The notes below the pieces were generated by a model. The model ran no database searches and was not told the origin of the DNA. It saw nothing but the letters and a program-made list of their open reading frames with translations. DNA of 64,000 bases. It comes from Pararcticibacter amylolyticus. GTDB lineage: Bacteria > Bacteroidota > Bacteroidia > Sphingobacteriales > Sphingobacteriaceae. The translations under genes were made by a program, and so were the position numbers. Where the stretch lies: assembly GCF_003130405.1 (NCBI RefSeq), contig NZ_QEAS01000007.1:157536-221535 (forward strand), given 5' to 3'. Shown here one piece after another: positions 1 to 64,000 of the stretch (position 1 is its first letter; every line of letters begins with the position of its first letter).

Positions 1-10
1 CTAATAAAGA

Positions 11-34
11 CAAAGCCGGGCGAACCCGGCTTTG
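11..34. terminator. Perfect hairpin downstream of glnN
   Basis: Ten-base perfect arms (CAAAGCCGGG and CCCGGCTTTG) enclose a CGAA tetraloop. It lies about 75 bp past the glnN stop, with TTTGTTTG on one side and TCTTTATTAG on the other, so it may stop transcription from either direction. Confidence 0.75.
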
Positions 35-107
35 TTTGATCTTATGGAACCAGATGGCGACTGACAGCTGACTGCCAATAACCAGCATCCGTTACAAAAT
101 ATCAGTA

Positions 108-2282
108 TTATTTTATAAACAGCAGTTCCCTGAACTTCGGTAACGGCCATTTGTCGTCTGCAACCAAACGTTCAAGCTTATCAACGTTATAGCGGATAGT
201 TTCGAAATATGATTTCACCTTTTCATCGTAGGCGACTGCTTTCTCTCTTGCATCCTCAATCACGTTAGCTTTTTTGCGCTCGTTCACCATCTCAAGAACA
301 TTCGACCGTACAATATTGATATGGTATGAAAGCTTCTTAATGATGTCAAGCTGTGCCGTATATGCGTCTTCCTGAAGTCCTATTTCCTTCAATCCCTTTA
401 CGTTTTCGATCAGTGAAGTCTGATACGACACAGAAGCCGGAATGATGACGTTGTTCACCAGTTCTCCCATAACACGGGCTTCAATCTGAAGCTTCTTGAA
501 ATAGTTCTCCAGAAGGATTTCGTGACGGGCGTGAATTTCACGGGTGCTGAATACTCCGGTATCTTCAAAAAGCCTGGTTGATTTTTCGTCAACCAAAACA
601 TCCAGCGCTTTTGGCGTTGTTTTGATATTCGATAAACCTCTTTTTTCAGCTTCTTCAGCCCATTCGTCGCTGTAGCCGTTTCCTTCGAATCTGATTGACT
701 TTGACTCTTTGATGTACTTTTTGATCACCGTCATCAGGGCAACGTCCTTTTTCTCGCCTTTCTTTAACAGCTTGTCAACTTCGACTTTGAATTTGGTCAG
801 TTGTTCTGCTACGATCAGGTTGAGAATAGTCATTGGAGCTGCCGAGTTTGCTGAAGAACCTACAGCACGCAGTTCGAACTTGTTACCCGTAAAAGCAAAC
901 GGAGAGGTACGGTTACGGTCAGTATTATCCAGAAGTATCTGCGGGATCTTCGGAATATTTGTCCATAAAGTAGGCTCCTGCTTCATCTTTCCTGTTATAC
1001 GGGAAGTTTCGATCTCATCCAGTACATTGCTCAGCTGGCTGCCCAGGAAGATCGAGATGATAGCCGGAGGCGCTTCGTTAGCTCCCAGGCGGTGATCATT
1101 GCTTACTGAAGCGATAGACGCACGAAGCAGGTCAGCGTGTTCATGAACAGCCTTAATAGTATTCACAAAGAATGTGAGGAACATCAGATTGTTCTTAGGA
1201 GTTTTTCCAGGTGATAACAGGTTCTTACCAGTATTGGTGATCATAGACCAGTTATTGTGTTTTCCTGATCCGTTAACACCGGCAAATGGCTTCTCATGAA
1301 GCAATACTTTAAAGTTATGGCGTAATGCTACTTTATCCATGAGATCCATTAACAGCTGGTTATGGTCGATAGCCAGATTAATTTCTTCGTAGATAGGAGC
1401 ACATTCAAATTGAGAAGGAGCTACCTCATTGTGACGTGTCTTTAAAGGAATCCCAAGCTTCAGTGATTCAATTTCGAGATCCTGCATAAAGGCAAGAACA
1501 CGGCCTGGGATAGATCCGAAATAGTGATCTTCTAATTGCTGGTTCTTGGCAGACATATGACCAAACAGGGTGCGTCCGGTGAGGTAAAGATCCGGTCTAG
1601 CGTTAAACAACGCAAGGTCAACCAGGAAATATTCCTGTTCGATACCAAGGGATGCGTTTACTTTTTCGATACTCTTGTCAAAATACTGAGCCACACCTAC
1701 TGCTGCTTTGTCAAGTGCGCTTACTGCCTTGAGTAAAGGAGCTTTATTGTCAAGGGCTTCACCCGTATAGGAAACAAATACTGTAGGAATACAAAGCGTC
1801 TTTCCCATAATGAAAGCAGGAGAAGACGGATCCCAGGCAGTATAGCCACGGGCCTCGAATGTACTGCGGATTCCACCGTTCGGGAAGCTGGATGCATCCG
1901 GTTCCTGCTGGGCAAGGGCATCGCCTGTAAACTTTTCGAGTCCCAATCCATCACCTGATGGCTCAAAGAATGAGTCATGCTTTTCAGCAGTACTTCCAGT
2001 AAGGGGTTGAAACCAGTGGGTATAATGCGTAACACCCTGACTAATAGCCCAGGCTTTCATTGCTGAAGCTACCTGCTCTGCAATTTCACGCTCGATTCTT
2101 TCACCTAGAATGACAGAATCAGTAACACTCTGGAACGCTTCTTTTGAAAGATAATCTTTCATCTTTCTTCTATCAAAAACATTACAGCCGAAAAAATCGG
2201 AAATCTTAGGAGAAGGCAATGTAACTTCAGGAACTGATCTTGTCAGAACGGCATTTAATGCCTGAAAACGAAGATTTGACAT
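108..2282 (-). CDS. glnN: Glutamine synthetase type III
   Basis: ATP-dependent ligation of ammonia to glutamate, a cytosolic step in nitrogen assimilation. The length of 724 residues fits the GSIII class and not the roughly 450-residue GSI. Family blocks are visible: NEVAPSQFECAPIYEE near residue 290, HEKPFAGVNGSGKHNNWS near 330 (substrate/ATP region) and RNRTSPFAFTGNKFE near 455. The start MSNLRFQALNAVL is typical of the Bacteroidetes proteins. It is monocistronic and chromosomal, and is the last native gene before the ICE. The function is secure; the symbol glnN is the usual name for GSIII. Confidence 0.95.
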   Translation of the reverse strand: MSNLRFQALNAVLTRSVPEVTLPSPKISDFFGCNVFDRRKMKDYLSKEAFQSVTDSVILGERIEREIAEQVASAMKAWAISQGVTHYTHWFQPLTGSTAEKHDSFFEPSGDGLGLEKFTGDALAQQEPDASSFPNGGIRSTFEARGYTAWDPSSPAFIMGKTLCIPTVFVSYTGEALDNKAPLLKAVSALDKAAVGVAQYFDKSIEKVNASLGIEQEYFLVDLALFNARPDLYLTGRTLFGHMSAKNQQLEDHYFGSIPGRVLAFMQDLEIESLKLGIPLKTRHNEVAPSQFECAPIYEEINLAIDHNQLLMDLMDKVALRHNFKVLLHEKPFAGVNGSGKHNNWSMITNTGKNLLSPGKTPKNNLMFLTFFVNTIKAVHEHADLLRASIASVSNDHRLGANEAPPAIISIFLGSQLSNVLDEIETSRITGKMKQEPTLWTNIPKIPQILLDNTDRNRTSPFAFTGNKFELRAVGSSANSAAPMTILNLIVAEQLTKFKVEVDKLLKKGEKKDVALMTVIKKYIKESKSIRFEGNGYSDEWAEEAEKRGLSNIKTTPKALDVLVDEKSTRLFEDTGVFSTREIHARHEILLENYFKKLQIEARVMGELVNNVIIPASVSYQTSLIENVKGLKEIGLQEDAYTAQLDIIKKLSYHINIVRSNVLEMVNERKKANVIEDAREKAVAYDEKVKSYFETIRYNVDKLERLVADDKWPLPKFRELLFIK

Positions 2283-2561
2283 GATAATATATTAGTTTTT
2301 ACTGGATTTTATTGGAATAATAAAATTTGGGTCAAAGATTTGGAAAAAAATGTAAATATGCTAATTTATTGTGTGGTATTTTACATTAAAAAAATATATG
2401 GAAATTAGTAAATCGATATAATCAACGCATTCGCGTTGATTATCGCTGTATCCCATGAAATCGCGGACGTCTCTTAGTCTGTGTTATGTATTGTCTCGAT
2501 GCTGAAGACGGCACTCTTGATCCTCTATAACACATATGAAAACAACGAATTGCATGGGCAT
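2283..2561. promoter_or_regulatory. glnN upstream region with an 11-bp stem hairpin
   Basis: An A+T-rich upstream region of glnN. No textbook TTTG-N19-TAnnTTTG promoter was found. A perfect 11-bp inverted repeat (ATAATCAACGC, 4-nt loop ATTC, GCGTTGATTAT) lies at 2418-2443. Its role is unknown: it could be an operator or a weak terminator without a T tract. No gene is supported in this stretch. Confidence 0.4.
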
Positions 2562-2600
2562 AAAAAAGGGGAAAAGCGTCTTTTAACAACTCTTTTCCCC
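2562..2600 (-). terminator. Displaced native terminator of tRNA-His
   Basis: On the minus strand, GGGGAAAAG pairs with CTTTTCCCC around a 15-nt loop and is followed by six T. It ends 6 bp from the left GGGTGGAA repeat, which is where the tRNA 3' end would lie without the ICE. I infer that this was the terminator of tRNA-His and is now 53 kb away from it. Confidence 0.75.
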
Positions 2601-2606
2601 AATGAC

Positions 2607-2614
2607 GGGTGGAA
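2607..2614. repeat. attL core, left ICE boundary
   Basis: GGGTGGAA, identical to 56060-56067. To its left is a tRNA-type terminator; to its right the recombinase reading frame continues (see 2613-2726). Sequence identity with the right copy stops one base beyond the core on each side. Confidence 0.8.
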
Positions 2615-2726
2615 GGACTTGTTGTTGTCCACGGATTTTATGTACGATTTGACGCGTCTGGCTAATATGAGAGGGAAAATGATGGAGCTTGACCCCCAAC
2701 TTCCAGCTTCAAGTTTGGCATCTTAG
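2613..2726 (+). pseudogene. Orphaned C-terminal tail of the serine recombinase
   Basis: If the two core repeats are joined as in an excised circle, the recombinase frame (…HKGW) runs on without a stop through AAG GAC TTG … to TAG at 2724-2726. That adds 37 residues beginning KDLLLSTDFMYDLTRLA. In the integrated state the segment has no start of its own and is cut off from the rest of the gene. The in-frame join at W509 is read directly from the sequence; that the tail is functional is inference. Confidence 0.7.
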
Positions 2727-2760
2727 CACGTTTTTTTCGCATGCGCTTATTTCAATCAGT

Positions 2761-2781
2761 TTAATCCCTAGTAGAGAGCTA
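2761..2781. promoter_or_regulatory. Degenerate copy of the CTAGTAG dyad
   Basis: Matches about 15 of 20 positions of the TTTATCTCTAGTAG-n-GATAAA pattern seen at 27994, 54210 and 54251. It is not followed by a -7 box at the 17-nt spacing, so it may be a relic, an auxiliary site or chance. Confidence 0.4.
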
Positions 2782-2796
2782 AATCTCAACTGGGGA

Positions 2797-3042
2797 TTAT
2801 TCTTTAACAGCAATTTTAGCACGCAGACCAATTAACTCCTGTGTATCGGAATCAACGTCATACATATATTCATAATCTTCAGGCTTCCTTTTCCCTGATA
2901 AATGAATTTCAAAGACGAATTCATCACCGTCTTTATTTAGAAAAGTAGCTTCACCGATGTTAAACTCATGGTTTTCTATTATAACGTACTTCTTTCCTTC
3001 TTCAGCAGTTGCATCCGAGGATATTAAACTTTGGTGTTTCAT
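2797..3042 (-). CDS. Hypothetical acidic 81-residue protein at the ICE left end
   Basis: No family recognised. It is 81 residues, acidic, with no signal peptide or membrane segment, and begins MKHQSLISSDATAEEGKKYV. A good Bacteroidetes -7 box (TAATTTTG, 3048-3055) ends only about 5 bp before the ATG, suggesting a leaderless mRNA. Two partial CTAGTAG motifs lie immediately upstream. It is the first complete gene inside the ICE and could belong to the element's control circuit, but nothing in the protein shows this. Confidence 0.65.
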   Translation of the reverse strand: MKHQSLISSDATAEEGKKYVIIENHEFNIGEATFLNKDGDEFVFEIHLSGKRKPEDYEYMYDVDSDTQELIGLRAKIAVKE

Positions 3043-3047
3043 AGCAA

Positions 3048-3116
3048 CAAAATTACGGATTAACGCAATTCTCTACTAGTTAAGTTTTTATTACCATAAT
3101 CTCTACTATTTACTAT
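3048..3116 (-). promoter_or_regulatory. Promoter of the 81-residue gene with two partial CTAGTAG motifs
   Basis: On the minus strand: AATAGTAGAGAT (within 3096-3116), ACTAGTAGAGAA (within 3066-3086), then TAATTTTG (3048-3055) just before the ATG. The nearer motif is centred 21 bp from the -7 box, unlike the 17-nt gap at the three main dyads, so control may differ. The distal motif slightly overlaps the end of the HEPN gene. Confidence 0.45.
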
Positions 3117-4252
3117 ATAAAACACTTGTCACTGATGTCGGAAATACCGAATCTGATAGACGATGCCGGAGTCGGGTTTTTGTCGTTTAAAATTTTAAGT
3201 ATACCGTGATAGATCAGTTGGATATTCAAATTTTTAAGCCCCCAATAAAGCTTAATGATTAAAAGCTTGTCTTGTGGCTCGCTTTGCTTCTTGGGTACAT
3301 AATCGTACAACCTATAATTAGTTCCGCCATGTGCTACTTCATTCCTGACCCTGAAACAATAATTCAACAATTCCTGAATTTTCTTTGCATCGGCCTTGTT
3401 TTCTGCAACAATAACCGATGAGACCAATTTCATGATTTCGGTAGAGGTATTGTTATCATAGAAACTCTCCAGGGTAAACATCAGGTCAAGAAAATTATCA
3501 ATTGTAATATAATCTGAACGAACACCCTTCAAGAACCGATAAAAAGACCAGATATTCTTATGCCAGACTTGGGCGATTTGAGGCAAAACAGCTGTTAACG
3601 CCGGTAGCCTATCTTCTTCGATCAATAAAGGATAAGAAAAAATGTCGGAGTGTTCATCCATAATGTATTCGCCATTGCCGGAAAACGATAATAATCCACT
3701 CGATTGAGGCTTGAAAGACTCGTGAGAGTTGTTATGCGTGGGGTAAGTAATGTGAAGTCCTAGGAGAAAAAAAGAACAAATATCGCTGACCAACGAAATC
3801 ATTTTACGTCTCATATCTTCAAAATCCATATCCCAGTTCATCATTTTTTCAATGTCAGTTTCCTCCGAAGTCCTGAGATTTTCAGTGTAAGTATAATCAC
3901 CCTGAAACTCGACTGTAATAACCGCCAGGCCTTTGGCAAGCCTAAGATTTCCCCTATGAATGATATGTTCAAACTCTTTGAATGGCCCGATTTCCTGTAT
4001 CACTAGTGTATTGGCTTCATGGGTATTGCTCATTGGAGCTGAAGTAAACGGATGGATTACAATTGAAATACGGTCAATTAGTGATGCAAAAGCTTGATCA
4101 TAGCTATGCTGGGTATCAAACTTGACCTTCTTTTGGTAATAATCAGGTTGGCTTAAAAAGATCTTGCAGTCATTGGTAATGTCGAACTCAAACTTTGAAG
4201 TTCTGCTTCTCATCGAGGTTGGTAAAAACCATCGGAAAATATGTTTTTGCAT
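3113..4252 (-). CDS. HEPN-domain protein (Apea-like), putative RNase effector
   Basis: A 379-residue protein whose C-terminal helical part (about residues 250-330) carries RNEVAH near 302-307. This is the R-x4-6-H signature of HEPN RNases, preceded by a helix around FLDLMFTLESFYDN as in Apea-like HEPN proteins. The N-terminal 240 residues are not recognised. It is last of a tightly packed four-gene unit (8-bp gap to the GIY-YIG gene upstream). HEPN proteins are commonly toxins or antiviral RNases; that role here is inference. Confidence 0.6.
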   Translation of the reverse strand: MQKHIFRWFLPTSMRSRTSKFEFDITNDCKIFLSQPDYYQKKVKFDTQHSYDQAFASLIDRISIVIHPFTSAPMSNTHEANTLVIQEIGPFKEFEHIIHRGNLRLAKGLAVITVEFQGDYTYTENLRTSEETDIEKMMNWDMDFEDMRRKMISLVSDICSFFLLGLHITYPTHNNSHESFKPQSSGLLSFSGNGEYIMDEHSDIFSYPLLIEEDRLPALTAVLPQIAQVWHKNIWSFYRFLKGVRSDYITIDNFLDLMFTLESFYDNNTSTEIMKLVSSVIVAENKADAKKIQELLNYCFRVRNEVAHGGTNYRLYDYVPKKQSEPQDKLLIIKLYWGLKNLNIQLIYHGILKILNDKNPTPASSIRFGISDISDKCFI

Positions 4253-4260
4253 AATGAATG

Positions 4261-5247
4261 TTATTTTGACTTGCTTCCTTTTCGAACCTGTAAGGTCTTT
4301 CCTTTTTCAACGATTAAAGAATCCTGACCGCCCACAATTTCACCATTGTCGTACATCAGGGTAATAGGATCAGAAAAATTAAATGTGTAGAATTCAAGTT
4401 GATGTGAGTGCAGACCATCTTTGCTTTCGGGATAATTATTATATAATAGCCTGTTATGCTTTGGTTTTAACGCATTGATCAGTGCCTTTTCGGCATCTAA
4501 ATAAATGACATTATCGTCTATAGGTTTTTCGCCCATAAGCATCCTAACCGCAATATCCATTTCGTCATCGTCCGGGGAAAAGGTATTCATGAAAATGTTA
4601 TCCTTGAATGATAGGAATAATATGGCAATTTCTTCGGTAGGCAGGGTTCCGTAATGAAATGGCCTTTCGACCGACAATATATCTTGCAGATGGGAATGCC
4701 CAGTGAGCCTTTTTATGATATCCTGTTCTGTTGCCTTACCAATGTAATGAACCTTGTATTTCAGGAATTTCGCAATGTCTCCCTTTATCCTGATATCCAG
4801 GGCATCCCTTAAGTAATGATAAATTAGTTTTTCGGGTGAAATCCAATAATAATCTTCCCCGGTATGTACCACGAAATTCGCCATTGAAGTAAATGGCATG
4901 GGATGCTGGAATACAACTTCCGATTTCGGATAGGTATAGTTAATAGCAATATCGCAGTGGCTGCCAAAAGGCACATTAAACTCGTCCTGAAATAACGGAA
5001 ACTCACATTCGAGTATTTCACTGGTTCCTTTTTGATGGACTTCAAATTTTAAAACAGGGTTCTCAATGTCTTCACTGTCTATATAGAAATTTTCAAAGGT
5101 TAATACCGGGCGCTGGGCAATAATATACAGTTTTCCCGAATTGATAAACTGCTGGATGATGGCATCGTCTTTCACCATCACAAAATCGTAATTGCTCAGG
5201 GGGGTGTATGCCAATTGCAATATATTAAACAGCCTTTGTTCAGCCAT
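4261..5247 (-). CDS. GIY-YIG nuclease-like protein
   Basis: A 328-residue protein. Near residues 165-185 VHYIGKAT…RLTGHSHL resembles the YIG strand plus the Arg and His of GIY-YIG nucleases. Near 252, EKALINALKPKHN matches their E…LI…KP..N motif (metal-binding Glu, conserved Asn). The N-terminal 150 residues are an unrecognised beta-rich region, perhaps for recognition. It starts 3 bp after the HNH-like gene and is followed 8 bp later by the HEPN gene, so the three are probably co-translated. The nuclease assignment rests on motifs only. Confidence 0.55.
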   Translation of the reverse strand: MAEQRLFNILQLAYTPLSNYDFVMVKDDAIIQQFINSGKLYIIAQRPVLTFENFYIDSEDIENPVLKFEVHQKGTSEILECEFPLFQDEFNVPFGSHCDIAINYTYPKSEVVFQHPMPFTSMANFVVHTGEDYYWISPEKLIYHYLRDALDIRIKGDIAKFLKYKVHYIGKATEQDIIKRLTGHSHLQDILSVERPFHYGTLPTEEIAILFLSFKDNIFMNTFSPDDDEMDIAVRMLMGEKPIDDNVIYLDAEKALINALKPKHNRLLYNNYPESKDGLHSHQLEFYTFNFSDPITLMYDNGEIVGGQDSLIVEKGKTLQVRKGSKSK

Positions 5248-5250
5248 AGT

Positions 5251-6078
5251 CTACGATTTTTTAACCAAATTCCTTTTTGCTTGCTCCGCTGCCATCTCTA
5301 GTGGACGCTTTACCATAACATCGTACCATAATTGCTCACTTACGACCATGATCTGATTGTCACCAGGCTTTACGTTACTGAAATTAGCCATAAAATTCCC
5401 CGCGATATCTTTTTCAGCTTTAAAGATATAGAAGCCGAATTTGTCAACGTGCAGGGATGCCGGGTTGCCAGGGTTTATAGCTGCTAAGACATTTTTCGTT
5501 TCATCTTTAAATGCCCCTGCCGTCATGGTGGCATAAGGATGCATTGTAAGCTGTTTGGCTTTGACATTGGCCTGCAGGTCCGCATTCGTCAGGGCTTTAA
5601 ATTCCAATAAGCTGACCCTCAAGGATTCAGCCAGATCAGGATCTAGCTTATAGTCATTAAATGATTCCAATGATGATATATCAACCCGCCAAAACATAGA
5701 GTAAACCAGTAAGCGCATGATCACCGGATCAGGCGAATCAAGCTGCACTAATTTTAAATGCGGATGCACCGAAATAATTTTCAGATCGCCCTTTGCGACC
5801 TTATCCTGCCAAAATTTCAATGAAGCTGCTGAAGCTGTTTCCAGTAAACTCAAATAAGCTTCACACTCCTCACAAAGAATATAATTTTCTTTCGGTGAGT
5901 CCTGAACGGTTTTTGGTTTAGCGGTAAGTTCATTTTCACCGTTCAATAAATAACCTTTTCTCGGTGATCCCTTAGCGCCCAAAAAACCGGTCGATATAAA
6001 CCGGGGTAAAATATGTGAATTGGTCTTGCCTGCGGCATTGACCCGGCATAACAAGCAATCGTCAGTAGCTTTTCTCAT
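5251..6078 (-). CDS. Zinc-binding HNH-like protein
   Basis: 275 residues. The N-terminus has CLLC (C8, C11), then NSHILP (H22) and LCEECE (about C69, C72). This spacing (CxxC, SHI-P, CxxCE) suggests a treble-clef/HNH-type zinc fold. The remainder is an alpha/beta region with no family I can name. It is second in the four-gene cassette, 8 bp from the GNAT gene and 3 bp from the GIY-YIG gene. It could be an HNH nuclease or a structural zinc protein. Confidence 0.5.
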   Translation of the reverse strand: MRKATDDCLLCRVNAAGKTNSHILPRFISTGFLGAKGSPRKGYLLNGENELTAKPKTVQDSPKENYILCEECEAYLSLLETASAASLKFWQDKVAKGDLKIISVHPHLKLVQLDSPDPVIMRLLVYSMFWRVDISSLESFNDYKLDPDLAESLRVSLLEFKALTNADLQANVKAKQLTMHPYATMTAGAFKDETKNVLAAINPGNPASLHVDKFGFYIFKAEKDIAGNFMANFSNVKPGDNQIMVVSEQLWYDVMVKRPLEMAAEQAKRNLVKKS

Positions 6079-6086
6079 AATTTTAT

Positions 6087-6938
6087 TTAAACAGTTTCGC
6101 GGGTAGTATGAACGGCGATATATCGGCTGATTTCCTCAAAACCAATCTCCTGAAACATACGATTGGTCACGGGATCGCTTGCATCAGATACAATTCCGCA
6201 TTTTCCGTCACCATTAGTTGTAATCTGCCTGGTAATTTCGTGCACCAGACATTTGGCATAGCCCTTTCCACGATCCTGGGGATTTGTATAGAGGCTTCCA
6301 ATAATTGGTAATTCCGTATCAGAATCCAATACACTTGCCATGGTCGTTATTTTACCGGCAGATTCCCAATGACAACTTGTTTCCTGCAAAATTGATTGAT
6401 AAGAAAGCTGACGGGCATGGTTCAAGTCCCGGCCTTCGCGTACTCCCCATTCCTCTACGCCATAACGGTAGGTCATTTCTGCAACGGTATCCAGATCGGC
6501 CGTCGTGCTAAAAAAAGCAGCGCCGTTACATGGTTTGGTCAACGGCTTAACCTGCTTACATTCAAACAAAACGCGCTGTTTAAAAATTTCGTAGGCTACT
6601 CCGCTTTTTCCAAACAGTTCCAGGATCAGTTTGTCTGTGCCGCAAAAGGAGAATCGCTTGGTATATTTGGCAACATCTATCTTGGTCAATAAACCATCAA
6701 GGATAGTATCAGACCATTTTAAAGCATATAAATAATAAACCGAATCGCCCCAAACAGCAATTACATTCCCGTCGTCGTCATCAACTATGTTATAAGCCTG
6801 ATAAACAGATTGTCTGCCAGCATTCAATTCGTCAAAATATTGAATCAGGTGATAATGCGCCAGTCTGTTCTTGTAAACGACCTTCTTATTTTCATTAAAA
6901 AAATCCTGAACCTTAGGATATTCGACGATTTTGAACAT
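6087..6938 (-). CDS. GNAT-family N-acetyltransferase
   Basis: 283 residues. The C-terminal half has the acetyl-CoA pyrophosphate-binding motif QDRGKGYA (near residue 224) after a GSLYTNP strand, and ends with the usual GNAT pattern NRMFQEIGFEEISRY. The N-terminal half may be a degenerate second GNAT fold. It is first in the four-gene run. The substrate is unknown. GNATs in such cassettes can be toxins, antitoxin-like modifiers or plain metabolic cargo. Confidence 0.75.
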   Translation of the reverse strand: MFKIVEYPKVQDFFNENKKVVYKNRLAHYHLIQYFDELNAGRQSVYQAYNIVDDDDGNVIAVWGDSVYYLYALKWSDTILDGLLTKIDVAKYTKRFSFCGTDKLILELFGKSGVAYEIFKQRVLFECKQVKPLTKPCNGAAFFSTTADLDTVAEMTYRYGVEEWGVREGRDLNHARQLSYQSILQETSCHWESAGKITTMASVLDSDTELPIIGSLYTNPQDRGKGYAKCLVHEITRQITTNGDGKCGIVSDASDPVTNRMFQEIGFEEISRYIAVHTTRETV

Positions 6939-6996
6939 ACATTAAAACATTTAATTAAATGTACAAAAGAAAATCAAGACACCTTATAAAACACTT

Positions 6997-7045
6997 ATGC
7001 CCCGCAAGGGGCCGCCCGGAATTTGGGCGACACCTTGCGGGGCAT
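6997..7045 (-). terminator. Long GC-rich hairpin after the DUF6908 operon
   Basis: ATGCCCCGCAAGG pairs perfectly with CCTTGCGGGGCAT; inside is a second stem CGCCC/GGGCG. A short T run (GTGTTTTAT) follows on the minus strand. It separates the DUF6908 group from the four-gene cassette and probably ends the former's transcript. Confidence 0.7.
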
Positions 7046-7071
7046 ACAACATTAAGGTACGGGCTACAGCG

Positions 7072-7506
7072 CTAACCCCTTAAAAATCCTTGTTGCCAAA
7101 TGTTGGTTAACCATTGCTCCGCAAATTCGGCATGATCATGCTGCATCATATCATCACATCTGATAATAACTCCATTTTCATTAAAGGTAAGGCTTTCTTC
7201 ATCGATGCCCATGTTTGACTGTTTGAAGGAATATGGTGTTACCTGCACATCCTCATAAGCTTCGGTTTGACCGCCCCTGTGATCCACGACCACGAAACAC
7301 ACTTCGGGGTCTGCCATCAAATCGCCAAGCTGTACATAATAATGGCAAAGGCTGTATAACGCCGCTTCACCGCCATAAGCCACACCGATATTTTCAATAG
7401 TCAGGGGCATAAACGGCTCATTTTCTATTTTAAGGTGCTGTTTGCCGTTCATTTTATCTAAAAGCAAACAGAATATTTTAGTGCAATCTGAATTTAACGT
7501 TTTCAT
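7072..7506 (-). CDS. DUF6908-type ICE/plasmid protein
   Basis: I take the ATG at 7506 (MKTLNSDCTKIF) over an upstream GTG. The segment YGGEAALYSLCHYYVQLGDLM…DPEVCFVVVDHRG resembles the DUF6908 family common on Bacteroidetes ICEs and plasmids; its function is unknown. It is about 144 residues, soluble and acidic. It follows the J-domain gene by 40 bp and appears to be the last gene of a four-gene operon. Confidence 0.6.
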   Translation of the reverse strand: MKTLNSDCTKIFCLLLDKMNGKQHLKIENEPFMPLTIENIGVAYGGEAALYSLCHYYVQLGDLMADPEVCFVVVDHRGGQTEAYEDVQVTPYSFKQSNMGIDEESLTFNENGVIIRCDDMMQHDHAEFAEQWLTNIWQQGFLRG

Positions 7507-7546
7507 AAAAAGATGCGCCCTTTGCACGGTTGCGCCTCCGTTTTGA

Positions 7547-8029
7547 TTAGTGTTTCAAAAAATGCCGGTTAGGTCGGTTGCTGTTCAGCACTTCGCTGCC
7601 ATATTTCGCCCTGATTTCATCAAGCGATTTTTTACCGCCCTTATTGACTTTATATTCAGCGGTACGGAAGTACCAGGCCAGCTTTTTAGGTGCAAAGAAA
7701 AATCCTGCCTGTTTCAATGTTTGTTTAACGGGCCTGGTCATGCCCGTTACCCAAATCCACCAGCCCACCAGTTCAATGGTGATACCATCCAAATGAATAA
7801 TGGCTTCTATCGCTTTGCGGTAGGCTTCGGATGATAAAATTTCATTCTCGGTTTCCTCTTCCGACAGGTTAGCCCCCTTGATGACTTTGGCACTGGCAAA
7901 TGCATATTCCTTGTTGATTTCCTGCATGGTCAGCGTATCACCTCCCAAATCAGGATGATGTTGCTTCGCCAGTTTTTTGTAAGCCGACTTAACCTCGTCA
8001 AGCGTCTTACACTCATTAAACCATTTCAT
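7547..8029 (-). CDS. J-domain (DnaJ-like) protein
   Basis: 160 residues. The N-terminal J domain (LDEVKSAYKKLAKQHHPDLGGD, residues 10-31, shown here in part) contains the essential HPD at 25-27, which stimulates Hsp70 ATPase. The C-terminal half has a WIWVTG…FFAPKKLAWYFR region typical of the ICE-borne J proteins. Its ATG overlaps the stop of the preceding 47-codon gene (ATGA), implying translational coupling. Its role on the ICE is not known. Confidence 0.75.
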   Translation of the reverse strand: MKWFNECKTLDEVKSAYKKLAKQHHPDLGGDTLTMQEINKEYAFASAKVIKGANLSEEETENEILSSEAYRKAIEAIIHLDGITIELVGWWIWVTGMTRPVKQTLKQAGFFFAPKKLAWYFRTAEYKVNKGGKKSLDEIRAKYGSEVLNSNRPNRHFLKH

Positions 8030-8169
8030 GAACGGATTTTTGAGGTGCTGTAAATCTCTGTATACTCGGCTAACTGCTTGTAAAATGTATCGGGGTTATC
8101 CTCTTTGAACTGCTCCCCGTAACCCTCGTAATAGATTTGATCGAGGTACTCGATAAATGCCTGTTCCAT
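8026..8169 (-). CDS. Small 47-residue acidic protein
   Basis: A short ORF beginning MEQAFIEYLDQIYYEGYGEQ and ending in a TGA that overlaps the J-domain ATG by 4 bp. Overlap, operon position and coding-like composition (acidic/aromatic, no low-complexity bias) support a real gene. No family recognised. Confidence 0.6.
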   Translation of the reverse strand: MEQAFIEYLDQIYYEGYGEQFKEDNPDTFYKQLAEYTEIYSTSKIRS

Positions 8170-8225
8170 CTGCTTGAAATTTTGATTAAATAGCCTCCCG
8201 ATGAATGATCGGGAGGCATTGAAGG

Positions 8226-8765
8226 TTAAAGGGTCAACGAAATTTGCGCTTCCACCTCGGCCAGTTTGCCCTCACAAAGCGCCTTAATGTTGGTCGCTAC
8301 CTCGTTAATAATAAAAGGATTCTTGGTGCTGAACGTATTCCCGTTATCATCTGTAATTTTCAATTCGCAACGCTGAAAATGGTTCAGGTTGGTTTCCTCG
8401 GCGTCGTCTAACTGCTTCACCTCAAAAGCGTCCAAATCCTCAATAGTGGATAGCAGTTTTTCACGTTGGTTGGATAATCTGCTTAAATCTTTGATTTTCT
8501 TTAAGGTCTGTTCCAAATTCAAAGCGGGCTTTTCCTGCTCCAACTGAAATTTGATTTCTTTTTTTGTTGGCTCTGCCTTTGGTGCCTCTCCTGTGGGAGT
8601 TTCCGCCTGTGGTTTTACCTCTTCGAGTTTAGCCTGTTCCTGCGGCTTTGCTTCTTCTGCTTTCGATACAGCGTTTACAGGGTTTCCCGCCACGAATTTT
8701 GGGGTTTTGTCAGCTTTAACGGTGTTTACATTTGCTTGTCCGTTGTTTTTTGCTTTTGTTTCCAT
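8226..8765 (-). CDS. Hypothetical Lys/Glu/Pro-rich coiled-coil protein
   Basis: The ATG at 8765 (METKAKNNGQANVNTV) fits better than a longer frame that runs into G+C-rich leader sequence. About 179 residues: a low-complexity K/E/P/A-rich N-terminal 75, then a predicted coiled coil (LEQTLKKIKDLSRLSNQREKL…) and a short C-terminal domain. It is probably first of the DUF6908 operon. Function unknown. Confidence 0.6.
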   Translation of the reverse strand: METKAKNNGQANVNTVKADKTPKFVAGNPVNAVSKAEEAKPQEQAKLEEVKPQAETPTGEAPKAEPTKKEIKFQLEQEKPALNLEQTLKKIKDLSRLSNQREKLLSTIEDLDAFEVKQLDDAEETNLNHFQRCELKITDDNGNTFSTKNPFIINEVATNIKALCEGKLAEVEAQISLTL

Positions 8766-9378
8766 TTTGTTAGAAATTAAGAGTTTGAACCGGCGTACTA
8801 CCTTTCCGCCGGAGCCTTTCCTGGCTTTTTGATAGTCACCCTCACCTGATTGGGCGGGGATTGCGGACAAGGCTTTGCCGAAAAAAATACTACCCGAAGG
8901 GTGGAGATTTTTTTCGAGCAAACCCGTAGGGCTTGGCCTTGACCGTAAGACCCGGCCATCAGAAATTTGTGCTCAAAAAGCTTGGAAACCACTCTTTATA
9001 CATCTTGGAAAAATCATCATGAAGGTCAAGAAGCAGCGCTGCGCATGCAGGGCTGCACCGGCAGGTTAAAACAGCGGCTGAAGGCTGTGCAGCGGAGCGA
9101 ACAGACAAAGCGGCTGTCCTGCCTCGCATGATCAGCCACTTTAGCTTAAACAGTAAAATACTTACATTTGCAGGGTGTCATCCGCCTAAACAGCGGTAGA
9201 CAGAAAAGATTTATTGAAAATATTGCGTTACGCAATCCTCGCTAAAGAAAACTGGTAATTTTTAAATGCACGAGGAAAACAGCGTAGCCCATGCCAATGG
9301 CGTGTGGCTGGCTTGTTTCGTGCATGGGTATACCAGTACCTCTTTAGCGGACAAGTTTTGCCCGCGCCATTGGTATTT
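8766..9378. promoter_or_regulatory. 613-bp divergent intergenic region without a supported gene
   Basis: Lies between the leftward DUF6908 operon and the rightward 9379 gene. The part around 8880-9140 is unusually G+C-rich and contains repeated GCGGCTG words. A perfect 15-bp dyad ATTGCGT-T-ACGCAAT lies at 9222-9236. Short ORFs here overlap on both strands and show no conserved features. It may hold promoters, a structured RNA or a replication-related site; I cannot decide which. Confidence 0.4.
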
Positions 9379-9744
9379 ATGATGAAAATAAAGGATTTAG
9401 TTACCCCTGGCAATGAAATGTTAGTTGCCGGATCGACCGCACTTCAAGCGGACAGGACGATTTTTCAGGCACTCGACCAATTTCTGAAATTAAAGTTAAG
9501 CGGCTCCCTGCCTGTTTATCAGCAAGGGAAATATATCGGCAATTTGGCCTTGATAGACATCACAAACCATCTGCTTGGTGAACATAAGATCGAAAAAGAT
9601 AAAAGGTACAGATTTACACGTGGCCTGATGATCAATGTTATCAGATTAAGGAATTTGGCCAAACAAATTCCCGCAGCAGAGCATCGGTTAAAATTCGTTG
9701 CTGAATGTGACAGTATAATTATGGGTATAAAGGATTATATTTAA
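9379..9744 (+). CDS. Small CBS-like domain protein
   Basis: About 121 residues from ATG 9379 (MMKIKDLVTPGNEML). The stretch ADRTIFQALDQFLKLKLSGSLPVY…GKYIGNLALIDITNHLLGE resembles one CBS motif (beta-alpha-beta-beta-alpha, often adenosyl-ligand sensing), followed by a helical tail. It precedes the DUF2971 gene on the same strand with a 70-bp gap. The longer frame beginning at 9304 would start in leader sequence. The CBS assignment is tentative. Confidence 0.5.
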   Translation: MMKIKDLVTPGNEMLVAGSTALQADRTIFQALDQFLKLKLSGSLPVYQQGKYIGNLALIDITNHLLGEHKIEKDKRYRFTRGLMINVIRLRNLAKQIPAAEHRLKFVAECDSIIMGIKDYI

Positions 9745-9814
9745 AAGTCTGTTGCCAAGGTTTAATAGTATTTGAAAGATTCTGCATCAGAACTAACAGC
9801 GAAGCTTTTTCCGA

Positions 9815-10843
9815 ATGAAGTTATATAAATATGTCACCAGTGCGCGGATCGATATCCTGCAAAATCAGAAAATAAGATTTAGCCAGCCCTATGCACTCAA
9901 TGATCCATTTGAAACTCAACCTTATTACAGTGATCATCAGGAAATCCATCCATTAAAAAAACTTGCCGAGTTTGCCAGCATCGTAAAAGAAGTTCAGGAT
10001 ACCGGCGTTATACCGGAAGAAAAAGTAGCCCGATGGGAAGAGGATCGGAAAAAACCGCAAAAAAACATCTTAAGCTGGTACGTGAATACCAATTTCGTGT
10101 CCTTATCACTGACAGAAGATCACGAAAACCTGTTGATGTGGGCACATTATACAGGTAACCACAGCGGATTTGTCCTCGAACTTGACAGCACACACGCTTT
10201 TTTTACGGATACTACTCGCTACCTCTATCAGGTTCCTTACGGAAATAGACGTCCGGCAGTAACGCTCCGGGAGTTTGAAAAATTAATCGTTCGGCAAGCC
10301 AACTTGCTCAAAAATGGCACGCCTGAAGCAAACGAAATGCAAAAAATAGTGCAGTTATTTCAAAAAAGTCACGATTGGGCCTATGAAAGAGAATGGCGGC
10401 TACTGGCGGTTCCTGAAAATGCGCTCAATTTTAAGAAAGAAGACCAGCAATATACCATCCATATCGGACAGGATAGAGCGTTTGATGAGGAATTTGAAAG
10501 CAGTTATGTAGCCCTTTTCCAGTTACCTGCTGATTGTATAACCGCGATTTATTGTGGAGCAAGGATCACCAAAAGTGCGCTGCGCAAACTTTATCTGCTT
10601 ATTGAAAACAATGAATGCTATCATCATATAGATCTTTTCATAGGCGTAGTGGATCATCAGTATTACAAATTGAATTTCCGAAAGGTTGAAGCGGCCGATA
10701 TTTTAGTGGTGGGTGAATTACAATACCATATGGCAGTAGTCTCCGGTAAGCGAAAGCGGCATGTCCCAAAATGGTATAAATTTTCCATGCTTGACCACTT
10801 AGAAAAGGAAAGGCTAAATGCGGTGATCCAACATAAGGTATGA
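9815..10843 (+). CDS. DUF2971 domain protein
   Basis: 342 residues with the DUF2971 hallmarks: LYKYVTSARIDILQNQKIRFSQPYALNDPFE near the start, FVSLSLTEDHENLLMWAHYTGNHSGFVLE in the middle, and YEREWRLLA near residue 190. The family is widespread and frequent in accessory/defence regions; its biochemical activity is not established. It is one of the few rightward genes in this part of the ICE. Confidence 0.75.
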   Translation: MKLYKYVTSARIDILQNQKIRFSQPYALNDPFETQPYYSDHQEIHPLKKLAEFASIVKEVQDTGVIPEEKVARWEEDRKKPQKNILSWYVNTNFVSLSLTEDHENLLMWAHYTGNHSGFVLELDSTHAFFTDTTRYLYQVPYGNRRPAVTLREFEKLIVRQANLLKNGTPEANEMQKIVQLFQKSHDWAYEREWRLLAVPENALNFKKEDQQYTIHIGQDRAFDEEFESSYVALFQLPADCITAIYCGARITKSALRKLYLLIENNECYHHIDLFIGVVDHQYYKLNFRKVEAADILVVGELQYHMAVVSGKRKRHVPKWYKFSMLDHLEKERLNAVIQHKV

Positions 10844-10860
10844 GGCTTTGGATAGAAGAG

Positions 10861-12003
10861 CTAATCTTTGATTTCGATAAAATCGGTTATTTCACCGGCT
10901 TCAACGCGTTCTTCCGAAACATCGTCTATCGTAATCTCTTTGTAGGTAGACTTGATTTCCGGGCTGATTCGGATCTTTAAGGAGCCCTCCGTCTTGTAAC
11001 GTTTAGAAATCAGCTTCCAGTTTAAAAGTACTTCGCTATCGGTTGCTGCAGGCTTAATATAAATGTCAGCAGATGTAAACGCATCATCACCCACCAGTAT
11101 GTTATTCCTGGGGATCAGCTCGCCAGATAGTGTTTTCGCATCAACGTAAGTAGTTGGCCGTACGACATGGGCAACCGCTATGAGGGCCGGAAAGTCATCT
11201 TTAACATTTGTTTTTGCAATATCCTGAATATCCCCTTGCAGCCAGAATGATAGTTTGTAATCTTCCAGCGCTTCGCTGCCTGTATTGGTAATGACCAGGT
11301 TAAATTTGGCGTAACTAAAATTAACTGTAGCCCTGACTATTCGTGCTGACATACCGGCATTAAACATCCTGTTCCATGAAGCATTTGCGTTCATGGCCGC
11401 TGAAAGTCCCATTAGCCCCTTCTCCAGTCCGGCAGTAAAATCTTTCCTGTAAACTGTTTTGTGTTGTTTAAACTTAGGTTTCAGGATTATTTCATTTTCC
11501 CCGTTTTCAAACGTTACTTCAACACTGGTGGTATTTCGGAAATTCTGGCTTTCCATGTAATAATTAAAGGTCTGCCTGTTTTCTTCGATCAGGTCAGCAA
11601 TATCTTCCCATGAAAACAAATGGACTTCAAAAATGCCGCTTTCTATGTTTTCCAGGTTTTTAAGGCGAACAAATTCTTCTATACCGGCATCTTTATTGGC
11701 CGTGGTTGCAAAATACAGTTTCTTCAACGGCGGTTTGAAATTCTTTGCTTTTTCGATCTCGTTGATCACTTCCTGTTCCGTAAACTGTTTGTTTGCATAT
11801 TCGTCTTTCCCTTTGCATTGGATGCCGAAATATTGCGTTTCTCCCGACGGTATTCCAAAAACATCCACACCATTTTGTGCCTAGCCGGTGCGTCCGTTTT
11901 TCTTGATCTCCTTACATTCCCATATCTCACCCCATAGTTTTTTACATAGGGTTTCAAAATCCTGCCAGTTCAGCGGCTTACGTAAAGATTTAGGTGCTTG
12001 CAT
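10861..12003 (-). pseudogene. Mrr-like PD-(D/E)xK nuclease gene interrupted by a TAG stop
   Basis: The full frame starts at ATG 12003 (MQAPKSLRKPLNWQDFETLC) and would encode 380 residues, but codon 41 (11881-11883) is TAG in the context GRTG*AQNGVDVFG; a CAG (Gln) is the obvious ancestor. The nuclease motif lies after the stop: D47 in VDVFG and Q62-x-K64 in IQCKGK. The remainder is a beta-rich domain. A GTG at 11868 could restart a shortened 335-residue product lacking the first helix and its conserved Glu. I read this as a broken restriction-type nuclease; a sequencing error or readthrough is possible. Confidence 0.75.
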
Positions 12004-12095
12004 AAGGATTGAATTACTTACCGATAAAATCAGGCTGTGTCAATTTAGCTTTTGGTAAACTTACAAATCTTCATCAGCAAAAAACGTTCAAACAA

Positions 12096-12845
12096 TCATT
12101 TGTTTTTTGTCAGAGATTTGAGGTTATCAAAAAAGGGGACAGTTATAAAAAGGTAGATCAGTTTGAGGTACTGATCAATGTTTGCCAAATGCGCGTTTAT
12201 GATAGCAGTAAATTTTTCTACGAGGTCCTTTTGTATATCGCTTATGGCGAACTCATACCGATATTGTTCCAGTCTGTTTTTATGTTTTATGTCAATGGTG
12301 TAAAATGAGTTGACCAACGCGAGGTCTGGCATAGTGATAAACCCGTTATGGGCTACATGGTTGCGGTAGGGTTTTAGTTCATCTAAATTTTGTTTGACCT
12401 GCGACCAGATGCCTTGAAAGTGCGGATGATCTTTTGCGAGCAGTTTCAGTACGTTGGCTTCTAAGTTCAGGCCTTTTTTTATTTTAAGCATCATCACCTC
12501 ATTGATTAGCAATAGAAAAAGATCCGTCATCTTTCCCATACGTAAAAAGAAATTTTCATAGTTATATCTGATCATTTGACCAGCATTTACAGTACGGTCA
12601 AGCCTAGATAATCCAGGATTGTGTGCACTGATCAATTGCTCCGTCAGCGCAATATCTTCGATATTTTGTTGAATATCCCAAATGCGGCTCTGAACCCGCC
12701 ATAGATACTCACCGGAAGGTGTCTTGCGTATCTTAGCCTGTTCTTCGTCGGGTTTAACAGCAAAGACTTTAACAAACAACTCATTGAGTCCCTTAATGAA
12801 TTGCATGTCTTCCGATTTCATGCTGTTTAATTCTGCGTTGGTCAT
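12096..12845 (-). CDS. HEPN-like helical protein
   Basis: 249 residues, almost entirely helical. Near residues 160-165 YRNHVAHNGF gives the R-x4-H signature of HEPN domains, in a setting (QNLDELKPYRNHVAH) resembling the Cthe_2314-type HEPN group. It lies 22 bp after the 12867 gene, so the two are probably one operon, and 92 bp before the broken nuclease gene. Likely RNA-targeting or RNA-binding, by family only. Confidence 0.55.
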   Translation of the reverse strand: MTNAELNSMKSEDMQFIKGLNELFVKVFAVKPDEEQAKIRKTPSGEYLWRVQSRIWDIQQNIEDIALTEQLISAHNPGLSRLDRTVNAGQMIRYNYENFFLRMGKMTDLFLLLINEVMMLKIKKGLNLEANVLKLLAKDHPHFQGIWSQVKQNLDELKPYRNHVAHNGFITMPDLALVNSFYTIDIKHKNRLEQYRYEFAISDIQKDLVEKFTAIINAHLANIDQYLKLIYLFITVPFFDNLKSLTKNK

Positions 12846-12866
12846 CGTTTTTGAGGTTAGTAGAGG

Positions 12867-13670
12867 TTAAGACAACTGCATTTTTGAGTGGTCTTTGATC
12901 GCCTTGGTAATATCCGGCCTGTATCTTTCAATTACCGCATCGAATATGCGCTGGACAAAGGGTGCCACCTGGTACTGTAGCTCTTCGTCAGGTTTCTCCC
13001 CACATTCCAGACAATCCATATAATCAGAGGACATCATATAATGGTCATTCATATAAAACAGGTAGCCAAGGTGAAGAATAAAAATCTCCCGGAGATCATT
13101 CCTAAACCTTTCCAATATCTTCAAACGTTCATTGATGTAAACCCTATTGTCATTGAGCAACAGGGTGTTGTAATACAAATAGTGGGTATGATCGTTGCAC
13201 CGTTGCCTGATGGCTTCAAATCCGCTATTTTTAAAGCCCCCGTTTTGGTAAAGCAGCTGAGTGATCGCTTTAACTTTACCAGAGGCAAGAATATATTCGG
13301 ACATGGTACCAAAACCCGGAATAGATTCTGTGCCCCGGCGCCATTTTTCAATCTTTTCAACGACAAAGTTATCAATAGAAAAATGATCTTCCAGGTAAAG
13401 ATTAGAATATATATTGATGATCGAGGAATCATAATATTTACGAAGCAGGGCATACCCGTCATTGATGCGCCCCCGTTTCAGGACATCAAAAATCGATTCC
13501 AGCGTCCCCTGAATAGAGCTAAAAATATAGGTATCCATATTCAAAAGGCTGCTTACTCCCTGGGTAACCCAGTGCATAGTCGAGAAGGACAGGCTGTCGT
13601 AGAACTTGGCATTCATGGTAAGCTCGTCAAAAATCGCGTGCTCCTGATACTCTTTTGAATTAACCTGCAT
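12867..13670 (-). CDS. Hypothetical helical protein, possible third HEPN
   Basis: 267 residues, helical, starting MQVNSKEYQEHAIFDELTMNAKFYDSLS. Near 155-161 RCNDHTHYLYY could be an R-x5-H HEPN motif, but the surrounding pattern is weaker than in its neighbours. It has a clear -7 box upstream (TACTTTTG, 13695-13702). No named family. Confidence 0.5.
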   Translation of the reverse strand: MQVNSKEYQEHAIFDELTMNAKFYDSLSFSTMHWVTQGVSSLLNMDTYIFSSIQGTLESIFDVLKRGRINDGYALLRKYYDSSIINIYSNLYLEDHFSIDNFVVEKIEKWRRGTESIPGFGTMSEYILASGKVKAITQLLYQNGGFKNSGFEAIRQRCNDHTHYLYYNTLLLNDNRVYINERLKILERFRNDLREIFILHLGYLFYMNDHYMMSSDYMDCLECGEKPDEELQYQVAPFVQRIFDAVIERYRPDITKAIKDHSKMQLS

Positions 13671-13694
13671 GGTAATCTGTTTTTAATATAAAGC

Positions 13695-13786
13695 CAAAAG
13701 TATTTTCAATGTACGCAGTCTATCTGCGCGGTGATAATATTGTTAAAATAAATTTGTCAATACCTTTGAGGGCCAACGTACATTGA
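13695..13786 (-). promoter_or_regulatory. Promoter flanked by a 10-bp inverted repeat
   Basis: The -7 box TACTTTTG (minus strand, 13695-13702) lies about 25 bp before the 12867 gene. Perfect inverted arms TCAATGTACG (13706-13715) and CGTACATTGA (13777-13786) are 61 bp apart, the inner one touching the -35/-7 region. This looks like paired operator half-sites or a looping arrangement. Confidence 0.45.
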
Positions 13787-13789
13787 TAA

Positions 13790-14677
13790 CTAAACGAACC
13801 TGTTAACGATCAGTGGCTGAAATATTTCGTCCGTATTCTCTTCCAGTTGATTGCCGATAATACAATCTATATTGACAACAAACGCATTATTGGCAAAAGA
13901 AAAACATTTCCGCGGGCCATTCACATCCCTTTTGCTCAAATCATTGAAAGCAGATTCGGGAATGCGGCCTTTAAGCTGCTGGAAAGCAAGTGCATCAAAA
14001 TCGAAAGTGACGACGTAACGCTGCCCGTCAATATTTACTGCTCCGGAAATACTGTACATATCCGGGTCTAATTGCCCGATATTCGTGATCGGCACGGCGG
14101 GAAAGAACATGCTCTCAAAATGGTCAAAGCCCAAGCGTTTTAAATGTAATCCTAAATCTTTAGCCAGCTTATGCTGGTCATTATTGAAAATAGCATCAGG
14201 TTTTAAAAAACGTTGAAGGTCGCCCCAGTAAAGCGATATCGCTTCGAGCGAAAATTGCAGTACCGGATCGTTTTTACTGATATTATAAAGAACGAACTCA
14301 TTTCCATTGCAAAGCGCAAAATAATTTACCCGCACTTCGCTATGGATAGCATAAGAATAGGCTTGTTCAACATGCTTTGACTTGACCAGCATTTCACCGG
14401 GAGCTTTCGCGTCCATGATCCAGGCCGGCCGGTCATTAACCTCAAAAAGGTAGTCAGGAATGATATTGATAGGATGACGCTTGGAGCCTATGGATACGAA
14501 AGGGTGCAACAGCTGGCGACTCCTAATGATCTGGTATGGCTTGCTGGCACTATACCCCAATCCTTTGATTATCGGAACCACCAGTTCCTCGCGTACAGCA
14601 TCCTCTTTAAATTCGGGGTTTTTTAAATGTGAAAAGTCAAATCCCTCAAGGATATTAAAGATAGGCTGTGTTTTCAT
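13790..14677 (-). CDS. HsdR-N-like nuclease-domain protein
   Basis: 295 residues. The N-terminal two-thirds matches the HSDR_N (type I restriction endonuclease N-terminal) pattern: REELVVPIIKGLGY near 30, PDYLF near 77, DAKAPGE near 89, then HVEQAYSYAIHSEVRVNYFALCNG. PD…DxK are the expected catalytic residues of the PD-(D/E)xK fold. There is no helicase part, so it is a stand-alone nuclease module. It is in the same orientation as the two HEPN-like genes 120 bp downstream. Confidence 0.7.
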   Translation of the reverse strand: MKTQPIFNILEGFDFSHLKNPEFKEDAVREELVVPIIKGLGYSASKPYQIIRSRQLLHPFVSIGSKRHPINIIPDYLFEVNDRPAWIMDAKAPGEMLVKSKHVEQAYSYAIHSEVRVNYFALCNGNEFVLYNISKNDPVLQFSLEAISLYWGDLQRFLKPDAIFNNDQHKLAKDLGLHLKRLGFDHFESMFFPAVPITNIGQLDPDMYSISGAVNIDGQRYVVTFDFDALAFQQLKGRIPESAFNDLSKRDVNGPRKCFSFANNAFVVNIDCIIGNQLEENTDEIFQPLIVNRFV

Positions 14678-14752
14678 CTATAAGTGTCGGTTTCAGGCTG
14701 CCATTAATAAAAATTACTCTAAGTTAAAATAAAACCTGAAGGGCCACAATTA

Positions 14753-14781
14753 TAAAGCCCGCCGGAAACCGGCAGGCTTTA
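14753..14781 (-). terminator. Terminator of the tra operon
   Basis: TAAAGCC-C-GCCGG and CCGGC-A-GGCTTTA pair around an AAA loop with one internal mismatch, 20 bp past the stop of the H1-like gene. It marks the end of the leftward transfer transcript and the start of the defence region. Confidence 0.75.
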
Positions 14782-14801
14782 TCCCAAAGCAGTTTACCCT
14801 G

Positions 14802-14984
14802 TTATTTACTTTCCTTGTTCTTCAGTTCGGTTACTTCATTACGGCCTGCTGAGGCGAGGTTCTTTATCTCCATGTACGCCTTGCGTAAACGGGTGCCAGC
14901 TGCTTTGTTGTTTTTCTCGTAAAATGCTGCTGCATCTTTTTCTGTGGCAGCTAACAGTTCTTTTAATTTTTCAAATGAGTTCAT
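14802..14984 (-). CDS. Histone H1-like small protein
   Basis: 60 residues, MNSFEKLKELLAATEKDAAAF…NNKAAGTRLRKAYMEIKNLA, strongly like the short Bacteroidetes histone H1/Hc1-like DNA-binding proteins (two basic helices with the KAAGTRLRKAYMEIK core). It may compact ICE DNA or silence its genes. It is the last gene of the transfer transcript, 52 bp after the 15037 gene and just before the terminator. Confidence 0.75.
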   Translation of the reverse strand: MNSFEKLKELLAATEKDAAAFYEKNNKAAGTRLRKAYMEIKNLASAGRNEVTELKNKESK

Positions 14985-15036
14985 AAGTTTTAAAATTTGA
15001 AGTTTGAATATATGGGTTAATTAACTCGATAACAAA

Positions 15037-16029
15037 TCAGATCGACATTCCCTGTTCCTGCCTTTGGTTAAGCTTTTTCTCGAAGATGTTCTGCTGGCCT
15101 TTTGCCATATCCTGCGAAGGCTCTTTCAGGAATTGTTCACGTTTTTCGATCTTGCCGTTCAATTGAAAGAAGTTGATGTTGTTGAAACGGGGCATCGCTT
15201 CGACACGAAGTTTTAGCTCTTGACCGTCCTGTCCAACTACGGTTACCACAGGTTTATTGCCGTCTTTGAGCGAATCGATCACCTGGGCTTCTTTTTTGGG
15301 ATCAGCCAGCTCCTTGATGCCATACTTGTTCAGTTCCTTTGCGACATCAAAGCCGTAGCCCTCGCTATACTGTTTAACCTTATAATTGCCGTATTTGTCC
15401 TTGGGCTCATCAAACTGGTGAACGTTCCAGGCTTTATAGCTTTCTCCGGCGCGACTGACCAGATCGTCCCGATAGGCGGCGCGGCCTTGCAGCATATTGG
15501 CTGCTTGTACTACGTTGAAGCCCCGACCTCTATCCACGAATTGCGAATTGGCGATCACCGGACTATAATAAGCGGTACGGAAATCTTTGTTGACATAATC
15601 GACCTTGCCTTTTTCAATTGTGGCGAGCGTCATTTTATCGGCCACACTTTTGCCCACTGCCAGTTCACTGGTCTGTTTCTGCGATTTGAAATAATCCATC
15701 GCCTGTAAGGCACTGTCAAATTTCCTTGTGAGGTGCTTGCCCTTTTCTTCCGGGTTAGGACTGATCACAAAATACTGTTTGCCTTCTTCCAATGGTTTGG
15801 CTTTTGACAAGGCCAGGTCGTACCTGTTCAGGAAATAATAATCGCTCGAACCTGATTGTTTAAAATTTAAGGTAACGTCCAGCTGGCCGTTATCGGCCGG
15901 AACCTGTGTGTGAAGCTGGAAACCAGGCTTGCCTTTCTCCATTTCCTTTTGCATCTGTTCGATGAGCTTCTCATCGAATTTCAAGGCACGCATTTCGCCC
16001 TGTAGATTCTCCAAATTGTTTTTGTTCAT
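15037..16029 (-). CDS. Conserved ICE protein (DUF3945/4099-like), unknown function
   Basis: 330 residues, soluble, with no signal peptide. The repeated pattern of short beta-helix units and Gln/Lys-rich ends (AKGQQNIFEKKLNQRQEQG) resembles the DUF3945-type proteins common on Bacteroidetes ICEs; the match is from memory and not firm. It follows traM by 10 bp, where traN would normally be, but shows none of the secreted VirB9-like features expected of TraN. Confidence 0.5.
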   Translation of the reverse strand: MNKNNLENLQGEMRALKFDEKLIEQMQKEMEKGKPGFQLHTQVPADNGQLDVTLNFKQSGSSDYYFLNRYDLALSKAKPLEEGKQYFVISPNPEEKGKHLTRKFDSALQAMDYFKSQKQTSELAVGKSVADKMTLATIEKGKVDYVNKDFRTAYYSPVIANSQFVDRGRGFNVVQAANMLQGRAAYRDDLVSRAGESYKAWNVHQFDEPKDKYGNYKVKQYSEGYGFDVAKELNKYGIKELADPKKEAQVIDSLKDGNKPVVTVVGQDGQELKLRVEAMPRFNNINFFQLNGKIEKREQFLKEPSQDMAKGQQNIFEKKLNQRQEQGMSI

Positions 16030-16039
16030 CTGATAAGTA

Positions 16040-17098
16040 TTAATGAATAGTCTGTTTTTTCGTATTGTCGCGCAACAGCAACGGATAGCCTGATTTGAGC
16101 GGCTGCTTGATGCGTTTTAACTTTTTGGTCAGAAGCGACCGTGCTGCATCAATACCCGCCCCGGCAATTTGGGTGGTCAGGTCAAAGCCCGTGATGCCGA
16201 TGCTTCCGGCAGCATCAACCACGCCACCGTTTACTGCATCGGCCAATACCGCTTCGGGCGCATTGATCCCGCTCATGGCATCGCGCATATCAAATACGGT
16301 CAGGTTGACCGGTACGATGGAGTTACCCAAACGGATATTCTTGATCTCCAGGTTCAATCGCTGGTTACTGAATGCAGCCAAACCAAAAATCAAATGCCCT
16401 TTAGGGATGACCTGCCCACCCACGATCAGGCAATCCAACAATTTGAGTTTGACCACAGCGCCCTGAACAGCTTTCTGATCGCCCTCGATCACTGCGGGTA
16501 TCGCTCTAAACTGACTGTCCGGTGCAGCGGCTGGCATCGCGTTCTTGTACTTCAATTTAGCCAGCTCTGGATTTTGGATTTCCTGAATGCTTTGCAGCAT
16601 GGCCGACAACTGCTTCATTTCCGCATCTTCGCCTGAACCCGATTGCATACTTTTCATCAGCATTTCCAGCTTGGCCACATCTTTTTCTAGGGCTGAATCA
16701 CTGGCATTGTTTTTACTGGTCACAACTCCCGTAGCCCTCGGCTCATCAGGCTTGGCCATTTCTTTGTTCAGTGCCGCCAACTTATCAGCAATTGCCTTGG
16801 CCTGCGGGTCTTCCGGCAGTCCGTTAAAACCCAATCGCCCGGCTACCGCCTCAATTTCTGAGGCTGAAGTATCGTTGCCGGACTTTTTCAGCTGGTCGTA
16901 GACCGACATCTTATCGGTGAGCGTATCACGGTTAAACTGGGCATCCGGCAGGGTCATATTGATACCTGCCTGTTTGGGCTGATCGGCAGCCGCCGATTTT
17001 TTGCCACCACCCAGGGCATAAAATGCAATGGCCAGCAGTGGAATGATCAGTAAGGGCAGGAACAATAGCATCCTGCGCGTTTCGATTCTTTGTTTCAT
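16040..17098 (-). CDS. traM: Conjugative transposon protein TraM (VirB10-like)
   Basis: 352 residues. It has an N-terminal transmembrane helix (about residues 9-30, MLLFLPLLIIPLLAIAFYAL), a long Ala/Lys-rich periplasmic linker, and a C-terminal beta domain with LDCLIVGGQVIPKGHLIFGLA and IRLGNSIVPVNLTVFDMRDAMSGI, which is the TraM signature. It spans inner to outer membrane in the mating-pore complex. It belongs to the leftward tra operon, between the TraL-like gene and the 15037 gene. Confidence 0.88.
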   Translation of the reverse strand: MKQRIETRRMLLFLPLLIIPLLAIAFYALGGGKKSAAADQPKQAGINMTLPDAQFNRDTLTDKMSVYDQLKKSGNDTSASEIEAVAGRLGFNGLPEDPQAKAIADKLAALNKEMAKPDEPRATGVVTSKNNASDSALEKDVAKLEMLMKSMQSGSGEDAEMKQLSAMLQSIQEIQNPELAKLKYKNAMPAAAPDSQFRAIPAVIEGDQKAVQGAVVKLKLLDCLIVGGQVIPKGHLIFGLAAFSNQRLNLEIKNIRLGNSIVPVNLTVFDMRDAMSGINAPEAVLADAVNGGVVDAAGSIGITGFDLTTQIAGAGIDAARSLLTKKLKRIKQPLKSGYPLLLRDNTKKQTIH

Positions 17099-17126
17099 TT
17101 TAAAGTTATTATGGTGAATAAATAGG

Positions 17127-17351
17127 TTAATTAAATGCGGAAACCAGCAGGTAAAGGCAGTACGCCCCGAAACCTAGGCTGAACAGTACGAGCAGCCATA
17201 GCCAGTTTTTAGCCGTTAGACCGGCCGTTTTGCCGTTTAGCCATTCTGCCAGTCGGCATTGGGTTTGGCGGATGCGGCCTGCGATGCGGTCAGCCAGGGC
17301 TTCCTGCTTAGGCGTTAGCTTATCCGCTGTGCCTTTTGCGAATAGCTTCAT
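17127..17351 (-). CDS. Small membrane protein, TraL position
   Basis: 74 residues: a basic cytoplasmic N-terminus and one transmembrane helix (about 48-70, NWLWLLVLFSLGFGAYCLYLLV). It occupies the traL slot between traK and traM and overlaps the traK stop by 4 bp. The TraL assignment rests on synteny and topology. Confidence 0.65.
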   Translation of the reverse strand: MKLFAKGTADKLTPKQEALADRIAGRIRQTQCRLAEWLNGKTAGLTAKNWLWLLVLFSLGFGAYCLYLLVSAFN

Positions 17352-17971
17352 TGTTTAGCGGCGTTAGGGTTTACGTCCTGGTTAAGCAAGGTTTCCCATT
17401 TTTGAATGAGAAAACCGTGCGGGTTGTTATCAGAGCGGCTGACGTTGCGCAACCATCCCTGCGTGACAAGCTTGCGAGTGACTGCTGTACTTGAGCGTAT
17501 CAGTTTTTGGGTAGCATAACACCTGAAATGATATGGGTATTCGCTGATGTCCAGTTGGATACTGTCTATGCTGATCTCCTGGGAGATATTTGCCGAGATG
17601 ATATTATTATAATAGCCCTGCTCTTTCAGATTTTCATAGTTTTTGCGGGCGCTTTCATCGGCCAGGTTCAGTGCCTTGCCCATGTTGGCCTGTATCACTT
17701 TCTCGTCAGGGTCTAGGGTAAAGAACCAGTGGTGGAACATACCAATATGGTCGCGTGCCTCTACCGCCACGTTGTCCTTTCTTTCAGCCGAAAATGCTTC
17801 CAATGCCTTACCGTTCGCCAGGATATAGATCTTGCCCTGCACGGTCTTCACCATATCAAAACTGGTATAAACCGCAAAGCCGGAAATCAGTATACAGGCC
17901 ACGACAAGGAAAAGGCTGAACCTTTTGATGTGCTGGAAAGCGGTATCGATGTTCTTAAGTTGTGTGAACAT
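17348..17971 (-). CDS. traK: Conjugative transposon protein TraK (VirB8-like)
   Basis: 207 residues. It has an N-terminal transmembrane helix (about 17-37), then the periplasmic domain with the family's GMFHHWFFTLDPDEKVI and the C-terminal LIRSSTAVTRKLVTQGWLRNVSRSDNNPHGFLI block. Assembly factor of the inner-membrane pore. It lies 3 bp after traJ and is translationally coupled to the TraL-like gene. Confidence 0.9.
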   Translation of the reverse strand: MFTQLKNIDTAFQHIKRFSLFLVVACILISGFAVYTSFDMVKTVQGKIYILANGKALEAFSAERKDNVAVEARDHIGMFHHWFFTLDPDEKVIQANMGKALNLADESARKNYENLKEQGYYNNIISANISQEISIDSIQLDISEYPYHFRCYATQKLIRSSTAVTRKLVTQGWLRNVSRSDNNPHGFLIQKWETLLNQDVNPNAAKQ

Positions 17972-17974
17972 AGT

Positions 17975-19156
17975 TTATCCTTTCAATTTGTCTTTTAAAT
18001 AATTATTTTGGTCGCCGCCTGCCTTGTCGGTGTTCATCCTGCGCCAGGCATCGCCCATCGCATCGGCCACCATGCCACCTGCGGCTATCCCGGTGTTCGC
18101 GGCAGTGGAACTTCCACCTACGACAAGCATGTTTACCTTTTGCAGCATTGCATTGCCACCGCCTGCATGGACGATATAATTCGCCACGTTCGGCACGGTG
18201 AAATAGCCGACAATGCCGATGACCATAAAAACGAGATACCCAACATCTGTGGGCGAAAAGAACGTATCGCCCGCCTGCCCGATCTGGCTCAAATCGATTT
18301 TGAGCATGTTTTCCTGTATCTTCCCCAGTATGGCACCGAAGATATTGGCGACGGGCAGCCACATGAAAATGTTGATATAACGCGCTAGCCAAACGGTCAG
18401 GGTATGTTGGAACCCATCATAAACTGCAAAGCCAAATACCAACGGCCCGAGTATGGCCATGACGATCAGGTAAAAGGTACGTACTGTATTGATACACAAG
18501 GCCGCCGCTGCGAAGAGTACCTGCAACACTTCCGACATCCACTGTTTGATAGAGTTCTTAAAGTTGTAGGCATTGCGGTCAAGCCAAAACTTAATATCAT
18601 TGCCGACGCCCTCGAACATACCCTCTTTTTCTCTATTGGGGTCTTTTGGATGTGTGTAGCGATACCATTTATTTTCGTCACCATTGCCGGTTTCCCCAAT
18701 ATACATTTGCCAATGGGTGCTTTTTTTAATGGCTTCTTCTTTTTGTTTCAGCAATGCGGCTATCGCTTTATCACTATCACGAACCATGCCGCCCGTAGCC
18801 GAAACAACGGGTTGGAGTACGCCGTTCAGTACCCCGATGACCATCGGAAAAAGAATAATGGCCAGACCCAAAGCGAATGGCCGTAACAGCGGGTAAAAGT
18901 CAACCGGCTCGGCATTGGCAATGTGCCGCCATACCCTTGAAGCAATGTACCACAGCGCCCCGAACCCGGCCAAACCTCGCGCTACACCGATCAGTTTGGA
19001 ACATAAGGGCATCATATCCCGGTAGACCTGATCGAGTACAGGCTGCAAGCCCGTAATACTACCTGCCATACCATTACCACTTTGCGCAAAGGAAATAACA
19101 GGCAAAAGCATGGCTAAGAGTGCGATAAAAGCACCCAAAAAAATTGTCTTTCTCAT
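17975..19156 (-). CDS. traJ: Conjugative transposon protein TraJ (VirB6-like)
   Basis: 393 residues. It has a signal-like N-terminus (MRKTIFLGAFIALLAMLLPVISFAQ), then several transmembrane helices (around 55-130, 210-260 and 300-350) with the TraJ motif FGFAVYDGFQHTLTVWLARYIN. Forms the inner-membrane channel. The C-terminus is Gly/Ala-rich. Located 6 bp after the last TraI paralogue. Confidence 0.9.
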   Translation of the reverse strand: MRKTIFLGAFIALLAMLLPVISFAQSGNGMAGSITGLQPVLDQVYRDMMPLCSKLIGVARGLAGFGALWYIASRVWRHIANAEPVDFYPLLRPFALGLAIILFPMVIGVLNGVLQPVVSATGGMVRDSDKAIAALLKQKEEAIKKSTHWQMYIGETGNGDENKWYRYTHPKDPNREKEGMFEGVGNDIKFWLDRNAYNFKNSIKQWMSEVLQVLFAAAALCINTVRTFYLIVMAILGPLVFGFAVYDGFQHTLTVWLARYINIFMWLPVANIFGAILGKIQENMLKIDLSQIGQAGDTFFSPTDVGYLVFMVIGIVGYFTVPNVANYIVHAGGGNAMLQKVNMLVVGGSSTAANTGIAAGGMVADAMGDAWRRMNTDKAGGDQNNYLKDKLKG

Positions 19157-19162
19157 AAGCCG

Positions 19163-19807
19163 TTAGTTTTTGTTAAAGTAATTGTCCACGCCTTGCAGGT
19201 CTGCTTTCTCCCGCGTTCGCTGGATGCTGAGCATCCCGGTTTCCCGGTTGAACGAGCGCAAAAAAGTCAGTTTGTCCAGGGTATCATCATAAATCCGGTC
19301 AATGGCCTGTAGCCGTTCGTCATCGCTCATGCGCATTTTGCCCGCCGTAATCACCATGAGCAACCGGTCAAGGTTTTGCAGACTTTCATTAAAGAGCTTC
19401 TGATAGACTTTCGACAAGTAATCCAGTTCCGCTACGGAAAAAGAACCACTGCCTGAAAACCGCTTGTAGGCCGATTTGTATTCGGAGAGGATATCGCCCT
19501 GATAGGTGATGATGTCCGCTACCTTGTGGTATCTTCTGACCTCGGGACTGACGAGCATTAAACCATCCAAAAAGACTTCGTGCAGGCTGAAATTGCCCTG
19601 GGCGATGTTCCTGACGGAATTATAGCCGGTGGTTAGAATAGTGTAACCTTTTTTCATATCGCTCAAAATGCTTTTGAGTTGCGATAGCTTTTCCACGTTG
19701 AGCAACAACTGCTGAATTTCCGTGCTTTGCGCTTTCACATCGGGAGAAAAGAGGTTTAGCACCAATACACCACATAAGCTGACCCATAATATTTTCATCC
19801 TATTCAT
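19163..19807 (-). CDS. TraI-family paralogue (third of three)
   Basis: 214 residues with a signal peptide (…LFSPDVKAQ). The core ESLQNLDRLLMVITAGKMRMSDDERLQAIDRIYDD and the end TGMLSIQRTREKADLQG match the other two paralogues upstream. Its start overlaps the preceding gene by 8 bp. Periplasmic conjugation protein of unknown biochemical role. Confidence 0.7.
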   Translation of the reverse strand: MNRMKILWVSLCGVLVLNLFSPDVKAQSTEIQQLLLNVEKLSQLKSILSDMKKGYTILTTGYNSVRNIAQGNFSLHEVFLDGLMLVSPEVRRYHKVADIITYQGDILSEYKSAYKRFSGSGSFSVAELDYLSKVYQKLFNESLQNLDRLLMVITAGKMRMSDDERLQAIDRIYDDTLDKLTFLRSFNRETGMLSIQRTREKADLQGVDNYFNKN

Positions 19808-20432
19808 GATACCTCCTTAACTGGCTGGTCGACCTTTTTTCGGCTTCCTGCAATCGCAAAAACAGATCGGCCTTATTATAAAAATCCTGCGTAAAAGCTG
19901 ATTTGTCCTGCATAGCGTCAAAAATCTGGTTCAACCGTTTGATCCGTTCATCATCGGTCATTTCTGCTTTTCCCGAAGTGATGACCAAATACAACTGTTC
20001 CAGGTCGTTAAGGCACTCGTTGATTACGCCCGCCTTGACATCCAGCACATATTCAAGATGTTCGCCGCTAAACCCGCTGGCCAAACCATTGAATGTTTTA
20101 AGTATATCCAACTGCATGGAGATGATCTCTGCGATTCGTACATCATTTCGGATAGCTGGCGATACCTTTTTTAGCTCCGTAATAAATAGTTCATGTAGCT
20201 TAAATTCGCCGTTAGTGATATCGCGGATCGTAGATAAACCCGTTCCCGCAATTTCATAGCCCTTCTTCGCATAACCTAGATACACCTGCAAAGCGGCGAT
20301 CTGCTCGATCAGGTATTTCTTCTGCGTTTTCTTTTGGCTCCACCATTCGGCAAAGGTCTGTGCCTGAAGGCTGAGAGATGCCAATAACAACAAGCAGCAA
20401 ACCGGAATAATTTTAATTGATTTCATACACAT
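19800..20432 (-). CDS. TraI-family paralogue (second of three)
   Basis: About 210 residues; the start may be the first or third codon (MCMKSIK), both within the end of the upstream gene. Signal peptide IIPVCCLLLLASLSLQAQ. The core NECLNDLEQLYLVITSGKAEMTDDERIKRLNQIFDAM aligns with its neighbours, but the SIQRAR block is degenerate (LFLRLQEAEKR). Periplasmic conjugation protein, function not defined. Confidence 0.7.
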   Translation of the reverse strand: MCMKSIKIIPVCCLLLLASLSLQAQTFAEWWSQKKTQKKYLIEQIAALQVYLGYAKKGYEIAGTGLSTIRDITNGEFKLHELFITELKKVSPAIRNDVRIAEIISMQLDILKTFNGLASGFSGEHLEYVLDVKAGVINECLNDLEQLYLVITSGKAEMTDDERIKRLNQIFDAMQDKSAFTQDFYNKADLFLRLQEAEKRSTSQLRRYHE

Positions 20433-21114
20433 GCTTTAAGGTTTTTACTTCCAGTTCAGAACGGGCACGCTGTATGGACAGCGTAATGTTCTGCTGGTTG
20501 AACTGTTTGAGGTCGGCATAATTCTGCTCCATTTTGCCCCAAGCCTCATCGATCAGCTCCAGGCGTTTGGCATCGGACATCTGCGTTCTAAAGGAGTTGA
20601 TGACGATAAAGATCTGATCCAGGTTTTTTAGGCTCTCCTCTAAAATCCCTTTGTACACCTCTTCGATATGCGACAGTTCATCTGCTGAAAAGTGCTTATC
20701 CCTGCGGAAAAGACTGGCTGCCCACTGATATTCCCTGACGATCTCGGCCTGTGTACCGGTCAGGTCTTTGATACGCTGGTAGGTGCTGATCACGGCTTTC
20801 ACCTTTTGCAGTTCCTCATAATACCCGCTATAAAGTTTCTTTTGCCTTTCCGTCCAGTCGGATATTTCCGTCAGCTTGAATTTGGACAACTGATTTTCAA
20901 CCACCTTTTGCGCGTTCTGCAACCAGATGGTCTGGTTTTGCAGGCGCTGTACCTTCAGGTCAATGGCCTTGATCACTTTTTTGATACCGGCCTTAATGAC
21001 CTCGGCAATGATCAGTTGCGCATTGGCACCGGTTGGCAGAGCGACCAGCACGGTCGTGCCGCTGAGCGACAGCACGACCATATAAGTTTTTAATACTTTT
21101 TTTAATGTTTTCAT
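20413..21114 (-). CDS. traI: Conjugative transposon protein TraI (first of three paralogues)
   Basis: 233 residues with a signal peptide ending near ANAQ (residue 32). This copy is closest to the canonical TraI of Bacteroidetes elements: AEVIKAGIKKVIKAIDLKVQRLQNQTIWLQNAQK, ISDWTERQKKLY, and LKQFNQQNITLSIQRARSE. It is a periplasmic component of unknown function and starts the triplicated run that ends at traJ. Confidence 0.8.
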   Translation of the reverse strand: MKTLKKVLKTYMVVLSLSGTTVLVALPTGANAQLIIAEVIKAGIKKVIKAIDLKVQRLQNQTIWLQNAQKVVENQLSKFKLTEISDWTERQKKLYSGYYEELQKVKAVISTYQRIKDLTGTQAEIVREYQWAASLFRRDKHFSADELSHIEEVYKGILEESLKNLDQIFIVINSFRTQMSDAKRLELIDEAWGKMEQNYADLKQFNQQNITLSIQRARSELEVKTLKHVYEIN

Positions 21115-21129
21115 ACTTAGATAATAGGG

Positions 21130-21540
21130 TCAGGGGATGCGCCTGTAAAGGCTGTTCTCTAACAGCAGGCCATCCGCACTAAAGCGGATCAACCTGCCTT
21201 TTTGCTGTCCGGTCATGACCTTTTGTTCAGGATCGTAGATCGCTTTCCATTCTTCAGATTCCAGGATCAGTTTCCCGGGCTTACCGCTTTCATTGAGCAT
21301 TCTAATGCCGGTCTTCCGGCGGATGATATAGTTTTCTTCCTGTATCTTTTCTACTGCCAGGGTATCGCTGGCGATACTGAACTCGCTTTTGGCCTGGTTC
21401 ACATAGGTACCGCTGAAGGCAACCTGCGGATGGCGCTGGCAACCACCGAATAAGCTCATGGCCAAGCCAAAAAGGATAATAAAAACAGCACACCACTTTA
21501 GTGAACTGTCTGTTTTCAATGTTGAACTCCACATAATCAA
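21130..21540 (-). CDS. Putative lipoprotein in the tra operon
   Basis: 136 residues. A hydrophobic signal segment ends in a lipobox-like LFGGC (Cys about 34), followed by a small beta-rich domain. It sits between traG and the TraI run, so it may be a pore-associated outer- or inner-membrane lipoprotein. No named family. Confidence 0.6.
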   Translation of the reverse strand: MIMWSSTLKTDSSLKWCAVFIILFGLAMSLFGGCQRHPQVAFSGTYVNQAKSEFSIASDTLAVEKIQEENYIIRRKTGIRMLNESGKPGKLILESEEWKAIYDPEQKVMTGQQKGRLIRFSADGLLLENSLYRRIP

Positions 21541-21563
21541 TTGGTTTTAGTGAATAAATCTGT

Positions 21564-24044
21564 TTACAATGCTTCGTCTCCGTTACGGAGCTGGGCCGCC
21601 AGTGCGGCGACCCCACGGGATATGTCGCCGTACTTGGCGGCGTATTCCTGAACTTTCATTTTCTCCCTTTCTTCGGTGGTGTATACCAAATATTCTTCGA
21701 GCGAAACCTCTGTGCGGTAAACCTTGGAATGGCTGGTGCCGAGCGATATAAAAACCTCTTTGTACTTCAGTTTGGGATCGTTGGCTTTGTTCATGGAAAG
21801 GATCTGCGTTTTTTCCGTTTCGCTGAAACCGAGCATGGCCTGTACCTCGTCAAACTTGTTCTGGTACTTGCTCTGATCCAGCAGGATTTTACAGTCGGCA
21901 CTACCGATAATGGCCTTTTTGACAATGGGCGAGCTGATAATGTCTTCGATCTCCTGCGTGACCACGACCGCCTCCCCAAAGAACTTACGGACGGTTTTAA
22001 ACAAATATTGAATGTACCCGCCCATGCTCTCTTTGGCAATGCTCTTCCAGGCTTCTTCCAAAAGCAAGACTTTACGGATACCCTTCAGCTTACGCATCTT
22101 GGAGATAAACATCTCCATAATGATGATGGTCAAGACCGGAAATAATATGGGATGGTCTTTACACTGGTCAATTTCAAAAATCACCAGTCGCTGTTGTAGG
22201 AGGTCAAGGTTTTCCGTGGCATTCAGCAGGTAGTCGAACTCTCCACCCTTATAATAAGGGTTCAGCACATAGAGAAAATTCTCGACATCGAAATGGCGCG
22301 TCTGGACTTTTCCATCTTCCAATACCTGTAAGTATTCCTGCATCAGGAAATCGTAGAAAGAATTAAAGCAGGGAAATATTTCAGGGTGCTTGTCCAGATA
22401 AGCGTAGTATAAGGTCAGTGAATTACTGATCGCCACATATTCCGAGCGGGTAAATTTCTCATCGTCCTTTTTCCAGAGGGTAATGAGCAGGGTTTTGATG
22501 CTTTCCTTTTTTTCGGTATCCAGCACATCGCCTTCGGTGATATAGAAAGGATTGAAACGGATTGGGTTTTCTTCCGAATAGGTAAAATAATAACCCTCCA
22601 CCAGATCACACAAGCCCTTATAACTGTGCCCCACATCGACGATGACCAGATGTGCACCTTGCTCGTAATAGCTTCTCACCAGGTGATTGGTAAAAAAACT
22701 CTTACCGGAACCGGAAGGGCCGATAATAAATTTGTTCCGATTGGTTGTCCAGCCCCGTTTCATGGGTTCGTCCGAAATGTCCACATGCACCGGATAGCCC
22801 GAATTGCGTTCGGCCAGTCGAATACCAAAAGGAGATAAGGAACTGCGGTAATTGGTTTCCATGTTCAGGAAACAACAGGCCTGTTCTGCAAACGTGTCAA
22901 AAGTATCGCCCATCGGGAAATCCCCTGCATTGCCGGGGATGCCCGCAAACCAAATTTGTGCCGCGCCATCGGTTTCCTGTTTGCAGACCGCATCCATTGC
23001 CGCCATTGCCGAACCTACTTTGTTCTTCAGTTCTGCCGTGTCCTCGATATTGTCCGCCCAACATAGCACGTTGAAATGTGCCTTGACGGGCAGCTTTTGC
23101 GTGGTAATGGCTTCATTCAAAAAGTCGTTGCAGGCATCCCGCGATATCGCATTTTCCCGCGAGTAGGCAGAAAGCGATTGCAGCCGCAATTTTTTGGCTT
23201 CCAGTTCTTTAATCGTCTTCTGGCCGTCGCCGATAAACAGGTATTGGCAGTAGATATGATTACAGTCCAGCAGCTGTCCCAACGGCGAAGCGAAACCGAC
23301 ACTGAATTTGGTCTTGTCGGTAGAATACCTATCGTAATTGATACGGCTGCCACAAAAAGCGGGCAGATCCTCCGCATCAGATAATGCATAAAGTTCGATC
23401 TGTTTATCGCCGATACGAATACCATCCCTGATATGTACGTCCCTGATCATAGGCTGTTTGTGCCTACCGAGCAAAAAGCAATACCGTTCTAAAATACCGG
23501 CCTCGCCAGCTGTCCCGGCGAGTTCATCGTCTGTCAATCGCTGCAACCCGAGCAACCCACTATCAAGCAGTATCCGTTCAAACTGCCCACAGGCAGATAA
23601 AAAGGTTTTGTAACGGCGCTCATCCTTTACCTGTACCGGTGCTACGGATTTCCGCAATATGCCGGAATAAGAAGACGATGATGCCCTGCGGTTTGCAGGT
23701 TGTTGGGTTAAAAAGATAAAACATTCATGTTCCAAATAAGGCCGCTCATTGAAATGTCGTTCCGATGCACGGGACAACACTTCATGGTCACCAAATGCCT
23801 GCTTACTGAAATCGGCCTGCACCTTGCCACGAAGGAACCAATCTATCTTTTGCAGGATACTACCGGGCGGCAATACCCGTACCGCTTTCACAAAAGCCAG
23901 GTGCAATGCCTCGAACTGATCAGCGGACAGCGTGCCTGTCTCGGGCAGGGTCACTTTGAAACCGATCGTTAAGTCCCCTTGCATGGAAACCATAGACCCG
24001 TTTTCGACCTTCCAGATTGGCAAAATATTTTCCATACCGATCAT
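21564..24044 (-). CDS. traG: Conjugation ATPase TraG (VirB4-like)
   Basis: 826 residues. Walker A GPSGSGKS near residue 450, Walker B KVLLLEEAWKSIAKESMGGYIQYLFKTVRKF near 666-690 (shown in family form), and the usual VirB4 tail DPKLKYKEVFISLGTSHSKVYRTEVS. It powers pilus/pore assembly on the inner membrane. It overlaps the traF stop by 4 bp (ATGA). M1 or M4 could be the start. Confidence 0.93.
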   Translation of the reverse strand: MIGMENILPIWKVENGSMVSMQGDLTIGFKVTLPETGTLSADQFEALHLAFVKAVRVLPPGSILQKIDWFLRGKVQADFSKQAFGDHEVLSRASERHFNERPYLEHECFIFLTQQPANRRASSSSYSGILRKSVAPVQVKDERRYKTFLSACGQFERILLDSGLLGLQRLTDDELAGTAGEAGILERYCFLLGRHKQPMIRDVHIRDGIRIGDKQIELYALSDAEDLPAFCGSRINYDRYSTDKTKFSVGFASPLGQLLDCNHIYCQYLFIGDGQKTIKELEAKKLRLQSLSAYSRENAISRDACNDFLNEAITTQKLPVKAHFNVLCWADNIEDTAELKNKVGSAMAAMDAVCKQETDGAAQIWFAGIPGNAGDFPMGDTFDTFAEQACCFLNMETNYRSSLSPFGIRLAERNSGYPVHVDISDEPMKRGWTTNRNKFIIGPSGSGKSFFTNHLVRSYYEQGAHLVIVDVGHSYKGLCDLVEGYYFTYSEENPIRFNPFYITEGDVLDTEKKESIKTLLITLWKKDDEKFTRSEYVAISNSLTLYYAYLDKHPEIFPCFNSFYDFLMQEYLQVLEDGKVQTRHFDVENFLYVLNPYYKGGEFDYLLNATENLDLLQQRLVIFEIDQCKDHPILFPVLTIIIMEMFISKMRKLKGIRKVLLLEEAWKSIAKESMGGYIQYLFKTVRKFFGEAVVVTQEIEDIISSPIVKKAIIGSADCKILLDQSKYQNKFDEVQAMLGFSETEKTQILSMNKANDPKLKYKEVFISLGTSHSKVYRTEVSLEEYLVYTTEEREKMKVQEYAAKYGDISRGVAALAAQLRNGDEAL

Positions 24045-24397
24045 AGGCCAGTCCTCCTGATTAATGACGGGTCGGTTGTATGTACCTTTAGCCTAGTGAA
24101 CAACCGACGGGAACGGAAACTGATATAACGCGGCAAGCCACGCTTGGCAAAATACTTCTCCAGTCCATGCACGCCGAAGCGTTTGGACATACGGGCTACC
24201 AACCAGAACAAGACACTACCCAAACCGAAGATCAGCGGTAACAGGACGTATATCGGCATACCGATCACGTAAAGGATGGCAAAACTGACCAGCAAAGCGA
24301 CCAGTCCGCCTGCAAGCCAGGCAATGTATTGCCCCTGCAAACCTTTAAAAACGATGGGCTTATTGATGCCCTTATTGATCTGATATATTGTACTCAT
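24041..24397 (-). CDS. traF: Conjugative transposon protein TraF (DUF4133)
   Basis: 118 residues from ATG 24397 (MSTIYQINKGINKPIVFKGLQGQYI), the standard DUF4133 opening; a longer frame adds an unrelated leader. Two transmembrane helices (about 27-65) are followed by a basic tail. VirB3-like partner of TraG, with which it overlaps by 4 bp. Confidence 0.88.
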   Translation of the reverse strand: MSTIYQINKGINKPIVFKGLQGQYIAWLAGGLVALLVSFAILYVIGMPIYVLLPLIFGLGSVLFWLVARMSKRFGVHGLEKYFAKRGLPRYISFRSRRLFTRLKVHTTDPSLIRRTGL

Positions 24398-24486
24398 AAA
24401 AAATAGATTAAAGACCGGTACAGGCGAAGCCGATAGCATTCTTGTTCAGCAGGGCACCCGCCCGAACCGGTCAGTTTTAAAAATTG

Positions 24487-27341
24487 TTAGATGCCAAAGA
24501 AAGATTTCAGCACCGTGGCCACCACCACTAGGAACACACAGCTCCCGAACCATGCCGCGGCAACCTTGTTGGTATCCGGCTCCCCGCTATTCCACTTGGA
24601 ATACACCTTAATCGCACCGATCAGGCCCAATACCGCACCAATGGCATACATCAGGTTGCACCCGGCTTCAAAGTAACTGGTCACCTTACTGGTCGCCTCC
24701 TGAATACGTAGGATAATTCCTCGACGCCTTGTTGTATTTCTACAGTAGGTTTTCGTGTCATCTCCTCCAAACCGTACGTACCTGTCTCCAGGTATACGGC
24801 TTTCCACTAATATCCGCAGTCTAACTTCCATGATGAATCTTTTTGTGACAGGGTACGCATACCGCCATCGTTTTCCTTGCACGACCAATCATTTTGATTT
24901 CCCACGCCTCTTTCTTGGGGCGTTCTTTGAGGTCACTGATTTTCCTGACATGGTGCATTTGTAAGGGCACATCTGTCACACCACATAGTTCGCATGAACG
25001 GGCGTTTAGCCTATCTATCATGCTGGTATGTGCGTGTCTCCCCGTATATTTCGGGAACTCGTCAACCCGTGCGGTCAATGCTTCATCACGTTTTTGAAAA
25101 CCACGATTGTAGAATATTCTCATCCTGTTACGGCCTTTTTTGTCCGTATATCTAATGGTGAACTCTCCGTTGATTTTGAACTTATCCAGTACTTGCCCGG
25201 TGAACAGCCTGTATTTTCGACCATAGGTTTTGTACATGCTGTATTCCATGAAGTAGTGGAAAGAGTTAATCGCACCAGCATTTAAGGCAATAGAGTAGTA
25301 GTTGTAGAAGCCTATGATTTCAGAGTTGTACTGGCTGATGATTTCTAAGTCATCTTTATTAAGCAGCCATGGCCTCGATTTTGGTTTCCAATGTTGCTGA
25401 CTGTCGTAGTGTTTGAATTCTACAGCGCCATAGTACATCAGCTTTTCCTTCATCTTATCTTCCGGCATTTTCAGTACTACCCGTTTGTTATAGATGCGTT
25501 CTAACCGTCCTGATTTATTATCCCTTTTGGTTAGGTTGGATTTCTTTACATTAACATCGTATGAAAGGAATCTCGCTGCGTTTTCCGAGTGGGTAATCAG
25601 CGTTTTCTCTTCCGAGAGTTCCAATTGCAACGTATCATGCAGAAAGGTTTTGATGTCTTCCTTTATGCGTTTGCAATCTTCTTTATCACCGATTATTCCC
25701 ACTAAAAAGTCATCAGCGTACCTGACGTATTTCAGTCGTCTGTAATTGCTGTCCATATCTTGACCGTAGGGTATCATTACTCTTTCACGTTCTATTAGCC
25801 TTATTTGGCTGATGAGTTCTTTTCTTTCGTTCTCATCACTTGTGATTTTCAATTTGTTTACCAGTCTGATTTTCATCGTACCGATTTTTGAGCTTTCAGG
25901 GGTTTGTTTCCTTGATTCGCCTTTATCGAATGTTTGGGCATATTCTTTCATGTATTTGTCCAGTTTATCGAGATAGATATTAGCCAGTATAGGGCTGATT
26001 ATCCCACCTTGCGGTGTCCCGCTGTACGTTTTATGAAAGACCCAATCTTCAACATAACCTGCGTTCAGGAACTTCCTTATCAGTCGGATAAATCGGTCGT
26101 CTGCAATGCGTTCCCGCAGGATATTGATAAGCACCTCATGTTGGATGTTATCAAAGAATCCTTTGATATCGCCTTCAACGAACCATTTGACCCCTCTGTA
26201 GGTCGTTTTGATTTGCATTAATGCGGTATGACAGCTTCGTTTGGGACGGAAACCGTGAGAGCAATGTTCAAATTGCCCTTCGTAGATGGCTTCCAGTATC
26301 ATTCTTACTATCTCCTGCACCAACTTATCATCGAATGCTGGTATGCCCAATGGACGTTTCTTCCCATTTTTCTTTGGGATGTATGTCCGTCTTGCCGGGC
26401 ATGGCTGGTACGATTCATCACGAATGGTACCCATCAGTTTTTCAATCCGTTCCAAGCTCATCCCATCGACAGTACTGCCGTCTGAGCCGGGTGTCATGTT
26501 GCCGGGTTTCGCATAAATGCGCTGGTAGGCTACATGGTACATTTCCGGATTAAAAAGAATCCTGTATAGCTTTTCAAACCGGTAGCTTGAAACCATACTG
26601 TGTTTTGTTAGACTGTTCAATACTTTTTGCGGACTTCTCATAATGTCTCACACATTTTCCTTTATTAGTATTAAAAGATATTAGCTGCTTCCCTTCGCCA
26701 TGTACAGGGCGTTACCCTGCTCAGACTACTACGGAAGCTCCGTTACCATATCGGATTTTCAGAAACTGCTCTCATAGCCGCGCCAGCGGCATTCCGACTT
26801 AGGTAATCCCCAGTTAACTGCTTAGTAACTATGGCTCGACAAATTGTCGGATATGACTTCCGCCTTTTCCTGCTTATTGCAGTTGTGCTGTAATTTGTTC
26901 TATGGTCTCTAATCACGCCGGGCTAAAAGAGACTATTACAGTATGACGAGTTTAGTTATCTTACGTCATAGACACGGTTGGGGCCACTCGGGCTATCATT
27001 TGGTTAGTATGAACCTTATCCTCGTATTTGTCTTTTCATCTCCCCATTCAGTCGCAGCCTGATAACTGGCTGACTCATGGCTTTACCGACATGCTGTTTT
27101 CCCCGGTATTGGTTTCCCTCACGGATAAGTCGGTGATGATGGATTTTTAAAGAACACTAATCCAGTTTCTTGCCAAAGAAACATTTACTAAGCAGCCCTA
27201 TCTGGGCGCACCTGCCGAACCATCCTGGGCCAGTAACGGGATACTGCACAGCAGGTTATAGACGCAAAGCGTCATGGTTAGCAATAATCCTTTAGCGATC
27301 AGTCTTTTGCGCTCTGGTTGTTTTTCAAAGTTTTTTTTCAT
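24487..27341 (-). CDS. traE: TraE (DUF4134), split by a group II intron
   Basis: Exon 1 is 27212-27341 and exon 2 is 24487-24707. Joined, they give 351 bp, an exact 116-residue frame: MKKNFEKQPERKRLIAKGLL… signal …AQDGSAG|GIQEATSKV…, then LMYAIGAVLGLIGAIKVYSKWN and FLVVVATVLKSFFGI, which are the DUF4134 blocks. The junction falls after the first base of the second Gly codon. Small membrane protein, VirB2/pilin-like position. Without splicing, exon 1 runs only three codons into the intron before a stop. Confidence 0.85.
24769..24804 (-). ncRNA. Group II intron domain V hairpin
   Basis: On the minus strand AAGCCGTATACCTG-GAGA-CAGGTACGTACGGTTT forms the 34-nt domain V with a GNRA-type loop and a 2-nt bulge, the catalytic core of the ribozyme. 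Domain VI and the branch-point region follow before the 24708 splice site. Confidence 0.8.
24821..26641 (-). CDS. ltrA: Group II intron reverse transcriptase/maturase
   Basis: 606 residues. RT fingers and palm run through KKNGKKRPLGIPAFDDKLVQE, GFRPKRSCHTAL and the catalytic YADD (near residue 309). Domain X follows, and a C-terminal HNH endonuclease carries C-x2-C at CELC and CVPC with HH and HKKIHH (about 545-606). Splices the intron from traE pre-mRNA and mediates retrohoming. All key residues are present, so it is probably active. Contained wholly inside the intron. Confidence 0.95.
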   Translation of the reverse strand: MRSPQKVLNSLTKHSMVSSYRFEKLYRILFNPEMYHVAYQRIYAKPGNMTPGSDGSTVDGMSLERIEKLMGTIRDESYQPCPARRTYIPKKNGKKRPLGIPAFDDKLVQEIVRMILEAIYEGQFEHCSHGFRPKRSCHTALMQIKTTYRGVKWFVEGDIKGFFDNIQHEVLINILRERIADDRFIRLIRKFLNAGYVEDWVFHKTYSGTPQGGIISPILANIYLDKLDKYMKEYAQTFDKGESRKQTPESSKIGTMKIRLVNKLKITSDENERKELISQIRLIERERVMIPYGQDMDSNYRRLKYVRYADDFLVGIIGDKEDCKRIKEDIKTFLHDTLQLELSEEKTLITHSENAARFLSYDVNVKKSNLTKRDNKSGRLERIYNKRVVLKMPEDKMKEKLMYYGAVEFKHYDSQQHWKPKSRPWLLNKDDLEIISQYNSEIIGFYNYYSIALNAGAINSFHYFMEYSMYKTYGRKYRLFTGQVLDKFKINGEFTIRYTDKKGRNRMRIFYNRGFQKRDEALTARVDEFPKYTGRHAHTSMIDRLNARSCELCGVTDVPLQMHHVRKISDLKERPKKEAWEIKMIGRARKTMAVCVPCHKKIHHGS

Positions 27342-27439
27342 ACCTATTGATTTGATTTCCTCTAATGGGCAGCCATTCATGCCGCCGTTACCTGCGGTAA
27401 GGAAAAGCAGATCAATACTTGTTCTACTAAAAAACAGCG

Positions 27440-27919
27440 TTACAGCCAAAGACTTTCCAGTTCCTCTTCGGACAAAAAGAACGGTACATGTTCGCGGATA
27501 AAATCATTTAGCAGTTCACGCGAAGCCTCCGGTATCGGGTATCGATCCCTTATCGAACGGAAAAGTGCATAGAATTCCTCCTTGCCGCCCAGGTCGCGTT
27601 CGATCTCACGGCAGGCCGATTTGATTTCTTCCTGCACGTCCGGCAACACGCCAAGCCTTGACTGTTCAGGTAATCCGAAAGAAAAATCTCCGGCATCAAC
27701 CACACTTACCCCTCGTTCCAAAGCCCGTTTGCCCATCAGGTCGTCTTTAGGCACGTTTTCCAGCACATCCACTTCATCCTGCCAGCCGTGCGGCAGGGGC
27801 ACGTCTGTGGCTGGTGTTTTTTTGCGATAGAACAGGAGCCATACACCGGCGTACCAGACCAGGCTCAATACCGCTGCGGCAAGCAAAAATTCCTGCCATG
27901 AAAAATTGTTGAATAGCAT
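27440..27919 (-). CDS. Membrane-anchored hypothetical, first gene of the tra operon
   Basis: 159 residues: one N-terminal transmembrane helix (about 11-30) and an acidic soluble tail. It is the first gene after the dyad promoter and the leader hairpin and precedes traE. It may correspond to an early tra gene (traC/D slot), but I recognise no family. Confidence 0.6.
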   Translation of the reverse strand: MLFNNFSWQEFLLAAAVLSLVWYAGVWLLFYRKKTPATDVPLPHGWQDEVDVLENVPKDDLMGKRALERGVSVVDAGDFSFGLPEQSRLGVLPDVQEEIKSACREIERDLGGKEEFYALFRSIRDRYPIPEASRELLNDFIREHVPFFLSEEELESLWL

Positions 27920-27935
27920 AAAATATTGTTTTTAA

Positions 27936-27957
27936 CCTGCCGCTCCATTACGGCAGG
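27936..27957 (-). promoter_or_regulatory. Leader hairpin before the tra operon
   Basis: CCTGCCG/CGGCAGG arms with an 8-nt loop lie in the expected 5' untranslated region, 16 bp before the first ATG. No T tract follows on the minus strand, so translational control is more likely than termination. Function is inference. Confidence 0.5.
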
Positions 27958-27968
27958 CTTGACGATGA

Positions 27969-28014
27969 CAAAGTTTAGGAACCTGCAAAAACCTTTATCT
28001 CTAGTAGCTATAAA
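27969..28014 (-). promoter_or_regulatory. Promoter of the tra operon: dyad plus -7 box
   Basis: Imperfect 21-bp dyad (27994-28014, TTTATCT-CTAGTAG-CTATAAA, 16 of 20 positions paired), then exactly 17 nt, then AAACTTTG (27969-27976), a weak -7 box with the first T missing. There is no TTTG -33 box; the dyad covers that place. Same layout at 54185-54230 and 54251-54296. Confidence 0.7.
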
Positions 28015-28055
28015 TAAATAATAAGCCACAGATTTACAATACTATACGGCTTTTA

Positions 28056-28916
28056 CTATTCGGGCATGGAAACACTTTTATCGATGTATTCCATCAGCAT
28101 TTCCTGCATCGAATCCAGGTATTTGAGCTTGCTGAGCCGTTTGCGGTTCTTGATCTCGCGCAAACGGTTGGCGGGTATACCGATTTCCAGTCCAAAGGCT
28201 TCTTCCAGCCAGCGAAAAATCTCCGTTAACCCGGCCTTGCCATCGTTCAGCTGTTTGGTCAGGTAGAGCGCATAACCCAATTCGACCAAGTTGATCGAAT
28301 CGCCCGTCCATCGAAAAGTTTTTAGTGAAGCTCCTGCAGAAACAGCTAGAACCGGAGCCGGTCGATCCAGCTCCTTTAATTGTTCCAGGATAAATTCCTG
28401 TAATAGCTCGTAGGCGATAAACTTTGCAAATAGATAATCCCCAGCCGTAGAAAAGCCGGGATCGAGTTCCGGTACTTCGGGGATGAAGACCGGCTGTACC
28501 TCTGCGCCGCGCAGGAAAAGGATCTCATCCATTTCGGTAAAACCTGACCGGTAATACCCGTAGTGAAAAGCATGTTGCTTGAAAAAGCGGGATATGAATT
28601 TAAGTTCCTCTAGCCAGTAATCGCGGAGCATTTGTTCTGTACCTGACGGTTTGCCGTTCATCAAGCCAAACCAACAGGCCAGGAATATTTTTTGCGCATA
28701 GTATTCGGGCTTTTCAAATTTGAAAAAATAGATCTCATCAAATTTGTCTTTGAAGGCCATCGCTGTTTTTTCACTTCGGGCAAAGGCCAGGAACTCGGAG
28801 ATCAGCGACATGGCCTGGTTAAATTTTTCCACCAGGGTCAGCCCGTCATTAGCGGTAATGGATCTTACTTCCGCACATAATTCACGAAAGGCAACTTTAA
28901 GGGTTTTCTTCCTCAT
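28056..28916 (-). CDS. rteC: RteC-family ICE regulator
   Basis: 286 residues matching RteC, which in CTnDOT promotes excision-gene expression. Visible blocks are FHYGYYRSGFTEMDEILFLRG near 120 and FRWTGDSINLVELGYALYLTKQLN near 200, followed by the basic EIKNRKRLSKLKYLD region with likely DNA-binding function. It is leftward and upstream of the tra operon. It may be the activator acting through the CTAGTAG dyads, but this is untested. Confidence 0.8.
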   Translation of the reverse strand: MRKKTLKVAFRELCAEVRSITANDGLTLVEKFNQAMSLISEFLAFARSEKTAMAFKDKFDEIYFFKFEKPEYYAQKIFLACWFGLMNGKPSGTEQMLRDYWLEELKFISRFFKQHAFHYGYYRSGFTEMDEILFLRGAEVQPVFIPEVPELDPGFSTAGDYLFAKFIAYELLQEFILEQLKELDRPAPVLAVSAGASLKTFRWTGDSINLVELGYALYLTKQLNDGKAGLTEIFRWLEEAFGLEIGIPANRLREIKNRKRLSKLKYLDSMQEMLMEYIDKSVSMPE

Positions 28917-29209
28917 ATAGGTATGATTAAATGAACCCGTACGGCACCTGTTTACTGGTATCTACTTGCACACCGCACGGAAAACGTACACTTTTTTCAT
29001 AGGCATTCTCATTTTAAAAAAATCACTATTGGAGCAGATCACAACTTATGCGAATGCCCCAAATGTGCGCCTCTTCAAGAAAAATCATCTACGCAAAACC
29101 ACTATTTCTGCTACGCAAAAGCATCCGTAAATACAAAAACGGCCCTCCGCATTCCGGAAAAGCCGCTTTAAAACAAAATAAAAAAACGATAAGTATCAGA
29201 CGCCCTCGG
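28917..29209. promoter_or_regulatory. rteC upstream region with direct repeats
   Basis: Two exact copies of CTACGCAAAA (29089-29098, 29111-29120) start 22 bp apart, i.e. two helical turns, and suggest binding sites for a regulator on one face of the DNA. No gene is supported here. Confidence 0.4.
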
Positions 29210-30139
29210 TCAGGGCATCTCCAATTTGGCCATCAGTTGCTGTCGGGTCGAAACTTCTGCTTTTTCGTGGATAAACTGAATGTGCTTACCCAAAGTACCG
29301 ATGGAAATACAGAGCATATCGGCGATCTCCGCCCGCGAATAACCCTGGCGAATCAGGCGCACCACTTCGAGTTCGCGTTCGGTAAACCGGTACAATAAGA
29401 TATTCCGCTCAAAAGCCTGTGAGAAAGGCACCTTGTTTTGCAATTCCAATAACCGTTCTTTATCCAAACGCTCCGCACGTATTGAGCGGGAAATGAAAAT
29501 AAAAGTGGTAAACAAAAAGCCCAGGTTGGTGACCAGAACTTCGACCCATTGTGTGACGTGCAGCCATGAAAAAACACTCATCAACACCCACGGTGCAACA
29601 GAGCAGTACACCAACATCATTTCCAGCTTCGTATTGTACTGGCCATCCTGTTTTTCTTCATCGAACATTCTACGGACCGCCACCAGAATTACCCATATTA
29701 AAACGATTGAATACAGAAACGGCACCGGCATTCCCCACGTAATCGCCTTTTCCAGATCAGCGGTCAGCGGATAAACGACCAGGAACGCGGTCACATAAGG
29801 TAACAATAAAAACAGCGGTACACCCACCAACGCATGCCAGCGTAGGGAGGAAACCCCAAATCCCTTGAAGAAAAAAAAGGGAAAATAAGAAGCCATTAAA
29901 AACCCGCCGCCATAGGCAATGATATTCTGCGTCATAACCGGCAGCCAGCGAATATTGGGATCGGGAAAAAAACCACCGGTCACATTATAGAAGATCAGCA
30001 AGGCCAGCAACACCAGATACCAGAACCGCGACTTGTCATCCGGCCAGGCCAAATAGTGCGTCACCTGATAAAAAAGAAAACAACATTCAATCACGACGAT
30101 CACTAACGTAACGCCGTGCATTTCTCCAAAAGCAAACAT
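29210..30139 (-). CDS. Membrane-bound LuxR-type regulator
   Basis: 309 residues. About seven transmembrane helices fill the first 220 residues (first at VTLVIVVIECCFLFY). The C-terminal 65 residues form a LuxR-type helix-turn-helix: FTERELEVVRLIRQGYSRAEIADMLCISIGTLGKHIQFIHEKA. This architecture is common in Sphingobacteriaceae and presumably senses a membrane signal. It starts 20 bp after the GNAT gene, so the two may be one unit. Confidence 0.8.
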   Translation of the reverse strand: MFAFGEMHGVTLVIVVIECCFLFYQVTHYLAWPDDKSRFWYLVLLALLIFYNVTGGFFPDPNIRWLPVMTQNIIAYGGGFLMASYFPFFFFKGFGVSSLRWHALVGVPLFLLLPYVTAFLVVYPLTADLEKAITWGMPVPFLYSIVLIWVILVAVRRMFDEEKQDGQYNTKLEMMLVYCSVAPWVLMSVFSWLHVTQWVEVLVTNLGFLFTTFIFISRSIRAERLDKERLLELQNKVPFSQAFERNILLYRFTERELEVVRLIRQGYSRAEIADMLCISIGTLGKHIQFIHEKAEVSTRQQLMAKLEMP

Positions 30140-30159
30140 ACAAGTAGATAGGTTTATGT

Positions 30160-30747
30160 TTACGGTTGAAGTTCAGTTGGCCGGTTAAGGAAATATAAAA
30201 GGTAGCCAAGATCGATCGTGCCATAAACCGAGAACCCCGAACGGATATACCAGGGCAGATTGCGCTCCGTAGAAGTTTCCAGCATCACGAATCGACCGGC
30301 TGCCTCGCTGATCTCGACCACTTTGTCCATCAATAACGTTCCCAATCCATTGCGCTGAAAAGCCGGATCAACCCCAATAAACCAAAGGTAGGCACTTTTG
30401 CCCGGCAACTGCATTGCTTTGATCTTACCCTCGCGCGACAGCACTTTCCCGATACCCATGATGCCTACGCAATTCCAGATCAGCGAAAGATCAAGCGTAA
30501 GAGAAGTAAAATCGGTTTTTTTAAGTTCAGGATAAAGGATCAACGCACAACCTTTGAAGTCTTCGGTAACCAGCACTTCACCATAACGATAACAAACCTC
30601 AAATGCATAGTCCATCAACCATTTGATCTTTTGCTTGCTGTCCTCTCCATTACCGGCGATGTATAAAACACTCAAGTTATCGGCAAATGCCCGCGACAAT
30701 ATTTCTGAAACCGCCGTCTTATCGGCTGGGTAAGCTTTTCTGATCAT
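30160..30747 (-). CDS. GNAT-family N-acetyltransferase
   Basis: 195 residues, starting MIRKAYPADKTAVSEILSRAF. Acetyl-CoA motif QRNGLGTLLMDKVVE near residue 132, preceded by the strand AYLWFIGVDPAF. Ends with SGFSVYGTIDLG. Substrate unknown. Likely paired with the LuxR regulator downstream. Confidence 0.8.
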   Translation of the reverse strand: MIRKAYPADKTAVSEILSRAFADNLSVLYIAGNGEDSKQKIKWLMDYAFEVCYRYGEVLVTEDFKGCALILYPELKKTDFTSLTLDLSLIWNCVGIMGIGKVLSREGKIKAMQLPGKSAYLWFIGVDPAFQRNGLGTLLMDKVVEISEAAGRFVMLETSTERNLPWYIRSGFSVYGTIDLGYLLYFLNRPTELQP

Positions 30748-30937
30748 TGGATATTTATCATAGGTAAATTATTAAAATCAAATTCTCTTGGAAGCGAAAA
30801 CTCAAAGCCAAGAAAGCGCCACCCGCACCGGTGACGCCTCTACTACTACTAACTATTAACTAATCTTATAAAGAACAAACGTGCTTAAGACCAAACCTTC
30901 ATTGCCATCTCATTTCTTACTTCACTTGTAATCGTTG

Positions 30938-32518
30938 TCAGTCGTTTTTTAGTCCACCTTTTAAATACTTGTTCCCCTTTGCAATGATTGGTATCGCCGA
31001 TTCTTGATAGATCGCAAGGCCATATCCCCGGAGGGCATCCATTGTATCCATCTGGTGCATTTTTGGCTGCATAGCTTTGCCATCGCCTTCTTTAAAATTA
31101 TTTTTATAAAACTGGTTAGCGCCACCCAAAATGGGTTTAACGGCAAGCAGTTCAGTGGTATGGTCTTTAAAAACCGGGGTAACCCGTTCCTGGGGCGCAC
31201 GTGATAGCATACCTGCAAACGTATTTTTCCGGTAAATGCCATTCTCAGACCAGTCGCGAAGCGAAAAGCCGGATAAAAATTGGTTACCGATCACCGTGTA
31301 GCGGCCATGATTGACCTCCGGAAAAAAGTCCACATAATCATTGTCATAAAACACGTTCTTTTTTACCAAAGTCCCCTGTGCCATCCAGTCGAGCCATAGG
31401 CCGACAAAAGCACCATGCACCCGGTTACCGGAAATCTCTATATCAATGGCACCATGAAACTTCATACCCGCCATTTCTGCCCCATAGAAATTGCGTCTTT
31501 TGTAGATGTCATGTATAACGTTGTTCAGTATCCGTGAATAAGCCGCTCCGAAACTGCCGCATATGCCCGCTGCACCACAATTATAGATCTTATTGTTCCG
31601 TACCAGGTGCGAGCCGATGTTCCCTTTATTCCATCCGCCAGCGATCACCCGAATAATCATTTCGTTATAAACCACCGACCCGTCTTTCGACATGTCCGCA
31701 GACCAGACATTTTGGCCCGAAGCCCGATCTTTTCCCAGAGTGATGCCTACGCATTTGCTGTCCGAGATCACATTGTCCTCGATCACCCAGCCCTTGCTCC
31801 AGTTCGTTCCGATCAAGCCAACTTGCTCTGCCGTGGGTGGCGCCCACTGCGTTGCGGCCTGGGATAAATGAAAACCCCGGACGGTAATGTAATTTACGCC
31901 TGTTTTTTGCGGATAAAAGCAAGCCGGGCGCACATTGATCTCCACCAAAGCATTATTGGGATTGGTGTTGCCGAAGTTGGCCTGTATGACCGTACTGTCA
32001 CCTGAATACCTGCAGCTCCACGAGTTTTCATCCCTGACGTTTAACCTTTCCTCCAGTGCTTTTCCGTTCAGGTATACTTCACCGGTATGCAGCTGCATTT
32101 CTTTCGGAAAGAACCAATCGCCAAAAATGATATCATTATATGGATTGTATTCGCCAAAAAATCGATCCGGTAATCGCTTTTCCCATACACCGTTACCAAG
32201 CGATGCCCAATCCCTAACTACTTCCGATCCTTTGATCTCCACCAGCTCTCCAGGTGCAGCCCGGAACGTGATCCGGTGGTCTGCATCCGTACCTGAAAAA
32301 GCTGGCGCAACCCATTCCCGGTAGGTTCCGGCGTGTACCGTCACGACATCGCCGGGCCGGGCAAGCGCCGCAGCGTGGTTAATCGTCAAGAACGGTGTAC
32401 TCTTCGTACCGGGATTGGCGTTGCTGCCATTTTTGGCGACATGGTATTCCGCTGCAATGAGCCTCGTGGCGCAAAGCATTACAGCTAATAGCGATAAAAG
32501 CTTTTTACTCATCATCAA
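30938..32518 (-). CDS. Secreted right-handed beta-helix protein (lyase/hydrolase-like)
   Basis: 526 residues with a signal peptide (…CATRLIAAEYHVAKNGSNANPGT; DUF1565-like opening) and parallel beta-helix repeats (GNKIYNCGAAGICGSFG, NVIHDIYKRRNF, ISGNRVHGAFVGLWLDWMA). Such proteins are polysaccharide lyases or glycosidases. It overlaps the GH2 gene start by 4 bp and is the last gene of the utilisation locus. Substrate not determined. Confidence 0.75.
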   Translation of the reverse strand: MMMSKKLLSLLAVMLCATRLIAAEYHVAKNGSNANPGTKSTPFLTINHAAALARPGDVVTVHAGTYREWVAPAFSGTDADHRITFRAAPGELVEIKGSEVVRDWASLGNGVWEKRLPDRFFGEYNPYNDIIFGDWFFPKEMQLHTGEVYLNGKALEERLNVRDENSWSCRYSGDSTVIQANFGNTNPNNALVEINVRPACFYPQKTGVNYITVRGFHLSQAATQWAPPTAEQVGLIGTNWSKGWVIEDNVISDSKCVGITLGKDRASGQNVWSADMSKDGSVVYNEMIIRVIAGGWNKGNIGSHLVRNNKIYNCGAAGICGSFGAAYSRILNNVIHDIYKRRNFYGAEMAGMKFHGAIDIEISGNRVHGAFVGLWLDWMAQGTLVKKNVFYDNDYVDFFPEVNHGRYTVIGNQFLSGFSLRDWSENGIYRKNTFAGMLSRAPQERVTPVFKDHTTELLAVKPILGGANQFYKNNFKEGDGKAMQPKMHQMDTMDALRGYGLAIYQESAIPIIAKGNKYLKGGLKND

Positions 32519-34851
32519 TGCTCCTGTATCGCTTTTTGAAACATCGCCTTTTCATTCTCTTTGATATTGGTGCTATACTTATCAAGGTAAGCTTTCGCTG
32601 CGGGTTTATAAGTGTTCCAATCCTGCTGATTGTACGTATGAATGACCTTAGCCCTTAAATAGATTTCCTCACCCGGCGAACCGAAATCTTTGATCTTGCT
32701 TTCTACTTCGTTCCAATTCGGTTTTGCGTCCGGTGTTGGTACATATGGCTGGATGACATCTGTAAAGATGGTATTCATGGCTTTCACATAGGCCGTGCGG
32801 TCCGTCTTTGCCCGTGCCAATAATGAAGCAAACCCTTTATCGCTTACCTTTTTCGTCATACCGTCGATAAAAACAATGTCTTCCACACTGTAAGGCGCTT
32901 TAAGCGTGGCGAGGTAATCATTGCCAAATCGCGCCTTACCGGCCAGGTCATTGGTCTGTCCCGCCAGCATCGTTAACCGTTTCAGGAAAGCCGCGTCGTG
33001 TTTACCATTGATATATTGCTGAATAGCATCGGCATATACCTGTGCCGGTTCAGTCAGGTCAGCATCTTTCGCGGTAACAACCGGCACATTGGTATTGGCA
33101 TCCGGGTTCAGTTGGCTGTGAATTTTTCGTAATTCCGAAAATGGCACCTTGACCACTTCCCGGTCATAGGTCATCAGACCATTTTGCTCGCCTTCCACAT
33201 CAAAAGGCTGGGTATAAATCGAACCCGATAAGCCTTCCTTTTTCAGCAGTTGTAAATGCTGGTTCATAATTCGGTATTTCCCGGCTAGGGCCGCAGGTTT
33301 TTCCTGGATGTAGCCCCAAGCCGAACCGGTCAGCCACTGATGATCAGGGATAAAAACACCGATCCCGCCAAACTCACCCACCACCTGTGCTTTTCCGGGC
33401 TGCTTGATCGGCATCATCGGATCAGGATAAGCATGCACATCCGTCATATCCGCAGACACATATGTATTTGGTGAAGGAGAACGCAGTTGTTCATTCACAT
33501 ATAACAACTCACCTGTATGACCATTGACAATACGCGAAGGATCTGTTTTCTTTACCCATTCGGTTAGCCGCTGCTGATCGTACTGGCCCCATTTTTCGTT
33601 GAACAGTACCCAGCAAATAATACTCGGGTTGTTATGCAGTTGCACCAGCTCTTCCGCTGCCTGCTTTTCAAACGCAGGTTTGGCACCTTCCGGTAAGCCC
33701 TGGTTCGGGTTCACAAAGTCTTGCCATACGAGCATACCCAGCTTATCCGCATAATAATACCAGCGGGCGGGCTCGATCTTAATATGCTTGCGGATGGTGT
33801 TAAAACCCATCGCTTTGATTGCTTCGATATCAAATTTCAGGGCGGCATCGGTCGGGGCGGTGTATAACCCGTCCGGCCAGAAGCCTTGGTCTAAAGTACC
33901 GAGGTTGAAATAGGGCTGATTATTGAGGGCAATACGGTCAACACCCTGCTCATCTTTCGTGATCGAGATCTTACGCATACCAAAATAGCTTTTAACTTCA
34001 TCCGAACCTAGCTTCACGTTCAGATCATACAGGTAAGGGTCGCTAACACTCCATAGGCGCATGTTGGTTATCGGGATAACGATATTGCTGTTGGTTTTTC
34101 CTTCGACGGTCTTTCCGGCAGCGGTCAAAGTTACAGCGGCGTTTAAAAGTGAATGCACAACAATATTTACCACCTTTTCATCAATATCCGGTGTAATGGT
34201 TAGTCGCTCCACGTAAATGTCGGGTACGCGCTCCAGCCATACGGTCTGCCAGATACCCGAAGTGGGCGTGTAATAAATGCTCTGAGGGTTCAATACCTGT
34301 TTACCATGCGGTCCATAACCCTGATCACTCGGGTCCCAGACTTTTACGACGATCTCATTCTCGCCGTTTTTTAGTAATGAGGTGATATCATAGGTAAACT
34401 CTGTATAACCGCCCGTATGTTTCCCGGCTTCCTTACCATTAATCAGCACTGTGGCCTCAAAATCTACCGCGCCGAAATGGAGCAGGGTTTTGCCTTTGCC
34501 ATTGTAGGTAAATGTTCTCTTGTACCACAGGTTTTCGTTGGGATGCAGTACTTTCCTAACGCCGGATAGCGCCGACTCAATGGGGTAGGGTACTAAAATC
34601 TGGCCTTGAAAATTAGCAGGCTGTGCGACATCTTTTTTGGTAATGGCATAGTTCCACAGCCCATTCAAGTTTTGCCAGTCCTTTCGTTTCAGTTGCGGGC
34701 GCGGGTATTCCGGCAACGCATTAGCCGGGGCTACTTCCTTTGTCCAACGGGTTTGAATAGGCAGAGGTTGTACTTTATATTGCTGGGCCGTTGCTAATAA
34801 TGGCATTACCGGCAAAACGGTTATTATTATTCTCTTAATAAACTCTTTCAT
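32515..34851 (-). CDS. Glycoside hydrolase family 2 protein
   Basis: 778 residues with a signal peptide. The jelly-roll, Ig-like and TIM-barrel order of GH2 is visible: LWYKRTFTYNGKG and VDFEATVLINGKEAG (N-terminal), TPTSGIWQTVWLE, then VLFNEKWGQYD (acid/base Glu, about 418) and VVGEFGGIGV (nucleophile Glu, about 492). The C-terminal domain is extra helical. Probably beta-galactosidase or beta-glucuronidase-like. Exported, acting in the periplasm or at the surface. Confidence 0.85.
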   Translation of the reverse strand: MKEFIKRIIITVLPVMPLLATAQQYKVQPLPIQTRWTKEVAPANALPEYPRPQLKRKDWQNLNGLWNYAITKKDVAQPANFQGQILVPYPIESALSGVRKVLHPNENLWYKRTFTYNGKGKTLLHFGAVDFEATVLINGKEAGKHTGGYTEFTYDITSLLKNGENEIVVKVWDPSDQGYGPHGKQVLNPQSIYYTPTSGIWQTVWLERVPDIYVERLTITPDIDEKVVNIVVHSLLNAAVTLTAAGKTVEGKTNSNIVIPITNMRLWSVSDPYLYDLNVKLGSDEVKSYFGMRKISITKDEQGVDRIALNNQPYFNLGTLDQGFWPDGLYTAPTDAALKFDIEAIKAMGFNTIRKHIKIEPARWYYYADKLGMLVWQDFVNPNQGLPEGAKPAFEKQAAEELVQLHNNPSIICWVLFNEKWGQYDQQRLTEWVKKTDPSRIVNGHTGELLYVNEQLRSPSPNTYVSADMTDVHAYPDPMMPIKQPGKAQVVGEFGGIGVFIPDHQWLTGSAWGYIQEKPAALAGKYRIMNQHLQLLKKEGLSGSIYTQPFDVEGEQNGLMTYDREVVKVPFSELRKIHSQLNPDANTNVPVVTAKDADLTEPAQVYADAIQQYINGKHDAAFLKRLTMLAGQTNDLAGKARFGNDYLATLKAPYSVEDIVFIDGMTKKVSDKGFASLLARAKTDRTAYVKAMNTIFTDVIQPYVPTPDAKPNWNEVESKIKDFGSPGEEIYLRAKVIHTYNQQDWNTYKPAAKAYLDKYSTNIKENEKAMFQKAIQEH

Positions 34852-35181
34852 AACGTAATTTCATTTGTGAATTTTTAATCACCAGCAGATCCAATTCCAG
34901 TTTGTGCTAAAAGTTATATTTGCTGCCAGCCAGAATTGTTTACTGCGGCTTATTTTATCAGGATTGTCAAAACAACATTTAAAAGCTTCACAATAAATGG
35001 CGCGACATCCCAATAATCAGTTTCTTGATTTGCCCCCCGGTATGCCCTTTGGGGCGTTGGAATAATAACCAAGATGTCCCGAATTTCGCCTTGATAGCCG
35101 TTCATAGCTGTCCAATCTGTTGAACCATAGGGGGCTTGGCGAACACCATCAAAACTGTGCACTATTTAATATCAAATTAGT
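34852..35181. other. 330-bp gap with a doubtful 70-codon ORF
   Basis: Contains a leftward 70-codon frame (34950-35162, GTG start, containing PYGSTDWTAMNGYQGEIRD) that could be the relic of a larger secreted-protein gene. No start signal or family supports a gene. The rest is A+T-rich with no recognisable feature. Confidence 0.3.
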
Positions 35182-36084
35182 CTATTTATGCAGTTTCCGT
35201 TTTCTCAGGTAAGCAATCAGTTCATGTGGCCTGTCCGTCTGGATGATATTTACCCCTCTAGCAATCAGCCAGCCCCAGCTTTCTTCAAGCTTTCCTTCAA
35301 CAGATGCCACATCGTCGTTGTGCCCTCCACAGAGATTCGCCCATAAAGTATTCACCCAAATTCTGGAACCGCCTTTTTTGATGAATTCATTGCGTTTGAA
35401 TATGTCAATTGTATCATGTTCAAAGACTAGCTCAACCGCTGCAGGCTTCAGGTGTTTTTGGTAATCCAGGATCATCTGCTTATTGCCGCCATAGTCAGTT
35501 TCTACAACGGGCATGAACGTAATCGAATCCAATATGCTTCCATACATGGCGTGTAGTATCGAATAATGTTCGTCGCTCTTGAACAAAGCCTGTGATAATG
35601 TTCCTGTTTTCTTCAGCACAGCAAATGCCTCTTTGTAGAAAGGCGTGCTATGGTCCAGGTTCACCAGCACTTTACCTTTAGTGAGTAACATGACGTCTTC
35701 AAGTGTTGGGATACGTTGTGATGTAGGCGCGCCCAATCCATCCCGAAGGTTTAGCCGTTTTAATTCGGCAAGCGTAAAATCTGAGGGCTTGCCCTTACCT
35801 GTTGTCGACCGGTTTAGCGTCTGATCGTGCAGGATCACCAACACACTGTCTTTCGACATTTTCAGATCAAGTTCGACAATATCCACACCTTCCGCGATTG
35901 CGAGTTTGTAGGCTTGAAGTGAGTTCTCAGGTGCATTCCGCCAGTCGCCACGGTGAGCGGCGACCATTACCTGTTTATCATTCGGTTCATACAGTTGTTG
36001 GATTAGTTTGGCAACCTGTCCAAAGCTGGTCTGGGAATAACCAAATAGTAACATTCCGCAAAACCCATATTTCATCTTTTTCAT
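35182..36084 (-). CDS. Secreted glycerophosphodiester phosphodiesterase-family protein
   Basis: 300 residues with a signal peptide. GDPD motifs: AHRGDWRNAPENS near 43, VELDLKMSKDSVLVILHDQTLNRSTTGKG near 73-100, with the catalytic His of LHDQ. A C-terminal QTDRPHELIAYLRK motif also fits. In a carbohydrate locus it may cleave phosphodiester-linked or glycerol-decorated substrates. Located 15 bp downstream of the GH78 gene. Confidence 0.85.
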   Translation of the reverse strand: MKKMKYGFCGMLLFGYSQTSFGQVAKLIQQLYEPNDKQVMVAAHRGDWRNAPENSLQAYKLAIAEGVDIVELDLKMSKDSVLVILHDQTLNRSTTGKGKPSDFTLAELKRLNLRDGLGAPTSQRIPTLEDVMLLTKGKVLVNLDHSTPFYKEAFAVLKKTGTLSQALFKSDEHYSILHAMYGSILDSITFMPVVETDYGGNKQMILDYQKHLKPAAVELVFEHDTIDIFKRNEFIKKGGSRIWVNTLWANLCGGHNDDVASVEGKLEESWGWLIARGVNIIQTDRPHELIAYLRKRKLHK

Positions 36085-36098
36085 AAAAAACTATTCAT

Positions 36099-38360
36099 CT
36101 ATTTTATCCAGTGGTGTTTACCAGGTTTTACGTAGAGCGGCTGTTTCGAACCCGGCAAAAAGACCTCAGCGGTACAGCCCTCAGGAATCTCCACATCCAG
36201 TAAAAACTGATCACCTTTTATCTTCCAGCTTACACTGATCTTTCCCTGCACGCTGTCATAACTCGCCTTACACCAAGTCAATCCGCCACCGGGATGAGGC
36301 CTGATCCGTATTTTTTTATAGCCTATTTCTCCAGGCGCATTGTCTATCCCCGCCATCACCCGGTACATCCAATCACCGATTGCGCCGTAGGCATAATGAT
36401 TGAAGCTGTTCATTTCTGGGTTCTGCAGACTGCCATCCGGACGGATCCCGTCCCAACGCTCCCAAATTGTCGTGGCTCCCTTGGTGACCGGGTACAGCCA
36501 GCCCGGATACGTCTTCTGCAACAGCAGGCGGTAGGCGACATCGGAGTAACCGAATCTAGAAAGCACATGGCAGATGTAGGGGGTACCGATAAAGCCAGTA
36601 GTAATATGGTCATTATAAAACCGAATGTTGTCAACTAGCCGTTTGGCTGCGCCTGCACGCATATTTTCAGGTAATAGGTCAAACTGCAAAGCCAGCGTAT
36701 ATGCGGTCTGCGTATTGGATGAGACCATGCCCCAAGGCGTCACATACTCAGCGCAAAAAGCTGCTTTGATTTTATTCAGCAATTCTGAGTAGATCCTGAT
36801 GTCATCCGTTTTGCCAAGTACTTTCGCGGATTTCAGTAATAGTTCAGTCGAATGGGCATAAAAGGCCTGGGCTATCAGGTACATATCGGTATGAGCGGTG
36901 TATTCCCGGTTGGTCGTCGAGCGGTAGCTCAGCCAGTCGCCATAATGGATGCCTGTATTCCAAAGATCGTCCTTTGCCTGGCTGTGCATATATCCCACAA
37001 AGGCCTTCATCGAAGGATACTGCCGGGCAAGCAATTCCCTGTCTCCATATACTTCATACATAGTCCATGGAATAATGGTAGCCGCATCGCCCCAGCCAGC
37101 TGATCCTTTTAGTTCCGGGACTACATCCGGGACCACGTGCGGTATCATCCCGCTGGGCAGCTGGTCTGCGGCCAGGTCATTCAGCCATTTGGAAAAAAAT
37201 GTCCTGACGTCAAAGTTAAAGCTGGCCGTACGGCAAAAAGCCTGCGCATCACCTGTCCAGCCCAGCTTTTCATCGCGCTGGGGGCAATCCGTCGGCACAT
37301 CCATGAAATTGCTCTTTTGTCCCCAGACGATGTTGTGGTGAAGCTGATTGAGCAGCGAATCGGAGCATTCAAAACTACCAGTGGGTTTCATACCAGCATA
37401 AACCGCTACTGCGGTAAAGTCCGACGGGTTTAGCCTACCTCGAACACCGCTTACTCTCACGTACCTGAAACCGAAGTAGGTAAAATGAGGTTCAAAGTGT
37501 TCTTCTGCTTCACCGGATAGTATGCCTTTATAAATAGTCTTTGCGGATCGCATGTTATCCATATAGAAGTTTCCTTTCGGATCCAGCACCTCACCGTGGC
37601 CTAAGCTTATGGTATCTCCTTTTAGTCCATGCGCCTTAAACATTACCCAGCCTGCTAGGTTCTGTCCGAAGTCCAGCACCTCTTCGCCTCTTGGGGTAAT
37701 GATGAGCTTCGGGGTAAAGGTTTCATGTTTGCACACCGGCACTCCTTCATTCAACACCAGGTTCCCAAAACCATACTCTGCAACTCTAACCGGCCTGTCA
37801 AAATCCGGGTTCTTAGTCGCATCATAGGTTTCCCCGTTCATGATCTCTGCAGCACGGACAGGGCCTTCACTACATTTCCAGCTTTCATCTGAAACAATAG
37901 TTGCCTTTCGGCCATCGGTATATACGACCTCGAGCTGACAAAGTAAGGCCAATGTGCTACCAAAGAAATTTTTATTGCCCATCCAATCGATCTGTCCGCG
38001 GTACCAACCGCTTGCAAGGGTGACCGTCAAATGATTATCTTTCTGTCGTAGTAGGTGAGTTACGTCATAGTTTTGGTATTGCAGTCGTTTTTGATATGCG
38101 GTAAAGCCTGGTGTAAAATAGTCATCGCCAACTCTGTTGTCATTCATCGAAGCGTCATATAGACCATGCGCAGTAATCAGCAGGCTCGCCGATTTTATTT
38201 CCCCTTTTAAACTGAACACTTTACTAAAATACTGGGCAGGACGATTAACCGTATCTTCATTATAACCAACCTGGAGCCATCTTGCTTTCCAGTGAATTGA
38301 TTGAGCATGTGTGGCTGAGCATAAAAGCACTAGCCACAGTGATATTATCCAGGATTTCAT
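36099..38360 (-). CDS. GH78 alpha-L-rhamnosidase
   Basis: 753 residues with a signal peptide (MKSWIISLWLVLLCSATHAQ). Family motifs are visible: the N-terminal RhaB-type beta domains (YDVTHLLRQKDNHLTVTLASGWYRG), the catalytic region DVPTDCPQRDEKLGWTGDAQAF near residue 355 with its acid residue in the DE..GWTGD motif, and the (alpha/alpha)6 barrel with YGDWLSY. It removes terminal alpha-L-rhamnose from plant or microbial glycans. Confidence 0.9.
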   Translation of the reverse strand: MKSWIISLWLVLLCSATHAQSIHWKARWLQVGYNEDTVNRPAQYFSKVFSLKGEIKSASLLITAHGLYDASMNDNRVGDDYFTPGFTAYQKRLQYQNYDVTHLLRQKDNHLTVTLASGWYRGQIDWMGNKNFFGSTLALLCQLEVVYTDGRKATIVSDESWKCSEGPVRAAEIMNGETYDATKNPDFDRPVRVAEYGFGNLVLNEGVPVCKHETFTPKLIITPRGEEVLDFGQNLAGWVMFKAHGLKGDTISLGHGEVLDPKGNFYMDNMRSAKTIYKGILSGEAEEHFEPHFTYFGFRYVRVSGVRGRLNPSDFTAVAVYAGMKPTGSFECSDSLLNQLHHNIVWGQKSNFMDVPTDCPQRDEKLGWTGDAQAFCRTASFNFDVRTFFSKWLNDLAADQLPSGMIPHVVPDVVPELKGSAGWGDAATIIPWTMYEVYGDRELLARQYPSMKAFVGYMHSQAKDDLWNTGIHYGDWLSYRSTTNREYTAHTDMYLIAQAFYAHSTELLLKSAKVLGKTDDIRIYSELLNKIKAAFCAEYVTPWGMVSSNTQTAYTLALQFDLLPENMRAGAAKRLVDNIRFYNDHITTGFIGTPYICHVLSRFGYSDVAYRLLLQKTYPGWLYPVTKGATTIWERWDGIRPDGSLQNPEMNSFNHYAYGAIGDWMYRVMAGIDNAPGEIGYKKIRIRPHPGGGLTWCKASYDSVQGKISVSWKIKGDQFLLDVEIPEGCTAEVFLPGSKQPLYVKPGKHHWIK

Positions 38361-38463
38361 TTGTATTTGGATTGTGTTTATTAATAAATTAGTAGAGGTA
38401 TTTTACATTTTATAGGTAATGAGATTATGCATTGAGTGTACGCTCTGAATTTGATTTTTTAAA

Positions 38464-39897
38464 TCAATTCGACAACTTCCAATCTTTTGGATAGGTTACC
38501 TCGTTCTCATTTAATTTTTCGCCGTTCTTCATCTTTTCAATTTTCTTCAAAAACCCACCGCAGCCCCTATTTGCTTCATGTCCATTTTCCAAATTTTCTC
38601 TTCTAATCATTTCTAATGCAGTATTTTCAATAGCTATCGCTTTGTGTCTGTATCCAAGTTTGTAAAGTAATGCGGCTTTAGTATCAAGTAATGTTGCTTT
38701 ATCCTCTGAATTAACCTCTTTCTTTTCCATCAATTTAATAATTGCCTTATCCATCCAAGTAACTGCCAGCTTTAATGATGTGGGCTCTATAACGTGATTG
38801 AAATATGTAAACCAGCACAGGTTATTCACGCCATATATAAGAACGTCAGCGGTATTTTCAATGAGATATGTTTCAACTAAGCGATTGTAATATGCATCCC
38901 GCTTTTTTATGTTACCTACCCGCCCGTAAAAAGACAAATCTGGCCCTGTCAGTCCCCTGTTTAAGCCCCATAGTCGATATTCATCCACAATTTTATCAGC
39001 ATCTAGTTCCGGATATTTACTTCGAATCATCTTAGCCAATTGCACCCAATCAGGTCCTTTTTTAAGTGGCTTCCCATCTTTCCATAACCTGTCCTCTAAT
39101 TCTTCCCTTTTGACTACCGCAACAATAAGAATCTGTGCCCAACCAGCAGATCTTTCCAAAAGACTGTCTGTTTTGTCCACGCCGTATTCCCTTATTGCCT
39201 TGAAAATGGCATCGGATGATTTGACAGCAGGTCTGGCGTATGTGAAGGCAATATCAAAGTTTTCTTTTGTTAGAATGATTGATTTTTCCTTTTGTAAGTT
39301 GAGATAATGATCAAAATAATCCCTGGTCATCTTAACCACAAGTTCGTTGTCCTGTAACACAGTATAAACAATCTTGATGAGTTCAGGTAATCGCAAATAG
39401 TCCTTATTCCCCATCTGGTAGGCAAAAAGCTGATCCCGGAAATGCATAACTTCGGGTTTAGTAGCGAACTTCACCATATTCAGGAACTTGTCTGCTCCTG
39501 CGTATCCATAACTTCTGTAAAGTAGCTCTCCATCAGGGGAGAGAATAACCTGTGCTGGCAAAACGCTTAAGCTATACTTTTTATTGATCATTTCAGCGTC
39601 CTTGTACCAATTTCTGATAAACTGACCGTCCTTATCTGTCTGATCAACTTGAACCTTAACCGAAATAAAATTTGGATTCATGAACTTACCAACTTCGGAA
39701 TTGGCAAAGACATGTTCCTCCATTAGCTTACAAGGTGTACACCAAGTAGCGTAACCATCAATAAAGATAAACTTGTCGGTTTCTTTGGCATCCTTTAAAA
39801 CGTCTGCCCAATTTGTGGCTTTTGAAAACTGTAGCTGTTGAGCTGTAGAAAACGTAACATTTGCCAGGAATATGGCTATTAATGCAATTAATTTCAT
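38464..39897 (-). CDS. Exported thioredoxin-domain protein
   Basis: 477 residues with a signal peptide. The N-terminal thioredoxin fold has GYATWCTPCKLMEEHVF (CxxC about residues 53-56) followed by ASPDGELLYR-type strands. The C-terminal 300 residues are a helical repeat of unknown function. It resembles the TlpA/thioredoxin proteins that accompany SusCD and S9 peptidase genes in Bacteroidetes. Located 30 bp after the S9 peptidase gene. Confidence 0.75.
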   Translation of the reverse strand: MKLIALIAIFLANVTFSTAQQLQFSKATNWADVLKDAKETDKFIFIDGYATWCTPCKLMEEHVFANSEVGKFMNPNFISVKVQVDQTDKDGQFIRNWYKDAEMINKKYSLSVLPAQVILSPDGELLYRSYGYAGADKFLNMVKFATKPEVMHFRDQLFAYQMGNKDYLRLPELIKIVYTVLQDNELVVKMTRDYFDHYLNLQKEKSIILTKENFDIAFTYARPAVKSSDAIFKAIREYGVDKTDSLLERSAGWAQILIVAVVKREELEDRLWKDGKPLKKGPDWVQLAKMIRSKYPELDADKIVDEYRLWGLNRGLTGPDLSFYGRVGNIKKRDAYYNRLVETYLIENTADVLIYGVNNLCWFTYFNHVIEPTSLKLAVTWMDKAIIKLMEKKEVNSEDKATLLDTKAALLYKLGYRHKAIAIENTALEMIRRENLENGHEANRGCGGFLKKIEKMKNGEKLNENEVTYPKDWKLSN

Positions 39898-39927
39898 ATA
39901 ATTTCCTTTTACGAGTTTATGAATGGA

Positions 39928-42696
39928 TTAATGTTTCAGGAGATTGCTGCTCTGAGGAGTTTGAACCTTTGAATCAAATTCGTAGCCAGAGGTCACACCG
40001 CGGTCATTGCCCCCCATTACCTTCGTCATCCATATAGGGGCAGGAGAACCTTTAAGATAGTGATCAAAAAATTGCTTCATCCTCAGATAAAAATCTTTTT
40101 GATCATTCAAATCTCCGACCCCATGACTATCTTCTTGATATTGAAGCATCCACGCTAGTTTTCCTTCTCTTCTCAGCGAAACAAACCATTCTATTCCCTG
40201 TTGAACATTAACGTTTCCATCATGCAGTGTATTGATAATTAAAATAGGTGTAGTGACACGTTTTGTGTAAGTAATAGGTGAGTTTCTAAGATAGCGCTCA
40301 GGATCAGTTCCAAGGCTCATCCCTATGCCAGGCTGACGCAATTCAAGATGATCTCCACCTGTACCTGGAATTGCGGAAAATTTACTAATTAGGTCCGAAG
40401 CTCCTGAAACGCTAACCAAAGCTTTGAATTTCTTACTCAATGCCGCCAAGCAGTTTGTAGCATATCCACCATAGCTTCCTCCTGCGGCACCAAATCTATT
40501 TCTATCTATATAAGTTCTTTTTGCCAATTCATCTGCGGCACCTTCGACTGAGTTTACAATTGCCTGGGCTGGCTCTCCAATTTTATTTTGCTTAATATCT
40601 GTTTGGCAGATAATGTACCCCGCAGAGAGCATCATTGGAAAGTTAAAATACATTCCGTGATCTGTATATCCCGGATATTTGAAAACATGGAGATGATCAC
40701 CCATTCCTGCTTGGTAATAATTAAACAATACAGGATATTTTTTATTCTTATCAAGATTTCCGGGCTTATACAGTACCGCTTCGCATTTAAATCCGTCTTT
40801 GGTCGTAAAAGTAAATAACTCGGTATTAAACCATTGATATTCCTTTTCAAAGGAGACATTGCTGAAGTTTCTAAATGTCTTAAAATCACTTGTGGTGAAA
40901 AAATTGGGCGATTCCAATTCCGACTGTCTTGGAACAAGCCATATATTAGCATATTTTGCCTTCATTGGTGCTGCCCAGTTACCAATATCTTTACCTGGCG
41001 CATAGTATGCATAAGGTCCCATTGTCAACTTTTTAAGACTTGAAGGCTGGCCAATAGTTAGAGTATAAAAGCCGTTTTCCTTTGTATTCTGGTTGAACGC
41101 TGAAATGATCAACTGATCCTTTTTGCCAATCAAAAGTTCTGGCCCATTTGAAATAAACCGGAAGCAGATTTTATTGTTTCTTCCGGCTCCGCCCGTAAGG
41201 TTGATCGGCGCAATGATACCTGCAGGATCTAACTGCCAAATATCGTAACGGTCATAAACAATTAGTGCTCTTCCGTCCCGGCTCCAATTATAAAATTCAA
41301 GTCCCTTACTTTTTGCGTTCATCGGAATTAAATAATCAATATCTGGAACTGGGATATTTATTACATTAGTGAGATTATGAGAGGCTTTCTTTTGATTATC
41401 GTAACAAACAAGATCTCCACCTCTGTCACTTTGACCTATAACAAATTTCCCATCAGGGGACATTTTACTCCACAGCACATTATTCAAAATCACTTTCTTT
41501 CTATCTTCCAAAGACAGAATGAAGTCCTGATGTTCTCCCATTTTATTCCAAAAATATTCAGTATCGGACCCCTCAATATGGTCAATCAAAGCAAATCTTC
41601 CATCATAAGACAAATTCTTCAGTTTATCTTTCTCATGCTCTATCCTGATTGTCAGATTATTTTTGGAATCATACAGTGCAGCATATGATTTTTCAGCTCT
41701 TACAGCCTCATCAGTAGCGCTATATGCATAAGGATTCTGATAGCTAAAAACTTTGACCTGATTGACGGACGAGTCAATTTGCTTCATTGGTTCAGCCAAC
41801 CTAATTAGCAACTTGCCGTTCTCAGTAAAACGAACAACATCTTTTAACGAAAGGTCTGAAAGTTGGTTATTAATTTTCCCATTCAGTTCAATTATATTAT
41901 TATCATGGAAATTATATAAAAACCAGTTGTTATCAACATCAGAAAACGCAAACCGATCACCTTTACTACAAAGGATGACCTTTTCAATTTTTCGTGTAGA
42001 ATTATATAGTGTTTCTTTTCTTTTGCTCATAACATCAAAAAGGATTATTCCAGATCCAATGCTAGATTGCTGAACCATATAAATTTTATTGTTCAATTGA
42101 TCGCTCACGAAAGAGTAAATGTTACTAAACGACATTTCTCTGCTCAAATTAAGGTCACGAAAGAAAAGTCCGCCATTCTTCAACGTATATAATATGTAGG
42201 GCTTACCATTCAGACTCCATAACTCATATTGTTTTACGTCGCTAATACTATGAAACTGCTCAGTTCCTAATGCTTGAATATTTAGTTTTCCATTCTCATG
42301 CATGCAAATTGCAAATCTGGAATCGCTGGAAAATTCAAGACGACTTAACTCCGAAAACTCCATTTTCCAATTTCCATCTACAGCTTTTATGGTTGAATTG
42401 AAGGGATAGTACTGGCCTACAAGTGTAGTATGGAATGCAGCATATTTTCCGTCATCACTGATAACGCCGCCAACAACTTGTTTCCATTTTTTTATTGCAT
42501 CGGGATCTAGTTGACGTAAACCCCGCTCCTGTCCCTTAGAAATGAGAGAGGAAAGAGCAATAAGAAACGATATTTTAATGAAGTGTCTCCAAAAAATTAG
42601 AGAGGCAGACATATAAGAAAACATTAAGTGATCTAATTTTCTATAAAGCTGAGGCCAATGGCGTTCCCAGCCATCCTTATTATGGATAATTTGCAT
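39928..42696 (-). CDS. S9-family prolyl oligopeptidase-like peptidase
   Basis: 922 residues. The C-terminal alpha/beta-hydrolase domain has the nucleophile in GAAGGSYGGYATN, the acid near NTLHDGNVNVQQG and the His in EDSHGVGD; the N-terminal part is beta-propeller-like. The start is uncertain: codon 29 (42612) would give a cleaner signal peptide (MSASLIFWRHFIKISFLIAL). Periplasmic or surface peptidase. Proximity to SusCD suggests that the locus also uses peptides or glycoproteins. Confidence 0.85.
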   Translation of the reverse strand: MQIIHNKDGWERHWPQLYRKLDHLMFSYMSASLIFWRHFIKISFLIALSSLISKGQERGLRQLDPDAIKKWKQVVGGVISDDGKYAAFHTTLVGQYYPFNSTIKAVDGNWKMEFSELSRLEFSSDSRFAICMHENGKLNIQALGTEQFHSISDVKQYELWSLNGKPYILYTLKNGGLFFRDLNLSREMSFSNIYSFVSDQLNNKIYMVQQSSIGSGIILFDVMSKRKETLYNSTRKIEKVILCSKGDRFAFSDVDNNWFLYNFHDNNIIELNGKINNQLSDLSLKDVVRFTENGKLLIRLAEPMKQIDSSVNQVKVFSYQNPYAYSATDEAVRAEKSYAALYDSKNNLTIRIEHEKDKLKNLSYDGRFALIDHIEGSDTEYFWNKMGEHQDFILSLEDRKKVILNNVLWSKMSPDGKFVIGQSDRGGDLVCYDNQKKASHNLTNVINIPVPDIDYLIPMNAKSKGLEFYNWSRDGRALIVYDRYDIWQLDPAGIIAPINLTGGAGRNNKICFRFISNGPELLIGKKDQLIISAFNQNTKENGFYTLTIGQPSSLKKLTMGPYAYYAPGKDIGNWAAPMKAKYANIWLVPRQSELESPNFFTTSDFKTFRNFSNVSFEKEYQWFNTELFTFTTKDGFKCEAVLYKPGNLDKNKKYPVLFNYYQAGMGDHLHVFKYPGYTDHGMYFNFPMMLSAGYIICQTDIKQNKIGEPAQAIVNSVEGAADELAKRTYIDRNRFGAAGGSYGGYATNCLAALSKKFKALVSVSGASDLISKFSAIPGTGGDHLELRQPGIGMSLGTDPERYLRNSPITYTKRVTTPILIINTLHDGNVNVQQGIEWFVSLRREGKLAWMLQYQEDSHGVGDLNDQKDFYLRMKQFFDHYLKGSPAPIWMTKVMGGNDRGVTSGYEFDSKVQTPQSSNLLKH

Positions 42697-42758
42697 ATTA
42701 TCTATCTGAAAGTTCTATTATCTCTCCAGATCAAATACAATCTGGAGAGAAGTAATAA

Positions 42759-44354
42759 TTAATAGCCAGGGTTCTGGGCTTTTGCAAGATTGGGGTTAGC
42801 ATTAATCGACTGGATAGGTATTGGATAGAGTTTCCAGTTAGGGCTCCAATTACCACCTTTCGCTCTTGTTACCGTGGACATTACCTCATCTGCTCTGGTG
42901 GAGGAGGCATCCGTAAAACCCGGAGTACGCTTAAGGTCTAACCACCGGTGGCCCCACTCAGTAAATAATTCAGATTGACGTTCATGTTCAATAGCAACAT
43001 AAACTTGAGGAGCACTCAAACTTGTTGAAAGCGGAGGAAGCGGATTTGGAGTTTGTATGCTAGTTGCGGAGCGGGCTCTGGCTCGAATCAGATTAAGATC
43101 TGCCACTGCACCTGGAATATTTGATTGCCTTGCCCTAGCTTCCGCACGGATCAAATACTGTTCAGCTAAACGCAAAACGATGGAATATTCCTTAACTACT
43201 GTTTCGGAAGGTCTTGACTTATATTTATAAGCGTATCTGAATTTCGTGCCGTTTGCTACCACGCTATCTATCCAACTCGTTCTTCGTAAATCTCCGCCTT
43301 CAAAGTTATTAATAGTGTAGTCACTCAAATACACCGGGTAAGAAGGCGATACCCCTGCATTAGGTCCTTCCGAAGGTAAAATGAATAAACGGCCTTCAGC
43401 AGTGTTATAACCAAATGTGGCGTTTGCATATATTTGTTGCAGTGCCCAAATTGTTTCATCACTATTTTTAAGGAACACCTTGTTGAGATCCGAAACCAAA
43501 GCAAATCTTCCAGAGTTAATTACTGAATCAGCTTCTTTCTCAGCGGCGTTAAACTTCGAGTCATAAAGATATGCCCTCGCTAACAAACTCCCTGCTGCCC
43601 ATTTTGTTGGCCTGACGCGCTCACTAGTGGTTTTCAATAAAGTAGCGTCAAGAAAATCCTCATTTAAAAGCGCCTTCGCTTCTTTAAGATCGTTTTCAAT
43701 TTGCATGTATACGGTGGCCTTTGGAACCCTTGGTAACGACCTGTTAACCTCTGGATCTGTTCCCAATACCAAAGGGACATCTCCGTAGCAGTTTACTAGA
43801 TAAAAATAATAAAAAGCACGCATGAATTTTGCTTCACCAAGCAACTGCTTTTTGATAGTAGGGGAAATAGTAGTCGAACTATTTAGTCCTTCTATGGCCG
43901 AATTTAACGTAAAGATGTCAGTATATAACTTTCCCCATATACCTTCATTTTCTTTTGAACTAAGGTTATTCTGGTAATATCTCTGAATGCCTGCATCAGT
44001 TTGATCATATAAAGTAAATTCATCTGCTGAAAGTCCGGAAACGTAGAAAAGCGAGCCAAAACTAGCTCCAAGTGATTGCATACTAGCACTCAAACCAGCA
44101 TATATTCCCGTTAACACCTGTGATGCCGTCTGATCACTTTGATAAACATTCGCTTGGGTAATCGCTGTTTTTGGCGCATCTATTTCTAAGAACTTGCGAC
44201 AGCCAGCTAAGGTTAATCCTAGGAGTGCCGTGAGAAATAGATATCTTTTTATTTTCGTAAGATAAGCGCCGGTAATCCTACGCTTTTCAAAACAAGGAGA
44301 TGCTCCAAGCTTAGTACTGGGACCACCATTCTTAAATTTATTTAATTGTTGCAT
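42759..44354 (-). CDS. SusD/RagB-family surface lipoprotein
   Basis: 531 residues. A lipobox LAGC (Cys about 52) follows an unusually long 36-residue N-tail rich in K, R and G; no ATG lies nearer the signal peptide. SusD helices are visible: GEAKFMRAFYYFYLVNCYGDVPLV, VRPTKWAAGSLLARAYLYDSKF, and the end GHRWLDLKRTPGF…WKLYPIPIQSINANPNLAKAQNPGY. Captures substrate with the SusC partner just upstream. Confidence 0.9.
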   Translation of the reverse strand: MQQLNKFKNGGPSTKLGASPCFEKRRITGAYLTKIKRYLFLTALLGLTLAGCRKFLEIDAPKTAITQANVYQSDQTASQVLTGIYAGLSASMQSLGASFGSLFYVSGLSADEFTLYDQTDAGIQRYYQNNLSSKENEGIWGKLYTDIFTLNSAIEGLNSSTTISPTIKKQLLGEAKFMRAFYYFYLVNCYGDVPLVLGTDPEVNRSLPRVPKATVYMQIENDLKEAKALLNEDFLDATLLKTTSERVRPTKWAAGSLLARAYLYDSKFNAAEKEADSVINSGRFALVSDLNKVFLKNSDETIWALQQIYANATFGYNTAEGRLFILPSEGPNAGVSPSYPVYLSDYTINNFEGGDLRRTSWIDSVVANGTKFRYAYKYKSRPSETVVKEYSIVLRLAEQYLIRAEARARQSNIPGAVADLNLIRARARSATSIQTPNPLPPLSTSLSAPQVYVAIEHERQSELFTEWGHRWLDLKRTPGFTDASSTRADEVMSTVTRAKGGNWSPNWKLYPIPIQSINANPNLAKAQNPGY

Positions 44355-44414
44355 TACTTCTTGAATTAAATGGTTAAAAAAAGGTTAGAAGTTTCTACGA
44401 TATAGCTCTAATTC

Positions 44415-47400
44415 TCAAAGGCCTAATTGAAAACCAAATACTATAGTTCTCAACGGCCCTAAATTGCTATTTCCGCTTTCTGGATCTATCCCGTTATATT
44501 TTGTAATTGTAAATAGGTTCTGAGCATTGGCGAATAATCTTAGATCCTTAATTCTTGCTTTCTCTAACAAATTGGGCACTATAGAATAAGACAATCCAAG
44601 GTTTTTTAACCTAATAAAAGATGCATCAGAAATACTTGCATCAGAAGATAAGATGTTGCTATATCCATCTGCTACGCCACCACCTCCGGTAACACTGACT
44701 TTTTGTAGACTCGCAATTTGATTGGAATTAGTCCAGTAATTTCCGCTAATTGAAGCCAGCTGATTAAATAATCTTCCTGGCCTTCTCGAAGCTAAAGCGA
44801 AGGTATTATTGGGAAGTCGTTGCTTGGCGAATGAAAATAATATATCTAATTGGAACCCTCTGTAAGTGAAACTATTTTTAAAACCTCCTAAAAACTTTGG
44901 TAAAAGATCAATATTCTGAGTTCGGTCTTTTGAAAAATCAGGTGTGGAAGTCAGATTACCCGCAGCGTTGTAAAACTGATATAAACCGGTTTGTGAGTTT
45001 ACTCCTGCATATTGAAAAGCGTTTAATGAATATGTTGATTTACCAATTGCAAATGTGGTCGCATATGATGATTTTTCAATATCTGGGAAACTGATCAATT
45101 TGTTTCTGTTAAAAGAGATGTTGAAATTGCTTGACCACGAAAAATTACCCTCTTTTATGTTAATTGATCGCAAGTTGAATTCCCAGCCAGAATTTTGAAC
45201 CGTTGCTGGCAAATTTGCGTTAATGAAATTTCCACCCGTAATAATTGGTAAAACGTAACTTAAAAGCTGATTAGATGATCGGTTTATGTAATAAGTTACA
45301 TCGAAAAGAATCCTGTCTTTAAACACACCAAGATTCAATCCTGATGAAAATTTTCGAGTTTCTTCCCATTGTAAATTTGGATTCGGTAATCCCTCAGGCG
45401 CTAACCCTACCTGTCCTTGATAATTCACTTCGTAATTATTTGGACTATACAAATTCAGATATTTGTAATCGCCAATTTGATCATTACCTGTGGTTCCATA
45501 ACTGGCTTTAACTTTACCAAAACTTAGCCAAGGCAAGCCAGACTTAACCAGCTTTTCTTCTGAGAAAATCCACGCAGCTCCTGTACCCCAAAAATTGTGA
45601 AAAAGATTATTCGCTCCGAATCTTGAACTTCCATCCCGACGGGCACTTAAATTAATTAGATATTTGTTGTCCCAGTTATAGGCTATCCTTGAAAAAACAC
45701 CATTGTATTTATACTCGGAAATATCACTAGTAGACCTGCTAAGATTTCCTGCTGCGGACATACTTTCCAGCAGCAAATCATTTGCGTAATTACTTGCATT
45801 GATCGCTTGCTGATTTGCATATTTTGTCTGGAAGGTAGTACCTAATTGGACATCTAATACTCCTTTTGAAAAATTACTTGTATATCGCAATTGCGGCTCA
45901 ACCTGCCATCCATAGATACTAGAATTATTAAAGAACGAGGAAGGTTTGTTACCAGCCCTAACTGCGTCCGGAGACATTGCTTTTAACGGGCTTGTCTGGA
46001 ACTCGTTTAATTGAAGATTTGAATATCCAAAAAAAGATGAAAAATTCAGGCCATCTAAAATTTCATAACTCAAATTAAGACTAGTAATTAGATTCGATGT
46101 CTTACCATTATTTTTTGCGTACTTGTTTGATGCTATGGGGTTAGTCCAGGACGAGTTACCAGACGGTCCGGGTTGCCAGTTCAATGTTCCATCGGGATTC
46201 AAAAGTGCTGGTGCTACAGGAGATAGTTGTAAAGCTAATACCCCTAAATCAACAATCGGCGCCTCATTGAAATCTAACTGGTACTGTGACGAAAGAGTAG
46301 CTTTAAATTTCCGGTTTTTGCTCATATGATTCAGGTTGAAACTTAAAGAGCCTTTCCGATCACTAGCATCGGTGTAGTTAAATATAGTTGACTGACGGTG
46401 AAATGCGGCCCCAACGCGATAGACGTCAAATTCATTTCCACCCTCTAGCGAGGCAGAAAAGTCACTATACTGTGCTGTTCCTAGCAGTTCTCTTTGCCAG
46501 TCTGTATATCTGTTACTATCCCAAACACCATTCAAATCATACGCTGAAGCCCATTGGGGAGAACTTGTGAGTAAACCATCTGTTTTAAAATAAGCATCTT
46601 TTCTCATTTGTAGATATTGATCCCTATTCATTAATTGTTGAAATCTCCCAGCCTTCATGACACCCTGCTGTAAGTTCAAATTTACCTTTGAATCACCTGG
46701 TTTCCCTTTTTTTGTGGTAATCAATATAACGCCGTTTGAACCTCTAGAACCATATATTGCAGTTGCATCGGCATCCTTCAAAACACTAATGCTTTCTATA
46801 TCCTGAGGATTAAGAAAGTTTAACGGGTTTCCCATAGTTGTCGGAAAAATCCCGGCAAGATTTGGATCTTTGCCACCAGAAAATCCGCTACCCGTGACAT
46901 TAGTTGGGAGCTGCGATGTAAAAGGCATGCCATCAATTACAAATAAAGGATCTACTCCTTTTGTCATGCTATTTATCCCTTGTATCTGAATTCTTATGCC
47001 TGAATTTGCATATCCGCTCGCCTGATTAACTGCAATTCCCGCAACCTCGCCCTGCAAAGCTAGTAATGGATTAACAATAGGCTTGTTCTCTATTTGCTTA
47101 GTCGTGATACTGCTGATATTTCCAGTGCTTAACCTTTGTGAGGTTCTCCCGTAGGCTTGTACCAACACCTCATCCAGCTTTGATGTCGCAAGGTTAAGCT
47201 TGACCGTGCCGATATTCGACGTCGCTTTCAATTCTCTTTCATCATAGCCAATAAATGTAATGACAATCGTCGCACCTTCATCTACATTCTTAATCGTGAA
47301 ATTTCCCCTCTCATCGGTGATAGTAGCGCCTTTGCCATCTTTTACCCTTATCGTCGCTCCCGGTACAGGTTGACCTTTTTCATCTAAAACCTTACCGGAC

Positions 47401-47807
47401 ACATCAATACGTTGCAATTGAGCAATGATTTTTTCAAGGATATTTCGACTTTCTTTTTGCTTTACAGCAATAGTATTCCCCTCAATCTTGTAAGTAAGGT
47501 TTAACCCTTTCAAAATCTGGTCGAGCGCTTCTTCGATGGAAGCTTCTTTGAGTACAACAGATACCTTCTGATTTTTTGGAAAATCTTTGCCATCAGAGAA
47601 CACATCATACCCGCTTTGCTTGCGAATCTCCTTTAAAACGGAAGTCAGTGGGATATTCCGGACGTTCAGCGTGATCTTCTGAGCAAGCCCGGCAGCGCTG
47701 ACCTGCATCAGGCAAGCTATCAATAGCACTGTGGTCAGTCGCATGATAAGCCATATTTTGTGGTATAGCCGCTTAGGCCTACCAATTACTTGAATTAATT
47801 GATACAT
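44415..47807 (-). CDS. SusC/RagA-family TonB-dependent transporter
   Basis: About 1130 residues from ATG 47807 (MYQLIQVIGRPKRLYHKIW); the upstream in-frame GTG start is less likely. Signal peptide, then a secretin/TonB short N-terminal (STN) domain, a carboxypeptidase-like domain (GKVLDEKGQPVPGATIRVKDG), the plug (VNQASGYANSGIRIQIQGINS, SISVLKDADATAIYGSRG) and a beta-barrel ending …GFQLGL. The STN domain indicates signalling to the FecR/sigma pair upstream. Substrate unknown. Confidence 0.93.
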   Translation of the reverse strand: MYQLIQVIGRPKRLYHKIWLIMRLTTVLLIACLMQVSAAGLAQKITLNVRNIPLTSVLKEIRKQSGYDVFSDGKDFPKNQKVSVVLKEASIEEALDQILKGLNLTYKIEGNTIAVKQKESRNILEKIIAQLQRIDVSGKVLDEKGQPVPGATIRVKDGKGATITDERGNFTIKNVDEGATIVITFIGYDERELKATSNIGTVKLNLATSKLDEVLVQAYGRTSQRLSTGNISSITTKQIENKPIVNPLLALQGEVAGIAVNQASGYANSGIRIQIQGINSMTKGVDPLFVIDGMPFTSQLPTNVTGSGFSGGKDPNLAGIFPTTMGNPLNFLNPQDIESISVLKDADATAIYGSRGSNGVILITTKKGKPGDSKVNLNLQQGVMKAGRFQQLMNRDQYLQMRKDAYFKTDGLLTSSPQWASAYDLNGVWDSNRYTDWQRELLGTAQYSDFSASLEGGNEFDVYRVGAAFHRQSTIFNYTDASDRKGSLSFNLNHMSKNRKFKATLSSQYQLDFNEAPIVDLGVLALQLSPVAPALLNPDGTLNWQPGPSGNSSWTNPIASNKYAKNNGKTSNLITSLNLSYEILDGLNFSSFFGYSNLQLNEFQTSPLKAMSPDAVRAGNKPSSFFNNSSIYGWQVEPQLRYTSNFSKGVLDVQLGTTFQTKYANQQAINASNYANDLLLESMSAAGNLSRSTSDISEYKYNGVFSRIAYNWDNKYLINLSARRDGSSRFGANNLFHNFWGTGAAWIFSEEKLVKSGLPWLSFGKVKASYGTTGNDQIGDYKYLNLYSPNNYEVNYQGQVGLAPEGLPNPNLQWEETRKFSSGLNLGVFKDRILFDVTYYINRSSNQLLSYVLPIITGGNFINANLPATVQNSGWEFNLRSINIKEGNFSWSSNFNISFNRNKLISFPDIEKSSYATTFAIGKSTYSLNAFQYAGVNSQTGLYQFYNAAGNLTSTPDFSKDRTQNIDLLPKFLGGFKNSFTYRGFQLDILFSFAKQRLPNNTFALASRRPGRLFNQLASISGNYWTNSNQIASLQKVSVTGGGGVADGYSNILSSDASISDASFIRLKNLGLSYSIVPNLLEKARIKDLRLFANAQNLFTITKYNGIDPESGNSNLGPLRTIVFGFQLGL

Positions 47808-47907
47808 TTGTTTAGTGTTTGGTTCAAGCAGTATCCTCACTCTTTCCACGGAACAGGACACTGCGGATTAACAGTTTAAATATTTAATATTTGGCGGTGC
47901 CAAACCA

Positions 47908-47943
47908 CAACCAGTTCCTTCCTGGAGCTGGTTGCTTTTTTTT
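47908..47943 (+). terminator. Rightward terminator in the susC leader
   Basis: CAACCAGTTCC and GGAGCTGGTTG pair (one G-U) around a TTCCT loop, followed by eight T. It points rightward, opposite to every gene here, so it would end an RNA antisense to the 5' end of susC, as for known PUL antisense sRNAs. A possible -7 box TACATTTG lies at 47803-47810. Confidence 0.55.
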
Positions 47944-48039
47944 AATTTTCCTTTCGTAAAGTTTTATCCATCCAGTCCTGTGGTTTAAATTGTGAACGAT
48001 TCAGTTAATTGTTGTTTTAACATAGGATGATCAATATGA

Positions 48040-49218
48040 TTACTTAAACACATATACTTTTTTACCCTCGATCCTGAACCTGACAAGACCTGAATTTTCG
48101 ATCAGTTTCAAGACAGACGACAATTTACTGCTCCTGGAGATCCAGCCCCAGGCCTCGATATTTTCGGGTACAGATTTATCATAAACCACCTCGATATCAT
48201 ACCAGCGGGCGATCTTACGCATAGCCGTCCGGAAATCCACCTCGTCCAGGTTAAACTCACCATCTTTCCAGTCCACCACCTTATCAACATCCGTCTTAAC
48301 TACTTTAATACCAGCTCCGTCATTCAAGGCCTGCTGCCCCGGTTTAATCATGTGCGCTCCGGACGAACTACTTACCTTCACAGAGCCTTCAAGCAGCGAA
48401 GTGGCTACCGCAGCCTCATCAGTGTAGGCGTTCACATTGAAATGCGTACCCAGAACCTCTACTTTCTGCGTAGCGGTCTCCACAACAAAAGGATGTAATT
48501 TATCTTTAGCAATTTCGAAATAACCTTCCCCGGTCAGCTTGACCGAACGGTTGCCGTTTTTAATCAATGACGCAGAATAGGTCAGGCTGGAAGCGGCATT
48601 TAGCCAAGCCTGCGACCCATCCGGCAACCGCACCTGATAAGTTTCCCCATTGGCCGTAGTCAGTGTATTAATCTTATCTTCGCCACCGTCTCCGGTCACC
48701 TGATAAAGTAATTGCCCGTTCTTAGATTTGCTGATCTTAACCCCGGCCTCCCTGGCCAGCTGTCCATTAACCGCATCCGTCAGCAGTATCTTTTTGCCAT
48801 TGGCCAAGGTCAATGTCGCACCTACTTTACCGGGCGCCACGTCATTGACTGCCAGCGTTTCTATATTATGCTTATTATGCCTGTTTACATATATCAAAGT
48901 ACCGATACCCATCACCGCGGCGATAGATGCGGCAACGGCGATCTTCGGCCAAAGGCGGATCTTTTTCGGTTCCGGTGAAACCTGCACCGGTTCAGACTGG
49001 AATATATTAGCGATCATCCGGCGGTCGGCACCGGGTAGCAAATAACGATCTGCGGTACCCTGCTCCGAGGCATCCTGCTGATAGGCTTCCTGCATCAGCT
49101 CTTTGAACCGCTCGTCATAAGCACCATTATTCAGCATCGTGTAGAACTCGCTCAGCTCATCTGGATTAGCTAAGTTTTTCCATAACTGATGAAATAAAAA
49201 ATCGAAACGCTCTTTCAT
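48040..49218 (-). CDS. FecR-family anti-sigma factor
   Basis: 392 residues: a cytoplasmic N-terminal anti-sigma part, a transmembrane helix (about 88-108, WPKIAVAASIAAVMGIGTLIYV), a periplasmic FecR domain (ETYQVRLPDGSQAWLNAASSLTYSA) and a C-terminal domain like DUF4974 (FRTAMRKIARWYDIEVVYD). It relays the SusC STN signal to the sigma factor encoded upstream. Confidence 0.92.
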   Translation of the reverse strand: MKERFDFLFHQLWKNLANPDELSEFYTMLNNGAYDERFKELMQEAYQQDASEQGTADRYLLPGADRRMIANIFQSEPVQVSPEPKKIRLWPKIAVAASIAAVMGIGTLIYVNRHNKHNIETLAVNDVAPGKVGATLTLANGKKILLTDAVNGQLAREAGVKISKSKNGQLLYQVTGDGGEDKINTLTTANGETYQVRLPDGSQAWLNAASSLTYSASLIKNGNRSVKLTGEGYFEIAKDKLHPFVVETATQKVEVLGTHFNVNAYTDEAAVATSLLEGSVKVSSSSGAHMIKPGQQALNDGAGIKVVKTDVDKVVDWKDGEFNLDEVDFRTAMRKIARWYDIEVVYDKSVPENIEAWGWISRSSKLSSVLKLIENSGLVRFRIEGKKVYVFK

Positions 49219-49308
49219 AAATCAACGGGGCTAATGCCCTTTAAAAGGATAGAGTATTTTCGACGGAAAAAACGAGTAATGAAAATGAAAAAATTATTAA
49301 AAAAATTA

Positions 49309-49911
49309 TTACCGCCACATTAAGGGCGTAGTCAACAGTATCATCAGACCCGCACTGATGCCTTTTTTGGCAATATCGTTTTGAATAAACTGCACAGCCA
49401 GCTGCACGTGTTTTCTCACCGTAGTCACCGATAATCCTAATTGAATGGCGATCTCGTCGTATTTTAACCGGTCATAACGGGACATGGTGTAGACCCGTCG
49501 CTGCTGTTCAGGTAGTTTGGCAACCGCTTGTGCGATGATCTCCCGATATTCCTCGGCCGGATTGTCCATCAGGTCTAACGCCGCCTCGTCTATGACATAC
49601 TGTTCGAAACTGCCCTGCAAAGATTTTTCAGCGGCGATCTTTTTTAGTGCCGTAAAAGTACCGTTCCTACAAATGGCGAACAGGTATTTGCCAAAATGGT
49701 CGATTTGCGCAAGTTTTTCACGCCTAAGCCAGATGCTAACGAAAGCATCCTGCACAATTTCTTCAGCCAGTTCCCGTGAACCGGTAAGCTTATACACAAA
49801 TCTGGCAAGTGCGGTATAATAATGATAGAACAACTCGGTAAACGCACGTTCGCTTCCTTCTGCTGCACGAAGCAGCAGTTCAGTTTCGAGGCTATGAGGT
49901 TTAACGGCCAT
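49309..49911 (-). CDS. ECF RNA polymerase sigma factor (FecI-like)
   Basis: 200 residues. Region 2 (FTELFYHYYTALARFVYKLTGSRELAEEIVQDAFVSIW) and region 4 (AVAKLPEQQRRVYTMSRYDRLKYDEIAIQLGLSVTTVRKHVQLA) are intact. Pairs with the FecR downstream and presumably drives the susC operon. There is a 90-bp gap to fecR. Confidence 0.92.
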   Translation of the reverse strand: MAVKPHSLETELLLRAAEGSERAFTELFYHYYTALARFVYKLTGSRELAEEIVQDAFVSIWLRREKLAQIDHFGKYLFAICRNGTFTALKKIAAEKSLQGSFEQYVIDEAALDLMDNPAEEYREIIAQAVAKLPEQQRRVYTMSRYDRLKYDEIAIQLGLSVTTVRKHVQLAVQFIQNDIAKKGISAGLMILLTTPLMWR

Positions 49912-50027
49912 TTTTGAATCTATCAGTTATTCTAAAGTTACAAAAAATCGACCTCAATATTAGTTATTATTTGCAATATATCACGTATTTATACGTAGTA
50001 TCGACCTAATTCATTAGGTGAATACGA
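49912..50027. promoter_or_regulatory. Gap between cargo and mob modules with a small dyad
   Basis: The ECF sigma promoter region. A 14-bp dyad ACGTAT-TT-ATACGT lies at 49983-49996, a possible operator. There is a TAACTTTA sequence near the sigma start. No gene is supported. Confidence 0.35.
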
Positions 50028-52145
50028 CTACATCGACATCGGCTTCACCTGACTCTGTTCGATCTTTTTTTCAGAGGTTTTCCGCTCTTTTGGCTTTTGG
50101 GCTGACCTCCTTAGCTGCGATTGCGACTTACGGTTTTTGTCTTGTTCTGTTTGCCTGGGCGCAGACTTTTCGTCGGGTTCGTCCAAATCATTCATCGTTA
50201 CAGGCCTAAGTTTCCTGAGTTCAGCACACACCAGTTCAGCAACCTCTTTTTTTATCCTACTGTAGTTTTCTTCTACAACTTCAGCTGTGACATTTGCAAT
50301 CCGTGGAATGGGTTTATAATTTTCTTCTTCACGCTTTAAGGCATCGTGGTCGTTCTGTATAGCCGAATGAAACATCTTTAGCGCGATTTTTTGCTCTGGA
50401 TTGTCCGCAACAATACCAACAAACTCGCCCGATGACAAAGACGAGATCTTACTGGCCGGTATAGCATTATCCATTTGAGTAGATTTTGAAATAGAAGTAT
50501 CGCTGCTGCTGATGCTATGGCTTTCTTTATCCTGCATGATCTTACCAAAAGTCTCGCTCAATGTTTTGGCCGTATCACCTGTTACCTGACCACTGATCAC
50601 ATTGCCCACAATGCCGGTTATTACTTCCGCTTGTTCTTTCCCATAATCCTTGCGTAACTGGCTGAAATCCTGTACGGCTAAGGTCGTGGCTACCTTATTG
50701 CTTCTTGCTGTTGCGATCAGGCTATCCATGTGGTTAAAATAGATGGTCGGGAACTCATCAAAAACCAAACTGCTTTTTTGCATCCCTTTCCGGTTGACCA
50801 GCTTGATCATTCTGGAAATATAAAGCGACAGCACCGCACCATAGGTTTGCAGCTTCTGCGGATTATTACCGACACAAATGATCTTCGGTGATTTCGGATT
50901 GTTGACATCCAGTGTAAAATCGTTGCCGCTCAATACGTAGTACAACGACGGTGATGCCAGTCTTGCCAGCCCAATCTTGGCAGAAGCAATCTGTCCTTCC
51001 AATTGCGCCTGTGCATTGTTTTGCCAGGCTGAAATAAACGGGTTGATCAGTACGCGTATCTGCTCCTGCATTTCCAGCAAAGCAAACAGCTGGTCGTAAT
51101 TAACCTGCATTAGTTCAATTACATGTGGGAGCGTACAAAACCGTCCATCCTCATGTTTTCTTAAATACCATATAATGGACGTCAGGAAATTGATCGGTGA
51201 CTCTACGAAAAAATCGCCCTGCTTTTTAATCCAGTCCCTATTTAAGCCCATCATGATCGTTCGGCTGGCTTCCGTAGCATCGGTCAGGTCTTCCATGCCC
51301 TGCGGATCGAGCGGATTACAACGGTGGGTTCTGTTCAGATCATCAAAATTGATCAGGTAAAAAGAAGGCTTAATTTTATAATTAGCTTGGTATTGCAATA
51401 GCTTGTTGTAGGCGATGACCGACAGATCATCGAATTTGAAGTCATATAAAAACATGGTGAACCCTTTTTTGATATGTTGGTCAATGATGTGCCGGATCAC
51501 AAAATAGGATTTACCCGCGCCGGGTGTTCCAGAAACCAATAATCCCCTGAAAGGATTGATAATGTTAATCCAGCTGCCCCGTATCTTACTTTTAAGCCTA
51601 TATTTCGCTGGCAGGTTGACGGAGTATTCATTTTCCAGCAACCGCTCTTCTTGGGGGAACGTTTCGTTATCGGTGTTAAAAACATCTTTATTCAAGCCGT
51701 TTTTAATCAGCCTCGATAGTCGTGTACCGCCAGCGAGGATAAGTAGGTAGCCTGTTACGGATAATCCGATATAACAGGCTGCGAGAATGCTGTTGCCTCC
51801 AGGCATGTAAAACAAGAGGGGACTAATCAGGTATACCAGTAGCCCGCAAAGCAGGTAGGCAGCTATGCTATTCTTTTGGATGTGCTCATCTTTACGGCCT
51901 TTAGCACCAATAAGAGATATGATTAGCATTAATAACACGGCCAGCTTTGCCGGCCAAATGCCCTTAAACAGACCGGTCTTTGCAATGTTCGCAATAAGCT
52001 TATCGGTAATTTTAGCTGTCCAATGCCATTCGTAGAATGCCTGATAGCATGTCTTATAAAAATGAATGGCCAGTATCATCAAGCTAAGCAACCTAGTGAA
52101 ATCTATGATTTTACGCAAGCCTTGCATATCTTCCCCTGTATTCAT
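50028..52145 (-). CDS. mobC: Type IV coupling protein MobC (TraG/VirD4-like)
   Basis: 705 residues. Several transmembrane helices lie in the first 145 residues. Walker A is SGTPGAGKS near 208, Walker B SSLVFDEFPTIYF near 458, and LDPQ/NPLDPQGMEDLTDA motifs are also present. The C-terminus is rich in K, R, Q and S. Links the relaxosome to the pore. It is last in the mob operon, 10 bp after mobB. Confidence 0.92.
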   Translation of the reverse strand: MNTGEDMQGLRKIIDFTRLLSLMILAIHFYKTCYQAFYEWHWTAKITDKLIANIAKTGLFKGIWPAKLAVLLMLIISLIGAKGRKDEHIQKNSIAAYLLCGLLVYLISPLLFYMPGGNSILAACYIGLSVTGYLLILAGGTRLSRLIKNGLNKDVFNTDNETFPQEERLLENEYSVNLPAKYRLKSKIRGSWINIINPFRGLLVSGTPGAGKSYFVIRHIIDQHIKKGFTMFLYDFKFDDLSVIAYNKLLQYQANYKIKPSFYLINFDDLNRTHRCNPLDPQGMEDLTDATEASRTIMMGLNRDWIKKQGDFFVESPINFLTSIIWYLRKHEDGRFCTLPHVIELMQVNYDQLFALLEMQEQIRVLINPFISAWQNNAQAQLEGQIASAKIGLARLASPSLYYVLSGNDFTLDVNNPKSPKIICVGNNPQKLQTYGAVLSLYISRMIKLVNRKGMQKSSLVFDEFPTIYFNHMDSLIATARSNKVATTLAVQDFSQLRKDYGKEQAEVITGIVGNVISGQVTGDTAKTLSETFGKIMQDKESHSISSSDTSISKSTQMDNAIPASKISSLSSGEFVGIVADNPEQKIALKMFHSAIQNDHDALKREEENYKPIPRIANVTAEVVEENYSRIKKEVAELVCAELRKLRPVTMNDLDEPDEKSAPRQTEQDKNRKSQSQLRRSAQKPKERKTSEKKIEQSQVKPMSM

Positions 52146-52154
52146 AGTAATATT

Positions 52155-53420
52155 TTATAATGTTAATTGCTGTTGTTGTTTCTTCTTTTTCTTTCGCTTA
52201 GGTACGCCCGTGCCATAATCCGGCTTGGTCTGCGCTAACGCCATCTCCAAAAAGTTGACCGAGGGTTGATCTCTTAACGTCCTATTATTTGATGTCTCAA
52301 ATTGTTTTTCCATACGTTTTGCAGCTCTCGGTTGTGCTGTTCGAGTTTCGCCTAAGCTTCGTGTTTGTGCCGAAAAACGCTCGGACAGTCCTTTTGCGCT
52401 GTAAGTTTTGCCAAGATCAGAGCCATTGAAAATGCAATGGTTCTTGTGATCGACAAAGGTCACCCCGAAAACCTGGCCTTGTTCATTTTGCCTGAACATC
52501 ACAGCAATGCCATGTTTTCTTGCTTCTACTTCAAACCTGCTTTGAGCAATGCTTCTAAAGGATTGGAAAATACGATCAATACGAAGTTTCAAATCTTCTT
52601 TATGCGGTTTACGCCTCCTGTTGTTCTTTTCGAACTGCTGCTCCAGGTTACGAAGTGTGGGTTTGGTATATAAGGAACTGGCTTTAACCGGCACCCCAAT
52701 AGGTCTGCCATCCTCATTTAAGATCGAATACATCAAACCTTTTTTGACAAACATGGCCGTATGTTCTTCACCACGGAGCGCCACCACATTAAAACACTTC
52801 AAGGCCGCATTTAATTCCGCGAGTGAGGTGAAAGCATAATCGCGCGTTACCGCCGTAATTACATTGCTTATCGCCCGTTTAGTCGGTAGGCGGCCATATT
52901 TCGCTTTTTCAAGGTTCGCTTTTTTAATGACTGGAAATTGTTTAAAGTCTTTACTTTCGGCTTTAACTAGCTTATAATCTTCTTCAATGGCTTTTCTTGC
53001 TGGCTCTGATAGCTTGCGCCCAATATCATGCAAGTCGATGCGTTCCCCCTGCGGAGTGATATTGGTGGTAACTATGTGCATGTGGCTGTGTGCTGCATCT
53101 TCATGCCGGTAAACTAAGAAAGGCTGGTCGCCAAAACCTATCTTATCCATATAGGTAGCTGCGATTTGTTGTAGCTTAAAGTTGCTGAGTGTCTCACTGG
53201 AATGAAAGTTCAGGGAGATATGCAAGGCATTGGTTTTGACATTTGGTTTTAGCTGTAACAGGTGATTAAAGCGGTTGAGCTTCTGATTAAAATTTATTTG
53301 GTCGATATCGCCCGCAAAACCGCTGGCCAGTATTAAACTGGCTTCCCCTTCGATAACCTTATTTTCGTTATAATGAAGCATCGCGCGTAGGCTTTTTCCA
53401 ATACTTATTTTTGTAACCAT
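52155..53420 (-). CDS. mobB: Relaxase MobB
   Basis: 421 residues. The start MVTKISIGKSLRAMLHYNENKV carries the likely catalytic Tyr (in HYNENK), and the metal-binding triad appears as HEDAAHSHMHIV (about 106-117). Nicks oriT and pilots the DNA. The C-terminus is basic with poly-Lys and poly-Gln runs. It overlaps mobA by 16 bp. Confidence 0.92.
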   Translation of the reverse strand: MVTKISIGKSLRAMLHYNENKVIEGEASLILASGFAGDIDQINFNQKLNRFNHLLQLKPNVKTNALHISLNFHSSETLSNFKLQQIAATYMDKIGFGDQPFLVYRHEDAAHSHMHIVTTNITPQGERIDLHDIGRKLSEPARKAIEEDYKLVKAESKDFKQFPVIKKANLEKAKYGRLPTKRAISNVITAVTRDYAFTSLAELNAALKCFNVVALRGEEHTAMFVKKGLMYSILNEDGRPIGVPVKASSLYTKPTLRNLEQQFEKNNRRRKPHKEDLKLRIDRIFQSFRSIAQSRFEVEARKHGIAVMFRQNEQGQVFGVTFVDHKNHCIFNGSDLGKTYSAKGLSERFSAQTRSLGETRTAQPRAAKRMEKQFETSNNRTLRDQPSVNFLEMALAQTKPDYGTGVPKRKKKKKQQQQLTL

Positions 53421-53812
53421 TTTTCTGCGAGTTGGGCCACGATGGCCAGTAAGTGATCTACTTTGGCGTCTACGTGTTTATACAGGTCTGCAACTTGTAA
53501 AGCATAATAGCTGCGATTGCTTTCTGCTTTTGCACCATTGAAACTTCTTGTGACTTGATTAATATTGATACCAATGGCTTTCAGTTCCTTTCTGATCATC
53601 GCCAATTGTTCCATAGTTGGATTCATAGTGACGTCCTCCTGGTAAAATTTGATCTTCTGATTGGTCAGTATTTTTCGGCAGACATCAGCAATCGAAGGAC
53701 TGCGGCTTTCTTTCCTGATCTTATCGAGCTTATTGAACAGCTTTTCAGAAACACGGATAATGATATTATGGCTCAACAAATCCTCATTGTTTGGCAATTT
53801 CTTTCTTGACAT
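53405..53812 (-). CDS. mobA: Relaxosome accessory protein MobA
   Basis: 135 residues with a ribbon-helix-helix-like N-terminus (NIIIRVSEKLFNKLDKIRKESR) and the C-terminal IRKELKAIGININQVTRSFNG motif of MobC/MobA-type relaxosome proteins. Probably binds oriT next to the gene. First gene of the mob operon. Confidence 0.8.
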   Translation of the reverse strand: MSRKKLPNNEDLLSHNIIIRVSEKLFNKLDKIRKESRSPSIADVCRKILTNQKIKFYQEDVTMNPTMEQLAMIRKELKAIGININQVTRSFNGAKAESNRSYYALQVADLYKHVDAKVDHLLAIVAQLAEKWLQK

Positions 53813-53997
53813 GGGATATACTTTATGAAAGCTTTAGCACCACGAGTTCCGAGTGATGCCCCGGCCTGAAGGACGGCAAAGATTTTTTTGCGCATGCAAA
53901 AATACATCTTTGCCTAGACCACGCGGGCTACAAACGAAGCACCTTACCGGAGTGCTAAAAAACTTCGGTTAACAGATTTTTAATGTTTTGGTCAGAA
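53813..53997. other. Probable oriT region
   Basis: Directly upstream of mobA. A strong nested hairpin (53876-53913, outer arms GCAAAGAT/ATCTTTGC, inner arms TTTTTGC/GCAAAAA with GCAT loop) is followed by AGCAC…GTGCT (53938-53956). The position and repeats fit an origin of transfer; the nick site is not assigned. Confidence 0.55.
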
Positions 53998-54162
53998 TTA
54001 AATAAGCGCTGTTACCTCCAGTTTAGCGACCGCTAAAACAATGGCATTTCGTAATCTTAATTTGATCGTTCGCCTGGGTGAAACGTTCACTTTTTTTAAC
54101 TTCAGGTAAGGCGTGCCGTGGAATTTCCTGCCTTTCACTTTCGGGTTCTTATTTGTATTCAT
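53998..54162 (-). CDS. Small basic 54-residue protein
   Basis: MNTNKNPKVKGRKFHGTPYL…, strongly basic (about one in four residues is K or R). Its -7 box CAACTTTG (54185-54192) and dyad (54210-54230) have the same spacing as the tra promoter, which is the best argument that it is real. Possible DNA-binding, excision-factor or regulator protein; no family recognised. Confidence 0.5.
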   Translation of the reverse strand: MNTNKNPKVKGRKFHGTPYLKLKKVNVSPRRTIKLRLRNAIVLAVAKLEVTALI

Positions 54163-54184
54163 AGAAATTGCTTTTTGTCCGCCT

Positions 54185-54230
54185 CAAAGTTGGGAAGGCT
54201 AAAAAACTGTTTATCTCTAGTAGTGATAAA
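54185..54230 (-). promoter_or_regulatory. Dyad promoter of the 54-codon ORF
   Basis: The dyad TTTATCT-CTAGTAG-TGATAAA (54210-54230, 18 of 20 positions paired), then 17 nt, then CAACTTTG (54185-54192) as -7 box on the minus strand. Leader of about 15 nt to the ATG at 54162. Confidence 0.65.
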
Positions 54231-54250
54231 TAAAATAAGCGGATAATATA

Positions 54251-54296
54251 TTTTACTCTAGTAGAGTAAAAAAAACTTGTACATAAGCCAAGTTTG
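54251..54296 (+). promoter_or_regulatory. Dyad promoter of the recombinase operon
   Basis: A perfect 21-bp dyad at 54251-54271 (TTTTACTCTA-G-TAGAGTAAAA), then 17 nt, then CAAGTTTG (54289-54296) as -7 box on the plus strand. The ATG of the first gene is at 54316. The two divergent promoters share the 54185-54296 region, so one regulator could control both sides. Confidence 0.7.
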
Positions 54297-54315
54297 CAGG
54301 GTAAACGATAAACCT

Positions 54316-54528
54316 ATGTTACCCCAATTCAGAAACGAACAATACAATCTTACACCCGTCAAGGCGCAGCGGATATTAGCCCAATACGGCACTAATATTA
54401 CCTTAGAAGATGCGGAAATTATGTTGGAATTGTTGCGAAAATTGAGTAAATTGTCTGTGAACGAGACGCTTAAACACGTTTCAGCCAGTCAAGTAAAGCC
54501 CCGCGAAGGGGAAATTGTTAATCCTTAA
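54316..54528 (+). CDS. Small recombinase-operon protein, 70 residues
   Basis: Starts at ATG 54316 (MLPQFRNEQYNLTPVKAQRILAQYG); an upstream TTG at 54277 lies before the -7 box and is rejected. The core LTPVKAQRILAQYGTNITLEDAEIMLELL… resembles small proteins found beside Bacteroidetes integrases. It lies 10 bp before the recombinase and is probably co-transcribed. May be an accessory or directionality factor; not proven. Confidence 0.65.
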   Translation: MLPQFRNEQYNLTPVKAQRILAQYGTNITLEDAEIMLELLRKLSKLSVNETLKHVSASQVKPREGEIVNP

Positions 54529-54538
54529 TTTATTGCCT

Positions 54539-56095
54539 ATGCAGGTAGCAGATTTGTATGTCCGTGTAAGTACGGATGAACAGACTAAGGGCTATTCTCC
54601 CCGAAGTCAAGAGGCAGTATTACGACAGTACTGCCAGTTAAGAAACATTACGGTACGCCATGTTTTTGTTGAAGATTACACGGCCAAACACTTTAACAGG
54701 CCAGAGTGGCGAAAGATCATGGTCATTTTAAGAAAGCAGCGGAATAAAACCGATCTCTTGCTTTTCACTAAGTGGGACAGGTTCAGCCGCAACACTTCAG
54801 ATGCCTACCAGATGATCGATGTGCTAAAAAAGCTTGGTGTCGAACCGCAAGCCGTAGAACAGCCCCTTGATCTGACCATCCCTGAGAACAAGATGATGCT
54901 GGCCATTTATTTGACAGCACCTGAAATTGAGAATGACCGCCGTGGCTTGAACACGAAAGCAGGGATACGCCAGGCTAAAAAGGAAGGCCGGTACATGGGT
55001 AAAGCGCCAAGGGGTTATATTAATAAAGCCTATGAGGACGGTCGAAGGTATATTACTTTTAAAGAACCGGAAGCCTCCATTATGCGATGGGTCTTTAATG
55101 AGGTCGCCGAGGGTTTATATTCCTCTGAATCAATCATGAAGCAGGCTAATGAAAGAGGATTGAACATCGATAAAAACACCTTTTATTTAAGTTTGCGTAA
55201 TCCTGTGTATTGCGGTAAAATCCGTGTTGCTGCCACTAATGATGAACTGGCACATCTGGTTCAGGGCTTACATGAGCCTTTGATCTCCGAAGCTTTATTC
55301 TATAAGGTGCAGGATATTATGGATGGCAGGTCAAAAATCTTAAAAGGACTGGCGATTGCAACGCCGAAAGACTTACCGCTACGTAATTTCATCAAGTGCA
55401 ACAGATGTCCAAGAATGTTAACGGGGAGCGCTTCAAAGGGTCGTAACACCTACAGAGTGTATTATCATTGCCGTTCATCTTGCGGGATACGATATAAGGC
55501 AAAAGACGTCAATAATGCTTTTATGGATGAACTGACCACATTGTTACCACGTGCGGGCTATCCTGAATTGTTTGTCGCCAGTATTGCTGAAGCCTATACC
55601 AACCAGCACCGCGCAATAAAAGAAGAAAGCGACGAACTGATCAGGCAAATTGGGGAAGCCAATAGAAAAATTGACAACGCACGAGAATTATTGCTGCTGC
55701 ATGAGTTGGAAGCGAATGAATATCGGAAGATCAAAGAAGAGAATGGTTCGACAATTGCACGTTTGGAGATGCGGCTAAATGAAGTAAACGTACAGAAGTC
55801 AACGCACGTCAACATCAAAAAGCTGGCTCAAATGGCTATAAACGCACTTTGTGAAGTGGACAAGTTATATGATATTGCCAGTACAGAGGCGAAAAGATAC
55901 CTAGTAGGTATTTTGTTCCCCGAAAAAATGACCTATGCAGAGGGGGTATGTCGAACCGGAAAACTCAACCGGGCGGCTGAGCTAATATATCTGGAAAACA
56001 AAGAGTTACGGGCAAAAAAAATGGGGCAAAAATCTCGTTTAAAGACTTTGCCCCATAAAGGGTGGAATATGGGGCTCGAACCCACGACCTCCTGA
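54539..56095 (+). CDS. Large serine recombinase, chimeric at its C-terminus
   Basis: 518 residues from ATG 54539 (MQVADLYVRVSTDEQ; catalytic Ser11). Resolvase domain to about 150 (KWDRFSRNTSDAYQMI), recombinase domain about 160-270, zinc ribbon CNRCPRML…HCRSSC (about 290-315), coiled coil about 360-425. Integrates and excises the ICE. The last nine residues (NMGLEPTTS) are encoded by tRNA-His DNA on the opposite strand; in the excised circle they would be replaced by a 37-residue tail from 2613-2726. The gene also crosses the ICE-borne tRNA terminator. Confidence 0.92.
   Translation: MQVADLYVRVSTDEQTKGYSPRSQEAVLRQYCQLRNITVRHVFVEDYTAKHFNRPEWRKIMVILRKQRNKTDLLLFTKWDRFSRNTSDAYQMIDVLKKLGVEPQAVEQPLDLTIPENKMMLAIYLTAPEIENDRRGLNTKAGIRQAKKEGRYMGKAPRGYINKAYEDGRRYITFKEPEASIMRWVFNEVAEGLYSSESIMKQANERGLNIDKNTFYLSLRNPVYCGKIRVAATNDELAHLVQGLHEPLISEALFYKVQDIMDGRSKILKGLAIATPKDLPLRNFIKCNRCPRMLTGSASKGRNTYRVYYHCRSSCGIRYKAKDVNNAFMDELTTLLPRAGYPELFVASIAEAYTNQHRAIKEESDELIRQIGEANRKIDNARELLLLHELEANEYRKIKEENGSTIARLEMRLNEVNVQKSTHVNIKKLAQMAINALCEVDKLYDIASTEAKRYLVGILFPEKMTYAEGVCRTGKLNRAAELIYLENKELRAKKMGQKSRLKTLPHKGWNMGLEPTTS
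56014..56055 (-). terminator. ICE-borne terminator that serves tRNA-His
   Basis: TGGGGCAAA/TTTGCCCCA arms followed on the minus strand by eight T. It lies 6 bp beyond the tRNA 3' end inside the recombinase coding sequence, and replaces the native terminator now at 2562-2600. Confidence 0.75.
56060..56067. repeat. attR core, right ICE boundary
   Basis: GGGTGGAA, identical to 2607-2614; read on the minus strand it is TTCCACCC, the 3' end of tRNA-His. Crossover lies within these eight bases. Confidence 0.8.
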
Positions 56096-56135
56096 ACCAC
56101 AATCAGGCGCTCTAACCAACTGAGCTAAAACCACC
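56061..56135 (-). tRNA. tRNA-His (GTG)
   Basis: Cloverleaf with anticodon GTG, D arm GCTC…GAGC, anticodon stem CCTGA/TCAGG and T arm GTGGG-TTCGAGC-CCCAT. The extra 5' G (G-1) and C73 are His identity features. In the acceptor stem GTGGTTT faces ATTCCAC, leaving two U-U mismatches at 5:68 and 6:67. CCA is not encoded. It is the ICE insertion site. Confidence 0.93.
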
Positions 56136-56149
56136 GTGTTTAGTGGATG

Positions 56150-56180
56150 CAAAAATAAAGCATTTTCGAGATTCTGCAAA
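56150..56180 (-). promoter_or_regulatory. Promoter of tRNA-His
   Basis: On the minus strand TTTG (56177-56180), 19 nt, TATTTTTG (56150-56157): a perfect Bacteroidetes sigma-ABfr promoter. It ends 15 bp before the tRNA. Confidence 0.85.
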
Positions 56181-56234
56181 TTTTAATTTATAATTTTAAT
56201 AAGAGGCTAGAACACAGCCAGATGTTTTATTGAT

Positions 56235-56287
56235 TTGCTTTTAAAAGCAACAGAAATGGAGTCTTTAGCTTTATCTTTTTAATTTTG
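56235..56287 (+). promoter_or_regulatory. rnhA promoter region
   Basis: A perfect 16-bp palindrome TTGCTTTTAAAAGCAA (56235-56250), then a -7 box TAATTTTG (56280-56287). No good -33 box. Divergent from tRNA-His. Confidence 0.5.
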
Positions 56288-56309
56288 CGGCTCATATTTT
56301 ACATACTTC

Positions 56310-56771
56310 ATGATAGAGATTTTTACAGACGGAGCTTCAAGTGGTAATCCGGGACCGGGGGGATATGGCGTTGTTCTAAGAGCAGGGCAGCATTATAAAG
56401 AAATTTCGGCCGGATTCAGAAAAACTACCAATAACAGGATGGAGCTTCTGGCTGTAATTATCGGGCTCGAGGCCTTGAAAAAGCCGGGGCAGGAGGTTGT
56501 TATCTATTCAGATTCAAAATATGTAGTAGACGCTGTAGAGAAAAAATGGGTGTTTGGTTGGGTAAATAAGGGGTTTGCGGGGAAGAAGAATAAAGATCTC
56601 TGGCTTCGTTTTCTGCAGCTTTACAAGCTTCATAATGTAAGGTTTCAGTGGGTTAAAGGGCACGCAGGTCATCCTGAAAACGAACGCTGCGACCGGATGG
56701 CGGTCGCAGCGTATCAGCAAAAAGGAAATTTGCTTATTGATTCAGTGTTTGAAGCAGAGAACGGAAGCTAA
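56310..56771 (+). CDS. rnhA: Ribonuclease HI
   Basis: 153 residues. The catalytic acidic residues are visible in IFTDGASSGNPGPGG, ELLAVIIGLEAL, IYSDSKYVVDA and the final NERCDRMA. It removes RNA from RNA-DNA hybrids in replication and repair. Chromosomal, first gene to the right of the ICE. Confidence 0.96.
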   Translation: MIEIFTDGASSGNPGPGGYGVVLRAGQHYKEISAGFRKTTNNRMELLAVIIGLEALKKPGQEVVIYSDSKYVVDAVEKKWVFGWVNKGFAGKKNKDLWLRFLQLYKLHNVRFQWVKGHAGHPENERCDRMAVAAYQQKGNLLIDSVFEAENGS

Positions 56772-56792
56772 CCTGCGTTCGCGTTCTTGATC

Positions 56793-57872
56793 CTAAACTG
56801 TTATTTTTGTTACATCCGGAGATTCCTTGGCTGCCGAAACCTGCTTTTCAATCGTCTTTCCAAGTTCAGGTGAAAAATCTCTCATCATCTCTTCTGCTTT
56901 TAATACCATGTTCTCGGAACCCAGGAAAATAGCTGAACGCTGATGCAGCGAGCCCACCTCTTTATCAAGGATCCTTTCGAACCCGTCAGTCGCTCTTCCT
57001 CCTGCCTGTTCAATAATGAAAGCCATTGGATTACATTCATATACTAGCCTCAGTTTGCCCCGTGGCGCGCTGGCAGTTGTGGGATAAATAAAAATTCCTC
57101 CCTTTATGATATTCCGGTGCAGATCGGCCACCATCGAACCGATATACCTGGATGAATAGGGCCTTTGGGTTTCCTTGTCCATCACCTGGCAATACTTTAT
57201 ATACTTCTTCACTCCATCCGGGAAATGGACGTAATTCCCTTCATTGATGGAATAGATATAGCCTTCTTTAGGGATCTTCATGTCCGGATGTGAAAGGCAA
57301 AATTCTCCGATAGAGGGATCCAGGGTAAATCCATTAACCCCTTTGCCCGTGGTATACACCAGCATGGCAGAAGAACCGTAAACGACATAGCCTGCAGCTA
57401 CCTGTTCAATCCCTTTCTGTAAAGCATCTTCCACTACAGCCTTTCCTACTGTCGATTTGCGCCGGTAGATGGAGAAAATGGTGCCTACAGCAACATTTAC
57501 GTCGATGTTGGATGAGCCATCAAGAGGATCAATTGCCACAATGTATTTAGCATCACGCGAAACTTCCGAATCAATATAGACCGGATCATCATTTTCCTCG
57601 GATACGACAATACAGCATTCCCCTCCGCAAGTAAGAGCTGAAATGAACTGTTCGTTGGCAAAAACGTCAAGTTTCTTCTGGGATTCTCCATGAGAATTGG
57701 TAGTGCCGATCTCTCCCAGGATGTCCACTAGTCCCGCTTTGTTCACCTCACGGTTAACGATTTTGGCTGCGATGCCGATATCCCGTAGCAATCGGGATAG
57801 CTCGCCCTTGGCATAAGGGAAGTCTTTCTGTTTTTCAATAATGAACTGACCTAACGTTTTAACTGCTGACAT
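56793..57872 (-). CDS. fbp: Fructose-1,6-bisphosphatase class I
   Basis: 359 residues. Metal/substrate motif [13 protein letters not shown] near residue 117 and [21 protein letters not shown] near 275 are diagnostic. Gluconeogenic hydrolysis of fructose-1,6-bisphosphate. Convergent with rnhA. The C-terminus has a short extra lysine-rich tail. Confidence 0.96.
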
Positions 57873-57893
57873 ATACTTAGTGTATTTTATACA

Positions 57894-58388
57894 TTATCTC
57901 TTCCCTAGTTCTACGATCTCTAAGTTAAGGATTTTTTCTTCAGAAATGCTGAATCTTAGCAATGAACGTATTTTATGCCATCCTTGTTTGCCCGCTGCTC
58001 CTGGATTTAAGTGTAAAGTACCGATTTTTTTATCATAGATAACTTTCAGGATGTGAGAATGCCCTGAGATAAAAAGTTTTGGAGGGTTTCTATAGATCTG
58101 GCTTCTTACCTGAGGGCTGTAATGATCCGGATAACCACCGATGTGTGTCATCCAGACATCTACATTTTCACAAGTGAACCTGAGGTTTTCCGGATATACT
58201 GTCCTGACATCCCGACCATCTATATTGCCATATACTCCTCTTAATGGCTTAAATGCAGCTAATTTATCGGCAAGCTCGATGTTTCCAAAATCACCGGCAT
58301 GCCAGATCTCATCACACTGATCAAAATATGAAAACACGCTCTCATCAAGAAAACCGTGAGTGTCTGAGATAAGTCCTATTCTTTTCAA
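57894..58388 (-). CDS. YfcE/MJ0936-family metallophosphoesterase
   Basis: 164 residues with the metal-binding motifs DTHGFLD, GNIDGRD and SGHSH. Probable phosphodiesterase, substrate unknown. It is directly downstream of the methyltransferase gene with no gap, so the two may be an operon. Confidence 0.9.
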   Translation of the reverse strand: MKRIGLISDTHGFLDESVFSYFDQCDEIWHAGDFGNIELADKLAAFKPLRGVYGNIDGRDVRTVYPENLRFTCENVDVWMTHIGGYPDHYSPQVRSQIYRNPPKLFISGHSHILKVIYDKKIGTLHLNPGAAGKQGWHKIRSLLRFSISEEKILNLEIVELGKR

Positions 58389-59102
58389 TTAAAATATAAT
58401 AAAAAAATCTTTAAGTGCCCGCTGATACTCCAGGCTGTACTGTTTTTCCTGCTGGTATATGACAAATGACCTGTGTGTCTTTATTTTGCTGGTAAAGCCA
58501 AATGTAATAATCTTCCTGTGGGGATTACTGTTGGAAAAGGATTTTATTTCAATCTCGTCATGAACGGACAAACCTTGTTTAATCGCCAGTTTTTCGACAG
58601 TTTCTGCTGTAGAAACGGGAAGAATAAGACTTATGTTTCCCGAAGGACTGAGGTTACCGGCGGAGAGAAGTGTAAGGTCTGAGAAGAAGGAAGTGTCTGT
58701 ATGCCTTGCTGTTTTCTTTTTATGGTCATTATTGACTAATGACGTGATAAAGAAAGGAGGATTGCTTACAATCAGATCGTACTGCACCGGTAAGTTTCCG
58801 CCCATGTATTCCTGGAATGATCCCTGGTGAAGACGGAGACGTTCTGAAAACGGCGAGTTTTTAAAATTGCTTAAAGCTGTAACTGCAGCATCAGTGTCAA
58901 TTTCTATCGCATCAATACAGGCTTCGGCAAACCGCTGAGCCAGCATGAGTGCGATAACTCCCGTCCCCGCTCCAATGTCAAGAATGGTGCCCGGCGTACC
59001 TTCGCCTGTAAGAGCTCCTAAAAGGACACCATCGGTATTCACCTTCATGCCGCATCCCGTTTGGTCTACATTGAATTCTTTGAAACGAAATATCCCCTCC
59101 AT
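58389..59102 (-). CDS. tRNA1(Val) adenine-37 N6-methyltransferase (TrmN6-like)
   Basis: About 237 residues from ATG 59102 (MEGIFRFKEFNVDQTGCGMKVNTD); longer frames run into the VOC gene. SAM-binding DIGAGTGVIALML near 38 and the NPPFF catalytic motif near 110 identify an N6-adenine methyltransferase of the YfiC/TrmN6 group. Its start is 1 bp from the VOC stop. Confidence 0.88.
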   Translation of the reverse strand: MEGIFRFKEFNVDQTGCGMKVNTDGVLLGALTGEGTPGTILDIGAGTGVIALMLAQRFAEACIDAIEIDTDAAVTALSNFKNSPFSERLRLHQGSFQEYMGGNLPVQYDLIVSNPPFFITSLVNNDHKKKTARHTDTSFFSDLTLLSAGNLSPSGNISLILPVSTAETVEKLAIKQGLSVHDEIEIKSFSNSNPHRKIITFGFTSKIKTHRSFVIYQQEKQYSLEYQRALKDFFIIF

Positions 59103-59103
59103 C

Positions 59104-59493
59104 TCACATTTCGTAAAGCTCCAGTGGAAGAAGATCGGGATCCGCAAAAAAAGTAAAACGTTTGCCTGTAATCTCATCAACCCTTACCGGCTCCGTTTCT
59201 ACCTGGTGACTTGTAAGGTGCTTTATCGCCTCGTCAAGGTTGCTGACTGCAAAGGCGAGATGCCTCAAGCCTGCAGCCTCGGGATGGGAAACCCTTGCGG
59301 GTGGGTTGGGAAAAGAGAAAAGCTCTATCTGGAAGTTTTCTCCCACTTTTAAATCCAGTTTATATGATTGCCTCTCGCTTCTGTAAACTTCAGAGATGAT
59401 ATCCAGCCCGAGTACTTCGGTATAAAATTTCTTTGATACCTGGTAATCTGAACAGATAATGGCTGCATGGTGGGGCGTCGTAAGTTTGAGCAT
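59104..59493 (-). CDS. VOC-family (glyoxalase-like) protein
   Basis: 129 residues from ATG 59493 (MLKLTTPHHAAIICSDYQVSKKFY), the usual VOC start; the longer upstream frame is not conserved. Two beta-alpha-beta-beta-beta units with a metal-site His (PHHA), GLRHLAFAV and LPLELYEM. Probable lactoylglutathione-lyase-like or dioxygenase fold; substrate unknown. Confidence 0.85.
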   Translation of the reverse strand: MLKLTTPHHAAIICSDYQVSKKFYTEVLGLDIISEVYRSERQSYKLDLKVGENFQIELFSFPNPPARVSHPEAAGLRHLAFAVSNLDEAIKHLTSHQVETEPVRVDEITGKRFTFFADPDLLPLELYEM

Positions 59494-59704
59494 AGATATT
59501 ATATGATTGCAGAAGGACAAAAATAGTATTATTTGCGGGTTTATGGTTCTGGTTTCAGAAGTGGCGGTGAGGCGATTGATAGGACGTGGGCTTAAAACAC
59601 CGTTGGGGCCTGACCGGAAGTCCGGGGAAAAAAGAAAAAGTGATAAGGCCAGGTCTTTATTGGCAGCCGGAGTATATTTGCTTGATATTATTCGGCTTAG
59701 GTTG

Positions 59705-60547
59705 TTATTCTCCGAGGGAGAACACAATAGGCAAAGTATACTGAACTCTTACCTTTTGTTTGTTTTGGATGCCGGGAGTCCAGGCAGGTGATTTTTTCAG
59801 CACCCTGACAGCCTCTTCGTCGCATCCGAACCCGATACCTTTCAATACCTTTATATCTGTAAGTGATCCGTCTTTTTCAACAATAAAGCTGAGATAAACA
59901 CGACCTGATATGTTACTTTCGGCTGCACTTGCAGGATACCTGAGATTTTTCCGGAGATATTTTGCGAAACCTTCCATGCCACCCTGGAATTCAGGAAATT
60001 TTTCTACAGTTACAAATACCTCCACATCATTGCCTGAATTGTCGCTTCCGTTTACTGAATTGCCATTTCCCCCTGTGCCGTCTGTCTGCACTGGACTTAT
60101 ACTGGAGGCGACTTCTATTCCTTCTTGGGTATGTGTTGCAATCGTGGTCGCTTGAAGCGCCCTGATCTCCGGCATTTCTTCAGTTACCTGGCTGGCGACG
60201 ACTACCCGGGGCGGGACAAAACGGGTAGTTTTGATCTTTACAGGTTCAGTCTTTGGAGCTGCTTCTGCGGGCTCCACCTGCTTAATCCGGCTCAAGTCAA
60301 CCACTGTCTCCTTCATTGGCGGCAGAACTGGAAAATCGGACATCGCTGCCGGTTTTTCTTTCAGGTGATACAACAGCATGGGTAGACAAATGACGGAGGT
60401 GAATAGAAAAGAGGCCGCAATTAACGCCTTATTGAGCGTATGAGAATAATTCTTTCTCAACTCATAAGCACCATACTCGTGGTTCCGGTTAGCGAATACA
60501 AGTTCGAGCCACTCGCTCCTGTAAACATCAAATTTATCTGTAAACAT
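59705..60547 (-). CDS. TonB-family energy transducer
   Basis: 280 residues. A cytoplasmic N-terminus with EWLELVFANRNHEYGAYELRKNY, one transmembrane helix (about 41-60), a Pro/Glu-rich periplasmic linker and a C-terminal TonB domain (RYPASAAESNISGRVYLSFIVEKDGSLTDIKVLKGIGFGCDEEAVRVLK, given in part). Energises TonB-dependent transporters such as SusC. Chromosomal. Confidence 0.92.
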   Translation of the reverse strand: MFTDKFDVYRSEWLELVFANRNHEYGAYELRKNYSHTLNKALIAASFLFTSVICLPMLLYHLKEKPAAMSDFPVLPPMKETVVDLSRIKQVEPAEAAPKTEPVKIKTTRFVPPRVVVASQVTEEMPEIRALQATTIATHTQEGIEVASSISPVQTDGTGGNGNSVNGSDNSGNDVEVFVTVEKFPEFQGGMEGFAKYLRKNLRYPASAAESNISGRVYLSFIVEKDGSLTDIKVLKGIGFGCDEEAVRVLKKSPAWTPGIQNKQKVRVQYTLPIVFSLGE

Positions 60548-60852
60548 GGTCTGAAGATTTGGTTTCTATATACTGGATGCTGAAGGGGGGGGCGATTCCA
60601 TAAATCAGACAGAATTTAATGAAGTGATTTTTCAGAACTGAAATTTATTCCAATCATATACTGCGAGCTGATTACTGGCAGAAGCTGTGAATAAGATAAA
60701 GGCATATAATTCAGTCAGGACTTTGCTCTGAAAGAGGCAGAAGAAAAGTATGTAAAAAGCAGGCTGAACTTGTGTATTTAAACGGGCCCGGTTGGAAAAG
60801 GCGCCGGAGAAGATATTGAAGTCCCCTGCGCTATATGGGCAGGGGACTTCAA
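60548..60852 (-). terminator. 305-bp gap with the nrd operon terminator
   Basis: A hairpin at 60816-60852 (TTGAAGTCCCCTGC and its complement, 9-nt loop) lies directly beyond the nrdF stop and should end the nrd transcript. The rest of the gap, upstream of the TonB gene, holds its promoter but no recognisable box or gene. Confidence 0.7.
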
Positions 60853-61842
60853 TCAGATTCCTGTATTAAGATCAAAAACGAAATCCTCATCTCTCAGATG
60901 AACGATCTCTGTGGCCTTCTCATAGTTGGTGGATTTCTTTGAGAAGAAATCATGCTGAGTAGTTTCAACATTCAGACCGTTCAATACAATTGAATTGATG
61001 TCCTTCACTTCAAAGACTTCCGAAAATCCTAGATTCATCATAGCTTTATTTGCATTGTACCGCACATAATCCTTTACCTCAGCCGAAAGGCCGACATCGG
61101 TATAGACCTCATCTGTATATTTCAGTTCGTTCTCATAAAGGTCGTTCAGCAGGGCATCGAGCTTTTGTTTTACGGCTTCCTGGTGGTTTAGTTTGCGGTA
61201 AACATCCTGGGCCAGCAATCCCACGAAAACACCGTGGATTGACTCATCTGCTATGATCTTTTTAATGATGTCGGCACTTGCAACCATTTGTCCCTGGCCA
61301 GCCAGCCACAGTGGCATAAAGAAGCCGCTATAGAACAAAAAGGATTCGAGAAGCACTGAAGCGGCCAGGGCCATGAACAGGTCCTCATCTGTCGCTTGTT
61401 CCTGGTCGAGCGCCCGGTAATAGTTGTCAATTGTAGCGGCCTTAAACTGAAGGCGCTTGTTATTGTGCACCCATTCAAAAAGTTCATTGATTTCCGGTGT
61501 ACTTACTACGGTCGTGAAGATGGTCGAGTATGATTTTGCGTGAATGGCTTCCATCATACACATGAACGAAAGAACCGACTTGTTCTGGAGTGACTGGATC
61601 CTGTCAATAATCTTCGGCATGCCTGTATGGCTTTGCAGCGTGTCCAGCAACGTAAGCCCGCCCAGGGCCTTTTTATAAGCCTCCTGAATGCCCGGCTCCA
61701 GGCTCTTCCAGCTATCTATGTCCTTTGAGGGGATGTACTCGGTATCTATCCAAAACTGACGCAGGTTTTGCTCCCAAAACATTCCTGCATAGTCATTGTC
61801 AGGGGTATTCCAGTTAACTGCTGAATATTGTTTCATTATCAA
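60853..61842 (-). CDS. nrdF: Ribonucleotide reductase class Ib beta subunit NrdF
   Basis: 329 residues, the NrdF size. Dinuclear metal ligands are all present: Asp in GLTLLDTLQ, Glu/His in MEAIHAKSY, Glu in LLESFLFYSG and Glu/His in DESIHG. The radical Tyr of HAKSYSTIF is also there. Supplies the radical for the NrdE subunit, making deoxyribonucleotides. Located 5 bp after nrdE. Confidence 0.92.
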   Translation of the reverse strand: MIMKQYSAVNWNTPDNDYAGMFWEQNLRQFWIDTEYIPSKDIDSWKSLEPGIQEAYKKALGGLTLLDTLQSHTGMPKIIDRIQSLQNKSVLSFMCMMEAIHAKSYSTIFTTVVSTPEINELFEWVHNNKRLQFKAATIDNYYRALDQEQATDEDLFMALAASVLLESFLFYSGFFMPLWLAGQGQMVASADIIKKIIADESIHGVFVGLLAQDVYRKLNHQEAVKQKLDALLNDLYENELKYTDEVYTDVGLSAEVKDYVRYNANKAMMNLGFSEVFEVKDINSIVLNGLNVETTQHDFFSKKSTNYEKATEIVHLRDEDFVFDLNTGI

Positions 61843-61847
61843 TCAAT

Positions 61848-63938
61848 TTAAACGGCACAGGAAACGCACTCGTCAATGGAGGCTTTTCTCGTGCGGGTAT
61901 AGTACAGGGATTTGAGTCCCATCTTGTGTGCATAGATATAATAAACAGAAAGATCACGGGTGGTATCACGGCTGTTTGTATGAAGAATAGTTGATATTCC
62001 CTGATCAACATGCCGCTGAATGACCGATATCAGCCTCAATATCTTCTTCTGGTCCATGTCATAAGCCGATTTATAAAAGAAGTAGTTATCGTTAGTGAGG
62101 TAGGGCATTGGGTAATAAGTCGTACTGTCGCCATACTCACGCACTTCAATTACATCGACAACAGGCATAACCGAGGCTGTTGAATTCATGATGTATGACG
62201 TAGACTGGTTAGGGGCTATCGCCATACGATACGCATGATAAATGCCATGCTCTGCTACCTGCTGCTTCAGTTGCGCCCATGCTTCCTTTCCAGGGATTTC
62301 AATTCCTTCGAAAAGCTGCTTTACTGTTTCGCTTTGCGGATAAATATCCTCCCGGATATATTTCTCAAAATACTCTCCGCTTGCATAAGCCGAGTGTTCA
62401 AATCCTTTAAAGGTAGTCTTCCGGTCGCGCGCGATCTCCATGGACCGTTCAAGGGAGTAAAAATTAACCATCATGAAGAACACGTTACAGAAATCAAGAG
62501 CTTCCTCACTTTCATACATCATGAAATTTTTAGCCAGAAAACCGTGCAGGTTCATAGCGCCCAGACCAACACTGTGCAGTTCCTCGTTGGCTTTCCGGAT
62601 AGACGGTACCATGCTGATATTGGTATTGTCTGACACAACGGTGAGGGTGGTCATCGCCGTTTTTACCGCTTCTTTGATGCGCTTGTTTTCCATCACTGTA
62701 ACGATGTTGAGAGACCCAAGGTTACATGAGATCCCGTAACGGATGGTATCTTCCTGTCCGTAGCTGCCGATATCAGAAACATCTGAGACCTGCATGATCT
62801 CCGTACAAAGATTAGAGAACTTAACGTTTCCGATCCCATTAAGCGCATGCTGCCGGTTCGCGTTGTTCTTAAAGAAGAGATAGGGGTAGCCGCTTTCCTT
62901 CTGTGTCTGGGCTATCTTCACCAAAAGATGGCGGGCATTTACTTTTTTCTTACGTATTTTCGGGTTCGTAATCAATTCTTCATACATCCCGTCCATGTCG
63001 AGCTCGTCGAGGTACTGACCGTATTCAAGTTTGACGGTATGCGGATAAAAAAGATAGCATGGTTCATCCTTTTCGGCAAGCTCCATGAATTTGTCAGGAA
63101 TAACCACCCCTATGGAAAGAGTCTTGATGCGGACCTTTTCATCGACATTGATCTTTTTACAATCCAGGAATTCCTCAATATCAGAATGAAATACATTCAG
63201 GTAAACGGCGCCGGCTCCTGGCCTCTGGCCAAGTTGGTTGGCGTAAGAAAAGGTATCTTCCATGATCTTCATCACCGGCAATACACCGCTTGCCAGGTTC
63301 TCAACACCTTTAATCGATTCACCGCGGCCTCTTACCTTCGACATGTTGAATGAAACGCCCCCCCCGATCGAAGAGAGCTTCATGGCTGAGTCTATCGCGT
63401 AACCTATACCATTCAGATTATCTCCAACTTCATCCAAAAAGCACGATACCAGTTCGCCCGATCGCTTCTTGCCCGCATTCAGAAATGTAGGCGTAGCGGG
63501 CTGGTATTCCTGGTTGATCAGCATTTCGGCGTTTTCGAGCGCTTGGTTTACGTCTCCGCGGGCCAGAAACAAAGCAATGACGGCCAGGCGGTCTTCATAT
63601 CTTTCCAGGAATTTCTCCCCCGAGTCGTCACGAAGGGCATAGCTCTGGAAAAACTTAAAGGCACTCATGAAAGACGGAAACCTGAACTTACGCGAGTACA
63701 CCAGGTCATACACCGCTTTCATCTGGTCGAAGGTGTACCACTCGTAGAAATTGATATAATAATGGTTTTCTATCAGGTAATCGATCTTTTCTTTCAGGGT
63801 ATAGAAGAATACCGTGTTCTTATTAACGTAGTCCAGAAAATAAGAACGTACAGCTTCCTTGTCTTTGTCCAGACTAAACCCGTCGTCCTGCTTCATCATG
63901 ATCTCATTGTTCAGCAGGATCCACTTTTTTGCAATCAT
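61848..63938 (-). CDS. nrdE: Ribonucleotide reductase class Ib alpha subunit NrdE
   Basis: 696 residues. Active-site Cys residues in GELVSCFLDEV, FSNLCTEIMQ and YGISCNLGSLN, and the redox-relay tail ECVSCAV at the C-terminus, are all visible. Lacks the ATP-cone expected for class Ia, consistent with class Ib. Start overlaps the nrdI stop (ATGA). Confidence 0.94.
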   Translation of the reverse strand: MIAKKWILLNNEIMMKQDDGFSLDKDKEAVRSYFLDYVNKNTVFFYTLKEKIDYLIENHYYINFYEWYTFDQMKAVYDLVYSRKFRFPSFMSAFKFFQSYALRDDSGEKFLERYEDRLAVIALFLARGDVNQALENAEMLINQEYQPATPTFLNAGKKRSGELVSCFLDEVGDNLNGIGYAIDSAMKLSSIGGGVSFNMSKVRGRGESIKGVENLASGVLPVMKIMEDTFSYANQLGQRPGAGAVYLNVFHSDIEEFLDCKKINVDEKVRIKTLSIGVVIPDKFMELAEKDEPCYLFYPHTVKLEYGQYLDELDMDGMYEELITNPKIRKKKVNARHLLVKIAQTQKESGYPYLFFKNNANRQHALNGIGNVKFSNLCTEIMQVSDVSDIGSYGQEDTIRYGISCNLGSLNIVTVMENKRIKEAVKTAMTTLTVVSDNTNISMVPSIRKANEELHSVGLGAMNLHGFLAKNFMMYESEEALDFCNVFFMMVNFYSLERSMEIARDRKTTFKGFEHSAYASGEYFEKYIREDIYPQSETVKQLFEGIEIPGKEAWAQLKQQVAEHGIYHAYRMAIAPNQSTSYIMNSTASVMPVVDVIEVREYGDSTTYYPMPYLTNDNYFFYKSAYDMDQKKILRLISVIQRHVDQGISTILHTNSRDTTRDLSVYYIYAHKMGLKSLYYTRTRKASIDECVSCAV

Positions 63939-64000
63939 ATAATAAACTGCTCTATTTCTTGAATAAATGTATTAACGTCTTTATTTGTACCTGACAGTTC
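63935..64000 (-). CDS. nrdI: Flavodoxin-like NrdI, C-terminal part (cut by window edge)
   Basis: Only the last 21 codons are in the window. FELSGT-like ELSGTNKDVNTFIQEIEQFII followed by TGA matches the NrdI end (shown in part as ELSGTNKDVNTF). Its stop overlaps the nrdE start by 2 bp, confirming the class Ib nrdI-nrdE-nrdF order. Provides the oxidant for NrdF activation. Confidence 0.75.
   Translation of the reverse strand, partial: ELSGTNKDVNTFIQEIEQFII

Follow-up and report, generated by a model that had tools for sequence, protein, structure and literature searches.

Genes and operons of the element

The window, i.e. the whole stretch of 64,000 nucleotides of Pararcticibacter amylolyticus DNA that was analysed, carries a CTnDOT-like conjugative element with genes for TraE, F, G, J and M, for MobC, relaxase and coupling protein, for a large serine recombinase, and for RteC. 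The rteC gene is the only one in the host genome, and its product matches Pfam PF09357 over residues 63-280 with 206.9 bits (cut-off 25.3). The genes and the candidate oriT referred to below are:

28056..28916, minus strand: rteC, the proposed activator (Pfam PF09357, E 4.1e-61)
27440..27919, minus strand: gene that opens the tra operon (159 aa), directly after rteC in relatives
53998..54162, minus strand: 54-aa ORF that heads the mob operon; relatives have a homologue, likewise behind the dyad (dyad B below)
53875..53914, minus strand: candidate oriT, an inverted repeat between the 54-aa ORF and mobC
53405..53812, minus strand: MobC-like relaxase accessory protein
52155..53420, minus strand: MobA/VirD2-type relaxase
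50028..52145, minus strand: coupling protein (T4SS-DNA_transf, YWFCY)
54316..54528, plus strand: 70-aa ORF ahead of the recombinase gene
54515..56095, plus strand: large serine recombinase (resolvase and recombinase domains)

The mob operon comprises the 54-aa ORF, the candidate oriT, and the genes for MobC, relaxase and coupling protein. The arms of the candidate oriT repeat are GGCAAAGAT...ATCTTTGCC (also given as GGCAAAGATGTATTTTTGCA/TGCGCAAAAAAATCTTTGCC), and the repeat is kept in loci L015, L020, L021 and L062. No rteA-rteB two-component genes were found among the portion of window proteins scanned.

The recombinase gene and the 3' end of a tRNA-His gene (56060-56134) overlap, which suggests integration at tRNA-His; a search of the window for another copy of this tRNA end, which would be an att repeat, found none. 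A group II intron with a reverse transcriptase/maturase (24821-26641) is inserted early in the tra operon, ahead of TraE, and in locus L022 TraE is split by a maturase-like insertion. Furthermore, a membrane protein with a C-terminal LuxR/GerE domain and a GNAT acetyltransferase are encoded at 29210-30747, an accessory pair that is conserved in many of these ICEs.

Three promoters with a common dyad

Three promoters of the element share a dyad sequence, predicted to be an RteC operator, that is followed by a -7-like box:

28014-27994, minus strand: dyad A, TTTATAGCTACTAGAGATAAA, tra promoter, predicted RteC operator
27976-27969, minus strand: box A, AAACTTTG, -7-like, tra promoter, 17 nt past dyad A
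54230-54210, minus strand: dyad B, TTTATCACTACTAGAGATAAA, mob promoter, predicted RteC operator
54192-54185, minus strand: box B, CAACTTTG, -7-like, mob promoter, 17 nt past dyad B
54251-54271, plus strand: dyad C, TTTTACTCTAGTAGAGTAAAA, recombinase promoter, predicted RteC operator
54289-54296, plus strand: box C, CAAGTTTG, -7-like, recombinase promoter, 17 nt past dyad C

The first-pass annotation had placed the three dyads at these positions, each 17 nt from its box, and direct reading of the sequence bore this out. Its assignment of the genes served was right for the tra and recombinase operons, but the gene behind dyad B, taken for a lone 54-codon ORF, is the first of the mob operon. The dyads thus head the tra, mob and recombinase operons, i.e. 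the modules for the mating pore, for DNA processing and for excision. Dyad A separates rteC from the 159-aa first tra gene and is about 26 kb away from dyads B and C, which adjoin the mob and recombinase genes.

The consensus of the 21-bp dyad is TTTATCnCTASTAGnGATAAA. The core CTAGTAG is common by itself (seven occurrences in the window, 2.8 expected), and NAnnTTTG has a background frequency of 0.0017 per position; the combination CTASTAG-N24-NAnnTTTG has three matches in the whole 6.3-Mb host genome, and these are A, B and C only.

Promoters of Bacteroidota have a -7 box TAnnTTTG and a -33 box TTTG (PMC7366714). Boxes A, B and C retain AnnTTTG and are missing the first T. This had been read as a -7 box that lost its first T, of which the absence stands but not the local loss, for T is the first base in one of 28 tabulated sites and in none of 29 RteC lineages. 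The -33 TTTG is missing at all three promoters and a half-site of the dyad occupies its place, as had been claimed; the spacer of A does contain a TTTG, 9 nt ahead of the box and off the -33 position.

Hairpins in the tra and mob leaders

A further conserved feature was found in the tra leader, just past the promoter box:

27936..27957, minus strand: hairpin with covarying pairs in the leader of the tra mRNA, AAUG in the loop

The stem has 9 bp, eight of which show compensatory changes (13 elements), and the AAU(G) of the loop is conserved, including in the tra leaders of relatives. No Rfam family matched this hairpin. In the mob leaders of L020, L054 and L021, a short hairpin (e.g. GGCTAT...ATAGCC-ATG) immediately precedes the start codon of the 54-aa ORF; the window has no such hairpin.

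Structural models of RteC

AlphaFold models of RteC consist of an N-terminal helical bundle and a helical C-terminal domain (pLDDT 90), and the proposed recognition helix lies within the confidently modelled C-terminal domain. A search of PDB sequences with an RteC profile gave no credible match. The best match of the C-terminal domain in a fold search had a Z of 3.9, with several HTH proteins among the weak matches; fold searches with the whole model likewise returned weak matches only. These searches confirmed no known DNA-binding fold, and their matches show neither relation nor novelty.

Conservation in related elements

The closest RteC-bearing relatives of the host are species of Pedobacter and Mucilaginibacter, and related elements of these genera have the dyad, with its spacing and box, at corresponding places. 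For example, Pedobacter ureilyticus (G104, locus L024) carries a syntenic element with all three sites at 17-nt spacing, the recombinase site having the variant box CAATATTG. The dyad was found between rteC and tra in eight of nine close relatives, the ninth locus having a decayed appearance.

At the loci inspected, some of which had first been found by a pattern with the 17-nt spacing, the box stood at exactly 17 nt for 24 of 27 dyads when the spacing was not imposed; the other three are a dyad with the variant box GAATATTG at 17 nt, a remnant beside an insertion, and an unrelated site in the window. Since part of this tally derives from the pattern, the subsets found through RteC and through the small proteins are given separately. 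One set of loci was fetched by RteC similarity alone, without the motif, and yielded 13 dyads, namely those between rteC and tra in the eight relatives just mentioned and further ones ahead of mob and recombinase genes, all 13 with a box at 17 nt. A second set of promoters was reached through protein matches to the 54- and 70-aa ORFs: the recombinase promoters of G384, G372, G343, G274 and a second locus of G104 (C23), and also the mob promoter of G384, have a dyad exactly 17 nt before NAnn[T/C/A]TTG, where some dyads carry a core mismatch and the mismatched cores were read by eye. The boxes of recombinase promoters are often weaker (CAATATTG, GAATATTG, CATCCTTG, GATACTTG).

A reversed-pattern control gave about as many matches as the true pattern, and match counts were not used for significance; the true-pattern matches fall in ICE promoters, often paired on one contig. 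The case for conservation is built on the location of the sites and on the promoters found by protein, not on pattern counts. Lack of the dyad and its spacing in related elements had been named beforehand as what would speak against the proposed common control; both were found in related ICEs before tra, mob and recombinase genes.

Two recombinase promoters have at least two RteC-type dyads in tandem, in L209 (G274) near 1763-1985 and in L208 (G343) at 2222-2295. CTAGTAG operators are also present at mob/recombinase genes of L058/L209 (G274) and L012 (G235), where the sole RteC is divergent and encoded elsewhere; these loci are possibly remnants, or mobilisable elements dependent on the RteC of a helper.

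RteC lineages and their operators across the phylum

A total of 138 rteC genes in 90 lineages, from the family and the phylum, were surveyed, and the 260 nt past each gene were examined. An odd-centred palindrome lies just downstream of divergent rteC genes, those of the CTnDOT-like type included. Its centre is 38 nt before NAnnTTTG in 11 of the 90 lineages (0.27 expected) and 27 nt before it in four (0.37 expected); no other distance was found in more than three lineages. Even-centred palindromes gave no distance peak in the 90 lineages, and under the criteria used about two thirds of the lineages are without a recognisable palindrome. The 38-nt group includes rteC genes of Sphingobacteriaceae that adjoin tra, as well as rteC genes of the CTnDOT-like type with xis2c-like ORFs behind them. 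The sequence of the palindrome varies by lineage (ACACCTAAcTTAGGTGT, GGGTCcGACCC, TTCGGTAgTACCGAA, ACCCAAcTTGGGT, CCCGAcTCGGG), with constant geometry. The lineage of the window has TCnCTAsTAGnGA with its centre at 27 nt, i.e. at 38 less one helical turn.

The right half-site of the 37/38 class, whose palindromes are centred 37-38 nt before the box, repeats 11 bp downstream (3.35 of 6 matches, compared with 0.95-2.0 at other shifts), and this third half-site, 21-26 nt before the box, stands at the place of the proximal half of the window dyad. All 20 lineages in the 37/38 class lack a -33 TTTG, whereas one of nine in the 27 class has it.

Similarity of RteC proteins correlates with similarity of their operators (Mantel r 0.466, reached in 0 of 2000 permutations, 29 lineages), which is no proof of contact, since lineages inherit both by descent. 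The proposed recognition helix pairs with the operator as follows: PANR with CTAsTAG, PSRR/PYRR with GGTAsTACC, and YYHK with CCTAAsTTAGG. The first-pass annotation had listed RteC as a candidate that nothing linked to the motif. The candidacy stands, but a link is now suggested by comparison of sequences, in that putative lineage-specific operators of fixed geometry adjoin divergent rteC genes.

G036 and G057, both of the 37/38 type, repeat their operator: G036 has it at tra and at an xis2c-like/mob operon, G057 at tra and mob. The two CTnDOT-like elements examined (G410, G592) have one operator each. With respect to autoregulation, no operator-like palindrome was found upstream of rteC at the offsets tested. 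In L091 and L085, just downstream of rteC, a terminator-like inverted repeat at the gene's end repeats the operator sequence.

Proposed regulation by RteC

The observations comprise the sequence, geometry, conservation and genome-wide specificity of the dyads, and the co-variation of operators with RteC lineages. On these sequence comparisons we hold it very likely that the dyad is the operator of RteC, and that RteC is a class II-like activator which couples excision, mobilisation and transfer. An RteC dimer would probably bind the dyad centred 27 nt upstream of NAnnTTTG, at about -39 from the expected start. The promoter-proximal half of the dyad would lie over the missing -33 element, where RteC could recruit the housekeeping sigma factor and RNA polymerase to the weak -7 box; class II activation is proposed because the -33 element and the first T are absent and the proximal half of the operator covers -33. 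The tra, mob and recombinase operons share operator and spacing, so that a rise in RteC would switch on the genes for excision, relaxosome and mating pore together. Binding by RteC, its dimerisation and stoichiometry, the activation itself and a signal upstream of RteC are inferred parts of this scheme. Counting against it are the many rteC lineages without a recognisable palindrome, and the dyad-bearing mob/recombinase genes of G274 and G235, which have no close RteC in their vicinity.

A common regulator that couples excision with transfer had been proposed from the window alone, and the conserved dyad and spacing at tra, mob and recombinase genes support it. The sign of its action had been left as activator or repressor, of which activation is favoured, on the CTnDOT precedent and the anatomy of the promoters. 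For repression, in which RteC or another factor on the dyads would keep the three promoters off until relieved, it can be said that the dyad covers the -33 region, which is a usual place of repression as well. However, RteC promoters are without a -33 element and their boxes almost never have the first T, so that they look weak unaided, and RteC of CTnDOT has been described as an activator (PMC1976400, PMC10865816); we regard repression as improbable.

Still less probable is that the dyads are bound by another protein of the element, i.e. the membrane LuxR-type protein (29210-30139), whose gene adjoins rteC in several elements, or the 54- or 70-aa protein, both of which are encoded directly behind dyads. 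For none of the three was a co-variation with the operators like that of RteC observed. The two small proteins had been suggested as binders in the first pass, which is not supported: in G057, of the 37 type, a similar small ORF at the place of the 54-aa ORF stands behind a quite different operator, and G289, which has dyads, gave no match to the 70-aa protein. The LuxR-type protein was rejected as the dyad factor because three dyad-bearing genomes (G274, G384, G289) have no homologue.

That the dyads serve a host regulator, recombination, replication or RNA structure unrelated to RteC is very improbable: B and C do adjoin mob and recombinase genes, but A is 26 kb away, the combination of dyad and box is absent elsewhere in the genome, the phasing to the promoter boxes is fixed on either strand, and divergent rteC genes from other families of the phylum have the same geometry next to them.

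Returning to activation by RteC, we consider a phylum-wide extension fairly likely, in which RteC proteins would be ICE activators that follow an operator code: a lineage-specific half-site over -33, a box [A/C/G]AnnTTTG, and two helically phased registers (38/27) that share the proximal half-site. The lineage of the window would then represent a single-tier regulon of tra, mob and recombinase operons.

Comparison with known systems

In class II activation, e.g. by CRP at class II promoters or by LuxR-type activators, the operator overlaps the upstream promoter element, with fixed phase and a weak core promoter. The system proposed here differs in its Bacteroidota sigma factor with a -7 TAnnTTTG, and in RteC itself, which is all-helical in the model and without a clear relative in PDB. 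With SetCD of SXT and AcaCD of IncC, too, a single activator encoded by the element serves the operons for excision and transfer; their proteins and promoters are different from those of the RteC system.

In CTnDOT, genes for excision and transfer are under the control of RteC (PMC1976400), which has been described as an activator of the excision operon (PMC10865816). The RteC proteins of CTnDOT/CTnERL (Bacteroides) resemble the one in the window in that they belong to PF09357, are borne on an ICE and control excision and transfer; similarly, rteC genes of the CTnDOT-like type have a palindrome behind them, 38 nt ahead of the box that serves an xis2c-like gene. Unlike in CTnDOT, the predicted operator of the present element stands directly at the tra, mob and recombinase promoters and nowhere else in the genome, and the element has a large serine recombinase instead of a tyrosine integrase. 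Compared with the common 38 class, the operator of the window is centred 11 bp nearer to the box. RteC of CTnDOT reportedly acts on the excision operon, whose products are said to drive tra and mob (Park and Salyers 2011); a cascade of this type, in which RteC has its operator at one xis2c/xis2d/exc operon and the products of that operon act on tra and mob, is not matched here.

Implications

RteC and its role were already known, and a search of the openly readable literature found no general RteC operator. The proposed direct three-operon regulon, the operator of this lineage and the two-register rule were likewise not found there. Conjugative elements of Bacteroidota are vehicles for the spread of resistance and metabolic genes, and RteC is one of their well-studied regulators. 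Given the motif and its constant spacing, RteC regulons can be predicted from sequence; the pattern of operators and RteC proteins suggests a specificity code, and a single activator could link excision directly with transfer.
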